Assembly (NCBI GenBank): GCA_030272155.1
Contig: CP126198.1
Span: forward strand, 2,232,001 to 2,296,000
Direction: 5' to 3'
Source of the DNA: Tetradesmus obliquus
Lineage: Eukaryota > Chlorophyta > Chlorophyceae > Sphaeropleales > Scenedesmaceae
DNA: 64,000 nucleotides
How positions within the stretch are numbered: position 1 is the first letter of the stretch; every line of letters begins with the position of its first letter. This document shows positions 1-64,000 of this stretch, piece after piece. The notes under the pieces were generated by a model. The model saw only the letters and a list, made by a program, of their open reading frames with translations. It ran no database searches and was not told the DNA's origin. Made by a program: the position numbers and the translations under genes.

Positions 1-317
1 CGTTCCAAAGAGCACTGCAGCAGAAACACAAACACCAAAGATGACACACAATGTGGTGAGTGGCCGCCGGAAGTATCCGGCTGAGCAGCACTTCAAAGCG
101 CAAGGCAGCAGAACATCAAGATGACAGAAGTTGTGGTGCTGTTTGGGCGCACCTTGCGCTCGCCCTGCCCTGCACCGCCCGCAGATTGCCACAGCCCCAT
201 CACCTCTTCCACCGCCTGGCCAGCCAGACAACAATCAGGCTAGCAGCAGCTCAAGCCCCCCCCCCCCCCCCCGGATACACGCAACACACGCCAATGCGCA
301 CATATTCAAGTGGGGCT
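1..317. other. Degenerate repeat of COG0523 last exon
   Basis: Lies past the stop of the minus-strand COG0523 gene. About 130-230 (minus strand) holds a decayed third copy of the end of the last exon: it still reads [10 protein letters not shown] and then diverges. A poly-C tract sits at about 258-274. I see no independent gene here; open frames on the plus strand are shadows. Confidence 0.5.
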
Positions 318-1364
318 TTAAAAGGCCCACCTTGGCTCGCCCTGCCATGCTCCTCCAGCAGATTGCCACAGCCCCATCACATCATGGCGCGTGGCCAGCC
401 AGAAGAAGCCCTTGCTGCGCAGCACACCAGCCCAGGTCTGCGACAGTGCGCTGTCCAGCAGCCGCTGCGGGTGGAAGGGGCGCTGCAAAGCAACAACGGA
501 AATTTAGGCAAACACGCAGCCGGCATCGTCAACGTCAGCACAAGCAGGTGCAGAAGAGGCCTTTGGATCGGCGTTGTGTGCAGCAGCGCTTGCTCCAGCC
601 GTCTCTGCGGGTGGAGGGGCAGCACAAGAAGTGGCGGGTAGTGGCAAGGCGCGTGGCCAGCCAGAAGAAGCCCTTACTGCGCAGCACACCGTGCCAAGTC
701 TGGGACAACGCGCTGTCCAGCAGCCGCTGCGGGTGAAAAGGCCGCTGCAAGGGCAGCCATTTGGCAAATCAACAGCCAGCAAAGTCAGTGGCAGCACAAG
801 CAGGTGCAGAGGACGTTTGAGGGTCGGCGCTGAATGCAGCAGCGCTTGCTCCAGCAGTCTCTGCGGGTTCAAGGGCGCTGCAGAAGTGGCAGGTAGTGTG
901 GTAGTGGACGTGGCCAGCCATGTTCGAGCAGATGCATTGCAATGCATAGGTCAAAGGATTGTGCCTCCTGTACCCACCTGCGCAAAGTACACGAAGCTGC
1001 TGATGCCATACTTCTCTGCTTCACTTTCATGGCCATCATGTTCATGATGATGATGGTGATGATGATCGTGGTGCTTTGTGCCATCTGTTGCACAATCTGA
1101 TGCGCCACCTGCAGCCTCACTGCTGTGGTGGTGCTGGTGGTGCTTTGTGCCATCTGTTGCACAATCTGCAGCAGCATGTGCACCACCTGCAGCCTCACTG
1201 CTGTGGCTGTGGCTGTGGCTGTGCAGTGCCGCCTCAAAGCGGTTGATCTCCTGCAGCCATCCTGCTGCTGCCTGCGCCTGCTCAAGGCTGAAGCGCCCGG
1301 TGTGCAGCACCTCCTGGACCGGCACGCGGCAGTTCTGGGACAGCAGCACCTGAGGGAGGGCAAG

Positions 1365-1404
<40 letters not shown>

Positions 1405-3572
1405 CAAGCAGGGTGTTGAAATCAAGGGGCATGCTGAAGAGCAGCAGTTCTGGGACAGCAGCACCTGAGGGCAGGCATGCATGCAGGCAGGGTGCTCAAC
1501 ACACGGGGCGTGCTGATCTACCATGAGCCTGCAGAATACCAGGTGCTGCTGGCTACATAGTTCCCCCACGTGCACTTTGGCAGGCACAGCGCAAATAGTA
1601 CCTGGTTCAGCTGCATGTTGCTGTGCATATGCAGCTGCATGCAAAATTTGCCAGGTGACTGTCACACCTGCGGTGCTGCATCATGCACTAAGCTCTGCTA
1701 TGTCGTGCCACTTGGTGCGCACCTTTGCTGAAGGGTTGAGCTTGCGCAACAAAGCGCACAGCTGCTGCTGCTCTTGCTCCAACAGCAGGTCAATCTTGTT
1801 CAGCAGCAGCACATCAGCAAACTCAACCTGCGGGGCAGTTGCAGCAGCATGTCACAGCTTTTGCGAGGCAGTCACAGCAGCATGTAGCAACATCGTGTAC
1901 TGTTGCAAGTGTGTGAAGCAGCAAAACCGAAGCAGGATGTCTCACACAGCTGTACAGTGTGTTTTTCTGCTCAGCCAGCTGACCTGCAGTATTGCTGCCA
2001 ACGCCAAACCAACGACAATTCAGAGCAATCAGCGCTGGCCAGACTGTTCAGCTTTGACTCCAGTTCAAAATTAACAATAACAGTTTGACCGTTGACCGCC
2101 CCACCTGTTCAACCAGCAGGTCAGCCACTGTGCGCTCGTCATCATCATCTGCCTGCAGCTGCCGCTCCTGCAGAGACTCAGCTGCTAAAACATCGCTCAA
2201 AAATCGCTGGCCATCCACCACTGTTACTAACGTATCCAGCCTCGCAACCTTTGCCAGGCCTCCTAACCCACTTCCAGCTGCTGCTGTCACCTCCACGCTG
2301 CTGCTGCTGCTGTCATCTGCTGGCGCTGTATCATCTTCATCGTCCTCTGCATCTTCGTATGCAAAGGTTGCTGCAACTGGCATGGGCAAGGAGATGCCCG
2401 TGCTCTCAATCACGCAGCAGTCAAACGCCTGCGGTCAAAGTCAAACATGGGTGGTCAGGCAGGTGAAGCGCCACCACGCTTGCAGGAAAGCCGCCGAATC
2501 CTCTGGACACCATTGCAGCATCCCTCTCGCGCAAGACACCTGCAGCTCAGCGTGCACGCATGTTGCTGCACCAGCGCATCCACCACTGCATCACCACACC
2601 TCGACTATACTATACCATAGCAACATGACAGCAGCATTGAAACCAGACTTCCCGCACCTGTTGTGCTGCCAGGCGGCGCACTTCTCGCACCAAGTCCTCC
2701 CGTATGGTGCAGCAGATGCAGCCATTAGACAGCGCCACCAGCTGCTGCCCTGCCTGCTCCACAACAGCGCCCTGCAGCAACCGCTGGTCAATGTTTAGCG
2801 CTGCCATGTCGTTGACCAGCACCGCCACACGCTTGCCCTCCTGGTTATTCAGAATGTGTGTCAGCAGCGTGGTTTTGCCGGCACCTGGAAGTGCAGTGGG
2901 TGCAGATCGTGAGCAGAGAGGCGAAGCAAAAAGGTGAGCTGACATTGCTGCGCTTATTGGCAGTTATACAGGATGCACGCTGCTGGTTCACTGCAAGTTT
3001 CGCCGCTGCCACAACCGAACTGTGCTGGTTTCTGGCTGCACGACTGTTACTGCACCTGTTGAACAGCATGTGGTGGGTTGCATCAGCTGCTGCTGCGGTT
3101 GCGCTGTACGAAGCTTCACGCCGAACTTCATACTTGCAGGAAGCGCACAAAGCACGGTGCGCAGCGATGCACGGCTGAAAACAGCATGCCAGCCTATCCC
3201 CAGTCAGACCAAGTTTCACTCACCCAGAAACCCAGAGATGACAGTCACAGGCAAGCGCTGCAGGCCCTGCAGGGAGTCTTCAGCTGTGTTCTCTGCTGCA
3301 GCTGCTGCTGCAGCTGCAGTGGGAAACGTACTCCTGCTGCCCTGGCTGTTGGCGCTGCGGTTCATGTTGCTGCTGCTGGATGAATGCAAATGCCTGTTGG
3401 AAAAAGCCATCGTCCGTGATGCTTTCCTGTTGAGCTGTTGCTGCGCACATATCTGTGGCAGGCTACACATGGCATGGCAGGCGTGCATGCTGTGCAGCAG
3501 CCTGAGCTGCTGATGCAGAGGCTGCTGCTGGCAGCAGCAACGTAGCTGCTGTGTTGCTTTGCACGCCAGCAT
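318..3572 (-). CDS. COG0523/CobW-type GTPase (ZNG1-like metallochaperone)
   Basis: Minus-strand gene; proposed exons 3572-3224, 2884-2658, 2428-2105, 1827-1723, 1349-978 and 482-318 (513 aa, phases close). Residues 1-110 are Ser/Arg/Ala-rich and could be an organelle transit peptide. Walker A GFLGAGKTT is at 114-122, the family metal-binding CXCC motif (CICC) at 172-175, ESTG at 200-203, an acidic/Ser insert at about 217-235, Walker-B-like VTVVDG near 253-258, and NKID (guanine binding) at 310-313. A His-rich stretch (runs of HS and HH) follows from about residue 378, then the CobW C-terminal domain ([20 protein letters not shown]). The family delivers Zn or other metals to client proteins using GTP; the His run suggests zinc. 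The client is unknown. Odd: the last exon exists in two complete copies (744-535 and 482-318), both with an acceptor and a stop. I chose the second because it continues with [11 protein letters not shown] as in the family. Start is the first in-frame ATG; the next is MAFSNRH downstream. Confidence 0.85.
535..744 (-). repeat. Alternative copy of COG0523 last exon
   Basis: A second copy of the last exon sits between exon 5 and the copy at 482-318. It has its own TGCAG acceptor, begins in the same phase with [17 protein letters not shown], keeps [11 protein letters not shown], then diverges and stops at 535. Partial copies of the exon start recur near 881 and 619, so this is a tandem array of roughly 125-140 bp steps. 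Splicing to this copy would give a protein lacking the usual DVMGLW tail. Confidence 0.75.
1364..1408. repeat. GGCA tetranucleotide microsatellite
   Basis: About ten copies of a GCAG/GGCA unit in intron 4 of the COG0523 gene, just upstream (minus strand) of the exon 5 acceptor. Confidence 0.9.
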
Positions 3573-4087
3573 CGTCAAGCCGCGCCGGTGTGATGGAAGC
3601 GTCCTGCTATCGTGGTAGACCCAGCTATGGTTGGCTGAGGTGTCAGGTTAGCTAGGGCTATGTCAGGCAGGGGTAGTACTGCCTGCGGTACAAATCGATC
3701 AAACAAATCAGTAGCAGATGTATGTGCTGGTGGCAGCAAACGTGGTGATCCTGTGCTGCACGAAGCAGTGCAGATAACAATGTTGGTGTGCCGTGGTGAC
3801 CACAAACACACGCCTTGCTACTGTCAAAGGCGATATCAAACCGATCGGATCAAAATAATGCAATTATGCTGAGACACCGAGCAGCTCTTGAAGCCCGTAA
3901 CTGACACTTGTAACACGGCTTGGTTTTGGGCCCTTGCCACGCACAGCTTTCACTCGGGTGTACACCGTTCGGTGCCCATTGGTGTTTCAGATGCAAGTGT
4001 ATGCTGACAGCACGTCCCCCCGTTGTGTTTACCTTTAGTTTCACCCCAACCACCTGGCCTGCTGCTTGTCCTTCAAAGTAGCTCACG
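3573..4087. promoter_or_regulatory. Divergent promoter region, COG0523 / TECR
   Basis: 515 bp between two divergent start codons (3572 minus, 4088 plus). It must contain both 5' leaders and core promoters. I see no clear TATA box or metal-response motif; the assignment rests on gene orientation alone. Confidence 0.5.
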
Positions 4088-7000
4088 ATGACTTTGATCT
4101 CGCTCGATCTGCAAAGCCGTAGTGGCAAGACGCTGGCAAAGCTAGATGTAGACAGCGAGGTGCGGCTCTATGCGTCTTGGCAGCGTGCAGCAGCGGTCGC
4201 ACGCTGGGACACTATTCAGCAGCGTGGGTTGCGTGGCTGCAGGACACCGTGGGCCAGCTGAAGAAGGAGTTCCATGCTGTGAACAAAAAGTACTACCCTG
4301 CTCGTCAGCGCATGACGCTGCCTGCTAAGGAGGGCCAAAAGTCAGGCGAGGTGCTGAAAGACAGCGCCAAGCTCAGCGAGTATGGCCTATCCAGCGGCTC
4401 CGTGGTTCTTTTCAAAGACCTGGGGACGCAGGTGAGAGATTTGTTGCAAGGATCCAGCATATCAGCTTGCAAGGGGCAAAGCATGGGCTGCAAAGCTGAA
4501 GCACAGCAGCAGTCAGTTGGGCCCAAGTGAAACTGCCAGTGGGTAGCCGCTGGGCAGCAGGTGCTGCTCTCCTTGGGCAGCATTGGTTGAGATGCAGCAT
4601 ATGAACACCGGTGGGGGCATAAAACAAGCAGGCAGGGGTTGACAGAGCCATTTGGCGCACCACAGGCAGCGGCAGCACACAGCAGTGCCCCCAAACATGC
4701 TTGTCCAGCTTGCAGCAGCAGTGCGGCCATTGTTGTGTAGCATAGTTTTCTGGTGTTTGACGGTACCTGCAGATACGTAGATGCATTCACCCTCGCTTTC
4801 ACCAGCCTGCCTGCATGCCACAACACCTGTGCTGCCAACTGTTGACGCCAGAGCAGGCTCATTGGAGGAGTCAACAGTCAAAAACCATTCCTGTCGCTGC
4901 TCATGTTCTGTGCTGCGCTGCGCTTGCAGATTGACTACTCGACCGTCTTCTGCTTTGAGTACTTTGGGCCCCTGGTCATCTACCCGCTGTTCTTCTTCCT
5001 GCCCCAGATCTTCTACCCAGGCCAGAAGTGAGTGTGCATAACCACAAACAGCAGCGCTTAGCTTTGCAACCCCTGGTTGTTTTACCCAGGGCAGCAGTGA
5101 GTCTGCATCATTGCAAGCACGCGTGACCCAGCAAGGACGGCACAGCATGTACCAGTACTGGGCACTGTGCACATGCTGCCGCATTGTTGCGTTTCGCATA
5201 CACACTTTGTCTCTATCTGTCGGCCAACTGCTTGTCAAGAGCTGCACGTGCCGTCGCTCCTGCAAACTTCTTCTGTCTGCGTGTTGCGCTTCCTGCAGGG
5301 CGCTGCCGCTGGACCAGAGGCCTCTGGTGCAGAAGATTGCAGTGGCATACTGGATGTTCCACTACGCCAAGCGCATTTTCGAGACCTACTATGTGCACAC
5401 GTGAGGCACATTGTTTTGCCTGCTTGATAGCCGAACTGTAGCTCAAACGCAGCAGCATGGGGCAGTACGTAGCTCGGCTAAGATGGTCCCTAGCATTGCA
5501 CGCTTGTGTTGCTTGGTACAGCAGCGAAGTTGCATGCAGCTTGCGTCAGTTGTCTCCAGCTCTGTGCTTGCAGGACAAGCAACGTCAGCCATTGAGCACC
5601 TGCCTTGACCACACCAGCAGCAGCATTCCAAACTGCACGCTGGCTGGGTTATCACATTGCAACACCCTGCCATTTGTCTGCCGCCTTCGACGAAAAGCAC
5701 ACACAGGCCCCGGCATCATGCGCTGTACGTCTTTGCCTGGTCTCCAGGCCTTTGTTCTGACACCCTCGCTGCTGCGTTGTTGCCTCGCCCTGCATCCTGC
5801 AATCTTGCAACTACCCGCAGCTTCGGGCACGCCACCATGCCCATCAAGAACCTGTTCAAGAACTGCTCATACTACTACGGGTTTGCCGCGTTTGTGGCTT
5901 ACTTTGTGAACCACCCGGCATACACCGCACCCGATGAGACGCTGTCGCTGGTCTGCTTTGCGCTGGCCATGGTTTGCCAGTTCGCCAACTTCAGGTGCGG
6001 GAAGCAGCAGCAGCACGCGGCGAGGGCGTGTTGATGGCAGTGCACCCAGTCCTTTGCCGGTATATTCTGGACAGCTTGTGTGCATGGCTTGATGGCCTGC
6101 TGAGCATAGTGGGGCCTCTGCTTTCCTGCAAGGCAGAAGTGCTGCTCTGCGCCTCTCCTGAACCCTCTCACCACATCCAAACCTATCAGCTGGTTTGGAG
6201 CGTGCCGCACAAGGCGGCAACATGATCATTTTCCAGCTGCCACACACATGCCTCACCACTCCTGCTGCGTTTTTCCCAGCCTTATGAAACCCCTAACTCA
6301 CGGAAATTCTGGCGGCCGTGCTGGCTGCAGGTGCCACACAATCCTGAGCAACCTGCGCGCACCCGGTGAGACGGCCTACAAGATCCCCTCCGGCTTCCTG
6401 TTCAACTACATCACCTGCGCCAACTACACCGCGGAGATCTGGGGATGGATCCTGTTCACCATCGGCACACACACGATTGCAGCGGGGCTGTTCACCGCAG
6501 CGGGCGCCTTCCAGATGGCAGAGTGGGCACGCGGCAAGCACAAGCGCCTGCAGAAGGTGCGTAATCTTGTGGTGGTTGGTTTGACCAGTTGTAGGCGGGT
6601 GTTGTGGCTGCAGTTGCGGCACTCTATGTAGTGCCAGAGGCTGCTGCTCCTGCAGCGGCACTTGCAGCAGCACCTGTGCATGTTGGCCTGGACATGCAGC
6701 TCGTCAAACAGCTGCGCCCATGCAGCCCATGCAGCTCCATGCAAATCAAGCCGCCTGTACAGTAAAACCTCGAAGTAACGACACCACTGGGGACAGCCTA
6801 AAATGTCGTTACTATGTGTTTGTCGTTACTTCGCGACAGTTTTGAGGCAATCCGAGCACTTTGAGGACAGCCTGACGTGTCGTTACTATGCGAAAGTCGT
6901 TACTTCAAGTGTCGTTACTTCGAGGTTATACTGTAGCTGTCGATCCTCTGAAACACTGGCTGCAGGAGACTGTGTCCCTGTCCTGTCTTGCTCTCTGCCA

Positions 7001-7190
7001 ATTTAGACCTGGACTCTGCCACCTCGTTGCATCCTGTCCTGCGTTGCGCACCTTGTTACATCTGCCTTGCCCTGCCTCACGCCTGAGTGTGCGCTGTTGC
7101 TGTTTTGTCGTGCCCACGCAGCTGTTTGATGGCAAGGACGGCCGCCAGAAGTACCCCAAGCGCTGGGTGATGTTCCCACCTCTGCTGTGA
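4088..7190 (+). CDS. TECR: Very-long-chain enoyl-CoA reductase (TECR/TSC13/CER10)
   Basis: Seven exons: 4088-4159, 4243-4431, 4930-5027, 5299-5400, 5821-5994, 6331-6556, 7122-7190. They join in one frame of 309 aa, the usual family length. Residues 1-87 match the ubiquitin-like N-terminal part (VGQLKKEF, YYPARQR, LSSGSVVLFKDLG). Then come several hydrophobic membrane spans (PLVIYPLFFFLPQ) and the steroid-reductase-like C-terminal domain with the SNLRAPGETAYKIP, GFLFNYITCANYTAEIWGW and KHKRLQK stretches. The enzyme does the last, NADPH-dependent reduction of trans-2-enoyl-CoA in fatty acid elongation in the ER and feeds sphingolipids, storage lipid and waxes. Start chosen at the ATG that opens exon 1. 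A 174-bp MITE lies in the last intron. Identification is strong. Confidence 0.95.
6760..6933. mobile_element. TA-flanked MITE (Tc1/mariner, pogo/Tigger-like ends)
   Basis: 174 bp with inverted ends: left CAGTAAAACCTCGAAGTAAC and right end the imperfect complement (GTTACTTCGAGGTTATACTG). TA dinucleotides flank both ends (6758-6759, 6934-6935), as expected for a TA target duplication. The interior repeats TGTCGTTACTATG twice and has no coding capacity. It lies in intron 6 of TECR. The CAGT..ACCTC terminus is like that of pogo/Tigger elements; the family call is inference. Confidence 0.85.
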
Positions 7191-9007
7191 GCAGCAGTTG
7201 TTGCTGCTGGAGGCTGGCAGCTCAGCAGGTCAGCAACAGCTGGCCAATGCAGGGAGGCAGGTCAGCAACTCAGCAACAGCTGGCAAATGTTGGGAGGGCT
7301 GGTCAGTGCTGCAGCTGGCGGCTGTGCTGCAGCAGGCAGGCGGTTGAGATGCAGCAAGTTTGGAGCAGGCGGGCAAGGGCAGGCGGGCAAGGGCTTGCAG
7401 AAAAGCTTGCAGGAAAGAGCCCATCTGTGCATGCTGGGGCAAGTAGGACGGCGGCGGTGGGTGTGGCGTTCGCAGGATTGCAAGGGACATGACTTGTGCT
7501 TACAATGTGTTGGCCGGGCTTATATGGCGGCGCACCGCAACTAGGCTGAATGCAGCTGCAGGAAATGCAAGCTGGGCACACAGCCATTTTACATAAGTAC
7601 AACGTGCAGTCGTGGTGAGCACGGCCTGCGCTTTGTTTTGAATGGCTTGCTTTAGTTTTGTGTGTGACTACTGTGTGGTTTGGTGTGGACTCCAGGCTGC
7701 TGGGCAGCACCCTTATCATGATCAGGGTATTGCACGTTGTCACAAAGCATGTGTGGCATGGCGGATGCTGTGCCTGGTTGCGTGGCATGCCACATCACCG
7801 GCTTGCCAGTAGGCTGATGTGACAGGATACATCGTCATCATCATCAAGTTACCCATCAACATGACAGGGCACAGTGATTAGCAGATGCTGTGAGTGTGTG
7901 CGGTCTTTTTGCTGACGCCCAGCTGCTTGAGTCAAACGAGACAACTGCCGGCTGTGAAATAAGAACGAATGGCTGTGCAGTAGAGTGGGATGCACAGTGT
8001 AACTGCTCGTGATGGGGTAACGTGATCAGTGACGCAGCGTCACGGACGACATTGGGGGCTGTTGGCGCTGCCAGTTCCGAGATTTCATGCATTGCAGCCA
8101 GTTGCAACTGTGCTGGTCGAGTGCAGAACACCTTACTGTGACGTTGTTGGCGAGAGGCAGTAACAAGGAAGAGAGACGCAGAAAGAGAAGGTACCAGGAG
8201 CTTGCCCTTTAGCATGCATGCTGGCCTGCATACACATGCAACAGAGGCACTCCTCAGTGCTGGTTGCTCAGCAGGCTGCAACATCTGCTCCTTTGCACCA
8301 GCCAAGAACTCACGATTTGTGTGTTACACATCCCGTTTTCGAGCCAATGACAGGCTCATTGGGCAACCACTAAGTCAACCATCCACTGGAGTGACTGCTT
8401 GCAAGCCATTGGTGTCACCTGCACATCTGCCAAGTGTGCATCTCAGTGAGATGAGGCCCTCCCGGGTTGTGTGCTTGTTTATTCTGCTGGTGGATAACTG
8501 CCCATTCACAAAGATCCCACCTGTTTCCTCAGCAGCCCGCCTGGTCTGCACAAGGAAGACCCCAGCCTGAGTCAAAGGCTTCTGCCAGGCGTCATGCGTC
8601 GTCACCCAGCAGTCAGCTGCCGGCATATGCGCCGTCTTCTAAAAGATAACGATCTAGGTTCCTTTGTTTACCTTTTTGACTCAGGCTATCGTGGCTTGTT
8701 GCAGTGTAACCTGCCTGTAACAGTCTGCAGCGCGAAAATCAGCCAAGACGATCAATCTCTGCCGATCCCAACAATCTAGATGTCAAGATGAATAGTTAGA
8801 CGCAACTGAGAACGGAAAGAATCCTGCTGCATGCCAATACGCGCAGCTCGCTGCCTGTGAGTGAACGCGAGAGTGCAGCAGCCTTGAAACTTGTTATAAT
8901 ATCAAGGTTTAGACGTTGCGAGGGTCTGCTACGCGTGAGCTGATGCACAGATAGCAGCCAGCAGCGACGAGCAGAGGCAGTGCCAAGCGCACGGGCAACA
9001 TAGGTGG
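7191..9007. other. Intergenic region, TECR 3' side to TZF
   Basis: After the TECR stop, about 7215-7310 holds a short tandem repeat around GGTCAGCAACAGCTGGC. The rest contains only short overlapping frames with no domain I recognise. It presumably holds the TECR 3' UTR and the promoter of the zinc-finger gene. Confidence 0.4.
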
Positions 9008-11054
9008 ATGGATGATCACTACTGGATGTATGTCTACAAGGTGGGGAGGCAGTGGATGCCTGCCGGTACAGATGCTGCTCAAATTCCGGTGTCGGAGTAC
9101 TGCGGCACGCCCCAGACCAACATGAGGATTTCGGGCAGGCTCTTGTAGATCGCTTTTTGATTGTGTTCATGTGTATGTCGCAGGTGGCCAAATGCCCAGC
9201 AAAGGTAAGGAGTAAGCGGCAGCCTTGGTTTCGCAATGTGCTGATGAAGCGCTGCTGAACGGTCTCTTGCATATCCTGAGCATTCTGACAACTCGAGCAG
9301 TAGCGTCTGCACGCACGCAGATGCTGGCTGACAATAGTTGGTTGCCTCGTCCAGCTTGACTGTGCCGTTGACGCTAAGCAGTGCGAGTATGCGCAGTCAA
9401 CTTATTGATTTTGCTCACTGATTATCGGCATGGCTTGGCTGAGCTCGCTAGATCCTCGGTGCATGATGTCCAACACACAGCGACAGTACCCACTTACAAA
9501 GCACCACGTTGTGTGCAGTCACAAGACAAGCAGGTGTTGCGGTGCACTGCATCTTACATGCTTCTGCAGTTTCTTTCTTCTGCATAGAACCACTTCAATG
9601 AACAGTGATGTCACCTGCGCTCCAGGCAGACCTAAATCCGAGCAGACCTAAATGCGCACTTCCTGCAGCAGACAGCTGACGCCGTTTGTCTGACCATTTG
9701 CGTGCTTGCAGGAACGCCACGATTGGAGTGCATGCCCATATGCACACAAAGGAGAGCGTGCTGCAAGGCGGTGCCCCCAGGCTTTCAGCTATGCAGCCGA
9801 GCCATGTCCCGAGTATGGCAACCAAGGCACATGCGCTAAGGGCGACACATGCCCTCTAGCGCACAGCGTGTTTGAAAGCTGGCTGCACCCCAGCAGGTGA
9901 GAACAGACTGATGCCACAATCACATGTGTGATGCTGGCAGCAGCAGGGGTAAAAATGGAAGAATTTATGTTAGTGCTTCGCTCGGCAGTGCATTGCAGCA
10001 TGTTGCAGCCACACCTACAGCGCGGCGGGACACGCCCTGATCACAGCAGCATGCTGTGCGGGCAAGCCCGCTAGAATTGCAACAGGACAGCAGCACCGCC
10101 TCCGCCACCCACTTTCCTGCAAGCTGTAGCACTGCATGCTGACCTACACACATGCTCGTACTGCGCAGGTTCCGCACCCAGCTGTGCTGCTTTGGGCCCA
10201 GCTGCCGCCGGCGCATCTGCTTCTTTGCACACAACACAGCACAGCTGCGCGCAGCACCAGCAACTTCTGGGCCCTCCGGTGGACCCGTGATGCGCCGCAC
10301 ACAGGCTGTGGTGCCTGGAGCGGCACTCGGCATGCCGGGCATGTCTGCAGCAGGCACGGCAGCGTTCCAAGCCGGAGGCGCGCCCGGCATGCCTGCAGCA
10401 GCACTGGCAGCAGCAGCAGCAGCAGGCATGGGTGGTGGCGGGATGCCTGCTACAGCAGTGTTGCAAGGGCAGGCAGCAGGCGCGGTGCCTGGGATGCCAG
10501 TTGCAAGCAGCGGCTGGGTGTTCACTGGCCAGGGCTGGGCACCCACCGGTTATAACAGCTACTATGACATGTCAACTGCAGCAGCTGGTTCGTCAGCAGC
10601 GGCGGCGGCGGCGGCTGCGCAGCACCCCAACATGATAGCAGCTGATGTGACAAACCTGGCGACAGGGTTTGAAGGGTTGATGCTGCAGGCTGATGCTCAG
10701 CTGGCAACGTCACCTGTGCAGCAGCAGCAGCAGCAGCAGCAGCCGGTCCTGCAAGGCGTTACATACCTGGCGGCAATGCCAGCAGGGGCTGGTGTTGGCA
10801 GCAGCAGATCTGGCAGTTATGGTTGTCATAGCGCAGATGCAGTTGGCGACAGCGGGGCATGCATGGCAGCTGGCACCATCAGCGGCAGCAACTCCCTCGT
10901 GGGGTACAGCGGGGCAACGGCTGTGATGGTGTCACTGCCTGCCATGGCGCTGAGTGTTGCTGAACAGCAAGGTGTGCAGGATTTGCAGTACTTCCAGCCG
11001 CAGCAGCACGCACAGCTGCAGCAGCCGAGCAGACACGGCCCGCCAGGGTGGTGA
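9008..11054 (+). CDS. RR-TZF type tandem CCCH zinc-finger protein
   Basis: Exons 9008-9040, 9184-9204 (a 21-nt microexon, VAKCPAK), 9712-9896 and 10169-11054 join in frame to 374 aa. The N-terminus has DDHYWMYVYK, like the plant DEFxMYxFKV motif. It is followed by the arginine-rich-region finger C-X5-H-X4-C-X3-H (KC..ERHDWSACPYAH), then C-X8-C-X5-C-X3-H (EPCPEYGNQGTCAKGDTC) and C-X5-C-X4-C-X3-H (LCCFGPSCRRRICFFAH), with the family spacer FESWLHPS between. Plant RR-TZF proteins bind AU-rich mRNA and act in RNA decay and stress granules. The C-terminal two thirds is Ala/Gly/Gln low complexity, including a CAG tract near 10722. The microexon supplies the first Cys of the RR finger, which supports it. 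Start is the first ATG after an in-frame stop at 8936; an upstream coding exon is possible. Confidence 0.88.
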
Positions 11055-11064
11055 GTGGTGGCTG

Positions 11065-11170
11065 GCTGGTCAAACAGAGCTGGTGGGTCAGCCAGAGCTG
11101 GCAAGTCAAACACAGCTGGCTGGTCAACGCAGCTGGCTGGTCAAACACAGCTGGCTGGTCAAACTGAGGA
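11065..11170. repeat. AGCTGGCTGGTCAA minisatellite
   Basis: Short tandem units of roughly 18-20 bp (AGCTGGCTGGTCAAACAC and variants) begin about 10 nt after the TZF stop codon, in the presumed 3' UTR. Confidence 0.8.
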
Positions 11171-14100
11171 GCCAGGCATGCAATTGCGGGTGCTGTCGTG
11201 CGAAGGCTTGCAGGAAGGGCAGCAAGCACGGCTCCTTGCAGGAAGGCCCAGGTGCAAGTGGTTGCTTGCTTGCTTGCTTGGTTGCATGCTTGTAGCACTG
11301 CACGGTGCTGCTCACGTGTTGCTGCATACGCCTGGCTTTTTTTCATTCATTGCGGCGGATTTTGCTGTAGAAGTCTGGTGATTTCACTTAGGGCGTGCCT
11401 GGCAGAAAGCGCTTGAAACGGGTGTGCAGCGAGGCATACCTGGTCAGGATGAGGTTTGCGAGGGTGTTGGGATGACCGGATGGGAGGGTACAAAAGTGAG
11501 CGTGTACGTGTGCGTGCATGCTTCCTGCAGCTGCGGCTAGCTGTCAGCCATGCTACTGTTGACGTTGTGAGCCACGTGTGCGTGCCCCCGCAGTTTTGTC
11601 ATTTGCAGTGTCGGTTTATGTGGTGGGTTGGTCTCAGGCATTGCACAGCGTGTGATGCCTTTCCAGGCGCTTTGCATGTGAGCTGCTACGGAGGCATTGG
11701 GGGTGGTTTGAGCGGATGATGGCAAGCATGCATTGCACTTGCTGTTTGCTCCTGTCATCACTCTGCTCCTGCTTCCTTGCCTTTTGTCGCTGGTTGCCTT
11801 GTGAGATGGTGCTGGTGTTATTTCAGCGTGTGCCTAGTTTTTGCCTGTACTGCCTGGTCGCTGTTGACCTGCACACATTGCGGAAAGCAGAGGGCAGCGG
11901 CAGGCAGGCCGGTGAGGGTGTTGCGGAGCTCCGTGTTGAGTTTCGGGGCTTCATCATCAACAAACAGAAACTGCGGGGGACCGTGATGTGGCATGTGGTG
12001 GCTCTGTATTTGGCACTCCCTCACAACCTTTGACTGCGCGGTCAAGCACAGCTGTCGTGAGCTCAGCTGTCGCTTGCCGCAAAGCTTGTTTACCATGTTT
12101 CTAAATGTTGCATCGTTGACAGGTCAGTCGCAGCTGCATCGTGCCTCCCGGGCCATATGCCAGAATCTACAGGGTTGCCGCGCTGCTGTTGTTGAGGCGA
12201 GTACAGTGGGTATGTCTTGAGGCAACTGCACAGGCGCAATACATTGCACACATTGCACTGCTGCTGCATGCCTGCAAGATGGAAGGAGTGAGTGCTGGGC
12301 AGAGTATTCACTGCTGTTTGCTTGTCGTCGTTTGCTTCTGCGTCAGAGTTGCGGTGTGGACGAGGTTGCACAATACAACGCGTGCCTCCTGCTGCTCGTG
12401 CTCAGTTGTTGTCACCATTGGTTATCTACTTTTGCACACTGCGGGACAGATGCCCTCGTAATGTGCTGCTGTGTTGTGTCAGAAGGCACGTTGAATGCCA
12501 GTTGCAAGTTACATCAAATTGCTTTGGCAGGGAAATCTGCTGCCTGCATCTCTTTCAGCCCCTGCACTGCTGAGTTGTGCAGGGGCGGCTCGAGTAGTGT
12601 GCGTGCTCTGTGCAAGTGGGGGTGTTTTGGTTTCTGGTTTGCTGTCCTGCATGCTACACCTTTTGGGGCTGCCGTGGACTTCGACTGCTGTTCTGGTTGG
12701 TGTGCCGCACAGCTGCTGCAGTGCAGCTCCTGTTTTGCTGTAGGAGAGGTCTTGCAACGACTGTGTCGTGCATACTGGCTTGGTGTGACGAGGCCTGCGA
12801 GTGCACTGTGTGCAGCAGCGGTGGATGTTTTGAGTCTGCATGAGAATCAGGGACGGCGGCTGGTATGAGAGCCACAGTATGCAGCACTTTACCATACTCG
12901 CGTATCAACGAACTTTGAAGTGTACGCAAGCATCACATCTGCATGCATGTTGCTGGGAGGCGTGTGTCTGACCGTGTCCTGCCTGATCCTTTTTGGCAGT
13001 TTTGTACTATTTCAGCCACAGGACGCGCTGGACAGTGCTATGGAGTCACCTGTGCAGCAGCGACAACAGATCTTGTTACTGTGTGTCGGGCGCGGCTGCG
13101 GCCCGCGCAGCCGTCTCATGACTGGAAAAGTTTGCTGCAAGGTGGGAGGGGCCAGGAAAAAGTCCGGATTGAAAATGTAGTACTACATTGGTAGGTGTGG
13201 CAGACTAGGTTGCCTGCTCTGGTGTGACTGCTTGTGTGCGCCGGTAATTGGGGCGCGGTGTTGCTGTGTGAGGGATCCCTTTGTACTCAATGCAGGCAGT
13301 CATGTTCAGTTGGGGCTGATTGTCTGTCGGCGATTGCCATCTCTTTCTGCCTAGTGTGTTGCGTTTGGTGTGGTGACGAGCGCCTATTGCTGGGCGACGC
13401 TACCACTTTTGGTTAGTCATGCGCTCATATCTTGGTTGGGTGGGTGTGCGCCTGCGATCTTTACATTCTGTCGCAACGCAGCATGGCGGGGTGTCAATTC
13501 TGTTACAGCATCTTGGTGTCGGCTCAGGTGTGGACTTGTGTCAACTGTGCCAGTTACAACTAGGGCATAGATAGCTATGGCACTGCAGTTGCGCCCACTG
13601 TATTCTGTAGTAGCTGGGGAAGCCATGCTGCTCACTGCTATGTGCAGCCTTCAACAACTTGTGTTGAGCTGCTGGGGGGCAACAAGAGCAAGGCTGGTTG
13701 TCTGTCAATCAAAATCAGATACACTTGTAGTTGATGTTGGCGAGCTTGGCGGGGAGGCGGCGGAGGAGCAAATCAATGCTGCTGTTTGCGCACGGCACAG
13801 CCGACGCATCAGCGGCCGTTCTCATATTCTTGCACAGCATGATATAATCATGTTGTGCATTCTGCTCGCTGTTTGTAGCATGTCTGAAGGCCAGTTCTGC
13901 ACTGCTGCCAGCCAGGCACTGGTGCAGCTGCCATGCGTGCTTGATCGAGGGAGGGCTGAGTGGTGTGTTATATCATTCCAGGGAGTTGTGCAGATCGCGG
14001 TAGTGCAGTCAACGCGCGGTCGGCTGCAAGGCAGTGTCTGTCTGTAATGGTCACTGCTGGGTTTTGTGTGCTATGGTTTATGCTTGGCCAGTGTTTGCAG

Positions 14101-15970
14101 GCTATCCTGGGTGATTTTTCCCATGGAGATGCTACCATGCAACACTGATTCTGTGGGGTGCCCTGGCAAGAAGGGCTGCAGCAGACAATTCTATGCTGCA
14201 GCTGGCCATGCAGCTATCTGCATGCGTTCAGGGCATGTAGGTGAAATCAACACGGCTGCTGTGGACACGCCTTGTCGCTGGCCAATGCAGCTGCGGCCTG
14301 TTGGATGCTTTTTTTGAAGGCCCTTGATATTGTGAAGCCTCATCACACTCTGAGCTACATCAGAGCCCCTGTTGAGTGCTTGGGTTATGCCCTTGGTTCT
14401 GCGCTTGCCTTATGTGTGTGGATGGCTGAGGCGGCTTGTGAGTGCGTGTGGACGCTGCTCATGCCAACACACATGTGTCTGCGCAGTGCATTATCGCTGC
14501 GGTTGCCACAGGATGTGCAGCAGTGTTTGCCGTGCCGCGGCCAGGTTTGGTTCTGGGTCTAGTTCGGATGACTCTCGGGTACCTGCAATGAAAGCAGCGG
14601 TGCTAGCGTGGCGGCCAGCGACTGTCGTCAACTGCTGCTGCTGCTGCCGCCCGCAATCAAAGTGCACAGTGAGTTGTCTGTTGCAGAGAGCTGCTGGAAT
14701 GAAAGTGAGCTTGAGGCCTTCGGCTGCGCGTGCGCTGCTCAGCAGCAGCAGGGCTGCTTGTTGCTCTTGATCATCACCGGACTAATCGTGTGCAGCAGCA
14801 GCTCTGCTGCTTCCGGACTGAAGTGCTGGTGTGGCTCTGATGTGTCTGTATTCCGTGCTGAAGTGGTGTCAGAATCGGTGTCATGCTGTGTGCAGTGCAT
14901 ACAGCTGAGGCATGCACATGGGCGAGTTTGATGACAGAGAGGTTGCGGATGGCATGTAAGCATCCTGACCACACTCCATCATTATGGGAGGTTGTCAACA
15001 TGGAGTTTGGTTGTGCTGCAAGGAAGGGCGCCGTTGGTGTTGGAGGCTCCGCACTGAGTACCTGTTGGGCGGGTCGATTGCTTGCAGGAATGCCGAACTC
15101 AAGGATGTTCTGGCTGTCTGCATGCCTTTTCATGGATGGGGGGAGTCTGCCGGTGTGCATTCGTGCTTTTGACTCATTATCTCGTGTCAGACACGCATAC
15201 ACCAGACCTCCAGGTGTAAAGGGAGAGTTTGATGAGATCTGCCTTTAATGAGACTGTGTTTAACTGGTGCAACTGGTGCCTGGCTGCACATTGAGCAGTT
15301 GATGGGCGGTGTGGAGATCAGTTGCAACAGCTGCCAGCACGTGCACAGTTTGTAAGAGTCTTGAATTCAAGGTGTCGTGTCATGATGTGGACGCTGCATG
15401 CGTGTCTTGCAGAAGCTGGCGCATGTGAGATTGGACGAATCATCTTCTGCGTCCTGCCAGAGGTGGCCGACAGCTATTGGAGTGGACGAATGGTAATATA
15501 TGGTTCTGTGTTGCTGGGATGCTGTCTGCTGGAGTTGCAGAGGACGGCAGTGCAGCAAGAGATATGCTCAGGCTTGAAGACATCTTCTGCGTCCTGCCAG
15601 AGATGGCTGACAGCCATTCAGCCCCAGCAGCAGATCTGCTGGGGATCAATCTGAGTGGGTCTACAGTGGGATTGCATGTGGTTCTTATGGCCCAAACACG
15701 GCCCTGAGACGGGTCAGCGATGCAACATTGCTTAAACACAACGTGAATTGCATTTTAATCCGGATACGGGGCCGCTGTTGAGGAATACGCGATGCAAATC
15801 GCCGTTGATGTCATTGCCCGCCACCGACACGTTCACGGGACCTGTCATTGACGTTGACCTCTGAGGAACCAGAACGAAGGCAGGGATGTGGATTGTGAAT
15901 ACTCTTACAAAACATCACGCCGACTGCCGTGCCCGACCCTAATCGGTTTGAACACAGGCAGCAGAGCACC
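11171..15970. other. 4.8 kb TG-rich region without a recognised gene
   Basis: The plus strand is rich in TG and poor in CAG compared with the coding blocks. It holds many short open frames with Cys/Leu/Val-rich, non-protein-like translations and no domain I recognise on either strand. One short direct repeat carries ACATCTTCTGCGTCCTGCCA near 15438 and 15579. It could be a very long 3' UTR of the TZF gene, a non-coding RNA or plain spacer; the sequence does not decide. Confidence 0.4.
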
Positions 15971-17963
15971 ATGGCTGAAGTCGTGAAGCTCCTCACGCAT
16001 GCTTACACGGACTTCCTTGTACATGGACACATACCTCCCACCGATGTGATCAAGCTGATCATCAGCAAGGTAGATGCCACGGCAGTGGCGAAGGGCTGAG
16101 CAGCACAGCAACCAATTTTCAGGCAGTACTCACGCTTTGCGTGCCTGCAGATGCTAGGATACGGCATTTTGCTGTTTTCAACGCTGGTGAAGCTGCCACA
16201 GGTGTGTGCACGGCCAGGGTTAGGGCCATCAGCATGCAACAGCAGTACTGCCAGTGCGCGTGGTGTAATGCATAGAGCAGTACTGTACTCTAGAGTAGGG
16301 TGCAGATCTGCACTAGACATGTGTAGAAGCACAACAGCGGTCAGATAGGTAGGACCCTAGCATCTAAAGCTGCACAAGTATCAGGGCATGCTGGCACTGA
16401 CCAACTGCTGCAAGCATTACAAGTACGCAAGCCGTTCGCAGTGCCTGGAACCATGCTGCCACTCGTAGCAGACCACTGCTCCTCAGAGCACAGACACCGC
16501 ATGCCCTTGTCCACACGCACCTGTCGCTCTCTTGCCCCGTGTAGCATGCTCTAACCTTTCTAACCCTCCTTCCCCTGGCTGTTCCTGCAAGCAGGTGGCA
16601 AACGTGCTGCGTGCACACAGCGCAGACGGCCTCAGCGTAGTGTCCTGCGAGCTAGAGACATGGGGCCTGCTGGTGCACACAGCATATGGCTACCTGAAGG
16701 GCCTGGCTTTCAGCACATATGGCGAGGCATCCATCCTGTTTGCGCAGAATGTGCTGCTGCTAGCGCTGATTTACAAGTACAACCGCATGCCGCTGTCTCG
16801 CCGGCTGGCTGCGGTCATACTGCTAGGAGGTGCCATTGCTGCTGTGCTCACTGGTGAGCAGTGTACAGTACAGTACAGCACTGCAGCAGCTGCTGCAGGC
16901 AGCCGGCATGCCACCAACACCGGCAGCAGTCACTGCTGGCAGCAGCACTAGCACGGTGTGTTGGCAGAAGCAGCATCTGGCAGCATGCCACTGCTTGATT
17001 GGCAGGTTGATGGTGTCGAGCAGGGCGGGATGTTGTCTCCATGCACAGGCTGTATGACACCCATCCTGATTTGCATGCCTGTGTATGTGCCCGACACTCA
17101 TGCTTTTGCGGCCTCCCTGTGTCCGCTCGCTGCAATTCACATTTGCTTTTTAAAACTGCCCATGCATAAACAGCAATTTTGTGTCACTGCAAGCACCTAA
17201 GCTGCTTGCCTGCTTGCACCCGCTCGCTCCCCTTCAAACCGCCCCGCTGCAACGCTTCCTGCAGGTCACGTGTCCATGGCTCTCATCAGCCACGCGTATG
17301 ACCTCAACAACATCATCCTCATGAGCGCACGGCTGCCGCAGATATTGCAAAACTTCAGCGCCCGCAGCACCGGGCAGCTGAGCGTGATCACGTATGCAGC
17401 AAACACTCTGGGCTGCGTGGCGCGGCTGTTCACAACCATGCAGGAGGGCGGCGGCAGCGCCATGTTCCGCCAGTACTGCATCAGTGAGTGGCATAGCAGC
17501 TGCGGGCGTGGTTGTATAAGACCGAATCTAGACACCCACCGGGTTGTGCTGCTGCTGCGGTTCAGCAGGGTGGCGTGCGCGCGTGCATGCTTGCTTGTCT
17601 ATCTGATGCAAGGAGCGATGGCAGTGTCTGCATTGATTGTATGACTGTGGATTGCATGTGTTGCTAAACACTCATTCTCCTGCAATGTACGATGCATACT
17701 GCGTGTAGTTCACCTCTGGTGCCTTTCCGGCGCTGCGCAACATGCCTCAAGAGGGTAGTTGGTGGGGATCGCTTGCCAATGTTTACACATCTCAGCAACT
17801 TGGTGAGACTAGAAAGTAAGTACTGATTACTGCATTGCGTTGTTGCTCTTTCACGCTGCCTGCAGGCCTGGTGCTGAATGGCATCCTGGTGACGCAGATC
17901 CTGGTGTTCGGCAACAAGGGCGTGGCACCAAAGAAGGCCAAGCCGGCAGCCAAGCGGGCGTAA
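15971..17963 (+). CDS. MPDU1: Mannose-P-dolichol utilization defect 1 (MPDU1/Lec35), PQ-loop protein
   Basis: Exons 15971-16069, 16151-16201, 16595-16853, 17265-17483 and 17866-17963 give 241 aa in one frame (human MPDU1 is about 247). Two PQ-loop motifs are visible: STLVKLPQ at residues 43-50 and MSARLPQILQ at 156-165, with the family GLSVVSCELET between them and YKYNRM, TTMQEGGG further on. Seven hydrophobic segments are expected. MPDU1 is an ER membrane protein required to use dolichol-P-mannose and dolichol-P-glucose in N-glycan, GPI and C-mannosyl synthesis. The tail is Lys/Ala/Pro-rich (KKAKPAAKRA). The start ATG has an ACC context. The 3' flank repeats the tail sequence (separate entry). 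Confidence 0.93.
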
Positions 17964-18115
17964 GCAGCACGAGAGATGGCCCAGCCAGCAGCAAAGAGGC
18001 GTAAGCCAGCAGCAAAGATGGCGTAAGCCAGCAGCATAGATGGCCCAGCCAGCAGCACAGATGGCCCAGCCAGCACCAAAGAAGGCAAAGCCGGAAGCCA
18101 AGAGGGCGTAAGCAA
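17935..18115. repeat. Minisatellite derived from the MPDU1 coding tail
   Basis: Units of about 20-22 bp (AGCCAGCAGCAAAGATGGC-like) run from the last codons of MPDU1 through the stop and about 150 bp into the 3' flank. The coding tail KPAAKRA is itself one unit. In the flank, units drift between AAGCCAGCAGC, GCCCAGCCAGC and AAGCCGGAAGC forms. Confidence 0.8.
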
Positions 18116-19412
18116 GGCACAGCAGCTAGCTGCGCACTAGGTGGTGCTCAGAGGTATAGGACAGAGATTGGGCGTGCAGGGCGTGCACAGATGAAAGACA
18201 GTTGGGCAGCGCAGCCGCCGAGTGAGCAGCAGGAAGTGCGTCAGCTCCAGCAGTGCTGCTGCTGGTTCTTGCGTTGTCCTGGGGCTGCTTTGTGCTGTGG
18301 TGCCACAGAAGTGTGCAAATACCGTCAATGAGGCAATGAATGCTGCTGGTTGCTGGGTTGAGAGATGGGTTTGAATGACACTCAGTGCAGTGACTGCAAC
18401 AGTGCAGCAGCAAGCGAATCGTCATGATCTTGCAACAGTGCAAGTTATAGAGCTGTAGCACGTTGTATGGTGGTGCTGCAGCTGCCACCGTACGCTGTAA
18501 TGCATAGAGTCTGAAGTTGAAGCAGCCATGTTGGCCTGGGGGCGCCGTCTAGCTATGTGAGTATGCATGATGTTGCATTGTGCTTCAATGCTTGTAATGT
18601 ATGCAATCGGCAACTTTCTTTATATAATGCAACCCCTCAAGGTATCACCCGAACGACATTCAGGCATACATGCATCCCCCCTGCCTACACCTGTACTATA
18701 AACACTGCTGCTGCTCCTGCTTCTTTGCGAGAAAACTGTCTACTTTAAACGCCTTCGCTGGTGGTGACAGACTGAGGATGTTACTGACAACGCAGCACCA
18801 GGGCTACCTCTGACTACAAAGGAGCAGAAGGCCGTCAGTGCCGTTGCCCCCCAGGCCATCGTGGCTACTGAGGGCGGCACTGACCAGGTTTTGTTTTGAA
18901 AGCAGGTAATACTAGAACAAGTAGGAGGAGCAGCAGCACCACAACACTGAAGTTGAAGTAGCCATGCTGGTCCTGGGGGGCCCTTCTTGCTATGTGAGTA
19001 CGCATTATGTTGCATGCGATTATTGACCTGCAATGATCGACCTGCTTGCACGTTGTACCAATTTTATACTACCCGGTGTGCCTTATTCTCAGCGCGCGGC
19101 ACCTGCAGTGAAGTTCGTTCCGGGATCGGCAACGGTAAGGTCCGGCAGTGACAAGTGACAAATGCCAGCGCAGTACTTGAACTCGTAGATACATCTAGAA
19201 GTTGGTATTCACCGTCAATGGCTCAACTGGATAGCCGCATGGACCCTGCAGCCACCCTACCACCTTGTGTCACCTGTGTATGATCGTTCAGCATTCTTGC
19301 CGGGTTCATAGAACTGAAACGACTGCCAACTCCACCCCAACGAATTCTTTTCTGAATGATGATACGGGCTCACGCAGCACTGCTGCTGCAGTGCTAGCAG
19401 CAGCAGCAGCAG

Positions 19413-19473
<61 letters not shown>

Positions 19474-19521
19474 GGTCTCTGCCTCAACAAGCCATTAGGT
19501 ACTGCGTCATATAGAGGTGAA
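18116..19521. other. Intergenic region, MPDU1 to wax synthase
   Basis: Contains a pair of about 65-bp direct repeats at roughly 18509-18575 and 18947-19016. Both carry GAAGTTGAAG, AGCCATG, TGGGGG and GCTATGTGAGTA. A long GCA triplet tract follows (19396-19471), ending 50 bp before the wax synthase ATG, so it is either 5' leader or promoter. TGTAA at 18496 could serve as the MPDU1 poly(A) signal. No gene recognised. Confidence 0.5.
19396..19471. repeat. GCA triplet microsatellite
   Basis: An almost pure (GCA)n tract with a few interruptions just upstream of the wax synthase start. Both strands are open through it (poly-Ala or poly-Leu) only because of the repeat. Confidence 0.95.
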
Positions 19522-21792
19522 ATGCCATCCACATGGCTGACAAGGCAGGCATTCACCGCGGCCTGCATCTGGAGCACAGCAACATGGGTGTTCTGGGTTC
19601 ACACCCGCATGCAAAGGCAGACGCCGCTTTTGCGTGCTCTGCTGTGCTTGCCATGTGCAGCACTGCACTTTGCGCTGCTGCCATACCTGGTAGACAGTGT
19701 AAACGACCCATTGAGTGTGCTGCCTACTACTGGCCTGCTATCATTTGCAGCCTTCAAGGTGGGTGGGCCCGTGGAGATCTGAATTGCTCAGCACAGTGAC
19801 ACTGCTTTTCGAACATTCAGACAATCAAGACCCGTTCTGCATTGCAGCAGTTCAAAAGAGTAATGAATCTGTGCGCCAGCCACTAGCAGCACAATCTGTA
19901 GCACTTCACCAGCAACAGCACAGCAAATAGCTTTGCAACAACATCAGCAGCTGCAGAGGCAGAGCATGCAGGCCGACCTTGCAATGATTTGCGGTCCTGA
20001 TGACTCTTGATATGGCTGCCTGTCTGTGCGTTTACCCTTTCATGCTACTTCACAGATCATTGCTTTGGTGATGAGCAGGGGTGTGCTGGTGCACGTGCCC
20101 CAGCAGTACTGGCACTTTGTTGTGGCATGCTGCCTGCCAGTGATCCCAGAGTCAGGTGCGATCGCCGACACAAACCATGCACTGCAACGACCAGCCCAAC
20201 AGGCATGATTGTACCCAGTCAGTAGACTGTGATGTAGCCATCAGCAGAAGCAGCAGCAGCAGCAGCATGACTGGTTGGCAGCACAAGACCTAGACCAACA
20301 GCAACCAGCCCAAAAGGTGGAGCATCGCAGTTGCTCCAGCTTGCAATGCGCCATAGCATGCTTGTTTATCACACCAGTCAGCTCCGGATCCACTTGCGCA
20401 TCATCAGTTGCAGTCCTGCATACCGCCACACAAACATCACAGGCACCACTGTTCTAAGCCCTCCCATATCTTGCTGATGCTGGTGCCGCTGTTTGTTGCT
20501 GGTGCTGCGCCCTTGTTGTTTCCTGCAGCCTTTGCAGCCAGCAGAGCCAGCAAGCACACCAGCTACGGCAGCAGGCGCAACAGCCTCCGCCACCAAGCAC
20601 TCAGCTTACTCAGCCGCGCAGCATGCGGGACACTGGCCAGTGCAGCACTGCACATTCAGTGGTTGCCTCGCCTGGCTGTGTACTGGCTGTACATGCTCAT
20701 TACATGCATGTTCTTGGGTGGAGCGACAGACTGCTTTGCGCTGCTGACCACGGCCCTGCTGGGCATGCGGCTGGCACCGAGCTTTGACCGGCCGTACATG
20801 AGTGGAAGTTTGACCGAGTTCTGGAGCCAGCGCTGGAATGTGACAACTACGTATCTGTTTAGGTGAGCGGCACACACCTTGGGCGTGTGTGTGTATAGCT
20901 TGCAAGAATGATCAGCTGGGAAGCCAGGGTAACACGCCATGGCAGGTACACTTGCATGGCGGCGCTGCGGCTGTTTGAATATCTCACATAGGCAACTCCT
21001 GGCAGGGGTGTGAATCAAGCATTAACACCAAACAGCAAGGGACAGCTCAATCTTGGTGTTTGTTGTTGCACTCAACATCTTGTCTTAAATCACTGCTGCT
21101 GCCGTTGCAGGGTAATGGTGTACGATCCTATTGTGGAGCAAAAAATGATGGCTAGCGCACCAGCAACAGCAGCATGCTCAGCTGGAGGTGTGCAGCAATG
21201 CTTGCAGGACAGCATCATGACATGCGAACACACCTCCAGCTGCAACGGAGTGGCTGCTGCCAAGCAGCACAGGAACCTGGTGTCTTCTGACCAGCTGAGT
21301 GCGACTCAAAGCAGCAGCACAAAAGGCCGGCAGGACCAGCAACAGCGGCCGCAGCAGGACAAGGATGTGCAGAATGGAGTGGCTGCTAACACCAGTAACC
21401 ACACCAGCAGCAGCAGAAGCAGGCAGCGGGCAGGAGGATGTACGATGAGGCGGTTTGCGGGCATGCAGGCAACTTTTGCTGTAAGTTCTGCATGGCACCT
21501 GCTACTGTTCTTTGCCGTGACAGGCACCTTTGGTTGGAGGTGGATGTGGTTCTTTGTTGCGCAAGGGCCTTTGTTGATGCTAGAAGCCAGGGCGAGCGAG
21601 GCAGCCAAGGCAGCAGGAGTATGCATGCCACGTGTGCTGGCTGTCATTCTGACAAACCTGCTGCTGATTGTGATGGCAGATCCGCTATTGATCACACCTG
21701 TGGTTGAGTCAGGAGTAGTGGATGGGTGCTTTAGACAAGCACGGGTGGTTGCTGAGGAGGTCGCACAGCTACTAGGCATCTTGACTCAGTGA
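19522..21792 (+). CDS. Wax synthase-like MBOAT O-acyltransferase
   Basis: Exons 19522-19758, 20056-20155, 20382-20862 and 21111-21792 close in one frame of 499 aa. The exon 3 acceptor is set by phase and a T-rich tract. Plant wax synthase hallmarks are visible: LLSFAAFK at the end of exon 1, FDRPYMSGSLTEFWSQRWN (conserved Asn of the MBOAT core), VMVYDPIVE, and AVSSAWHLLLFF with the conserved His of the membrane-bound O-acyltransferase active site. Many hydrophobic spans. Family role: esterifies fatty alcohols (or related acceptors) with acyl-CoA in the ER. Exons 3-4 carry a roughly 100-residue Ser/Gln/Asn-rich insert between VYDPIVE and RRFAGMQATF that is absent from the compact plant enzymes. 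Exact acceptor substrate cannot be read from sequence. Confidence 0.85.
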
Positions 21793-21900
21793 GCTTGCCA
21801 CTCTGCTGCTGCGGTGCTTGCAAATTGTCCCTGGGTTTGACTTACTGCATCAATGAGCTGCCCTTGCCACCATTCTGGATGGTGTTACTGTCTGCTGTGC

Positions 21901-21905
21901 TGTAA
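21901..21905 (+). terminator. TGTAA poly(A)-type signal
   Basis: TGTAA, the usual chlorophyte polyadenylation motif, lies 109 nt after the wax synthase stop. Assigned by motif and position only. Confidence 0.4.
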
Positions 21906-22653
21906 CAGCATTGCTCCCTGGCATGAGGGATGGCGTTGGTGTCATTCCAACGATCAGGCTTTGCATGTGCTATCACATGGCGATAGTACTCAGCAGGCGC
22001 TGCTGTGACTTTTTGAACCTGAAGCTCATGTCAAGAGATGTGCGTAGGGTTTTGAAAGGTCCAAAAAGATACCCTGTCCGGTGTCATTTCCCGCCCAAGT
22101 ACTTTCTATTTGTTTTCCTGTACAAACACACGCTTTGCATTGCTCTTTAATTAACTTTCTTGGCCGTGATGCTCAAGAGCGCGAAGGCGGGAAAAGTACT
22201 TCGGCGAGCAGGAAGCATCTCGTTTGTAGCTTAGTTATCGGAGTTCTGCATCGCAGCTATACTCTTAACCATCGACGGGGAATCTAGGCTCGTATAGGTG
22301 AGCAAGACAGTAGCTGATGGCATGCACTGCCTTCTGTGGACAGGCTCAGCAAGCCGCTCAGCGATGCATTGTGACGACTATGCTCAAGCTGACGACATAT
22401 ACTGTGTTCTTCAGGTAGAATACAGCACCCACACCCATCATCAGTGCAAAGACCTACAGCAAGTGCGTGCATGCACTCCAATGGTGCGTTCGCTGCTGTT
22501 GGAAGGCGGCTCATGTGATGTTATGTGACAAACTGCACAACATAGCCATGTATTAGCAGCAACTGTGTGCAGGAGAGCTGTAACTGCTTATGCTGGGTCT
22601 TATATCTGGTGTGGTTGCACCTGCTGCTGTGCAATCGCCCCTTGCTGCTGCAG

Positions 22654-25600
22654 AGCTCGCCACAGAAGAACATCATTCGCAGTTGCCAGGCGCAGCACCG
22701 CCAGGGGCCCCACTCCAACAATCCCCAGAACAGCAGCAGCTGTCCTGCAACATGGAGTCCAGGCTACGGGCTGCTTGACCACAAGGCCCTACTGAAGGCT
22801 CCTGCTGCCCCTGCAGGCACGCGGCCTGTTGCTGCAGCGCGCCGCCTCATCCTCACCAGCAAGCAGTCCTCTACCAAGGTGATCCTCGCCGCTTGACACA
22901 GACAGAGCAGTGTAGGAACAATATATGTCCATGCTTGCTCGGAACCCATACGCATCAGCCAAGTAATGCAGGGCAATTCCAAAACTGCTGTGGCAGCAGC
23001 AATATGCAGTGGCACATGTGCCACCGGCAGCTGCACACAACCAAAACAATGCATCAATGCACAGCCGATACCTACAGTTATCCTGCAAGATGTTGCTGAA
23101 GGCTGCGTGTGTTGTTGTCCTGCAGGCCAAACACAGTCCCCAGAAGCAAGCTGCTGTGCCACCTGTGCCCAAGGTCACCAAGGCGTTCTTGCGGCAACGC
23201 TTCCACGCCTCACAGAACGCACTGCTCAACGCATGCAGCCTGCCTGCAGCCGTTGCAGCGACTACTCTGGCGGCAACAACAGCATTAGAAGCAGCCACAG
23301 CCAACGCAGTTGCCATTGCAGCAGCAGCCAGCAGCGGCGGTAGCACCACCAGCATCAATGGTGGCTTTGTGAAGGGCCATGATGAGGATGCAGCAGACGC
23401 CACAGCTCCATTGCTAGTGCCAGGCAGCAGCACAGTCGGGCAACCCACAACTACCAGCCACCACAGCTCAACAGCGCTGTCGGCAGCAGAGATGGAAAGT
23501 GTGCAGGCAGCAATGCTAGAAGCAGCACATCAGCTGTCGCACAGCAGCGCAGCCACCGCCAACCTGCAGCAGCCTGCTGCACGCCTTTCCTGCAAGCCCT
23601 CCTCACTCTCTGCAGCATTCAGCAAGCTCAAGGTCATCATACCCAACCCACCAGCCGCAGCAGCGTCTTTCCTGGATGCCCCTATCCAGCTCGTCTCCTC
23701 ATCAGGCAACACATCAGCGATGTGCAGTGACAGACCAGCAAGCAGCGCAGGTGCCTTCAAGACCATGAAGGCGCAGAGCTGCAGCAACCCAAGCAGCCAG
23801 CTCTACCCTCCTAATGTGGCAGCACCTGCACAGCTAGGATGGGATATGGCAGCATCTCCCTACAGCCCAACCAGTTCCTGCGAGTGTGATGGTGTCGAAG
23901 CAGTAAAAGCAGAGCTTGCAGGAATGCAGCAGACAGCATCAGACCATGTGGCTGTCACTATCCTGCGCCCTTGCGCCGCAGATGCAGCAGCACCGCAGCA
24001 CGACCGCGAGGCACTCGTCCGCCTATCCCTGCTGCTGGATGGGGACAGGGTGCGTGCAGTCATAAAGCCCTTGCAGGCCAGCCCAGCGCCTTCCAGCAAC
24101 GCCAGTCCTGCAAGCACCATCGCTGGCAGGCTCAAGTCCTCATCATGGCTGGCTGCTGGTGGCGATGCTGGAGCAGCGCGCGACCCAGCGCTGGCTGCTT
24201 CGGCAATGTATGGAGCGCTGCTGCACAGCTTTGAGGATGCCTACCCGCAGTGCCCAGTTCCTGGCTTGAGCGCTGCACGCAAGCGCTGGCAGGCAGCTGG
24301 GGCGGCCATCGTGTTCCAGAGGCACTTCCGCGCCATGCAGTGCCTGCAGGATGAGGCGACCATGCAGGCCGAGCTGCTGGCGGCAGCTGTGCTGGGGCCG
24401 AGCAGTATGGTAGAGCTGTGGAGTGGCGATGCCCACAAAGTCCGTGGCGCTGAGCTGCAGCAGGACCAAGACGCACCCATCAGCCTATCCCTGCTGCTGG
24501 ATGGGGACAGGGTGCGTGCAGTCATCAAGCCCCTGCAGCCAAGCCCTGTGCCTTCCAGCAACGCCAGTCCTGCAAGCACCATTGCTGGCAGGCTCAAGTC
24601 TTCACCATGGCTACCCGCTGGTCATAATGGTGTGACAGCGCGAGACCCAGCACTGCTAGCTGCCTCGGCAATGTATAACGCGCTGCTTCATAGCTATAAG
24701 TTTGGCGCCCCGCGCCCAAGCCCTGGCTTGAGCGCTGCACGCAAGCGCTGGCAGGCAGCTGGGGCGGCCATTGTGTTCCAGAGGCGCTTCCAGGTCATGC
24801 AGTACGTCCCAAATGGGTTGGAAGTGCGGGTTGAGCTGCTGTTGGCAAATATGTCAGACCCCAGCAGCAGGATGGAGGCGTGGCGCCACTCTCCCCCTCA
24901 AGCTGCAATGCAGGCACAAAACGCGGCAATCAGACAGGCTGTGACAGCTGCAGGGCCGGCAGCAGACCCTATCAGCACACGCAGCATGATCCCGGCTGCA
25001 TATGCTGGCGTCCAGGTTGCTGATTCAGTTGCACATGTGCACCTGGAGTTGGACAGCAGCATGGCTGGCTTTGTGGCAAGGCAGTGGTGGGGGGACGGAC
25101 CCATGAGCCCACTGACGGCAGGTAGCATTGTCACTTCCAGCATGAGCAGCATGAGCAATAGTGTCAGCAGGGGCTTAGATGACAGTGGCAGGACATCTGT
25201 GCAGTCCCCCATCCCTGCAGGCGCTGTTAATTATCCTTTCAATCACGCAGTATCGGCCACTGCAGCAGTTGCCACATCAGGCGGGCCAGCAGTTGGCAGC
25301 AGCAGCAGCAGTGGCAACATGTCCTGCGCCAATACCGGCAGCAAGCCCAGCTCAGGCTGGCGCGGCATCCTTCGTGGATTGTTCAGCAGCAAGGCACGCA
25401 AGCAGGTGGGTGCAAAGGACACTCCGCCACGTGATGAAGTCACCACATAGCATGCATGCACGCATGCATAGGAATTCATGCCAGCAGGGAATTGCATGCA
25501 TATTTCAAGCTTAACCATTTGACTGATGCAGCACACCGACTGCCATGCTGCTGTCTGCAGAGTGCTGCAAGCCCACTTCAGCCCAGTCTGGGCATGATGA

Positions 25601-26778
25601 GCCCTGGTCAGCACATGGCAGCAAGCACCGCTATTGATGCGACAACGACGGCTCCATTTGTGCCGGCGTGCGGTGGCAGCAGGGCAGACATGAGCGAAAC
25701 CCCGCCTGCTGTGGCAGCACCTGCACCTGCTGCCAGCAGTGATGCCATTGACTACCTGAACAGTGGCAGCAGCAGCCCTATGGCAGTTGCCACAGTGGGG
25801 GTGGCAGGCTCAGTCGCACAAGTGCACCTGGAGCTGAACAGCATGATGTTTGACATACTGGCTGGCTTGCCAGGCTGCACGACCAGCGGCAACGCCAATG
25901 CCACCATCAGTGGGCATGGCACTGCAGCGGATGGCGAGATGCCGCCTGCGTTGCCTGCCGTGCTGCTGCGCAGCGTAGATGCCAACGCTGCAGCAGAGCT
26001 GTCCAGCATGCTGACCACGTTTGACAGCCAGCATGGGACTGTGGCACAACCTGTGCCAAAGACCCGTGTGCTGACGAACCTGGCGGAGTGGGAGGCGCTG
26101 TTTGAGGAGCAGCAGCTGAAAAGAAGCAGCAGGCGGCGGCGTTGCTGCCGCGGTGGTTCGCCATGGGCTGATGACAGCAGCAGCAGCGATGAAGAAGATG
26201 AGCAGCGTTTCACAGCATGCGCTGTGCAGGAGCCTGCATGCGAGGGTGCAGTGCCAGCAGCTGTGGCACTGCTGGAGTCAAAGCGGAGCATGACTGTTGA
26301 AGGCGTGACGCAGTCTGGCAGCAGCAGCAACAGGCACAGCACTGATGATGACTGCAGGGATGGCAGCTTCATCGTGCCACAGCAAGAAGAGGAGGAGGAG
26401 GAGGCAGAGCTGGCTGGCCCACCAGGCAAGCAGCTGCAGCGTAAGCTGGCTGCTGGCAGGGGCCCGGGCAGCTGGTGGCGAGGCAGGGTGAGCGGCAGCT
26501 TCCGCAAGGCAGCAGACAGCATCGTTGGCCCGGCAAGCGGCAGCAGCAAGGAGCTGCAGGTGGCAGGGCGCGCAGATGCTGCAGCTCGCGCGAGTTTGGA
26601 CACTGTCACAACAGAGGGAGATGAGGAGGCGCATGAGATTGAGGTGGCGCGTGCCACAAACGGCAGCGGCGGTGGTGCAGGTGGTGGTGTGTTGGGGGCT
26701 GGCAGGGTTGGGTACCTCACAAAGCTGTTCAGCATCAGGAGCCGCAGGGATGTACTGCTGGCAGCCGGTGACCAGTAG
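22654..26778 (+). CDS. Large low-complexity protein, unknown function (5' end unresolved)
   Basis: Not recognised. Exons 22654-22878, 23126-25405 and 25561-26778 all join in phase 0 and give 1,240 residues; first exon(s) and start not found. If the 155-nt intron at 25406-25560 is retained, translation stops at 25450. The protein is rich in Ala/Ser. A tandem repeat of about 154 residues begins at about 24020 and 24482; each copy has LSLLLDGDRVRAVIKPLQ, SNASPASTIAGRLKSS, ARDPAL..ASAMY.ALLHS and GLSAARKRWQAAGAAIVFQR. The last piece resembles an IQ motif (weak). A second repeated motif, SVA.VHLEL(D/N)S, occurs at about 25030 and 25812. The C-terminal part has a Glu run, SSSDEEDE and basic patches (RSSRRRRCCR, SIRSRRDVL). 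A scaffold or regulatory protein is possible, but nothing in the sequence proves it. Confidence 0.65.
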
Positions 26779-27546
26779 ACGAGTGGCTGAGTAGGTGGTC
26801 GGACCTGTGGGCCATGGGTGGCCTGCTGGCTGCACACTGCAGAAGCTGGATTGCAGCTCTTGATTGTATGCAGCTGCGGAAATTTGATAGTGGCTTTGTA
26901 TTGTGCTTGACATGTGCATGCTAGATTTGGTCCGTAGTCAACGCCGTGTTGTGGGTATACGTGTGTTGCACTCCCTGCATAGACCAGGCACAGCAAACAT
27001 TGCATTGTCATTGTTCGAGTACGTCAGAGAAGTATCCTGTTGACCCACCTTGTTGCTGATTCGTCAGCTCTCTGTAACCTGACGACAGTCACGTCACTGT
27101 CAACAGTGACTGTCGACACTTGGTACCTTGCAGCTTTAGCAGCTGCTGACCACCTATCAGAATTGGGTTGCCCCGTGGTAGGGATGGAGGAATGAACGGC
27201 AGATGAGATTGTAGAACTGCTTGTAGAATCAACTTGCACCAGTACCTCCGGACAATTGACTGACGCAAGCCCTAGCCGCAGGTGACATGTTACTTCCAAC
27301 TGTGTCACTCGGGTGACCAGCACGACTGTCATCCTCTGCGTCCTCCTCGCCACCTAGGTACCAGCTAGCCGTTGCTAGGATGCCTTGAGACAACGGCAGC
27401 TTGCTACCTTTCACTCGAACGTTTCAGTTCCGAAGTCTGCTGCAGGCTGTTTGCCGGTCCGTGACCTTCAGTGCAAAGCTTGCAGCTTGCTATAACGCCA
27501 GATTTGCCGATCCTAATATCACCAGTGGCGTATCCGGCATATCAGC

Positions 27547-28509
27547 ATGCCCGACAAACTGCACACTCTGCATCACTTGATAGGGGACCAGCCAGTAGCC
27601 TTCTGCCACACTGCCCAGCAGTACGCCCCCTTTCGTGACGACCACGTCATTCAAGAGTATGGGGCTGTGGTACCAGGCCATACTGGCGTTATTCGCACCA
27701 GGCTAACTTCACAGCACCCACATCCATGACCCAGGTGCGAGCAGCGCGCATGATCAGGTCCCTACACAATGGAGCGCTACCGTAGCATCACTTAGGGGTG
27801 TACAGTCAACCTCTGTTGCCCTTGGACAGACAGAACATTCCAAATAATGCACCTGCATATTCCCTTGATGAGTCCAGATGGGGGCTGTCATATACGTGCC
27901 GCAGCAGCAGTATGACATAGTGAGCTGATCACATATGGCCCTCGCTGCATGCACCCAGGTAATTGACAACTCAAAGATGCTGTTGCAATGCCAGGATCCC
28001 ATGGGCTATTGGCTAAAAGCAAGCTTATCAACGCTCTGTGCCATCCTCTGCTGCTGCTGCTGCTGCTGCTGCTGCAGGCTGTAGCCGACCGCCTGGGCCT
28101 GCAGCGGCAGCCGCTTGGCGGCAGTGGCTGCATCAGCTTGCATGGTGGAGAACCCGTGCCGCTCGAGGTGCTGGCAGAGCCACTCACAGTGGAGCTGCTG
28201 GCTGGCCAGGACAGCACAGCACTCATTTTGACCCTGCCAGCAGTCATTGTAGTGCCCACCCCTGCAGATTATGCTCTCTGGGAGCTGCAGCTAGGGCAGT
28301 ACGATTTCTACCAGTTCTGGGATGAACCCTCACTACAACAGCAGGCGTTTGCAGCAGCGGATACGCGCAACGGCGCCCTGATCCCACTGCCAGTGATAGC
28401 GCCGCGGTTGCGGGCGCCAGGCGACAATGTCATTCTGGGTACTAGCTCTTTCTGGATGGCTGAGGACACACAGCAGGAGATATGCTGCTGCACAGAGCTG
28501 TGGAGCTAA
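27547..28509 (+). pseudogene. Broken, RING-less copy of the neighbouring RING gene
   Basis: Two blocks match the intact copy downstream. Block 1 (27547-27729) has HHLIGDQPVAFCH and PGHTGVIRTRL like HLIGGQPAEFFHY and PGNPGVIRTRL. It is one base short near its end relative to the intact copy, so it runs into a stop before the donor-like site. Block 2 (28078-28509) begins after a CTG tract plus CAG acceptor and reads AVADRLGLQRQPL, VLAEPLTVELLAGQDST, LPAVIVVPTP and WELQLGQYD, then ends in an unrelated tail. No RING domain follows. Most likely a partial tandem duplicate that has lost function; a short transcribed gene cannot be excluded. Confidence 0.6.
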
Positions 28510-28688
28510 GCGCAGCGTGCATAGGCATGCAGGGTGTTAGCAGAGTCAGTGGTTGCTGCGGTGAACACACGCAACAAGCAGCAGGTGTGCACACGCAACA
28601 AGCAGCGGCAGCAGCTGTGCACTGCACCATGCAACAGATCATATGACAACACCATATACAGCTGATGCTGTAGCTACAGGTGCATGTT

Positions 28689-29532
28689 ATGCATTTGCAC
28701 ATGATTGTCTGCTTGGGACTCACGCGCTGTTGCACTTCCTTTAGCCTTGCGCAGTTTGACGCGATCCTGCAGGAAAGGGAGCAGGCACTCGATGCAGCAG
28801 CTGATGCAGGCGTGTGGCATGCAGAAGGTACAGCAGACGCGTCTGATGCAGCTGTCTGGGAGGCTGCAGCTGCAGCAGCTGACGCAGGTGTAACGGATGC
28901 AGCAGACGCAGCAGACGCAGCAGCTCAGACAGATGCCTGGGATGAGGCACTGGCAAGAGGCACAAGGCTCATTGCTGCAATCGATCGTCAACGGGATGCT
29001 GCAGCCGAAGCAAATGCAGCAGCCGCTGCAGCTGCAGACACTGACCGGGGCTCTCCCGAGCCACTGCAGCACTTGATAGGAGGGCAGCCAGCTGAATTCT
29101 TCCACTACCGCTTGCAGTACATGCAGCAGCACGGCTCAGGCTTTGATGTCGGCGTGCCGGAGCATGCATCTGTGATGCCAGGCAACCCTGGCGTCATCCG
29201 CACACGGCTCAACCCATCCGCCCCCACATCAATGACACAGGTGACGTACTTACATCTGCTTCACATGGTGAAAAAACTCTGCAAACTCCCTTAACAGGTA
29301 TGGCCCCAAGCGTGCTGCACCAGTTGTGTGCCTGGCTTTGGCGCATGCTTTGAAGGATGCAGCAGCGCGCCGGGGCATGCATCTGCAAGCATGAGTGTGG
29401 ATGCCAGCAGGTGCTGCCTGATGCAAAGCATTGCACTGAACAGCACTGGCAGCGCCTCTCTTTGAAAGCATCTGCAAGTAGTGCGTTGGTGTTATAAAGC
29501 GCAGTCTTACCTGCGCACTTACGGTTGTTGAC

Positions 29533-29599
<67 letters not shown>

Positions 29600-30398
29600 A
29601 GGCTGTAGCGGACCGCCTGGGCCTTCAGCGGCAGCCGCTGCCTGGCGAAGGCGGCCGCAGCCTACTGGGTGGCGGCTTTGTGGCACTTGGGGTGCTGGCA
29701 GAGCCGCTGACTGTGCAGCTGCTGGCAGGACCTGACAGTACAGCTATCACTTTCACCCTGCCTGTGGTGATTGTAGTGCCCAGCCCGCCAGGCGGCACAT
29801 TTTGGGAGCTGCAGCTTGGCATGTATGACGTGCTGACGCGTTATGACATGGCGATGGCGGACGATCTGGTTTTGGAAGATTTAGAGACAGGCGAGGTTGT
29901 GCGGCTGCCGTGGATCGGTCTAAGCCCTGAACCCCAGGCGAGCCTATAATGATAGGGAGCAGCAGCTTTGAATTAGAATACAGCACATATGAAGAAGTGC
30001 TGCAGCTAGTGCTTGCGCGGCAGGCAGTGCTGGCCCGGCGGGCAGCAGCAGCAGCCGGCGGTGATGTGGCCGCGCAGGATGCGGCTGCCGCAGCAGCAGT
30101 GCAGCAGGCAGCAGCGTTTGCAGCAGATGCGGGCGAGATCCTGCAGGGCATTAGAAGGCTGCAGCCATTGCCAGCTGTCCTAATGACAAGCACATGGGGC
30201 CAAGTAGCAGAGAGGGCTCTGCCGCAAGGTAGCAGCACCTGCGCAGTGTGCCTGTGTGAGATGGAGGAGGAAGCGGCAGTGGTGCAGCTGCGCTGCTGGC
30301 ACACGTTCTGCGAAGGATGTGTGCAGCAGGTGTGCATGATGAGTGCTGCGCAGCGGCGTGTGGCAGCGTGCCCGATGTGCAGGGGGGCGATAGAGTAG
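28689..30398 (+). CDS. RING-finger (C3HC4) protein, probable E3 ubiquitin ligase
   Basis: Exon A 28689-29240 (Ala/Asp/Thr-rich repeats, then HLIGGQPAEFF and PGNPGVIRTRL). Exon B starts at 29602 after a 21-unit CTG tract and CAG acceptor (AVADRLGLQRQPL, VLAEPLTVQLLAGPDST, LPVVIVVPSPP). The C-terminal block runs from about 29938 to the stop at 30398 and carries a RING near 30239-30382: CAVC, then CWHTFC, C and a closing CPMC (C3HC4 spacing). RING domains recruit E2 enzymes for ubiquitin transfer. The N-terminal domain is not recognised. Odd: exon B and the RING block are in different frames. Either a one-base shift has broken the gene, or a 20-nt GT..AG stretch (29918-29937) is removed, which would restore the frame exactly. 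ATG at 28689 is the first in frame; real 5' exons may lie upstream. Confidence 0.65.
29536..29598. repeat. CTG tract used as 3' splice-site region
   Basis: 21 uninterrupted CTG units running straight into the CAG acceptor of RING gene exon B. The equivalent but shorter tract precedes the same exon in the broken copy (about 28048-28074). Confidence 0.95.
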
Positions 30399-30967
30399 AG
30401 TGATGCAGGGGTCGTTGCCTTGAGCAAAGCTGCCACCTGAGCATGTTATGTTGTTGCCTTGCTGCCGCATGTTCAACAGATGGCTTTCAGCAGCTCAGCA
30501 CTTGGCCCCTGGGCGCAAGTGCTGGTGTACCCGAAGGCTACATTGTTTCTTACGCAGTGATCACTAGCAGCTGCTGTAGGTCGCCTGTGGTGCATATCCT
30601 GGGTTGTTTCGAATGGTGTTAAAAAGAGAATTGTGTACTTCAACTCTGGTATGGCCGGCTGGCTTGACTCCTTCACAAAGCAGCCCGCTGTCTGACAGCT
30701 TGCGCCTGCCTGCCTGCACTAGTAACTTATTTGGCTTGAACCTTGCCATACGACACGCCCACCGGTGGTTCCACGCTGGCCACTGGTCACTCATGATCAA
30801 GGCTGGAAAGAAATGTTGTTGGCTGGATATGCACTGAGCTGGAGTTACAAACGCCTGCCCCTGCGCCGGTAGGCCACCCGCCACCTGCCAACATCCATGC
30901 AGTCAAATTGAAAATTCTTTCACAAGTGCCAGCTCTGTACACTGCCGCTGCGCCGCATATGCATGCG

Positions 30968-33900
30968 CTACGACTTGGCCACAAACACCGCAACCGCCGC
31001 AGTCAGCAGCCCCACACCCACAAGCGTCAGCACCAGCGCATTCGGCTTGTCTGCTGCTGCACCCTCCGGCCGCTGCGGAAGCGGCTGACTCTCTGGGTAC
31101 ACCCACCGCAGCCAACTCCAAACAGCCCAAGTCACAACAACCGCTAATAACATGTCCACTGAGTAATGCTGCTTGTCGATGACGTCCCGTATCGAGGTTT
31201 GTACAAGGGCTATCCACAGCAGGGATGTGCTGAACTTGTTGGGGTAGTAGGTTTGGAACATGAGGGGCCCCAGGCTCCAGAAGGCACCATGGCCGCTGCA
31301 GTCAAACGCCGGTCAAACGCCGGTCAAACATTGGTCAAACATTGGTCAAACAGGCAGGAGCTACATGTGCGCTACATGCTCTGCTGCTGAACTGGCGTGC
31401 ATCGAGGACAGGAGGCGCCATGCTGAGCAGCATTGCTGTGGCTGAGCATGCAGCTGCTGCAGCTGCGGTGTGCCTCCTGCGGTCATTGCCTCATCTAAGC
31501 ATCCTTCTTTGACAACAAGACTATCAAGTTGAGCTACATACAATCAAGTATGTCAAGTAAGGTGCGCTCACCTGAAGATGAGGTCGTTGCAGCCGCCAAA
31601 TCCACGCAGCTCTCTGATGCCAACCCAAGTAATGCCAGTCCAGCTGTCTGGCGGAGGCGGGAAGCGGCGCCTGCAGCGCACGATAGCAGGCAAGGCAGGA
31701 TTCAGCGTGACCAAACGCAAGGGATGATGGGTGCTGATAATCAGCGCCAACCAGCCAAGGCAGGGGCTGTGTGCATCATTGTACTGCAGCGGAAGCCGGC
31801 GAGATAAGACAGACGCGCCTGACAGCAGCATGCGGCCGTGTATCAGTGCAGCAGCAGGCATCAAACCCGCCATGTGACATTCGGTATTGTGCGCAGGCGC
31901 AGTGAAACTATGGTTGCTACTGCAGCAGATGCCCAAAGCATACTGCAACGCTTTTCAGCAAGCCGGCATGCCTGCAAGATGCACGCACACCTACAGCAGT
32001 CTAGCCACGGGCTGGGCAGCACGGTGCACATGAAGCTGCATATGAGGCTGTACAGCTGCAACAGAAGCTTCAAATGCACGAGGCTGTAGTACGGCCAGTT
32101 ATCATAAAGCTGCAAGCAAAGCTGCGCACCTGTAGCAGCCCGGGCGTGGGCTGGGCAGCACGGTGCACATGAAGCTGGCAGTGCGCAGGATGCGGCTGAA
32201 GCAGATGGTCAGGCTGAAACGCGCCATCACGCCAAACCCGGAGTAGGGGTGCTGCAGGAAGCAGCAGGGAATGTCAGGCAGCGGTGGGCAGCCAGGCGCA
32301 GCACATGCCAGTTTAGCACGATGCCGGAACAGCCCAGCAGCAGCCCGCTGCCTGTTATCCTGGCAACTAAATTGATCCGGCAAGCTGCAGCGCACCGCCC
32401 AGCCGGTGATGCAGAGCACAGGCACATACAAATGTTTTACCCACGAGCACTGCCGCTGGGGTGCTGAGCAAAGGACGAGCCTGTGGCCCTCGTTGCCGGT
32501 CACTGTGAAATGCTTTTAGTTTACACACCACTATCAGATGAATTTGTTGTGTCTGCCAGGGCAGTTGTGCCGCCGCACCTGCTCCCAGGCCACACTGAAA
32601 GCCAGGCACAGCACGCAGCCCAGGAAGTGCATGATGTTGGCCCACTTGCCGTTGATGAACCAGCCCAGCAGCGCATGCTTGCCTGCAGGAAAGCACAAGT
32701 TGAAGCGTACTTTTTAAAAGCAAAAGCATGTTCTTTGATGTGGATGTGCATAGTGGTGCCAGCTGCTGTATGTCAGTGTGGCAGGTAGCAAAGAGGATCG
32801 CCTTTGTGTGAGCCAGGTGCTGCACTTATCGCTGCTTTCTGCTATTGTTGTTGCTGCTGCTTCTGCTGCTTCTGCTGCTGCTGCGCTGTCTGCTGCGCTG
32901 TCTGCTGCGCTGTCTGCTGCACGCACCTGCCAGGAAGTTGAGTGCTATCTCCGCATTGTCCTGCAGCCCTGGAGGGTCGTCATACTTGCGCATGTCTGTG
33001 GCGGACACAATCCTGCAAGGGGCACACCGGCAGCACACCGGCAGCATGTTTATCAGTTGCACTGGTCTGGTCATAGCCCCTGCTACTTCACTCCTTTGGG
33101 CACTTCTTCGCAAGCTACCTGCTGCCCACAGGCAGCTAACAAACTTGCGGGTTCCTGCCACTGTCAGGAAGGGAATCAGCAGTTGGCAGCAGCAACAGCT
33201 GCAGTGATGCCCTGCTTTGCGCCTTACCACACCATGATGTTCTCCCAGAGCAGTTCCACTATCATGGCAGCAAAGCACACCAGGAAGCGCAGCACCCCAC
33301 ACACTCGTTACGTTATCGATACATATGTTACATATGTAACTCACCAGACCATGACATTTTCCCAGAGGAGCTCCACTATCATGGCAGCGAAGCACACCAG
33401 GAAGCGCAGCACATAGGGGAACTCGTCACTCCAGCGCTTGAAGGTCATGACGTGGTAGCCCAGGAACAACAGGCCTGCAGGATTCACGGGCGCAGCAGCA
33501 ATGGTGGAGTTGCTAGTGCTGATTTCATTTGTGAGCGACAGCTCAAAAGATGCACAAGCATACCCACCCACTGCTTTGCGGTGTGTACTTGGCGCTACCA
33601 GTATGCATTAGCTGGATGCAGGAAAGTGAAAAGTCACACCAAACCGCTGCTCACTCACTTGCTGCCAGCAGGGCTTTCCAAATTGTCTCAGGTGGCTGCA
33701 CGTATGCTTGCAGGAACGGCAGCAGCAGGAACACAACGCCCACCGCCCAGCCCAGCTGCGGTCTGCAGCGTGCCTGGATGGCTGCTAGGCTGGGGGCGCC
33801 TGCTACTGCTGCTGCTGCTGCTGCTGCTGCTTGTTGAGGAGTTTGAGTAGCTGCCCCTTCTCGCCTGCATGCAGGATGAGTCAAGGGCAAGTGCCATCAG

Positions 33901-34182
33901 TGGGAGCGAACCACAGCCCAAGGCGTTGACCACTTTGCAAAACGCGCACACCACTTGGGTAACTGTGAGCGGCAAGGAGTGCTCAGTACCAGGGTGGCCT
34001 TGTTGCAGCTGGCTGTGCATGATGAAAGGCGGGCGCTGTGCATGTGCCTGCTACTGCTGCTTGTGCAAGTCATGTGCTTACTTGAGCATCTGTGTGCGCT
34101 CCTCATCGTACGGTCCATCCTTCTTGCTGCTGCCTTCGGCTTTTCTCCTCCTCATGTCGTTGATGAGGGACATGACATACAT
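30968..34182 (-). CDS. Sphingomyelin/IPC synthase-like PAP2 membrane protein
   Basis: Eight exons on the minus strand: 34182-34082, 33762-33659, 33474-33345, 33012-32927, 32682-32579, 32251-32130, 31670-31572 and 31295-30968. Phases close to 357 aa. Several membrane spans are seen (AVGVVFLLLPFLQAY, FLVCFAAMIVELLW, IMHFLGCVLCLAFS). Then ASFMCTVLPSPRPGCYR and GGCNDLIFSGH resemble the plant IPC synthase segments TFYSTQLPGPNYHCR and GCGDLIFSSH. The triad of the family is visible as His251 (SGH), His292 and Asp296 (HYSVD). These enzymes move a phospho-head-group from a phospholipid to ceramide in the Golgi/ER. Head-group specificity cannot be read. An exon 3 donor echo lies in intron 3 and a GGTCAAACATT repeat in the last intron. 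Confidence 0.85.
31305..31352. repeat. GGTCAAAC short tandem repeat in PAP2 last intron
   Basis: Four to five units around GGTCAAACGCC and GGTCAAACATT, immediately upstream (minus strand) of the last exon acceptor. Confidence 0.85.
33223..33297 (-). repeat. Echo of PAP2 exon 3 donor end
   Basis: A second copy of the last ~70 nt of exon 3 lies 121 bp further into intron 3. It still reads RFLVCFAAMIVELLWENIMVW and ends in a good donor (TG followed by GTAAGG). There is no obvious acceptor in front of it; read through from exon 3 the frame stops at once. The spacer contains the palindrome TTACATATGTAA. Confidence 0.85.
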
Positions 34183-34776
34183 GAGCCTAGCACAGCAGCA
34201 GCACGTGCTTGCTGCTGCTGATGGCTGTTGCCAGGAAGAGCTTCGCGTTTCCTCAGCCTTCACACAGATATGCTGGTGGTATATGCAGCACAATGAAGGG
34301 ATTACATGCGCATGAGGTGTCAGGTGATTCAAACTTGCTGTTGTGCAGCAGCAGGTTTCTATTGTGCCCTTGCTGAAGTTCGTGATCACTCTAGCAAAAC
34401 GTTTCAGCTACTACAAGTAATCGCTCGTACACCTCAGCGATGCTTGAATCGTGTGCTTCCCCAAGACCTAGTTACGTTGGCACTTCCTCGCGGTGACGCC
34501 CTGTCCCTGTGATTAATGTGCACAGATCCATGGCCTAGTTCATACGGATTTCAAGAATTTAACAGCTGAAGAGTTTTGTGAGCTCGGTTTCTTCTTCCTT
34601 AAGTTGGCTTGGTTGCATGCTGCCCATGCTGCTGCTGGTGCCAGCAAGGTTAGCGGCTCAAACCGTGGTGAAACACGGCAAGGGGCACCACAAATATGTC
34701 TGTATTTGTTCTTACAAAGCGCTTGTAGCGTGATGGAGGCAGGCAGCAGGCCAGAGCAGTGCAGTGCATAACAGCA
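34183..34776. promoter_or_regulatory. Divergent promoter region, PAP2 / RCC1-sulfotransferase
   Basis: 594 bp between start codons at 34182 (minus) and 34777 (plus). No TATA box or named operator seen; assigned from orientation. Confidence 0.45.
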
Positions 34777-35320
34777 ATGCCAACAAGGAGAGCATACACC
34801 TACACCAAGCAGTACCTGCTGCGCTCCAACCTCGCAACAGTGCTGCTGCTTACGCTGCTGTTCCTGTACACATCCTGGTGGGTCCGGTGTGCACTGCAAA
34901 TCTGAGCAATGTGTTTGTGCAGCTACAATTGCATTGTGCAGAAGCTGAGGCAAGCGCACCATGCTTGCACGTGCTTTGGCTGGCCAGCAGTGCTAGGTAG
35001 CACAAATGTGCCATAGCAGAGAGCTGGGCAAAATAGCAATATTTTCATACTAAGGCCTGCTGGTTTGAGCTATTTGTGCTATTGTTGCCAGCAAGCACAC
35101 AAACATTCAACTATTGGTGCACTGATGGACAGGCTGCCACACAAGAGAGCTGTTGCACAAGCAACTTGCACAACAGTCATCTCTGCTATTTCACCAACAC
35201 TTCAGCTGTGCTGTGCGCGCATTGCTTGTTGTTGTATCCTAGGCTGTACCGAGGCTTGAAGCGACAGGCAGACCTAGAGCGGCATCTGCCCAACCAGCTC
35301 CACAGCAGCAGCCACGCGGT

Positions 35321-35354
<34 letters not shown>

Positions 35355-36239
35355 TTGCTGAGGCAGGCAGCCAGCTTTCCTGAGATACCAACAGATACTG
35401 TAACGCATGCTGAACTGCGCACGATGTTTTGCAGCTGCAGCTGCGGTGCACTTGTCCAGCAGGGAACAGCCGCGGCTGTGGGGAGTGGTTGGCAGAGCAG
35501 CAGTGCAAGAAAGCAGCGCACAGCAAAGTACCAGCTGGTGTCTCAGGCACATGCACTATTTAACGTATCCTGCAGGGTATCAGCAATGCGGCCCCTTAGC
35601 TCATGCTGTGGCTGCCGTTGCTGCAGCACTGGGTAGGATGCTGATTTTCCCCGCGAATGATCAAACCCATCCCCAAAATTGTCACATCATGCTGGCTGTC
35701 TGCTCTGCTGCAGTTCACCACAACAACCGGGGCCCACAGCAGCGATCTGCAGCAAACAGCAGCTGGCACAGCAGCTGGCAAGCTTGTAGGGTATCAACTG
35801 ACCCATGCTGTGCAAGGTAATGCGTTGACGGGGTGAAATAAGGCGATGAGGGCTGCATCATGTGAGGTGATGATGGCTTGCGCTGCTTATTCAGCTGTTA
35901 CAGGCAGCAGCTGCAGGATGAGTTAAACAAACAGTGTCTGCATCATTGCACAGCTGGTGGTGCAGATGCAACTGCTGAAGCAGTGCAAGCTGCTGTGCTG
36001 TTTTAGGTTTGAGGCCAGCATTGGCAGCGATCACGTGCTTGCCAATGCATTCTCGATGTGTTCTCAGCGCCCTCACTCCTTCTGCTGCTACTTCTGCCAC
36101 TGGTGCTGCTGCTGCTGCTGCTGCCGCACTGCAGCTGGCTCGCTGTTCAGTTGGGGGCTTGATGACTCACACAGGACAGGCAGGCTTGGTGGAGACAACA
36201 CAGCGCCACAGCTCACTCTGCCACACCTACAGGTTGGTG

Positions 36240-36273
<34 letters not shown>

Positions 36274-38111
36274 CTGTATGTTTGCCTGGAGTGCCACTGT
36301 ACAGTGAGGGCAACACCTGAACAGCAGCGGTGCGTGCAGGAAATACAGCAACACATGTGTTTGTGTTTCCTGCACGCACTGCTGCTATTTAGACGTACAA
36401 GCTACGATGTACACTGGTCACTGCTATATCAGAGTTGCTGCTGGCTTTCCCTAATCCTAGTGTGCTGACAGGCTGTGCTGACAAATGACTCACTCTTTCT
36501 GCTACTCTCTGCAGGTGCTGTCTGTTGCCGCCAGCCGCCATTCCCTGTTTGTAACAGCTGACGGTGTGTTATTTTCCATGGGCCCCAACAACAGCGCAGG
36601 GGGTGGTGGGCATGGCAGCAAGCCGCTGCTTGCATCAGGGCAGCTAGGCAGGCCTGGAGGGACAGCTCCTGCTGCTGTGCTGCTGCAAGATGCAGCATTA
36701 CCAGAATCAGCAGGTGCAGCAGGTGCCGCAGCAGCAGCAGCAGTAGGAGATAGCCAGCTGCCTGGCAGTGCAGTAGTGCAAGTTGCCAATGGAAGGTACC
36801 ACAGTGTGGCTGTCACTGCGGACGGCAGTGTTATAACATGGGGTTTGAATGACTGGGGACAGCTGGGCCGGCAAGTGGCGGACAGCTCATTTGATTCGAG
36901 CGCAAAGCTGCACAGGCGATCAGCGCTTGAGCAGCAGCAGCAGGCAACTGCTAGTAACAGCAGCAGCGGATCCGCAGCAGCAGCTGCGAGCAGCAATGCA
37001 ACCAGCAGCTGCGGCCATGGTTGGTCCTGCCACAGTGGCATCCCCAGCCGAGTCACTGAGCTAGCTGGCGTCAAGGCAGTAGCAGCAGCTGCTGGCCGCT
37101 ACAGCACGATTATTCTTGATGAGTCAGGCCAACTGTGGGTGTGGGGCTATGATGGTTGTGCTGGGGGCCAGCTGCCGGAGCAAAGGGAGGCCTGCAAGCC
37201 CCGCAAAGTTGCAGGACAGCTCGCCAACAAGCAAGTGGTAGTGTTTGATGTGGGTGAGTATGCTGTATTGTTGTATATGTATACTAGGACTAGATGGTGG
37301 CTGTGCCGGCAGCGAGTGAGTGAGGGTTGAGCGCAGTGTTGATGTAGAGGCGCAGCAGGCTAGCGTGGGCTATCTGTGCAGCGTCCAGAGGGTTGTAGGC
37401 ACCTGACAGCATGATGGCTGTGCTGGAGGGCCAGCTGCCGGTGCATGGGGGGGCCTGGAGGCCTCGCAGAGTTGCAGGGCAGCTGGCCAACAAGCAGGTG
37501 GTGGCATTCGACGTGGGTGAGTATGCTGTATGCTAGTGATTTGATGGCAGCTTTTGCGGCAACGGGCGAGGGTTGAGTGCAGCACTCTTGTTCTTGATGA
37601 GTGAGGCCAGCATTGGGTGTGGGGCTATGACGGCTGCGCTGGGGGGCAGCTGCCGGTGCAAGGGGATGCCTGGAGGCCCCGCAGAGTGGCAGGCCAGCTC
37701 GCCAACAAGCAGGTGGTGGCTTTCGATGTTGGTGAGTATACTGTTGGCAGAAGGCGAGCCACTACCATGCCCGCCACTCCCTGCAGCTGATGCATGACAG
37801 CACCTGGCTGTCACTGCGTGCGAGGTTCGCTGCATGCTGACGTGCTGCTGACACTGGCGTCATTGTTGCCACTGCTGCTGCTGCTGCTGCTGCTAGGGTA
37901 CACCTTCTGGCTGGCTGCCACTGCTGATGGGCAGCTGTATACATGTGACAACATGGATGATGGATATGCAGGTGCGCGGCGGCGTAGCACGACAGGCGCA
38001 TGTGCCTTGGTGTAGCCTACTCTCCTGGTAATTAAGACGTGTGCTTCATGCCCGTACATGGGGTTTGTTTGCTGAGTGCAGTTGATTATCTATTTATGAA
38101 CAGAGCTGAGT

Positions 38112-38142
<31 letters not shown>

Positions 38143-40091
38143 CACACTGCCTCAGAAGCGGCGGCCGAACCATGCAGGGCAGCTGGGGCGGGCAGGTGCG
38201 CAGCTAGCCAGCCCTCCCCCATGATGAGCATCAGCAACGTGTTATTGTGCTCGAGTGTGTCAGTGCGCTGCTATCGGCCCAGCTCACCAGAGCCCGGCAA
38301 GTCTGTGGCGGGTGCCAAATCAGTGCATCATCACCCAACGCAGAGAGTGCTGCACTGCTAGCAGCAGGGCTTGTGTAGGTGCTTCACTCATCGTCATGCT
38401 GTCTGCGTCTTACAAAGGTAGGATCGTACATGCTTTGCGCCAGGTCATCGCGCAGTGCCTCCTGCTGTTCTTGCCTGCTACACCCTGCCAGGGACCCCTC
38501 ACCAGCCAGCCACAGTGGACAGCCTCACACCCCGCATCACACAGTTCCCACAGATGACACACTGAAAAAAACGCCATTGTAATCTTCAAGCAGAGCACGA
38601 AGGTTGTAAAGTAACAATTGTAATCTTCAAGCAGAGCACGAAGGTTGTGCCAATCATGTGGTACTGCCTTGTGCCTGCCGCCCCTGTACAGCCGCCCCTC
38701 GTCGGCCTGGCAGAATGGACAGCCTCACACCCGCCTCACATCTGCGCACATCCCGCAAATGACATGCATTGTGCGGGTCATGTGATACTTCTTTGTGTCC
38801 GATGCCCTTTTGCAGGCACCCCTCACCAGCCTGGCAGGGTGGACAGCCTCACAGCCCACCGCATCACAGCAGTAGCAGCAGGCAGGGAGCACGCGCTTGC
38901 AGCTACATCTGAGGGCCAGCTGTTCAGCTGGGGCAGCAGCAGGGCAGTGCTGGGCAGAGATGGGGAGGCTGGCTTGCCTGGCTTAGTCAAGGGGGCACTG
39001 GCTGGCAAAGCAGTGAAGCATGTGGCAGCAGGAGAGGTGCGTGGCTGGTTGATTTGATGATAGGAATGCCTTGGGTTTGTGCTGGTTGTGGTGCAGCGAC
39101 TGCGGTTGTGCGGTGCTTGCTGCTGTGTTTCCTGTGCTGGGCAGAGATGGGGAGGCTAGCTTGCCTGGCTTGGTGGCGGGGGCACTGGCTGGCAAAGCGG
39201 TGAAGCACGTGGCAGCAGGAGAGGTGCGTGGCTGGGTGATCTTTTAATCACAACGCCTTGGGTTTGTGCGTGTTGTGGTGCAGCGGTTGCGGGTGTTGCT
39301 GTTGTTGTATGTGGCTGCTGTGGGTGTGGTCGACCGCTGAGCATGTGCTTGGGCTTGTGGCGGGGGCAATGGCCTGCCAAGCTGTGAAGCATGTGGTAGC
39401 AGAAGAGGCGTGCGGCTGCATGGGGCACGCTTGGCCTTTATATGCTGTGGTCAAGCAGTTTTGATGGGAGCTGTTGTGTGTTGCTTGCTGTCGTGTTGCC
39501 CGTTGCAGGGCAAGGGCCAGCTGTGCTGTGCATGTGCTTGTACTTGTGGTGCCACACATCTTGTGCCTGCCTGCCTGCCTGCCTGCCTGCCTGCGTGCTT
39601 GCAGTACTTCTCGCTCGCTGCAACCGATACCCAGGTGTATGCATGGGGCAGCAACGCCTACCTGTGCCTCGGCACAGGCAACGCCTCACTGGCGGAGCTG
39701 CTGCAGCCTGCTGCTGTATCTGGGCCTTTGGGTGGTGGCAGCTGGCAGATCCATGGCTTGATAGCAGGCTACCAGCATGCATTTGCAGTAGCAGACAAAC
39801 CAGGAGATGAGGAGCTGCTGCAGCTGAGGCAGCAGAGCAGCAAAACAGCGGGGTCTGCAGGCACAGCATTGGGCAGTAGTGCGGCGGGTAGTGTGGCAGT
39901 GTCGCAGCAGGTCAGTGGTGGGTCTGGGGTTGCAGGAATTGAGGTGATACTGACAGAGAAGCAGCGGCGGGAAAGAGAGAAGCTGCAGAAACAGCAGCAG
40001 CAGCAGCAGCAGCAGCAGGCTAGCCTCTCTGTGGCGCCGCAGGGAGCTGCGTCGCCAATGCCAACAGCAGCAACAGCAGCACCAGCAACTG

Positions 40092-40154
<63 letters not shown>

Positions 40155-42436
40155 GCACGGTTGCTGTTGTGTCTGCACGCCCTGCTGACACAGCAACAAC
40201 AGAAATAGCCTCTGCTGCAGGCAGGGATGTGGCAGCAGTAGCGCCAGCAAACCAGCACATCGCGCATCAGCAGAGTTCAACTGAAGCAGCTGCTAGCAGT
40301 AGCAGCAGCAGCAGTGCTTGCAGCACCCCTGGCAAGCTGCCTTCCGACTGGCACACTAGCTACCTGCCCAAGCAAGCTCCCAACCTTTCCCTCCCCAGAG
40401 ATGCATGGGCTTCCTGGAGCCCCAGCCCCTGGCATAATCAGCTGGTCGGACTATCCCCCGACGTGTTTGCACTGCTGCCGAAGCTGTACAACACGCAGCA
40501 CAGGAACCCCTGCTGGGGAGGGCTGGGGCCGGGGCTGTCCTGCCTGCCTTACTTTAATGTCATTGGAGTGAGCAAGTGCGGCACCACTGACCTGTACCAC
40601 AGGCTGACGCTGCACAAGCAAATCTTGGCGGCAATCAACAAGGTGAGGGGCTGGTGACAGTGGTGGCACAGAGGAGCTCAAATATGCTGCCAGAACGTAC
40701 AAGTGTAGTAATGGCTAGATGAGCTGTTACTCCCTTGTCCCGTGCATCTTAGCCAGACATTGACGCAAGGTGGCTGCACAGTCCAGGGCAAATCATCATA
40801 TGGATGGTGCTGATCTGTGCAATGACCTGCGCCTTGAAGGCAGCACTGCCCTTTAATAAAGGCCCATGCTGTTGGCCTGTGAGCAGCTACATCGCTGGTA
40901 CTCTTGGCATTGGCACGATCTAGAGACTGTACACAGTTGATGCTTCACATGCTGGGCTCGTACAGAATGTATTTTGTATATGCAGGTTCGTACCCATTAC
41001 AGCATTAGCAGCACGCCACTTGTGCTGCTCTTTCTAGTTCATGTCATTTTGCACTTGCAGGGACCCCACTTCTGGGACGAGTGTCCCTACCCGCCAGCCA
41101 AGGGCGGCTGCACTGCCGGCCCTTCCAGCGACTTTCAAGCCTACATCAACTTGTTCAGCAGGGCAGCAGACCTCATCCGCAGCAGGCCTGATGCTATAAC
41201 CGGCGAGGCGAGCAGCAACACATTTACAAGTGCAAACGGCGTGTACCTGCGGGGTTTTAGGGGCGATAAGCCCTGGGCAGATTGGGCCGGCAGTGCTGGT
41301 TTAAATGCCAGCATGCCTGCTTTGCTGAGGGAGGCGCAGCCGTACCTGCGGCTGATTGTTATGCTGAGGGACCCAGTGGACCGCTACTACTCTGCATACC
41401 ATTATTATAGGTGAGTGCAGCTTTGGTGTTTTTGGAAGCGACGCGTTGGGCATGTTTGTTGGATGCCTGTGCTGCAACAGGCAATCAATTGATTGCAATG
41501 ACAGGTGTGATGTTGTTGAATGGCTGTGTCGTCCTGAACGTCTTGCAGGAATCAATCGCTTGCAGGAACTGCAGGCATCAGCGGTAGCTTGCAGGAGCAG
41601 CGTTGTCTGACATTGCTTGTGCGATTGCAGCAGCCCAGCGTGGAGCACCGTCACTGCTGGCATCAAGTGTGGAGAACTTGAACATTTTGGCAAGGCCCAA
41701 CACTCTCTGCTTGGCCGTTGTCATACGCGTGTGCCATTTCTTGTGTTCTCGCTGTTGCTGCTGCTGCTGCAGGTGGTGGGAGAAGGAGCAGCTCCAACCA
41801 ACAGCTGATGACTTCCATGCGCATGCGCTGCGTGAGATGCAGCAGTGGCGCGACTGTGTGGCGGCTGCTGACCTGGCAACATGTGTGCGCCGCTACAACC
41901 CGCAGCAGTTGGTGAAAGGCATGTACTCTCAGTTCCTGCAGGTGAGCTCATGCAGCTTCAAGCTGCAGAAGTTTTGCAGGTGCTGCAGCTGCTGCAGCAT
42001 GTGAGCCACTGTGTTGATGTAAAGCACATAGCACTGCCACTGAGCTGCTTATTTGACTGCCGCTGCCTGCGCACTTTTATATAACCCTGCTGCTGCGCTG
42101 CTCTCATATCCTCTGCTGTGGCTGCCCCATCAGGACTGGCTAGCACACTTCCCCCGGCACCAGCTGCTGCTCCTGCGGTATGAGGACTACAAGGCAGCAC
42201 TGCCACAGCACCTGGAGGCAGTGCTGCAATTCCTGGATGTCCCTCAACCAGAAACAGCATCCTGGCAGGCTATGCTGAGCGCAGCAGCGCAGAACACCAA
42301 AAGCTACCCGCCCATGCGGAATGACACTCGGCAGCTGCTGCGTGAGTGCTATGCCCCGTTCAACAGGGAGCTTGCTGACGCACTTCAAGGCGACTGCAGA
42401 TGGCTGTGGCTGGACCTGGGACAAAATGGAAGATGA
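34777..42436 (+). CDS. RCC1-repeat / sulfotransferase fusion, type II membrane protein
   Basis: Twelve exons: 34777-34877, 35243-35445, 35576-35816, 36007-36232, 36515-37253, 37897-37971, 38142-38195, 38816-39036, 39605-40642, 41061-41410, 41773-41941, 42134-42436; phases close to 1,239 aa. Exon 4 may hide a small in-frame intron. Residues 1-34 (MPTRR, then a hydrophobic stretch ending LLFLYTSW) form a type II signal anchor, typical of Golgi transferases. A segment with CGPLAHAVAAVAAALGRML is not recognised. RCC1 repeats follow (AGSLFSWGLD, HSLFVTADGVLFSMG, YHSVAVTADGSVITWGLNDW, QLWVWGYDGC, EHALAATSEGQLFSWGS, EYFSLAATDTQVYAWGSN). A Gln/Ser-rich linker leads to a sulfotransferase domain: 5'-phosphosulfate loop GVSKCGTT at about 941-948, GPHFWDE, and the 3'-phosphate site RDPVDRYYS at about 1069-1077, most like CHST15/NDST-type carbohydrate sulfotransferases. 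RCC1 and the PAPS loop lie in one uninterrupted exon (39605-40642). Likely sulfates a wall or secreted polysaccharide using PAPS in the Golgi lumen. Confidence 0.82.
37134..37748 (+). repeat. Three tandem copies of an RCC1 exon end with donor
   Basis: The end of exon 5 (GCTGCCGG..., encoding VAGQLANKQVVVFDVG) and its GTGAGTATGCTGTA donor recur twice in intron 5. Donors are at 37254, 37517 and 37732 (steps of 263 and 215 bp). Copies 2 and 3 read VAGQLANKQVVAFDVG and keep GTGAGTAT. Only the first is joined to a good reading frame upstream. Confidence 0.85.
38480..39412 (+). repeat. Echoes of the start and end of RCC1 exon 8
   Basis: Exon 8 is 38816-39036. Its start (CACCCCTCACCAGCC...GTGGACAGCCTCACA) is repeated upstream near 38491-38552 and 38691-38740. 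Its end (GGGGGCACTGGCTGGCAAAG...GCAGCAGGAGAG) with donor GTGCGT is repeated downstream at 39135-39223 and, with a decayed GC-type donor, at 39335-39410. The exon is thus bracketed by two acceptor-side and two donor-side copies. Confidence 0.8.
39991..40155 (+). repeat. Poly-Gln and poly-Ser coding triplet tracts
   Basis: CAG units (39993-40017) encode nine Gln; AGC units (40099-40152) encode about 18 Ser, in the linker between the RCC1 and sulfotransferase parts. Confidence 0.9.
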
Positions 42437-42506
42437 GCAGGAGCAGAAGCAGCAGCTGCTGCCATGGACCTGCGGGACACAGAGTGCTGCGCATAGGGTT
42501 TACAAC

Positions 42507-42511
42507 TGTAA
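42507..42511 (+). terminator. TGTAA poly(A)-type signal
   Basis: TGTAA 71 nt after the RCC1-sulfotransferase stop codon. Assigned by motif and position. Confidence 0.45.
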
Positions 42512-42826
42512 GACGTGCGTAGGTGAGATTGGTTTATCGCTTCACACGATAAGCTGAAACAGCCGGCGAGCCTGTTATGATCTGTGCTCTAGGTCTCACG
42601 TACCATGTTTGAATTATATCCAAACCCTAGTTCTTCCGAGGTTGTTGCCCATACATATAGCTTGCGACCAAACAGTCGGCATTGCTTTGCTTGCAACTCG
42701 TGGCATCCTGACGGACGTTTCACCTTTGTGCCGCACCTCATTTGTATCTTTCGGCACACCACGACCGCAGCGATCGTAGGCATCACGCAGACCCGCACGC
42801 TTGGGTGAGATCTAGCTGACATAGTG

Positions 42827-42882
42827 CAAGAATTCTTATTTATAGTGCAAGAATTCTTATTTATAGTGCAAGAATTCTCTAT
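42827..42882. repeat. 21-bp AT-rich tandem repeat
   Basis: Two perfect and one partial copy of GTGCAAGAATTCTTATTTAT plus A. The core AAGAATTCTT is a palindrome. It stands out as AT-rich in this sequence. Confidence 0.95.
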
Positions 42883-43336
42883 GAGAGACAGCAAAAGGGT
42901 GCTGAACTGCCAGAACAGCGTTCAGAACTCAACACAGCCACACCTTGGCAGCTGGAAATCGGCTTTGCAAGCCATGAACAGCTTATTGAGTTCGCAGTAT
43001 CAGAGGCAATAGGATATTAGGTTCGGTTGACAGCATCACGCCACGTTCACACCCTCACAGGAAGCAAAGCCAGTTGTAGGCAGCAGTGGTGCTGCCGCAG
43101 CAGCAGGTCTCAGCCCACACTTGACAGGAGGATGCTACGAACATGCAAAGCCCTGGAGTTGCTGTCTGCCTTGTTTAGCTAACCATCAATCAATGGTGCT
43201 AGCTATCTTTCGCTCACACCCGCTGCTTTGCTTGCACCGCCTTGCAGGACAGTCAGCTGCCTCATGCCCTGTTGACCACTCAAGCTCAAGGACAAGCCCA
43301 CCCACAGCTACTAGTTGAACCACTTCGCAAGTCAAG

Positions 43337-46300
43337 ATGTCACAGCTGGACACCACCTTTGAAGACATTGACGCTGACCTGGATGCGCTGCTAAACCAGG
43401 TGGGCAGCATGAGCTCCTGCAAGCAGCGCCAGCGATGCTGCCAGGCCCACTGTACCAGTGGATCGCTGCTGCAGCAATGAAGAACATGATCAGCAGGGTT
43501 ATCACGCTTGGTAACATCGATCTCCCCTATCTGCAGGTGTTTACTCTGCTTGGCTGCCATTACTTGTGTGGTGGACCCAACTCTGGCTTTCCTGCAAGCA
43601 CTTACACCTCTTGTGCCTACCTGCCCTTTTGCAGGATGAGGCCATGGAGGATGCACCTGCCAGCCAGCCACCAGCGAAGGTCATTGAAGCCCCAGCAGCA
43701 GTCACAGAACCCACCACAGACATCCCTATGCCTGATGCTGCTGAAGAGGCAGAGACTGCTGCTGCTGCCAAGGCCCACCAGGTGACAGCAGATGACCTGC
43801 AGGAGGTGAGCACGCTGCCAAGGTGTCCTGCAAGCATAATTTGCAACCTATGCAGGCTGGAGGACAGCTGTGCCGGCTTGCAGGAGCTTCCAGGTGCTTG
43901 CAGGAGCTTGCAAGAAGCATGCTATCTGGTTGCAGCACAGCAGAGCATGCCTTATCTTTTCTGCTGGATTCATGAATTTCCATGCTGTGTGCTGAGAATG
44001 TGGTGATGCTGCTGCTACTGCCAGCAGCCTGCTGCTGCTTGCGATGCTAACCTGTCTCCTGCAGTGCCTTTCCTGCAAGCTGCTATTGTTGCGGTTGACG
44101 CACAACAACCATCCCAACTTCTCCTGCTCCTCCTGCTACTGCTAATCAGCAGCCGTTGCTAATGATTGCCTGCCTGCTGTTGCCGCAACTTAATTTTCCT
44201 GCAGCCCGCCAAGCTCGCCTCTGGCGGCCCAGCCAAGCCCGCCATCGGCTCCAAGAAGCGCCAGCTCACAGTGCCCAGCGTGACCATGCCACCAGGAGGC
44301 AAGCGGCCCACCCTGAAGGTGCAGCAGGTGAGCGCACATGCGCGGAGAGCCAAACTACTGCTAGAGGATCATTGCGCTGGATGGAGGCTGTGAATAGGTG
44401 CATACCTGCTCTGTTGCATGCCAATGGCGCCCGCCACAGCGATGAGTCACTTGATTCCTGCTGTTACGGCTGCTGCTTCTTTCATGTGGACAAGCATGCC
44501 AGCCTGGTGCATGAGCTGCTGCGGGTGCTCCCCCCACTTGTGCTTCAGCAGGCACTTCCCTTGTGCCGCTGCTCTTCACCAGCATATCTGACATGCCTCT
44601 TTGTGCTGCCGCTTCGCAGGCCAGCACTGCCCCAGCCAAGCCCGCCACTGTGTCAGTCCCCGCCCCGCCAGCCGCAGCTCCCTCTGAGACCATCACCGCA
44701 ACAACAGAAGCAGCAGCAGCAGCACCAGAGGAGTCCGAGGCATCCTCTCCTGCAAAGCTCCCCAAGCCCTCCAGCCCTGCTGCTGCAGCAAAGCCTGCAG
44801 AGGAGGCTGCTGCTGCAGCAGCAGCAGCTGATGAGGATGAGGAGGTGACAGCAGCAGCAGAAGTGATGAGCAGCCTTGGGGAGCTGACTGAGCAGCTGGC
44901 AGGTGCTGCCTCAGATGCAGAAGAGGACAAGGAGGCAGATGCGGCATCGCCCAAGAAGGCAGCGGCACCTGCAGCGCCGGCAGCGCCAGCGCGCAAGAAG
45001 AAGGCACTGACGGTGGCTGCAGCTCCAGCAGCAGGTAGGCGGTGCTGTACATTGCGCTGTCTTTGTCTGCCTCCCTCCACTTTCATATGCTTTCCCAGAG
45101 ACGCTGTGTGCTTTTGTGCAGGATATTGCATGATATTGCAGAGTTCCAGTGCAGTTCTCCGCCTCCGCTGTACACAGCTGTGTGACGCATATTTGCTGAG
45201 TCATCAACGTGTGCCTGCCGTTTCTCCTACCTCTGCAATGCCTGCAGGCGCTGCTGCCGCCAGCAGCACCCCCGCAGCCCCCAAGGCCAGCAAGCCCAGC
45301 AAGCCTGACAAGGAGCCCAAGGAGAAGAAGGAGAAGGCAGCACCAAAGAAGGCAGCAGCAGCAGCTACTGCAGGCGGCGAGGCTGATGGCCCAGTTGGAA
45401 AGCTGCCAACCGCCAAGTCCGCCTACATGCTGTTCGCAGATGACAAGCGCACACAGGTCAAGGGTAAGTCAGCGCTGCAGAGGGTAGGTGTGTGGCACTG
45501 CGCGTCTCTTTGTGGTGGCTGCGTTGCATTTGTTGTCCTGTTCTGCATGTGTGTTGAGCTTGCAGGATGGGGTACAGGCGTGTGCTACCACAAGTCGGCA
45601 GCCTGACCTGCTTTTTTCCAGCTGGCAGGAGCCCTGCATGGCACCCCGCACACCTCCTGCCTCGGCTTGCTGCTCAACACTCCTGCACTCATCGCACTTC
45701 TCTACAGCAGGCGCTACGCCCAGCCCTCCGCTGCTGGCAGACCCCCTGCTAACCACCCTACCGCTGTCCTGGCACAAACCGTCTTAGCCCCTGCTGGCTC
45801 ACACCTTTGCTGCTGCAGCAGACCACCCTGAGCTCAGCAAGCAAGCTGTTCAACCATTCCACTTTGGCAGTAGCCAGCCGCACCAACACTTTGTGTTGAG
45901 CCACATGTGCCTGCTGTTGCGCTGCTGCAGCGGACCACCCTGAGCTCAGCTTTGCCCAGCTGTTTGACCGTATCATGCTGCTACTGCGTGTTGATCTACC
46001 TGTGCCGGCTGTTGTGCTGCTGCAGCGGACCACCCTGAGCTCAGCTTTGCCCAGCTGTTTGACCGTATCATGCTGCTACTGCGTGTTGATCTACCTGTGC
46101 CGGCTGTTGTGCTGCTGCAGCGGACCACCCCGAGCTCAGCTTTGGCGAGCTGGGCCGCAAGCTGGGCGAGCTGTGGAAGGCGCTCAGCGAGGAGGAGAAG
46201 ACCGCATACAACGGTGAGGCGCTATGCAGGGCATTCATGCGTTACAAAGCATCACATCGATGGGACAGTTGTCTGCCAGGATGACACACGCGTGGGGTTG

Positions 46301-49300
46301 CAAACTGGCGTCCTGCTGCACAACCTGTTCCATGCGGTACACCGCAAGCCTAGTACTTCATGTAGCGCTGGCTCTGCTAACCCAGTACTGCTGCCTCTGG
46401 GCTGTTTCCTCCTGCAACCCTTTGCACCCCCTGCAGACCGCGCTGCTGCGGAGAAGGTGCGCGTGGCCGCAGAGATCGCTGCCATGGACCAGGGCCTGGT
46501 GGCTCAGCTGAAGGCAGCCAAGGGCAAGAAAGGCAAGAAGGACGGCAAGGCAGCGGCAGAGGAGGAGGCTGCAGTGGCGGCGGCAGAGAAGAGTGAGAAG
46601 AAGGAGAAGAAGGAGAAGCGGAGCGAGAAGCAGACAGAGAAGGACACAGCCAAGTGAGTGTGGCAGCAGCAAGCTGTTGCTGTGATGTGTTGCTGTGTGT
46701 GTTGCGATGTACATGATCCTGCAGCAGGAGGAGCAACCCAGGCAGCGCAGCTGTTGCTGCAATGCTGAGCTTGAACACAACTCTATGCTGTTGTACCTGA
46801 AGCCTTCGTGCATGCTGCTGCTGCTGCTGCAGGGCTGAGAAGAAGGCTGAGAAGGCAGCGGCCAAGAAGGCGGAGAAGGAGAAGGCAGCCTGGGAGTCTG
46901 GCGGCAAGAAGGTGAGCGCTACAATCAAACAGCCAGTGATGATTCCCTGTGTGCTTGAGGCGCAGGCTGGCTGTTATGCTCAACTGCCTTGGCATCTACA
47001 CTATCTGCACTGCTGGTACTGCGTCATGCATACTGTGGCATGTGAGCTGGCACCCCTGCTTGCAACCAACAACGCTCTGTGCCACTTTGTAACTACCAAC
47101 CGTGCATCACCTGGCCCTGCCTGCCTGCCTGCCTCACTGCCACGCTGCGCAGATGCACCACCGGCAGCTGTTTGTGCAGACGCGCGTGAAGCACCCTGCC
47201 ACAGACATCGCAGGCATCAACACCATCATCAGCCAGGCCTGGGAGGCGCTCACGGCAGAGGGCCGCGAGCAGTTCTGCAAGCAGGTGGGCTTGAATATTC
47301 GTGTGAGGACAGTAAGAACAGCAGCATGCTCAAGTGCAACAGCCAACCATCATGCTGCGGTGCACCTGTAGTGGCCGGTGCCTGGGTGCTCTGTTGGCAG
47401 CAGCGGTGCTGAATGCTGGCCTGATTCTGCCTGATAGCCACGTGGCCTGCAGACGCAAATAGCAACGTATCAGGTCCGTCATTTGCGGCGTTTATGCTTC
47501 ATGTGGTTTATTATTTGCTGCTGCTGCTGCTGCTGCTGCTGCAGGCTGCTGAGGAGGCAGAGGCAGACAAGGCGCTGAAGGCCAAGCGCGCGCCCAAGGT
47601 GCGTTATTCAGTGGCATAATAAGTTTTGTTATCTTGGAGACGGCTATCTGGGTGGCACTGTAGCAAAACAGAAAGGCATGCTGCTTACAGCTTTGCAGGT
47701 ATGCCCTGCCTTGCTCAACTGCCAGCTGCGCATGCTGTTGTGGCAGCTGCATGTGCAAGACACAGCAAGCAGGAGTTGCAATCTGTCACACATCTGACAC
47801 ATACCTGACTTGCCGTGGGCAGGCTGCTGCCAGCGAGGCCGGCAGCAGCAAGGCTGGCGGCAGGGCCAGCAAGCGCGGCAGGAAGGCGGCAGCATCGGGT
47901 GATGAGCAGGAGAGCAGCGGCGAGGAGGCTGCTGCAGATGACGGCGAGGAGAGCGACAGGGAGGTGAGCTGGCGCTGCTGTGTTGTGCTTGGAATGTGTG
48001 GTGTACAATGTGTCGTGTGGGCGGTGAATGTGCAGGACCGCAAGAGTCGTCTTGCGGGGCTGGTGGGTACCATTGGAAGATGCTGTTGGCTGGCGATTGT
48101 GTATGCACAACAACACCGCGCACGGCGCTTGTGCAGTGTGCGTCGCTTCTTAAACATCTGCTTTGTTGATGTGTCCTGCGCCTGCCTGCATGGTGGCATC
48201 ATATAATACGTTTTGCATCGGCGGCACATTCTAAATGCTAATATCTATTGCACTTTGCAGGACGTGGACTGGAGCGAGCACCCTGCTGCAGGCGTGTTTG
48301 CACACAGCACTGGCAGCGATGGCCGCCAGCTGCTGATGGTGCGCCGCGCGGGCTGCGGGCTGGATGACTACGGCACTGTGGACGCGCGCCAGGTCAAGCG
48401 CGCACGCATTGAGGGTGAGCGGCGTGTCTGAAGTTGTGTTGTGTATTGTCAGTGGATGCTGGTACCGCACCATGGATGCGCGCCAGGTCAAGCGCGCGCG
48501 CATCGAGGGTGAGCGGCACAGACTTGGGCTGAATGAACTGAATGTTACCCGTGCTAGTACTATTGTACACCACTGCCTTGATGTTTGTTGCTGGCCCAGG
48601 CACGCTTGATGTTTGTTGCTGGCCCAGGCACGCACACATGGTGCGCGAGCAGGCTGGTACTGCTCGAGTCACCCTGGTGCTCTGACTTGCTCACTATCAG
48701 GCGTGGAAGCCTGGTGAGTGCAACACCTGAAAGCTGCATGAAGCTAACCATGATATGTCTGTTGTGCCGGTGCTGTGTATGTGCATGCTTACAGGTGGCG
48801 CTGCTGACCTGCCCGTGTCGCCAGAGATGGTGGAGGAGTATGACCAGGTGTGGGCACATCCACGACTTCATTTGTGAAGTTGCCTGTGCGGATGTATGCT
48901 GTTGATGTGCAGCTGTTGCGTGTCCGGCATGCCATGTGCTGCTGCGTGCACGGTGCCATACTATCACAACTGCAGTGCCTGCACAGCTCAGGAAGCACCA
49001 TCGTGCAGGTTTAGTGGCAAAGTCGATGATGCGTCTGTCAAATTTGCCTTCAAACCCCTAGTCACCTCTCTTGTGCTGCTGCTGCTGCTGCTGCTGCTTG
49101 TGTGTTGAAGTTTGTGCACCGCTTCTGGGTGGCAGTGCGTGCGCGCACCAGCCGCAACGAGCTGGACCTGGAGGGGCTGGAGGAGGGCAGCCCGCTGGAG
49201 ATGTGCTACCTGCTGGGTGAGTTTGAACTGTGTTACTTTTGTGTCGGTTCTGGTTGTTGGTTGGGTAATGAGCTGGACCTTGATGGGCTGGAGGAGGGCA

Positions 49301-50230
49301 GCCCGCTGGAGATGTGCTACCTGCTGGGTGAGTTTGAACTGTGTTACTTTTGTGTCGGTTCTGGTTGTTGGTTGGGTAATGAGCTGGACCTTGATGGGCT
49401 GGAGGAGGGCAGCCCGCTGGAGATGTGCTACCTGCTGGGTAAGTTTGAATTGCGTTAGTTTTGTGTCATATCTTTACTGTGGTTGTGGGACGAGCTGGAC
49501 CTGGAGGGCTGGAGGAGGGGAGCCCGCTGGAGGTGTGCTACCTTCTGGGTGAGTATGAACTGTGTTACTTTGCTGCTGAATGTTCACTGCTAGCTGTGTG
49601 TTATGTGAATTAAGTAGGGTCGTGCGGTGTCAGCTTGCTCTTGTCGACGGTCTTCAGCAGAACTCTCCCACTGTCATCCCCGCGCCTATTGCCACACTAT
49701 GCTGACACGTCTTGTGCTGGCTCGCTGTGTTGGTGCTCTGTGTTCATCCCGCTGCCCTGCAGGCAAGCTGCAGGAGCCTGGGCAGATCCTGGACGCCAAC
49801 GACAAGGAGTGCAAGGGCAAGGACAAGAAGGACTTCATCATCAGGTGCGGCTGTCTGGAAGTGCATGTTAAGTTTTTGTCCAGATATGTCTGCCAACTCG
49901 CAGCGTATGCATAACAGTAGCAAGCTATCTGAGCTGATTGTTCCGCATTGTGTGGATGCACTGCTGCATGGACGGGGAGCAGCTGTGCTTCTAGGCACAG
50001 GCGCCGGCTCACCTACAAGCAAGGCTCAACCACTAACATCTGCAGTGCATCATCGTCGCTGCACTGCCTCTGCTGCTGCCGGCAGGTGCCCCGGGCTGAA
50101 GCTGAGCATGGTGGTGCAGCGGCTGCTGGACCAGGAGCGCGCGCAGCTGCAGCAGCTGGCACGCAAGGTGCAGGGCTGCACTAGCCTGGATGAGGCTCAC
50201 GCGGCTGCAGCAGGCCTGGTGGTGGAGTAG
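43337..50230 (+). CDS. Two-HMG-box chromatin-type protein, 16 exons
   Basis: Exons 43337-43399, 43635-43805, 44205-44327, 44620-45034, 45248-45463, 46121-46213, 46437-46653, 46833-46911, 47153-47284, 47545-47598, 47823-47963, 48261-48414, 48795-48847, 49111-49216, 49763-49844, 50086-50230; all phases close (747 aa). N-terminus is acidic (MSQLDTTFEDIDADLDALLNQ start), then Ala/Pro/Lys-rich. HMG box 1 (about 315-380) reads PTAKSAYMLFADDKR, ADHPELSFGELGRKLGELWK and LSEEEKTAYN. After a Lys/Glu tract (KSEKKEKKEK) a divergent second box has HHRQLFVQTRVKHP and IISQAWEALTAEGREQF. The C-terminal 240 residues (DVDWSEHPAAGVF, VHRFWVAVRART, LEGLEEGSPLEMCYLL) are not recognised. HMG boxes bend DNA and act in chromatin or transcription in the nucleus; the precise role is unknown. 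Three separate splice-junction arrays and a terminal-segment array lie in or after this gene. Confidence 0.85.
45809..46150 (+). repeat. Four-copy acceptor array before HMG-box exon 6
   Basis: The acceptor GCTGCTGCAG and the first ~20-30 nt of exon 6 (CGGACCACC...GAGCTCAGCTTTG) occur four times. Exon-like starts are at 45819, 45931, 46026 and 46121 (steps 112, 95, 95). The 95-bp units are nearly identical. Only the last copy is followed by the rest of the HMG box. The 95-bp step is not a multiple of three, so use of an earlier acceptor would destroy the box. Confidence 0.92.
48462..48520 (+). repeat. Echo of HMG exon 12 donor end
   Basis: The last ~40 nt of exon 12 (GGACGCGCGCCAGGTCAAGC...GAGG) and its GTGAGCGGC donor are repeated 94 bp downstream. 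True donor 48415, echo donor 48509. Confidence 0.88.
49158..49556 (+). repeat. Four-copy, 111-bp donor array in HMG exon 14
   Basis: The end of exon 14 (LDLEGLEEGSPLEMCYLL) with donor GGTGAGTTTGAA is repeated four times. Donors are at 49217, 49328, 49439 and 49549. The first three are 111 bp (37 codons) apart and the reading frame stays open through the third donor, closing at 49456-49458. Donors 1-3 therefore give the same phase to exon 15. Confidence 0.93.
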
Positions 50231-51138
50231 CCGCAAGGTAGCTGAGCAGCAGCATTGGCAGTATGCTTCTGTGCTGGGGTTCTGTTGCAGCAGCTAGCAC
50301 AAGGTGCAGGGCTGCACCAGCCTGGAGAAGGTGCAGGCGGCTGCGGCAGGCCTGGTGGTGGAGTGATACGGCACAGCAGCATTAACAGTATGCTTCTGTG
50401 CTGGGGTTCTGTTGCAGCAGCTGGCACGCAAGGTGCAGGGCTGCAGCAGCCTGGAGAAGGCGCATGCGGCTGCGGCAGGCCTGGTGGTGGAGTGATAAGG
50501 CACAGCATTTGCAGCATGCTTCTGCGCCAGATCTTTGATGAGCAGCTAGCGCAAGGTGCAGGGCTGCACTAGCCTGGAAGAGGCCCATGCAGCTGCAGCA
50601 GGCCTGATGGTGGAGTGACAGCCTGCAAAGCAGAATTGGCGGTATGCTTCTGTGCTGGGGTTCTGTTTCAGCAGCTGGCATGCAAGGTGCAGGGCTGCAC
50701 TAGCCTGGAGCAGGCTCACGCGGCAGCGGCAGGACTGGTGGTGGAGTAGTCAACGCAACAGCATTAGTAGCATGCTTGTGTGCCGAGTTTCTTCAGATGC
50801 AGCAGCTAGCGCAAGGTGCAGGGCTGCAGCAGCCTGGAGGAAGCTCATGCGGCTGCGGCAGGCCTGGTGGTGGAGTGATGGCCAGCGCAGCAGCATTGAC
50901 AGTATGGTCCTGTGCTGGGGTTCAGTTGCAGCAGCTGGCGCGCAAGGTGAAGGGCTGCACCAGCCTGGAGTAGGCCCACGCGGCTGCGGCAGGCCTGGTG
51001 GTGGAGTAGTCGACGCAACAGCATTTGGAGTGTGCTTCTGCGCTGAAGTCCTGTTTCAGCAGCTGGCACGCAAGTTGCAGGGCTGTACCAGCCTGGAGAA
51101 GGCTCACGCGGCTGCAGCAGGACTGGTGGTGGAATGAC
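50150..51138 (+). repeat. Eight-copy array of the HMG gene's terminal coding segment
   Basis: The last coding segment (QQLARKVQGCTSL...AAAAGLVVE, stop) recurs seven more times after the true stop at 50230. Unit starts are about 50150, 50288, 50415, 50540, 50669, 50800, 50929 and 51057 (steps 125-138 bp). Most flank units carry a pyrimidine-rich stretch ending in GTTGCAG or TTTCAG directly before CAGCTGGC, i.e. an acceptor-like site, and end in GGTGGTGGAGTGA or GGAGTAG. Entering through these sites from the exon 15 donor would give a different frame from the true C-terminus. Confidence 0.93.
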
Positions 51139-53206
51139 AGCCGGCACAGCAGCATTGACAGTCTGTTTGTGCCAGGTTTCTGCTTCAGCTGCCAGAAGAA
51201 TTCGTGCTGTGACGGCGGCTGCTTGCATGCAGCAATCATATGTGGCGTGGATCTGTGGTGGCCTGCTGCTGCAGTGTCAGTGGGCATTGCTTATTGCTAT
51301 GTTCGCTGCAGGTCATGGCAGCTGCCACACACTGACAATGCGATGACACAGCATCTGCTGACCGGAACCATTAACTCGCGACTGACGGCAGGGCACAGGG
51401 CTGCTGATGATTGCAAGCTTCTTTGTTTGTGGCATCTGTGTGCCCTTTCCTTGCCCTAGTGTTGATTGGCCTGTGTGGCGAAGGCCTGGGGGACGCCGGC
51501 TTGCTGAGGACTGCAGGCCAGCGCATTACTGCTGATATGCTGCAGCCAGTTTGTGCTGCTGTGGGCTTGACGGCTGTGCAGGGAACTGCGCTGACTACAT
51601 CATTGTTCCCTGTTCAGAAACTTGGCATAAGGCATGTTGATTGTGATCAGCTTCTCTGGTCGACCTTGACTTTTAAAGTTTGTACGTTTTGAGCGCGTCT
51701 GGATTGCATGCATACGTGTCGTGTGGTGTCTCACAGAAGATATGTTATTTGCACCATGCGAGTAGTTTTGATTAGGCACTATGACACACATTATCATGCA
51801 CGTGGCTGGCGTCACGCTGATGAGCGATTGTGATGCTGGGCCGCACATGGCAAGGACGATACCTGAAGTGACCAACTTTGCAGCATGTGTGGATTCACGA
51901 GCTGCATCTTGCTTGTGCAAACAAATCAAACAGCACGCTGCATCATTGACTGCAAGCGTACTGACTGGATCCTGTGACCTGCTATTGAGCTTCTTTGCAT
52001 TGTATGTGTGAGCGGGGCCGGAGGATTGTCGCTGCACTCCATTGATTTTTGCAGGCACACTGCTGCACTCAGACAAGCTGTGGCCTTGCCCACGTTCCTG
52101 CTTGTATGATAGGGATGAGGCTGCTTGTAACAACAAGAATCGTGCCAGTTTTGTTAAAAGCAACAGCTATGACGGTCTATGAGCAGATCTTGTCTTGTAA
52201 CAAGTTCGGCTTGAAGCCAAGAGCAGTGCCTGACATGCCACCTGCCCTGGCTACAGGGTCGGCCCAAGCATTGGATATCCTGGCCAGCGCCTGTCTGAAC
52301 AGGCCAATGCTCGGGAGTCGTTTGACGTCTTATGACTGGACTCTTCGCTGGTTCCTGTGAAATGGCGGTAGATATTTACTGCTTGAACTCTGTCTCCAGC
52401 CTCGAGACTGGTGAGCCTCACAGTGAGCGGCTCACTCGACCCACTAGCTAGGCCTGAGCTCATGGAAGAAGCAGCTGGCGGGCGATTTCTTGCCCTAGAA
52501 GCTGAATAGAGTCGTCCAAGAAGTGTTGTAGCGCTGTGAGATGAGCACCTGGCGTCACACCCGGCCTTCAGGCTGAAACTGAACGAGCTCACAACCCTAG
52601 TAACTGGTTGGCAGTGTTATGTCTCGAGGATATGAAATTGCCTTGCTTGCAGTCGTTAATCTTGCCTTCAAACTCCAACAGCAACTTGTTTGCCTTTCAC
52701 AGCAGATGCCGATAACTCTAGTGAAGGTTTGCATGGTAGTTGCTGGCGATGTTGCAAGTCAAGCTTGGTAGCGAGTGATTTTGAGTCTCAACCGTTTTCC
52801 TGTAGCCAATAAATCAGGGTAGGCGCTGCACGAGCACACTGTCCCCACACGGAATGTAGTTTCAAGGAGCCTGTGCAGGTGGGTGTTGCCTAGCCTAGTG
52901 CTGAGGCCGTGATCAACCCGTTCATTGTGTTTTATCACCAATTAAAATGTTGAACGTATGCAGTTTAAGGCTACAGCCCAATCCCTCGTACCTCCTACAC
53001 TAGTCATGTCGAACGGCCGTTGCGAAGTGTTGAACAATGCTGCGTGTGCTTCTGCATACGCAGGTGCATAATCAACCCAGCAGCAACAGCACTACTGCAT
53101 GCACGGCACAAACAGTTGGACCCCTTGCAGCATGAGCAATGCCCAATGAGCATCCGAACAACAGGCACGCACCACGCCTGGTAGCAGCGGCATTGATACT
53201 TTTGCC
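51139..53206. other. Intergenic region, HMG gene to Gln-rich ORF
   Basis: Mostly TG-rich spacer on the left, then more even base composition. TGTAA motifs near 52113 and 52197 are candidate poly(A) signals. No coding domain recognised on either strand. Confidence 0.4.
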
Positions 53207-53988
53207 ATGGATATAGCTCGCTTCAGCACGGGGCAGCACCTCGGTACGGGCTGGGGCTCACATCTGGGCAGCAGCACCACATTCAGCTGTCAGCAGCCTG
53301 GCTTCCTGATTGAGCAGCAGGGCAGTGTCAGCAGCACCCCGCAGCTAGTGCCAATAACAGCAGTACAATATGCGGGGCCTGTGTATGCTGCATGCACCAG
53401 CATGCAGCAGCAGCAGCAGCAGCCCTACATGGCGCAACTCAGCAGTACTGGATACAGTGGTGCCGACCTGCTTCCATTTCAGGCAATCACGAGCAGCAGG
53501 GCAAACAGCTTCACAGCAACTGCACATGGAAGCTTCAACCAGCCATTTGCACCTGCTGCTGTGCTGTCAGCAGCAGCAGCAGTACCAGCAGGGGAGCCAG
53601 TCACACTCGAGTGTCAGCAGCTGCAATCCATGGTGCTGCAACAGCAGCAGCTCACACAGGAGCAGCAGCTAGCGCAGCAGCATGCAGAACTCCAGGCGCA
53701 GCTGCAGCTGCTCAACCTGCAGCAGCAGCAACAGCAGCAGCAGCTGCAGGCACAGCAGCAGTACCAGCTGCCCCAGCAGCGCTTAATAAAGCCCATGTGC
53801 ATCAGCGGCGTGTGTGACACAGCTCAGCTGCTGCACCCAGACCAGCAGCACCAGCAGGCAGTTGTGTATGGCTCCTTGCCAGATGTCTCACAAGCAGCTG
53901 CTCCAGCATGCTCAGATCTACTTGCCTGCGGCAGCTACATGTTCACCACAAGCAGCCCTGCAGGTACAGCCAGCTGTACCCTGTTGCC

Positions 53989-54032
<44 letters not shown>

Positions 54033-55393
54033 TTGGTTGGGGGCTAGGCAGCACAGCATGCAGTCTCAGCTTTGAAAATCATGCAGCGCTGTTCCGCAGC
54101 TCAGGCCGTGTCAGCAGTGCCTGCAACAGCTTCAGTCCTGCAAGCACTGCTGAGGAGCCCACCCTGGCAACTTTCCTGCAAGCACAGCAGCTCCAGCAGC
54201 AGCAGCGTGCGCAGATTGCCAGCGCAGCAGCAGCATTGCAGCTGCAAACTAATCGCTGCAGCAGCGGCGACGGCATGCGGTTGGCTGCCCTTCAAAGTGA
54301 GGACTCCATGGGCAGCAGCAGCAGCAGCGGTGGCAGCAGTGTCGGTGCTGGGAGCAGGACAAGGCGCAGCAGCACCAGCAGCAGCAGCGCAGGCACAGGG
54401 TTCTTTCTCCCCTGCAGATGGCGCAGCAATGCAGCACCTGACGGCAACAATGGCAGCACCAACATGATGGCCAGTGCAGGGGCAGCAGCGGCGTGTGGTG
54501 CTGTTGGCACGGTGCACTCCGTGCATGGTGGTGGCGCTGTAAGTGCAGCACACTATCTGCTGCAGCAGCAGCAGCAGCAGCTGTCGCCGGCTGCACCTGC
54601 AAGCAAGATGCACAGCTGGGAGCTGCAAGGCTCCACCCACCGCTTGACAGCCAGCAGCATCATCAGTACGGAGCAGCCCAGCTGCAGCAGGCTCGTGAAT
54701 GGTGGTGGCGTGATGAGCACAGCGCATCATCCGCAGCAGCAGCAGACAGCTGCTGCACCTGCAAGCAGCATGCAGAGCCCAGAGTCGCAGGGATCCGTGC
54801 ATCGCTCGACCACCAGCAGCGTTGTCAGCATGGAACAACCCAGCTGCAGCAGGCCCACATCAACTGCCAGGTGCAGCCTCGAGCAGTCACGCAATGGCAC
54901 TTTATTGCCAAACAGCACTGCTTGTGGCAACAGCCCAGGCCCTTTGACCACCTCTGGTGCTGACCTTGTTGGCAAGCCTAGCTTGCCAGCAGCAGCAGCA
55001 CCCAATACAGCTGCGGCGAGGCCGGCTGCCGTCATCTACTCTGGCGATGGCAACTTCCTGTCAGACAGCCCGCCCTATGGAGACAGCGCAGGCCCTTTGA
55101 CCGCCGCTGCTGCCATCGATGATGTTCGCAGGCCTGGTTTGCCAGCAGCAGCAACACCTGGCACAGCTACTGCTAGGCCGGCTGCTGTTGTTGTGTACGC
55201 TCCTGCACCACCCACATCAGCAGCAGCAGCAACAGCAGCAGCAGCAGATGGTGCAGTGCCGCGCGCTGCACCTGGCTGGGCAGCTGAGGGGTGGGACCCC
55301 AAGGCTCAAGTGCAGCAGGTTATGAAGACAGGTGGTAAAAAGGGCACTGGTGCATTCATTCCCCCTGGCTGCATGCTGCTGTGTGATGACTAA
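53207..55393 (+). CDS. Gln/Ser/Ala-rich single-exon protein, unknown function
   Basis: Uninterrupted 728-codon frame starting at ATG in a GCCATGG context. Not recognised. Starts MDIARFSTGQHLGTGWGSHL; residues about 145-195 and 265-275 are Gln runs (CAG tracts, the longest about 53989-54030), with Ser/Gly-rich stretches between. Two similar blocks of about 55 residues near the C-terminus contain NSPGPLTTSGADLVGKPSLP and DSAGPLTAAAAIDDVRRPGL, each ending ARPAAV. The end, KGTGAFIPPGC, is the only motif that looks conserved. Gln-rich algal proteins of this kind are often transcription cofactors or RNA-associated, but that is inference. Part of the C-terminal coding sequence is repeated in the 3' flank. 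Length and start argue for a real gene, although repeats alone can keep frames open. Confidence 0.6.
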
Positions 55394-55410
55394 GCAGCGG
55401 CTGTGCCTGG

Positions 55411-55500
55411 TGATGAGTCAGCAAGGTCAAGTGCAGCAGGTCATCAAGACAAAAAGGGCACTGGCGCATTCATTCTCCCCGGCCTCCTGCTAGGCACTGC
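55411..55500 (+). repeat. Echo of the Gln-rich ORF C-terminus after its stop
   Basis: About 75 nt (TCAAGTGCAGCAGGT..AAGAC...AAAAAGGGCACTGG.GCATTCATTC.CCC) repeat the last coding segment (55305-55385) some 120 bp downstream, beyond the stop at 55391-55393. Confidence 0.85.
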
Positions 55501-57192
55501 ACCCTGCAATCATCCTGGTGCATGTTGCTGCCCTGTATCACGCCACTCCTTTGGATGGCACGAGGCTGTTGTGCTATGCGCGCGCCGCATGTGCCAATTG
55601 TATCCTGTCGGTCACATGTGCAGATGGCGTGTGTTTGTGTGTGTACCTTGCGGCGGCTTGTCTTGCTTGGCAAGTGTCTGCTGTTTTGTGGAAGCCATTT
55701 GGGCAATTCAGGGCAAGAGATCGTTGCATGTGACACATGTGGCGCATCTGGTCAACTGCTGTACCAGCTAGTGCTGCTTTACAGATCTCGGGTCCCACCT
55801 TGTTCTGTCATACCGTATCAGTTGAGGGTGTGTTCAACCTGGTTCCCCATACCGTCACCAGTGCAAGTGGCACGGCAGTGTGTCGTTCTGTGTGTTTCCT
55901 GCAAGGCATGGCACCTTTCAGTCACGCTGGTGCACTGCATGCTGCAGGTCTGTATCAGGTTGCTGCTTTGACTTTGCACGGAGCTGCTGTACTATGCGCT
56001 GCACCGCAATTGCTAACTAAATCCTTTCGGTCACGTGCGCAGACGGCGTTGGTTCCTTTGATTCCACAAATCGTATCACCATATCGGTAGAGGGCGTGTT
56101 CACCCTGGTTGCCCAGTGTCACCAGTGCAACTGGCGGCGGCGTTTCTACTGCTCTGTCAGTGCTGCTGCTGTTGTGGCGTCATCGGTCCTGTTGCTGGTG
56201 CATGCACCAGGGACGTGAGTGCGGCGGCTATGCAGCAGCACTTGGTACTAGTGGACCAGTGGGCCAGTTGGTACTAGTGGACCAGTTTCCTGGTGCTGTG
56301 TTGGATGATGCTGGTTTAGTGGCTGGTGCTGGTGTGTCAGCTTGCATGTGTGAGCAAAAGGATGGAGCTCAGTGATAGAAGAGTCATAATAGGCGATTTG
56401 TGTGTTTTGTGGAGTGGTGTGCTGCAGCAAGACTCTGGCAGGGTTGTGCAGTCAGTGTTTGGATTCAATTGTTGGCTGATTTCGTGAGCCGTCGCATCCG
56501 ATTCGTTGCACCGTTTGTGCACCAGGGTTGGGGCGTGCTTCTGTGTGTGTGAGGCTGTCGCCTGAACTGTTTGCGCCACAACAATATTGCTGTGGCAAGC
56601 GACGCACACAGTTTGCGCAGGTGTGTTTCACGGCGTGTGCGTGCTCTGCCAACCAGCAATGCGCCTGTCCTGCGCGGTTTGCTGGCCAACAGACGTTAGG
56701 TAGTTGTGTTGTTGCATTACTAAGTCATACATCAGCCTCTTGTGCTGCTTGCTGGCATGTGTATGGCTCTGTGCTGACTATGCTGGCTGTGGGCATATAG
56801 ATCCAACCTTTAAAAGGGGCGGGCCTAGGGACTGCAGGGGGGTTCAGGGTTAGGGGTTTTAGGGTTTAGAAGAAAGGAACCCAGTGGAGGATAGGTTCCC
56901 AGCACACATTGGAGCAGCAGTTGGGGCCTTCACTTCAGGCAAGTAAGCTTTGTGGGTGGTGGGATTCTTCAGGTCGGCTTTTAGACTGCAGCAGTGGCTG
57001 TTTTGCAGTTGGTTGCGGCCGTTTCACAGGCCCTCAGATAAGGCAGCTGGTACATGCAGCTGTCACTTGCAGCAGGTCGCCACTTGCTGGTTTGAAGCAC
57101 CGGTTTTGTCCTGACTGTGTGCTGGTTTGATCTTAGTGGCTGCTAGATGCTGCAGGGCGTGCATGCAGGCAAGACGCGTGCGCTGGCGGCTG

Positions 57193-57232
<40 letters not shown>

Positions 57233-60200
57233 ATAACTGGTTGCGCTGACCCAGCAATAAGGGAACTTGTGCCACACTGGCTGACTTGACAGGCGTCTAT
57301 GTGTGTGTTGTGTCTGTGTTGATGAACAGCGCTCGTGTTCGTGTGTGTATGTGTGAGTCCTCTTATCTGTTCATGCATCCTTTTTCCACGAGTTTGTGTC
57401 TGCGTCCTTGTGCTATGAATGCACCATCTGTCATGAGCATGGGGTTTTCCTGTGCGGCTGAACCATGCGGCGGCAGCAGAAACAGACTTTCACGTGGCAG
57501 CTGAGTGAGTATGCTGCATTGCACAGACGGAAGTTCACCCTGTGCCGCTGCTATCGAACTGATGTTGCGGCGCTTTACTGGGCGTGGGACGTGGCTAAGC
57601 AAGTCCAGCAGCATTTCGGCGCTTTGCTTCGTTGCTGCGCACGACATGGGCTTCGGATGCTATCATGCCCCATTCACCTTGCATGCTGGTCATGCTGTTC
57701 CTTGCTGCAGCATGCTTACAAGCTACATGCTTGCTTCAAAAGTGCTGTGCCTGCTACTACTAATGATGTATGATTGCAAGGTCAAGAGGCGGCCAGCAGG
57801 TATAGAGTAGCTGCACTGCGTCAAGCAACGCATTATCTCTGCATCAGGCTGCATCAGGCTGCATATGTCTGCATCAGGCTGCATATGTTTGCATCAGGCT
57901 GCATACGTCTGCATCAGGCTGCATATTTGACCAGGGTTTACAAACGGTCTGTACATACGCATGCGCTCTTCATCAAGCACCATCCTGCCAACAGGGACAC
58001 GGATGGGCAGCGCTGCTGCTATCACCGACAGATTGGCCTTGCTGAATACTTACGCAAACTGGTAGTACGAGTATTGTTTGCGGCTGGTGTTGAACGTCCC
58101 TGTGGTTGTATGAGGTGTGGTTGCTACCAACAGGCATCACACCAAAAGTGTCTCACAATAAGGGATCCAAAGGCACGCATTGGGAACAGTACACAACACA
58201 TGTGCCCAACACCTCCCTGCCAAAAAACCTGATTGCATGGAAGGTGTGACTGTGGAGGTTTAGGTGCATCGTTATCTAGTCACACATGTGTTGGCTAGCT
58301 TGGATTTGTGGGGGTGGCTTGCTGCTTCTTGCCTCTTGATTACACTTACACGGAAGCAACCTTAGAGTCATGTATGCCGCTCAACGGCTTGCTTAAGCCA
58401 GGCTGGGTACTAACTGCGGCTACTGGCCAGGGCCAACTGCTCGCATCCAATGAACTGGATTGTTTGAGCCTTACTGGGCAGAATCTTGAGCAGATGTCTC
58501 ACAGTTTGAGGTAGCTGCTGGGTTACCTTGCAGTGTGCTGCGTGTTGTGTAGCTATAACTACTGCATACAAGCGCATAGCGGTGTTTCAAGCAGGGACTT
58601 TACAACTGGTTTTCCTCCCGAGTGGGTGGGCCCGTGGTCCTGCTTGTGTATATAGGTGACTACTGCTGATCAAAAGCGGGGCACGAAGCTCACATTGCAT
58701 GCACGATCTAAGTTGAGGTAGCTCCCCAAAGCATGGTTACCCCCCTTCACTTGCCAATCAGAGTGCTGGTTTGTCAGGTGGTGTGTGTGCGTTGGCGTCT
58801 TTCTTGGGCTTCCACCAGGTGTGGCTGCTTCTTCGCTTTGTGCTGTTACTTATTGCTACTGCAGCTGCATGTGCTGCATGCTGCACTTGCAGACGGCGTG
58901 CTATTTTGCTTGCACCAGGTGCTGTGCTTTGAGCGGCTTCAACAGCGGCTCACAGTGTCCTGCTGCAGGTCGTGTAGCCCAGCAGCCGTGCATGACAGCC
59001 TGGGGTGGTTGGGCCAGGGGTGTGCAGCATGGTCGAGTCAGCAACGCATGGCACATCCGAGCAGCAGAAACAGCTTGTAGCAGCCATGTTGATGCACGTG
59101 TCTGTCGTAATGGTTGCAGCTGCACGTGGGTGCTGCTAACACCAACAGCTGGCTGGGGTTGTAACATGTTGTACATTCATCATGGTGGCTGTAACTTCTT
59201 GAGCACTGCTGTGTCAGTACTGCCTGCCTGCAGGTTACATTAGCTGCCCGGGGGCGTTCGTTGTGCAGATTGTGACAAATTGTGGCTACAGCAGGAACCA
59301 CCTTATCCAGCAGTTTTGAGTTGCATTCACCTGGCTGAGGCTGTGCAGAGAGTCAAGTTTAACATAGTATGCAGCGTATGTTGTAGGCACCGTCGAAGGG
59401 TGTCACATCACCATGATGGCACTTTGGTGTTTTTCATGTATTCAGCACACGGTAACGCATCTGAGCGTGTAGAATGAATTGCGGTCGGGCAATTCAACGT
59501 CATCTAAATGCCGTGCACTGAGCAACCTGCATTGGCTGTGCAGCACCCTGCAGAAAAATGCTGAAGGCGAGTGGTCATTGGTCACCTGGTTGCTGGTGTA
59601 ACATATAGATGCACCAAATGCTGCGGCAGCGGCTTTGCAGTAAACGAACACCCCAAACTCCCAGTGACCGGCACATCACAAACCTAATAAATCACTCTGT
59701 TAACACTGCGGTACAAATGGTACATGCCATGTATCACTGATGCCTGATGCAGCGAAACCCATCCTGCAGCTTCCATCCACCGTGACATGCAAATGCTGCT
59801 GGGCTCAGCAAAGCAACACCTGGCCACAGCATGAACATGTACAATATGCACCAGCTGTAGACATTATGCACCAGCTCTAGACGATATGCACCAGCTGTTG
59901 CAGCGCAGCCCCAGCAGCCTGGCCTGCTAGCGCTACTGATGCCACGAGTCACCACATGCACTGACAGATTCCTTGACGCGCTTGCTGAACAAAAACACAC
60001 ACTGTAAGCAAGCACACCAACTTCACAAGAATAGCTTCCACACATGCGCCACGACTCAAGTTGGCAGCAGCCCGTAGCTGGTCACTTGAACAGGTATGCT
60101 ACACGCAGCCAGAAGCATGCGATTGGACAATTTTTGGCATGTGTTGACTAGCTTGCCACCAGGCCAAAATGTGCAAAAGAAAGAAATTGTTTGCAGGCTG

Positions 60201-60772
60201 CAGTGAAAGCCACGCAACTAAACAATGCAGCAAGTCAGACTCTGGACGGATGTGGGGCATTCTGCGAGTTGCCTGCGCTGCTGAGGCAAACGCAACATGA
60301 GCACGCGTCAGCGACACATTGCGTGCAGCAGGAAACGTGAAAAAAACTGCAGAATCTACAGCTAAGTATGTTATGCTGCTGAAGCTGCTGCCACTGATCT
60401 TAGTTGGCAGGCATGCGCTGGAAGCTGTGCATACCGCAGCAAACACCACCAAAACACAACACCTCACATGCAGAACACAAACTCTCTGTCAACAACAGTC
60501 ACTCTGCTCAGCATCTACCAGCGCCTGCTGCCGAACCACAGCACCTCCAGGTGCAGCTGCGCGCACTGCTGCGATCGCGGCTGGAGCAGTGGGACACCGC
60601 AAGCCGGGCAGATGACAATACCACAGTGTGCAGCTCACTGCAGGCACATGCTGATGCATGATAGCAAGCGATGCAAGCACCGCACACAAGGAACCTGGTG
60701 CAGAAGGGTTAGCACACCACATGCTGCTGCAGTTGCAAAACCCGGTGCCACCCGCAAGTAAAACCCATGCTG
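55501..60772. other. 5.3 kb without a recognised gene
   Basis: Left part (about 55540-56140) is a diverged tandem repeat of about 270-430 bp steps: TATGCGC.C.GC and TCCT.TCGGTCAC.TG.GCAGA recur near 55575/55996, and GTGTTCA.CCTGGTT.CCCA near 55829/56096. Further: a telomere-like GGGTTTTAGGGTTTAG at about 56854, a CTG tract (57197-57231) and a GCATCAGGCT repeat (57841-57930). Only short, non-conserved frames. Could include the long 3' UTRs of flanking genes. Confidence 0.4.
57841..57930. repeat. GCATCAGGCT / GCATATGTCT tandem repeat
   Basis: About six copies of GCATCAGGCT alternating with GCATA(T/C)GT(C/T)T units. Confidence 0.9.
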
Positions 60773-62437
60773 TTACTTGCGATTGAAGTAGCCAGCAAGC
60801 TCGTAAAACTCATGCGCCCGGTTCACCCTCAGCCACTCCCCATTCACCTTGTCCACATCCGAAATTGCCCTGCCGTACCCCTCCTCCTGGAGGGCCTCGC
60901 AGAAGCTCACTTTTGGAGTACAGCGAGCATGGCAGGGGCGCAACGGGGAAGTACTCACGGAAAACACCCCTGCAGCTCAGCATCAGCTCATGCACATTGA
61001 TCTTGCCAAACGCAGGCCTGGCGCATTGTGACAGTTCTCTTAACGCTGCTCCAGCGTGAACTTGCGGATGCCCTCGGCATACACCAGGCCCAGCTGCAGG
61101 TCAGGATCTGCAGCAACCCTCCTGCTCAGTAACCGCGTACCACCCAAGTTGAAACAGGCAGGCCCAAAAGCGAAACGCGGTGTCCATGCTGATGATGCAG
61201 GTGCCGGAGCTTGTAAAACAGGCAGCATGGGAGAGCATGCACCAGCTTGATCACCTGCACCAGCTGCAGCACTGTCTGCAGGTGCAGGGGCTGAAAGTGC
61301 TTTACTACAGCCCGGGTTGCTGCCGTTTGCTGCAACATGCCAGTACTCGTATATGTGGTGGACAGCAAAAGAGGGGAGAACAGCAAATGTAAGAAGGCAA
61401 CCAGTGTGTATGTCATCCTTCACCCGTTGACATTTGTGTAATACATAACGCAGAAAGAACAGTGCCGGGAAAAGCATTGTCCCAAGCAGCATGAGCATCA
61501 TTGCTACACTGGCTCTAAACCATGCGGCTGGTGGCTGAGACACAGGGGCGTCCGGTTTGAAGTAGGTTGCTACGCACAGTCCCAAGGCAACGTAAGCATT
61601 GCCAAGAGCGATGCCGTGCGTTACGCACGACATGAACGGCTGTAGCACCACTCCACACATCACATGCACCAAGCTGATGAGCGGCAGACCACCTCCTGAA
61701 AGGCGCGACATGCCGCCCCTTGACAGCACCTGCTCCGCCTAGCTGGCTTTGCTTGTACCGTATGTGACGGCTGCGCCATACGTTGCGTCAGCAAGCAGCA
61801 GCGCAGCAGCAATGATGGTGGCCACCAGGTAGGCTTGCCTTGTGTATGCCTGCACATAGTCATGCAGGAAGCATGGTTACACAGCAGCTCGAAGCCTCAT
61901 GGCAGCACACGGTGACATTCGACACTGCATAGTTCTGCTTGCTTGACAAGTGTATGCGTGCGCCGGGTGTCCACCAACCTTTACAAAACAGGTTGTCAGC
62001 ACCTTATGCATGGCCCTTTCTCTCAATCTATTGCACTGTGATATGCTTGAAAGGTTGTCTTATGCTGCCCAGCCTGCCAGTTCAGCATTACTTTTGGTGA
62101 CTGCAGCTTAGCAATGCTATGCACAGCCCACGGCGGCCGGGTCACCCATGCCCCTGCCAGCTGGCAGCGCCTACAGCCCCCCCCCCCCCCCCCCCCCATC
62201 CTCTGTGTTGGAGGTGACGGGCATGTGTGTCATCTCCCCAGCCATTTGGGGTACATGCACAGAAGATGTGTCCGTGATAACCTGTCTTTGACATACGCTT
62301 GTTACACAGCAGCATCCAGCATTGTTGCAATCGTAGTCCATTGTGTTCAGGCTCACCTGGAAAGCACGGCCCTGCAAGACAACCTCTTTAACACACTGTC
62401 GCAGGACTGAAACATCCGGACTCTGAGTCTCCGGCAT
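60773..62437 (-). CDS. Multi-pass membrane protein, unknown function
   Basis: Not recognised. Minus-strand exons that join in phase: 62437 (ATG) to about 62352 (MPETQSP...VLQGRAFQ), 61849-61759 (AYTRQAYLVATIIAAALLLADATYG), and 61695 to 61040. Hydrophobic spans: LISLVHVMCGVVL, ALGNAYVALGLCVATYF, VAMMLMLLGTMLFPALFFL, LLTFAVLPSFAVHH. The frame can stop at 61040. Alternatively a short intron (AA/GTTCAC to GCCAG, 44 nt) leads to KINVHELMLSCRGVF and, after a 49-nt intron, to a protein-like last exon ending 60773 (SFCEALQEEGYGRAIS, HEFYELAGYFNRK). These last junctions are weak. The first ATG may also not be the true start, as the 253-codon ORF just upstream could be part of the same gene. Confidence 0.5.
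62177..62197. repeat. Poly-C tract
   Basis: About 20 consecutive C in the intron region of the minus-strand membrane gene; a similar tract is at about 258-274. Confidence 0.9.
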
Positions 62438-62528
62438 CCTGCAGCAGAGGGAAGTGTACAGAAGTGCTTGTCAGCTGCCTCACCAGGTGGCTGCCAAGCA
62501 TGCAGTTGCAGATGCTTGACGCACTCAG

Positions 62529-63287
62529 TCACACCACCACATCCTTCCTAAGCACAAGACCCACCTCGTACAGCCTTAGCAGTAGCCGTATAGTGGTTGC
62601 TGCCTCTGGTAGGTGCAACAGCTCCTCGCTGGCCTGCTGCTGCAACGAGCGGCGCTGCAACCAGCGGGGCGATGGGGGCAGCGCTGCTGCTGGGTTGGCT
62701 GGGAGCTTTTTCACAAGCTCTGTGGCTGCCTTGAAGTTGACCCAGAACAATTCAGAGACTGCTGGTAAGCTGCTTGCGCTACTTTCCAGGTGGTGCTGCA
62801 GCTGCTGGACTAGCTGTACATCAGCACCTGTGTTGTCACCCAGCACTCGAGTGCAGCACTGCTCTACAGTTGCTGTCCGCCCAAAAAAAGCCCTTAGAAA
62901 CGCTACAACGTTGACGGCTGCGTTGCTCTCAAACAGACCTTCTGGCTCGAGCTCTGCCCAGCCGAGGACTGCAGCAAGTCCACCCCTAGCGCTGTCACAG
63001 AACACGCCCCAGCCGGCACCAATGCCGTCACCAAGTGCGCCCCAGGATCTGCTGATGGTCTCAGGATTTGCAGCACCCTCGGCCTGCGGGTTCCACGCGC
63101 ACTTCCTCCGCAAGTGCTCCACGAGGTCGTGAAGCTTGGGTATGCTGTGCTCAGCGCTGTGGTGTGCTGCTGCTGCAGCTTCATCTGCTGCATGCTGCAC
63201 GGGCACACGGCCTGCAATGCGCATGCGTCCGGTGCTGTGCATTAGCCGCCTCTTGGAAACGGCATACAATCTGCTGCAGCAGGCCAT
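62529..63287 (-). CDS. 253-codon ORF, unknown function (possibly 5' part of the membrane gene)
   Basis: Open frame from ATG at 63287 to a stop at 62529, with no repeat-driven composition. It reads SIPKLHDLVEHLRRKCAW, then SWGALGDGIGAGWGVFCDSA, LESSASSLPAVSELFWVNF and TTIRLLLRLYEVGLVLRKD. Mostly helical, no membrane span, no family recognised. N-terminus (CCSRLYAVSKRRLMHSTGRM) could be a mitochondrial-type presequence. It lies 91 bp upstream of, and in the same direction as, the membrane protein. A GAGGTGG/GTCTTG donor near its end would be in phase with an acceptor (TTTCAG) inside the next exon, so one gene is possible. Confidence 0.5.
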   Translation of the reverse strand: MACCSRLYAVSKRRLMHSTGRMRIAGRVPVQHAADEAAAAAHHSAEHSIPKLHDLVEHLRRKCAWNPQAEGAANPETISRSWGALGDGIGAGWGVFCDSARGGLAAVLGWAELEPEGLFESNAAVNVVAFLRAFFGRTATVEQCCTRVLGDNTGADVQLVQQLQHHLESSASSLPAVSELFWVNFKAATELVKKLPANPAAALPPSPRWLQRRSLQQQASEELLHLPEAATTIRLLLRLYEVGLVLRKDVVV

Positions 63288-64000
63288 TAGCTGTGTAAGG
63301 CAGCTTCACGCAATCTTCATGTGGCATGCTCTAGCAGCGCTGCTGCCCAGCAGCAGAAGCCGCATCAAGCAGCTTTGCTCTGCATAAAGCTCTTGGATGT
63401 GTGTTCTGTCACGCCTTGCAGCAGTTTTCGGGTGATTCATACAAGGGTTTACGCGATCATTTGTGATCTGCAATGCATGTCGTCATCGTTGTGTTGTGCA
63501 TATTGTCTGGTGCCTGTTACATCATGTGTCAACGAGACTGTGCATGTGTTGCTGACATGCGCATGATGCAAACGGCCAATGCCGCGGGTGCTTGACTTCT
63601 GACCCATGCACATTGTGGCTACCTGCATAATGGAGGCTGATGCCTAGGCAACGCCGCATGCAGCAGTCCAGCACGTGTTGAATTGCCGAGATGTGCCTTC
63701 ATTGATAAAGGCTTGATAGCATTTGTGCTATGACTGGGCATGCAGCGTGTTAGGCAACCTTCTGCGATGCTGTAAATATTCCCGAGATTGTTTGTAGTGA
63801 ATGTGACCAAATTCATGAGATGTTTGGGGTCGTGCGTTGGCCCACAGTCGCGCGCCAGACATTACACACTGAAGTCTGTCGCAGACACAGCGGCTGTGTA
63901 CATACACATATGTGGGCAGGGGTGGAGAAGTAGTTGTGCCATGATCAAACGGTGGCGGTATAACAAAAGGGTGTTTTCAGCAACTGCCAGGACATCAAGT
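63288..64000. other. Right-edge region, nothing recognised
   Basis: Upstream of the minus-strand 253-codon ORF; presumably its promoter. Short frames only. Confidence 0.4.

Follow-up and report, generated by a model that had tools for sequence, protein, structure and literature searches.

Several genes in a 64-kb stretch of Tetradesmus obliquus DNA (the window) contain short pieces of exon that recur, splice signal included, in a neighboring intron or 3' flank. These copies, which we call echoes, raise the question of whether a recurrent process favors exon edges. A sequence-only reading of the window had described them in at least six genes, argued for such a process rather than one repeat family, and knew of no named system like it. 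Our sample consists of the window and 20 loci of 10 kb, 264 kb of T. obliquus DNA. Exons and introns were called by a self-trained gene finder, all junctions being predicted ones, and duplications were taken from a self-alignment repeat catalogue.

Local duplications in the sampled loci

We detected 91 clusters of local duplications in the 264 kb, whereas each of three simulated sequences (order-3 Markov) yielded 0; loci L030 (no cluster) and L031 (two clusters) stand outside this count. The echo pattern is confirmed as real and extends beyond the window: many exon ends have a second copy, with its splice signal, some 95-300 bases away in the next intron. Offsets in the catalogue are mostly 95-300 bp, with 28 of the 91 clusters at 107-127 bp and two below 96 bp. 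Short-period repeats do exist (71 TRF arrays with periods of 13-29), so the gap at low offsets concerns longer copies only. When two of the units were compared with the whole genome, one had no match besides itself and the second hit a single paralogous exon in addition. Neither is dispersed in this search, which skips very common words. For these two units an introner, transposable element or single repeat family was rejected as the source, in agreement with the earlier view of a recurrent process.

Features of the window are listed in Table 1. At the sites named earlier the copies could be read directly or aligned, including the PAP2 exon 3 donor, the RCC1-sulfotransferase exons, the C-terminus of the Gln-rich ORF, and exons 6, 12, 14 and the terminal segment of the HMG gene. 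Among these sites the MPDU1 tail alone is weak, a low-complexity repeat that is different in kind.

Table 1. Exon ends and their copies in the window (master, the copy within the predicted exon)
Feature	Position	Strand	Offset or period	Remark
COG0523 (CobW) predicted exon, earlier called last (master)	331..482	-		20-residue peptide as in OEZ86_014278
Echo of the start of exon 331..482 with TTGCAG acceptor, in preceding intron	600..760	-	offset 262	
COG0523 acceptor edge, exon 5 in the earlier numbering (master)	1329..1356	-		
Echo of COG0523 exon 5 acceptor edge	1444..1471	-	offset 115	
PQ-loop (MPDU1-like) C-terminal tail	17925..18116	+	21/64-bp repeat	low complexity; weak case
Echo of PAP2 exon 3 end, closing at gtaag	33223..33295	-	offset 117	
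PAP2_C gene exon 3, last 68 nt and gtgag (master)	33340..33412	-		
RCC1 gene (earlier label), exon end and donor	37102..37744	+	offsets 262, 478	several copies
RCC1 gene (earlier label), exon end and donor copies	38973..39512	+	offsets 187, 371	
HMG-box exon acceptor and first ~30 nt, upstream of used acceptor	45808..46152	+	period 95	2.7 copies (TRF), plus one more-diverged copy
HMG exon 12 end and donor (master)	48381..48422	+		
Echo of HMG exon 12 end and donor	48475..48516	+	offset 94	
HMG exon 14 end and donor	49156..49598	+	period 111	four copies; first donor used by deposited protein
HMG terminal coding segment and stop	50144..51276	+	period ~128	eight copies by reading, 7.8 by TRF; first stop used
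Gln-rich gene, predicted exon end	55274..55491	+	offset 125	copied once

Over the query, the deposited HMG protein OEZ86_014287 (P0241) shows 100% identity to a gene model in which splicing takes the first donor and the last acceptor and translation ends at the first stop; the HMG copies therefore lie outside the deposited coding sequence. In the exon 6 acceptor region, with a period of 95/112, the exon starts at 46121 and P0241 confirms the used acceptor.

For COG0523, the echo of the exon 5 acceptor and the duplicate of the exon at 331-482 both hold, but that exon is not the last one: the gene runs on to the left of the window, and its real final exon, in locus L027, also has its stop-bearing end echoed. 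The deposited protein OEZ86_014278 continues past the 331-482 exon and uses one copy. The echo of this exon differs from it by nine synonymous and three non-synonymous changes and encodes SQTWHG, matching OEZ85_014005, the protein of the other assembly. Residues of the OEZ85 protein are shared by two COG0523 echoes, His in the copy of this exon and Gly near the C-terminus.

The PAP2 echo and its master have unrelated intron flanks and differ at six synonymous and one non-synonymous positions. The C14 paralogue is closer to the echo (score 94) than to the annotated exon (score 82). At the single amino-acid difference the echo has Ile, as do the relatives P0002 and P0003; a third relative, P0004, has Val. 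The OEZ85 PAP2 protein contains one copy and is 96% identical to the gene model; the echo differs from it at two residues.

Excess at exon edges

Leaving out two clusters (L024, >1500 bp), we classified 89 clusters as junction (59), intron-only (12), exon-only (10), intergenic (3) or mixed (5). Uniform neutral duplication, simulated with two-copy events and analyzed using the same detector and gene finder, gave 30-34% junction and 29-32% intron-only clusters. The odds ratio for junction versus intron-only was 4.2-5.3 across three simulated age ranges (p 2e-7 to 6e-5). The excess was weaker in two-copy clusters alone (n=53; 29 junction, 9 intron-only), with an odds ratio of 2.7-3.4 (p 0.001-0.02).

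An independent test used probes from the 19 loci that remain when the window and L024 are omitted. A nearby copy was found for 45 of 149 donor and 32 of 134 acceptor probes, compared with 5/86 mid-exon, 15/188 mid-intron and 4/146 intergenic controls. In the 17 loci that do not flank the window, copies were found for 39/134 donor and 27/121 acceptor probes and for 3/74 mid-exon, 12/171 mid-intron and 4/132 intergenic controls. Local duplications are over-represented at exon-intron junctions in the sampled loci. The test proposed earlier, exon edges against mid-exons, holds in the 19 loci outside the window; in the window alone the excess is not significant (donor 10/56, acceptor 8/54, mid-exon 4/32). 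Slower decay of exon-anchored pairs was rejected as the whole cause of the excess; simulated detection was 0.48 for donors and acceptors and 0.37 for introns, a difference too small to account for it.

Divergence of younger and older copies

Over 45 pairs, divergence was 0.133 in the exon part and 0.209 in the intron part. Among two-copy pairs with similar exon ends, intron flanks were no more alike than unrelated introns in 17 of 28, compared with 6/51 and 7/37 in the simulated counterparts. Coding differences in a first pass of 45 pairs (160 synonymous, 218 non-synonymous) gave a synonymous fraction of 0.423 against 0.390 expected (p=0.10), and all 62 pairs (299 and 330) gave 0.475 against 0.393. 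The synonymous excess was noticed post hoc and retested with classes set by intron-flank similarity only, most pairs overlapping. The main synonymous test is limited to pairs that have at least 25 exon columns and an echo that the gene finder did not itself call exon. Pairs from L004, L007 and L029, beyond the 264 kb, were added to the flank-similarity and synonymous tests, and L031 pairs to the latter.

The 14 younger pairs, in which introns can still be aligned, show 41 synonymous and 66 non-synonymous differences, a fraction of 0.383 against 0.382 expected; these echoes drift like neutral DNA. The 18 older pairs show 72 and 46, or 0.61 against 0.40 under neutrality (P=2e-6). Ten older donor pairs have an exon identity of about 0.9, which falls to 0.80-0.85 over positions +1 to +6 and to 0.28 past +10. 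Older pairs have retained exon and splice consensus and lost the remaining intron. They look as if they had been retained as exon ends, and could be raw material for new exons.

The earlier suggestion that selection retains extra splice sites is not supported for most copies, since splice dinucleotides of two-copy echoes survive at the neutral rate (GT at 14 of 18 donors, 13.5 expected from local identity; AG at 5 of 7 acceptors, 5.1 expected) and the synonymous fraction is neutral where introns align. We found no general in-frame route for echo use, several offsets not being multiples of three.

Possible origins of the echoes

We tentatively prefer, at somewhat less than an even chance, the explanation that tandem duplication is common, is masked by splicing, and leaves older exon halves that are kept by homogenization or occasional use. 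It would start with an ordinary tandem duplication that takes in both exon and intron, roughly 60 bp of each. Only one site of each pair, the donor that comes first or the acceptor that comes last, would then be spliced, and at the gene end the first stop would be used; the extra copy would therefore lie in an intron or 3' flank and leave the protein unchanged. At edges, the exon half of an echo would outlive an intronic duplicate, because it would stay competent to recombine with a constrained partner by gene conversion or unequal exchange, and because a minority of echoes would be used as alternative exon ends. Conversion and unequal exchange would also build arrays, and persistence at exon edges would make these edges stand out. 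In favor of this account are the junction excess, the neutral younger pairs, the older pairs with unrelated intron flanks, the arrays, most of which contain a junction (30 of 36), and the absence of the echoes from the deposited HMG protein. Gene conversion alone does not predict the synonymous excess, nor does alternative use alone predict neutral survival of splice dinucleotides. The smaller excess in two-copy clusters, the only kind simulated, also counts against it. The scarcity of offsets below 95 bp and the position of the junction near the middle of the unit are left without explanation by this preferred account.

Another candidate, which we consider rather unlikely, is that the bias lies in formation, with duplication machinery acting at exon-intron junctions on units of about 115 bp that include about 58 bp of exon. 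Examples would be paired nicks or template switching at a junction-centered feature of chromatin or of transcription or splicing. The near absence of offsets below 95 bp and the concentration at 107-127 bp are in line with it, although the short-period TRF arrays confine the gap to longer copies. In 37 single-junction clusters the exon part of the unit, whose lower limit is partly a detection effect, has a median of 58 nt for donor and 60 nt for acceptor clusters, and the ratio of exon to unit departs from the simulated one (KS p=0.01). Junctions are present in 30 of 36 multi-copy clusters and in 7 of 10 young clean clusters (identity of 84% or more, with 0.8 or more of the unit aligned). The latter proportion runs against our preferred account and points to biased formation, but a single cluster is young, clean, two-copy and at a junction, and duplications also occur within exons (10/89) and introns (12/89). 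That units have a characteristic length hints at a specific mutational process, which may be the re-replication or template switching suggested earlier; the data contain no tie to transcription or splicing.

Echoes might instead be functional, kept through use as alternative exon ends or last exons. In pairs with unrelated flanks the conserved block stops at the edge of the splice consensus and differences are biased to synonymous ones; the PAP2 echo is closer than the annotated exon to the C14 paralogue and shares Ile with P0002 and P0003, and two COG0523 echoes carry the His and Gly of the other assembly's protein. Use as a general cause is nonetheless improbable given the neutral survival of splice dinucleotides, the neutral younger class, the Val of P0004, and the single copy in the deposited OEZ86 HMG and COG0523 proteins and the OEZ85 PAP2 protein. 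The same COG0523 residues could also mean that copies diverged before meeting, by haplotype or strain exchange, or that two haplotypes were misassembled. Differences in the older class do resemble those between strains (synonymous, with unalignable introns). The PAP2 model is 96% identical to the OEZ85 protein, and synonymous differences per exon column show no detectable variation over the older two-copy pairs (n=12; chi-square 9.3, 11 d.f., p=0.6). Misassembly would not, however, be expected to give arrays with three to eight diverged copies or a common distribution of offsets, and the PAP2 echo is separated from the OEZ85 protein by two residues; we give this source little credence. Least probable is plain chance, in which tandem duplications would fall at random in a genome dense in genes, with exons and introns that are short, and then only decay neutrally. 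It would place 30-34% of duplications on junctions anyway, and the window taken alone shows no significant edge excess over mid-exons, but it is disfavored by the 59 of 89 junction clusters, the paucity of intron-only and intergenic ones, and the significant edge probes outside the window.

Significance

In the sampled loci, between about a quarter and a third of splice sites have a duplicated exon end. It is conceivable, if doubtful, that a junction-centered process maintains a standing pool of duplicated exon ends, most of which decay while a minority come under constraint, in coding sequence and splice site, and become new exon ends. If so, new exons and splice sites could arise by this route throughout the genome, with all ages present in one genome. 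Exon-edge duplications are usually known as single cases, and the origin of introns, splice sites and exon ends is debated from few examples. The T. obliquus genome, 105 Mb in size, appears to carry very many of them, at every stage of decay and with a characteristic size, and mutational bias, neutral persistence, gene conversion and co-option could become separable using a few strains and long RNA reads. Annotators should also be aware that T. obliquus introns often hold exon look-alikes, many with intact splice dinucleotides.

Comparison with known systems

Minisatellites are built of head-to-tail units of 10-100 bp. Multi-copy clusters make up 36 of the 89 observed here, their offsets are mostly above 95 bp, and copies in high-identity two-copy pairs are separated by dissimilar spacers. 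In tandem exon duplication and mutually exclusive exons, exon sequence is copied next door, and our older pairs are similar in having a conserved exon part and diverged intron. The clusters differ in that a copy more often holds a partial exon with one splice site (edge only in 45 clusters) than a whole confident exon (14/89; no confident junction in 30), and no deposited isoform uses an echo in the genes checked here.

Intragenic tandem duplications crossing an exon-intron boundary describe 59 of the 89 clusters at predicted junctions, and the HMG cases agree with the deposited protein. In the potato RdRp gene a tandem duplication across an intron-exon boundary created a new intron (PMC4974935). 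That local duplication likewise spans an intron end and the next exon start with their splice signals, but in a single gene, where the copy recruited a donor and turned into a new intron; in T. obliquus many genes are involved, donors, acceptors and stops are all copied, and in the genes checked the copy lies inside an old intron or 3' flank. The Rogers/Hellsten model, as cited in the same report (PMC4974935), explains intron gain by duplication of an AGGT-containing exon segment, similarly a tandem duplication whose effect on the protein is masked by splicing. The new intron in that model has the length of the unit and starts and ends in exon copies. Gain of this type was rejected here, as only 3 of the 91 clusters have an intron whose length matches an offset to within 2 nt.

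Among green algae, tandem repeats of Chlamydomonas and Volvox crowd near intron-exon junctions (PMC3887541), resembling our data in the concentration of intronic repeats toward intron ends; the portion of that report considered here deals with short repeat motifs and describes no exon-end copies with splice sites. Among the matches listed in the literature searched, titles and abstract beginnings contain no description of genome-wide exon-edge echoes. The earlier statement that no named system exists thus holds for the scale but not for the single boundary duplication or the crowding of repeats at junctions, both of which were known (PMC4974935, PMC3887541). The kind of event is already known; its scale in T. 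obliquus is new.

Sample and gene models

Tetradesmus obliquus is a scenedesmacean green alga (taxonomy record), and the assembly holding the window, at C8:2232001-2296000, comprises 17 contigs. We sampled 264 kb of its 104.66 Mb, namely the window plus 20 fixed 10-kb loci (L009-L028), two of which flank it. Gene structures were predicted in this sample with a purpose-written, self-training HMM gene finder, which called 474 exons, 260 of them confident (log-odds >=8 and length >=36 nt); the median intron length was 218.5 nt. We use the term echo for a nearby second copy of an exon end, including its splice site or stop. The gene finder is imperfect: echo copies of HMG exon 14 and of the HMG terminal array were called exons, and the COG0523 gene, which really extends further left, was ended at the window edge. 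Five window gene products are supported by Pfam, one each by CobW/CobW_C, PAP2_C, PQ-loop, TECR_N/Steroid_dh and HMG box. OEZ86 is taken to be the assembly sampled here, and OEZ85 denotes a second T. obliquus assembly. In protein searches the window PAP2 gene had T. obliquus OEZ85_014019 as its first match (96% identical) and OEZ86_008792 as its C14 paralogue, while the COG0523 and HMG genes match OEZ86_014278 and OEZ86_014287, respectively. The hand-read HMG model is 100% identical over the query to the latter deposited protein (P0241); it takes the first copy of each echoed donor and of the stop, and the last copy of the echoed acceptor.

Local duplications

Self-alignment at offsets of 21-1200 bp (>=40 aligned bases, E <=1e-4, microsatellites masked) yielded 91 clusters in the 264 kb, of which the window held 18 and the loci 73; the same procedure found none in any of three order-3 Markov simulations. 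No cluster was present in five of the 20 loci (L009, L010, L011, L015 and L025), and two loci added later, L030 and L031, held 0 and 2. With six 10-kb stretches thus free of them, the duplications are very unevenly spread over the genome. The smallest offset per cluster was below 96 bp in 2/91, 107-127 bp in 28 and at most 138 bp in 47, with a tail to 785 bp, and a looser search (101 clusters) gave no offset between 20 and 60 bp. Since TRF detects short periods too (71 arrays with period 13-29 and 14 with period 30-89), the gap at short offsets concerns longer copies only. All echo sites named in the sequence-only reading were found, by reading, alignment or in the catalogue, although the repeat at the MPDU1 tail is of a different, low-complexity kind.

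Duplicated features and related observations in the window and in sampled or additional loci
Feature	Position	Observation
PAP2_C paralogue	L029 (C14:4349001-4351500)	exon matching the echoed window exon: echoes at acceptor and donor; following exon: array; copies separated by (CTG)n/(CAG)n tracts
COG0523 true last exon	L027 8958-9326 (C8:2230958-2231326), left of window	C-terminal segment and stop echoed 260 bp on
COG0523 paralogue	L007 (C6:1176440-1179634)	several further exon-edge echoes
Exonic duplication	window 24008-24883	462 bp (154 codons), entirely within a predicted 2.3-kb exon, so that the predicted protein would have an internal repeat
Intragenic duplication	window 27568-29828	~1.5 kb within one predicted gene; repeated block encodes MTQAVADRLGLQRQPL; C-terminus RING-like by eye
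Long arrays	L024 1-6013 (C16:1000001-1006013)	two, offsets ~274-279 bp (3.9 kb) and ~345-351 bp (1.9 kb); a small predicted exon recurs with the array unit
Inverted match	window 36317-36392	76 bp matching own reverse complement (85%); potential hairpin in the predicted RCC1-sulfotransferase gene

Excess at exon edges

To compare exon edges with other positions, probes of 40 nt were searched for copies 60-400 bp away in 19 loci, the window and the satellite-like L024 being left out. Nearby copies were found for 45/149 donor and 32/134 acceptor edges, as against 5/86 mid-exons, 15/188 mid-introns and 4/146 intergenic positions. After merging of hits less than 400 bp apart, donor edges exceeded mid-exons (p=1.4e-4) and mid-introns (p=1.5e-5), as did acceptor edges (p=0.0045 and p=0.0016). 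Random-locus probe controls gave just 0 or 1 match per class over all 21 sources together. The window alone (donor 10/56, acceptor 8/54, mid-exon 4/32, mid-intron 3/77) showed an excess over mid-introns (p=0.015 for donors and 0.05 for acceptors; 0.09 and 0.16 when merged) and none over mid-exons. The proposed preference for exon edges over exon middles and deep introns therefore holds in the 19 loci, while the window from which it was proposed does not bear out its mid-exon part. A cruder earlier test, in which clusters were shifted at random, placed a junction in 57/91 clusters versus 45.9 expected (p=0.005).

Some junction excess is expected in any case, since decay is slower for exon-anchored than for intronic pairs and exon-internal duplications are purged. 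We therefore simulated two-copy duplications with uniform placement, observed unit lengths, one constrained copy and a neutral echo, and passed the simulated DNA through the identical detector and gene finder. Over three age ranges, 30-34% of simulated clusters were at junctions, 29-32% intron-only and 29-31% intergenic. The 89 observed clusters comprised 59 junction, 12 intron-only, 10 exon-only, 3 intergenic and 5 mixed, an odds ratio for junction to intron-only of 4.2-5.3 relative to simulation (p 2e-7 to 6e-5). Two-copy clusters alone (n=53; 29 junction, 9 intron-only) gave 2.7-3.4 (p 0.001-0.02), and 30/36 multi-copy clusters held a junction, the edge excess being strongest in arrays. With the observed junction share this far above simulation, retention of neutral echoes does not explain the edge excess.

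Splice sites and two ages of echo

Echo splice sites are not, as a rule, kept by selection, contrary to one suggestion of the sequence-only reading: two-copy echoes retain the donor dinucleotide in 14/18 clusters and the acceptor dinucleotide in 5/7, with 13.5 and 5.1 expected from local identity. Multi-copy clusters retain 17/19 donors (14.2 expected) and 21/22 acceptors (16.3), figures that may reflect the gene finder picking among copies.

Two classes of pair could be distinguished, their ages being inferred from identity. In the younger (14 pairs with alignable intron flanks, echo not called exon) there were 41 synonymous and 66 non-synonymous differences, a synonymous fraction of 0.383, where a neutral echo paired with a constrained exon should give 0.382. 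The older class (18 pairs with unrelated-looking intron flanks) had 72 and 46, or 0.61 (P=2e-6 versus neutral; p=8e-4 versus the younger class), in tests that have many pairs in common and began as post hoc observations. Identity at the 10 older donor pairs, one of which is really a stop misread as a donor by the gene finder, falls from ~0.9 in the exon through 0.80-0.85 (+1 to +6) and 0.45 (+7 to +10) to 0.28 further into the intron; at the 8 older acceptor pairs it is 0.88-0.94 from -6 to 0 and ~0.25 before -15. Similar exon ends with unrelated flanks occurred in 17/28 two-copy and 10/27 array pairs, compared with 6/51 and 7/37 simulated two-copy pairs. The exon-limited similarity and synonymous bias suggest that in the older class exon halves survive longer than intron halves and have changed in the manner of exon ends.

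Individual genes

The PAP2 echo is nearer than the annotated exon to the C14 paralogue (score 94 versus 82), and reading the C14 alignment assigned five differences to the annotated exon, all synonymous, and two to the echo, with one undecided. Its one amino-acid difference is an Ile shared with the relatives P0002 and P0003; Val stands at this site in P0004 and in the exons of both T. obliquus assemblies. Echo breakpoints in the C14 paralogue differ by eye from those in the window, so the two sets look independent. The COG0523 echo at 600-760 has His like the OEZ85 protein, the OEZ86 exon Ala, and more distant relatives Gln or Gly; the echo after the stop in L027 shares Gly with OEZ85, P0124 and P0125, the residue in the OEZ86 exon being Ala. 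An Asp in the annotated copy of the HMG terminal array corresponds to Glu in the seven others and in the second T. obliquus protein. The opposite direction is seen in two HMG exon-14 echoes, which carry Asp at a position occupied by Glu in the proteins of both assemblies. All these comparisons are of single residues picked where proteins were at hand. One echo in the COG0523 paralogue retains 57 exon nt with a single synonymous difference and has dissimilar intron flanks.

Origin of the echoes

Frequent local duplication, with the extra copy hidden by splicing, is well supported as the base layer. For the edge excess and exon-limited similarity we favour persistence. Exon halves would remain homologous to a constrained partner, conversion and unequal exchange could homogenise them and generate arrays, and a minority of echoes may be used. 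Neither process would be complete by itself: conversion alone would leave no synonymous excess, and use alone misfits the neutral splice-site retention and the deposited proteins. The strongest rival to persistence is biased formation of duplications at junctions, because units have a characteristic length, the junction lies near the unit middle (exon part median 58 nt for donors and 60 for acceptors, 37 single-junction clusters) and most young clean clusters (7/10) already sit at junctions. Exchange between diverged strains, or misassembly, may also give rise to echoes.

Paired-nick repair reportedly yields tandem duplications in plants, according to Schiml and colleagues. Titles and abstract openings in the literature searched gave no description of genome-wide exon-edge echoes, and a search of PMC9860276 for scenedesmids and tandem duplications gave no match. 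Intronic tandem repeats cluster close to the junctions of introns with exons, most of all in Chlamydomonas and Volvox (PMC3887541). PMC4974935, which cites work of Rogers, Hellsten and Gao-Lynch, describes one potato gene in which a new intron was made by duplication across an intron-exon boundary.
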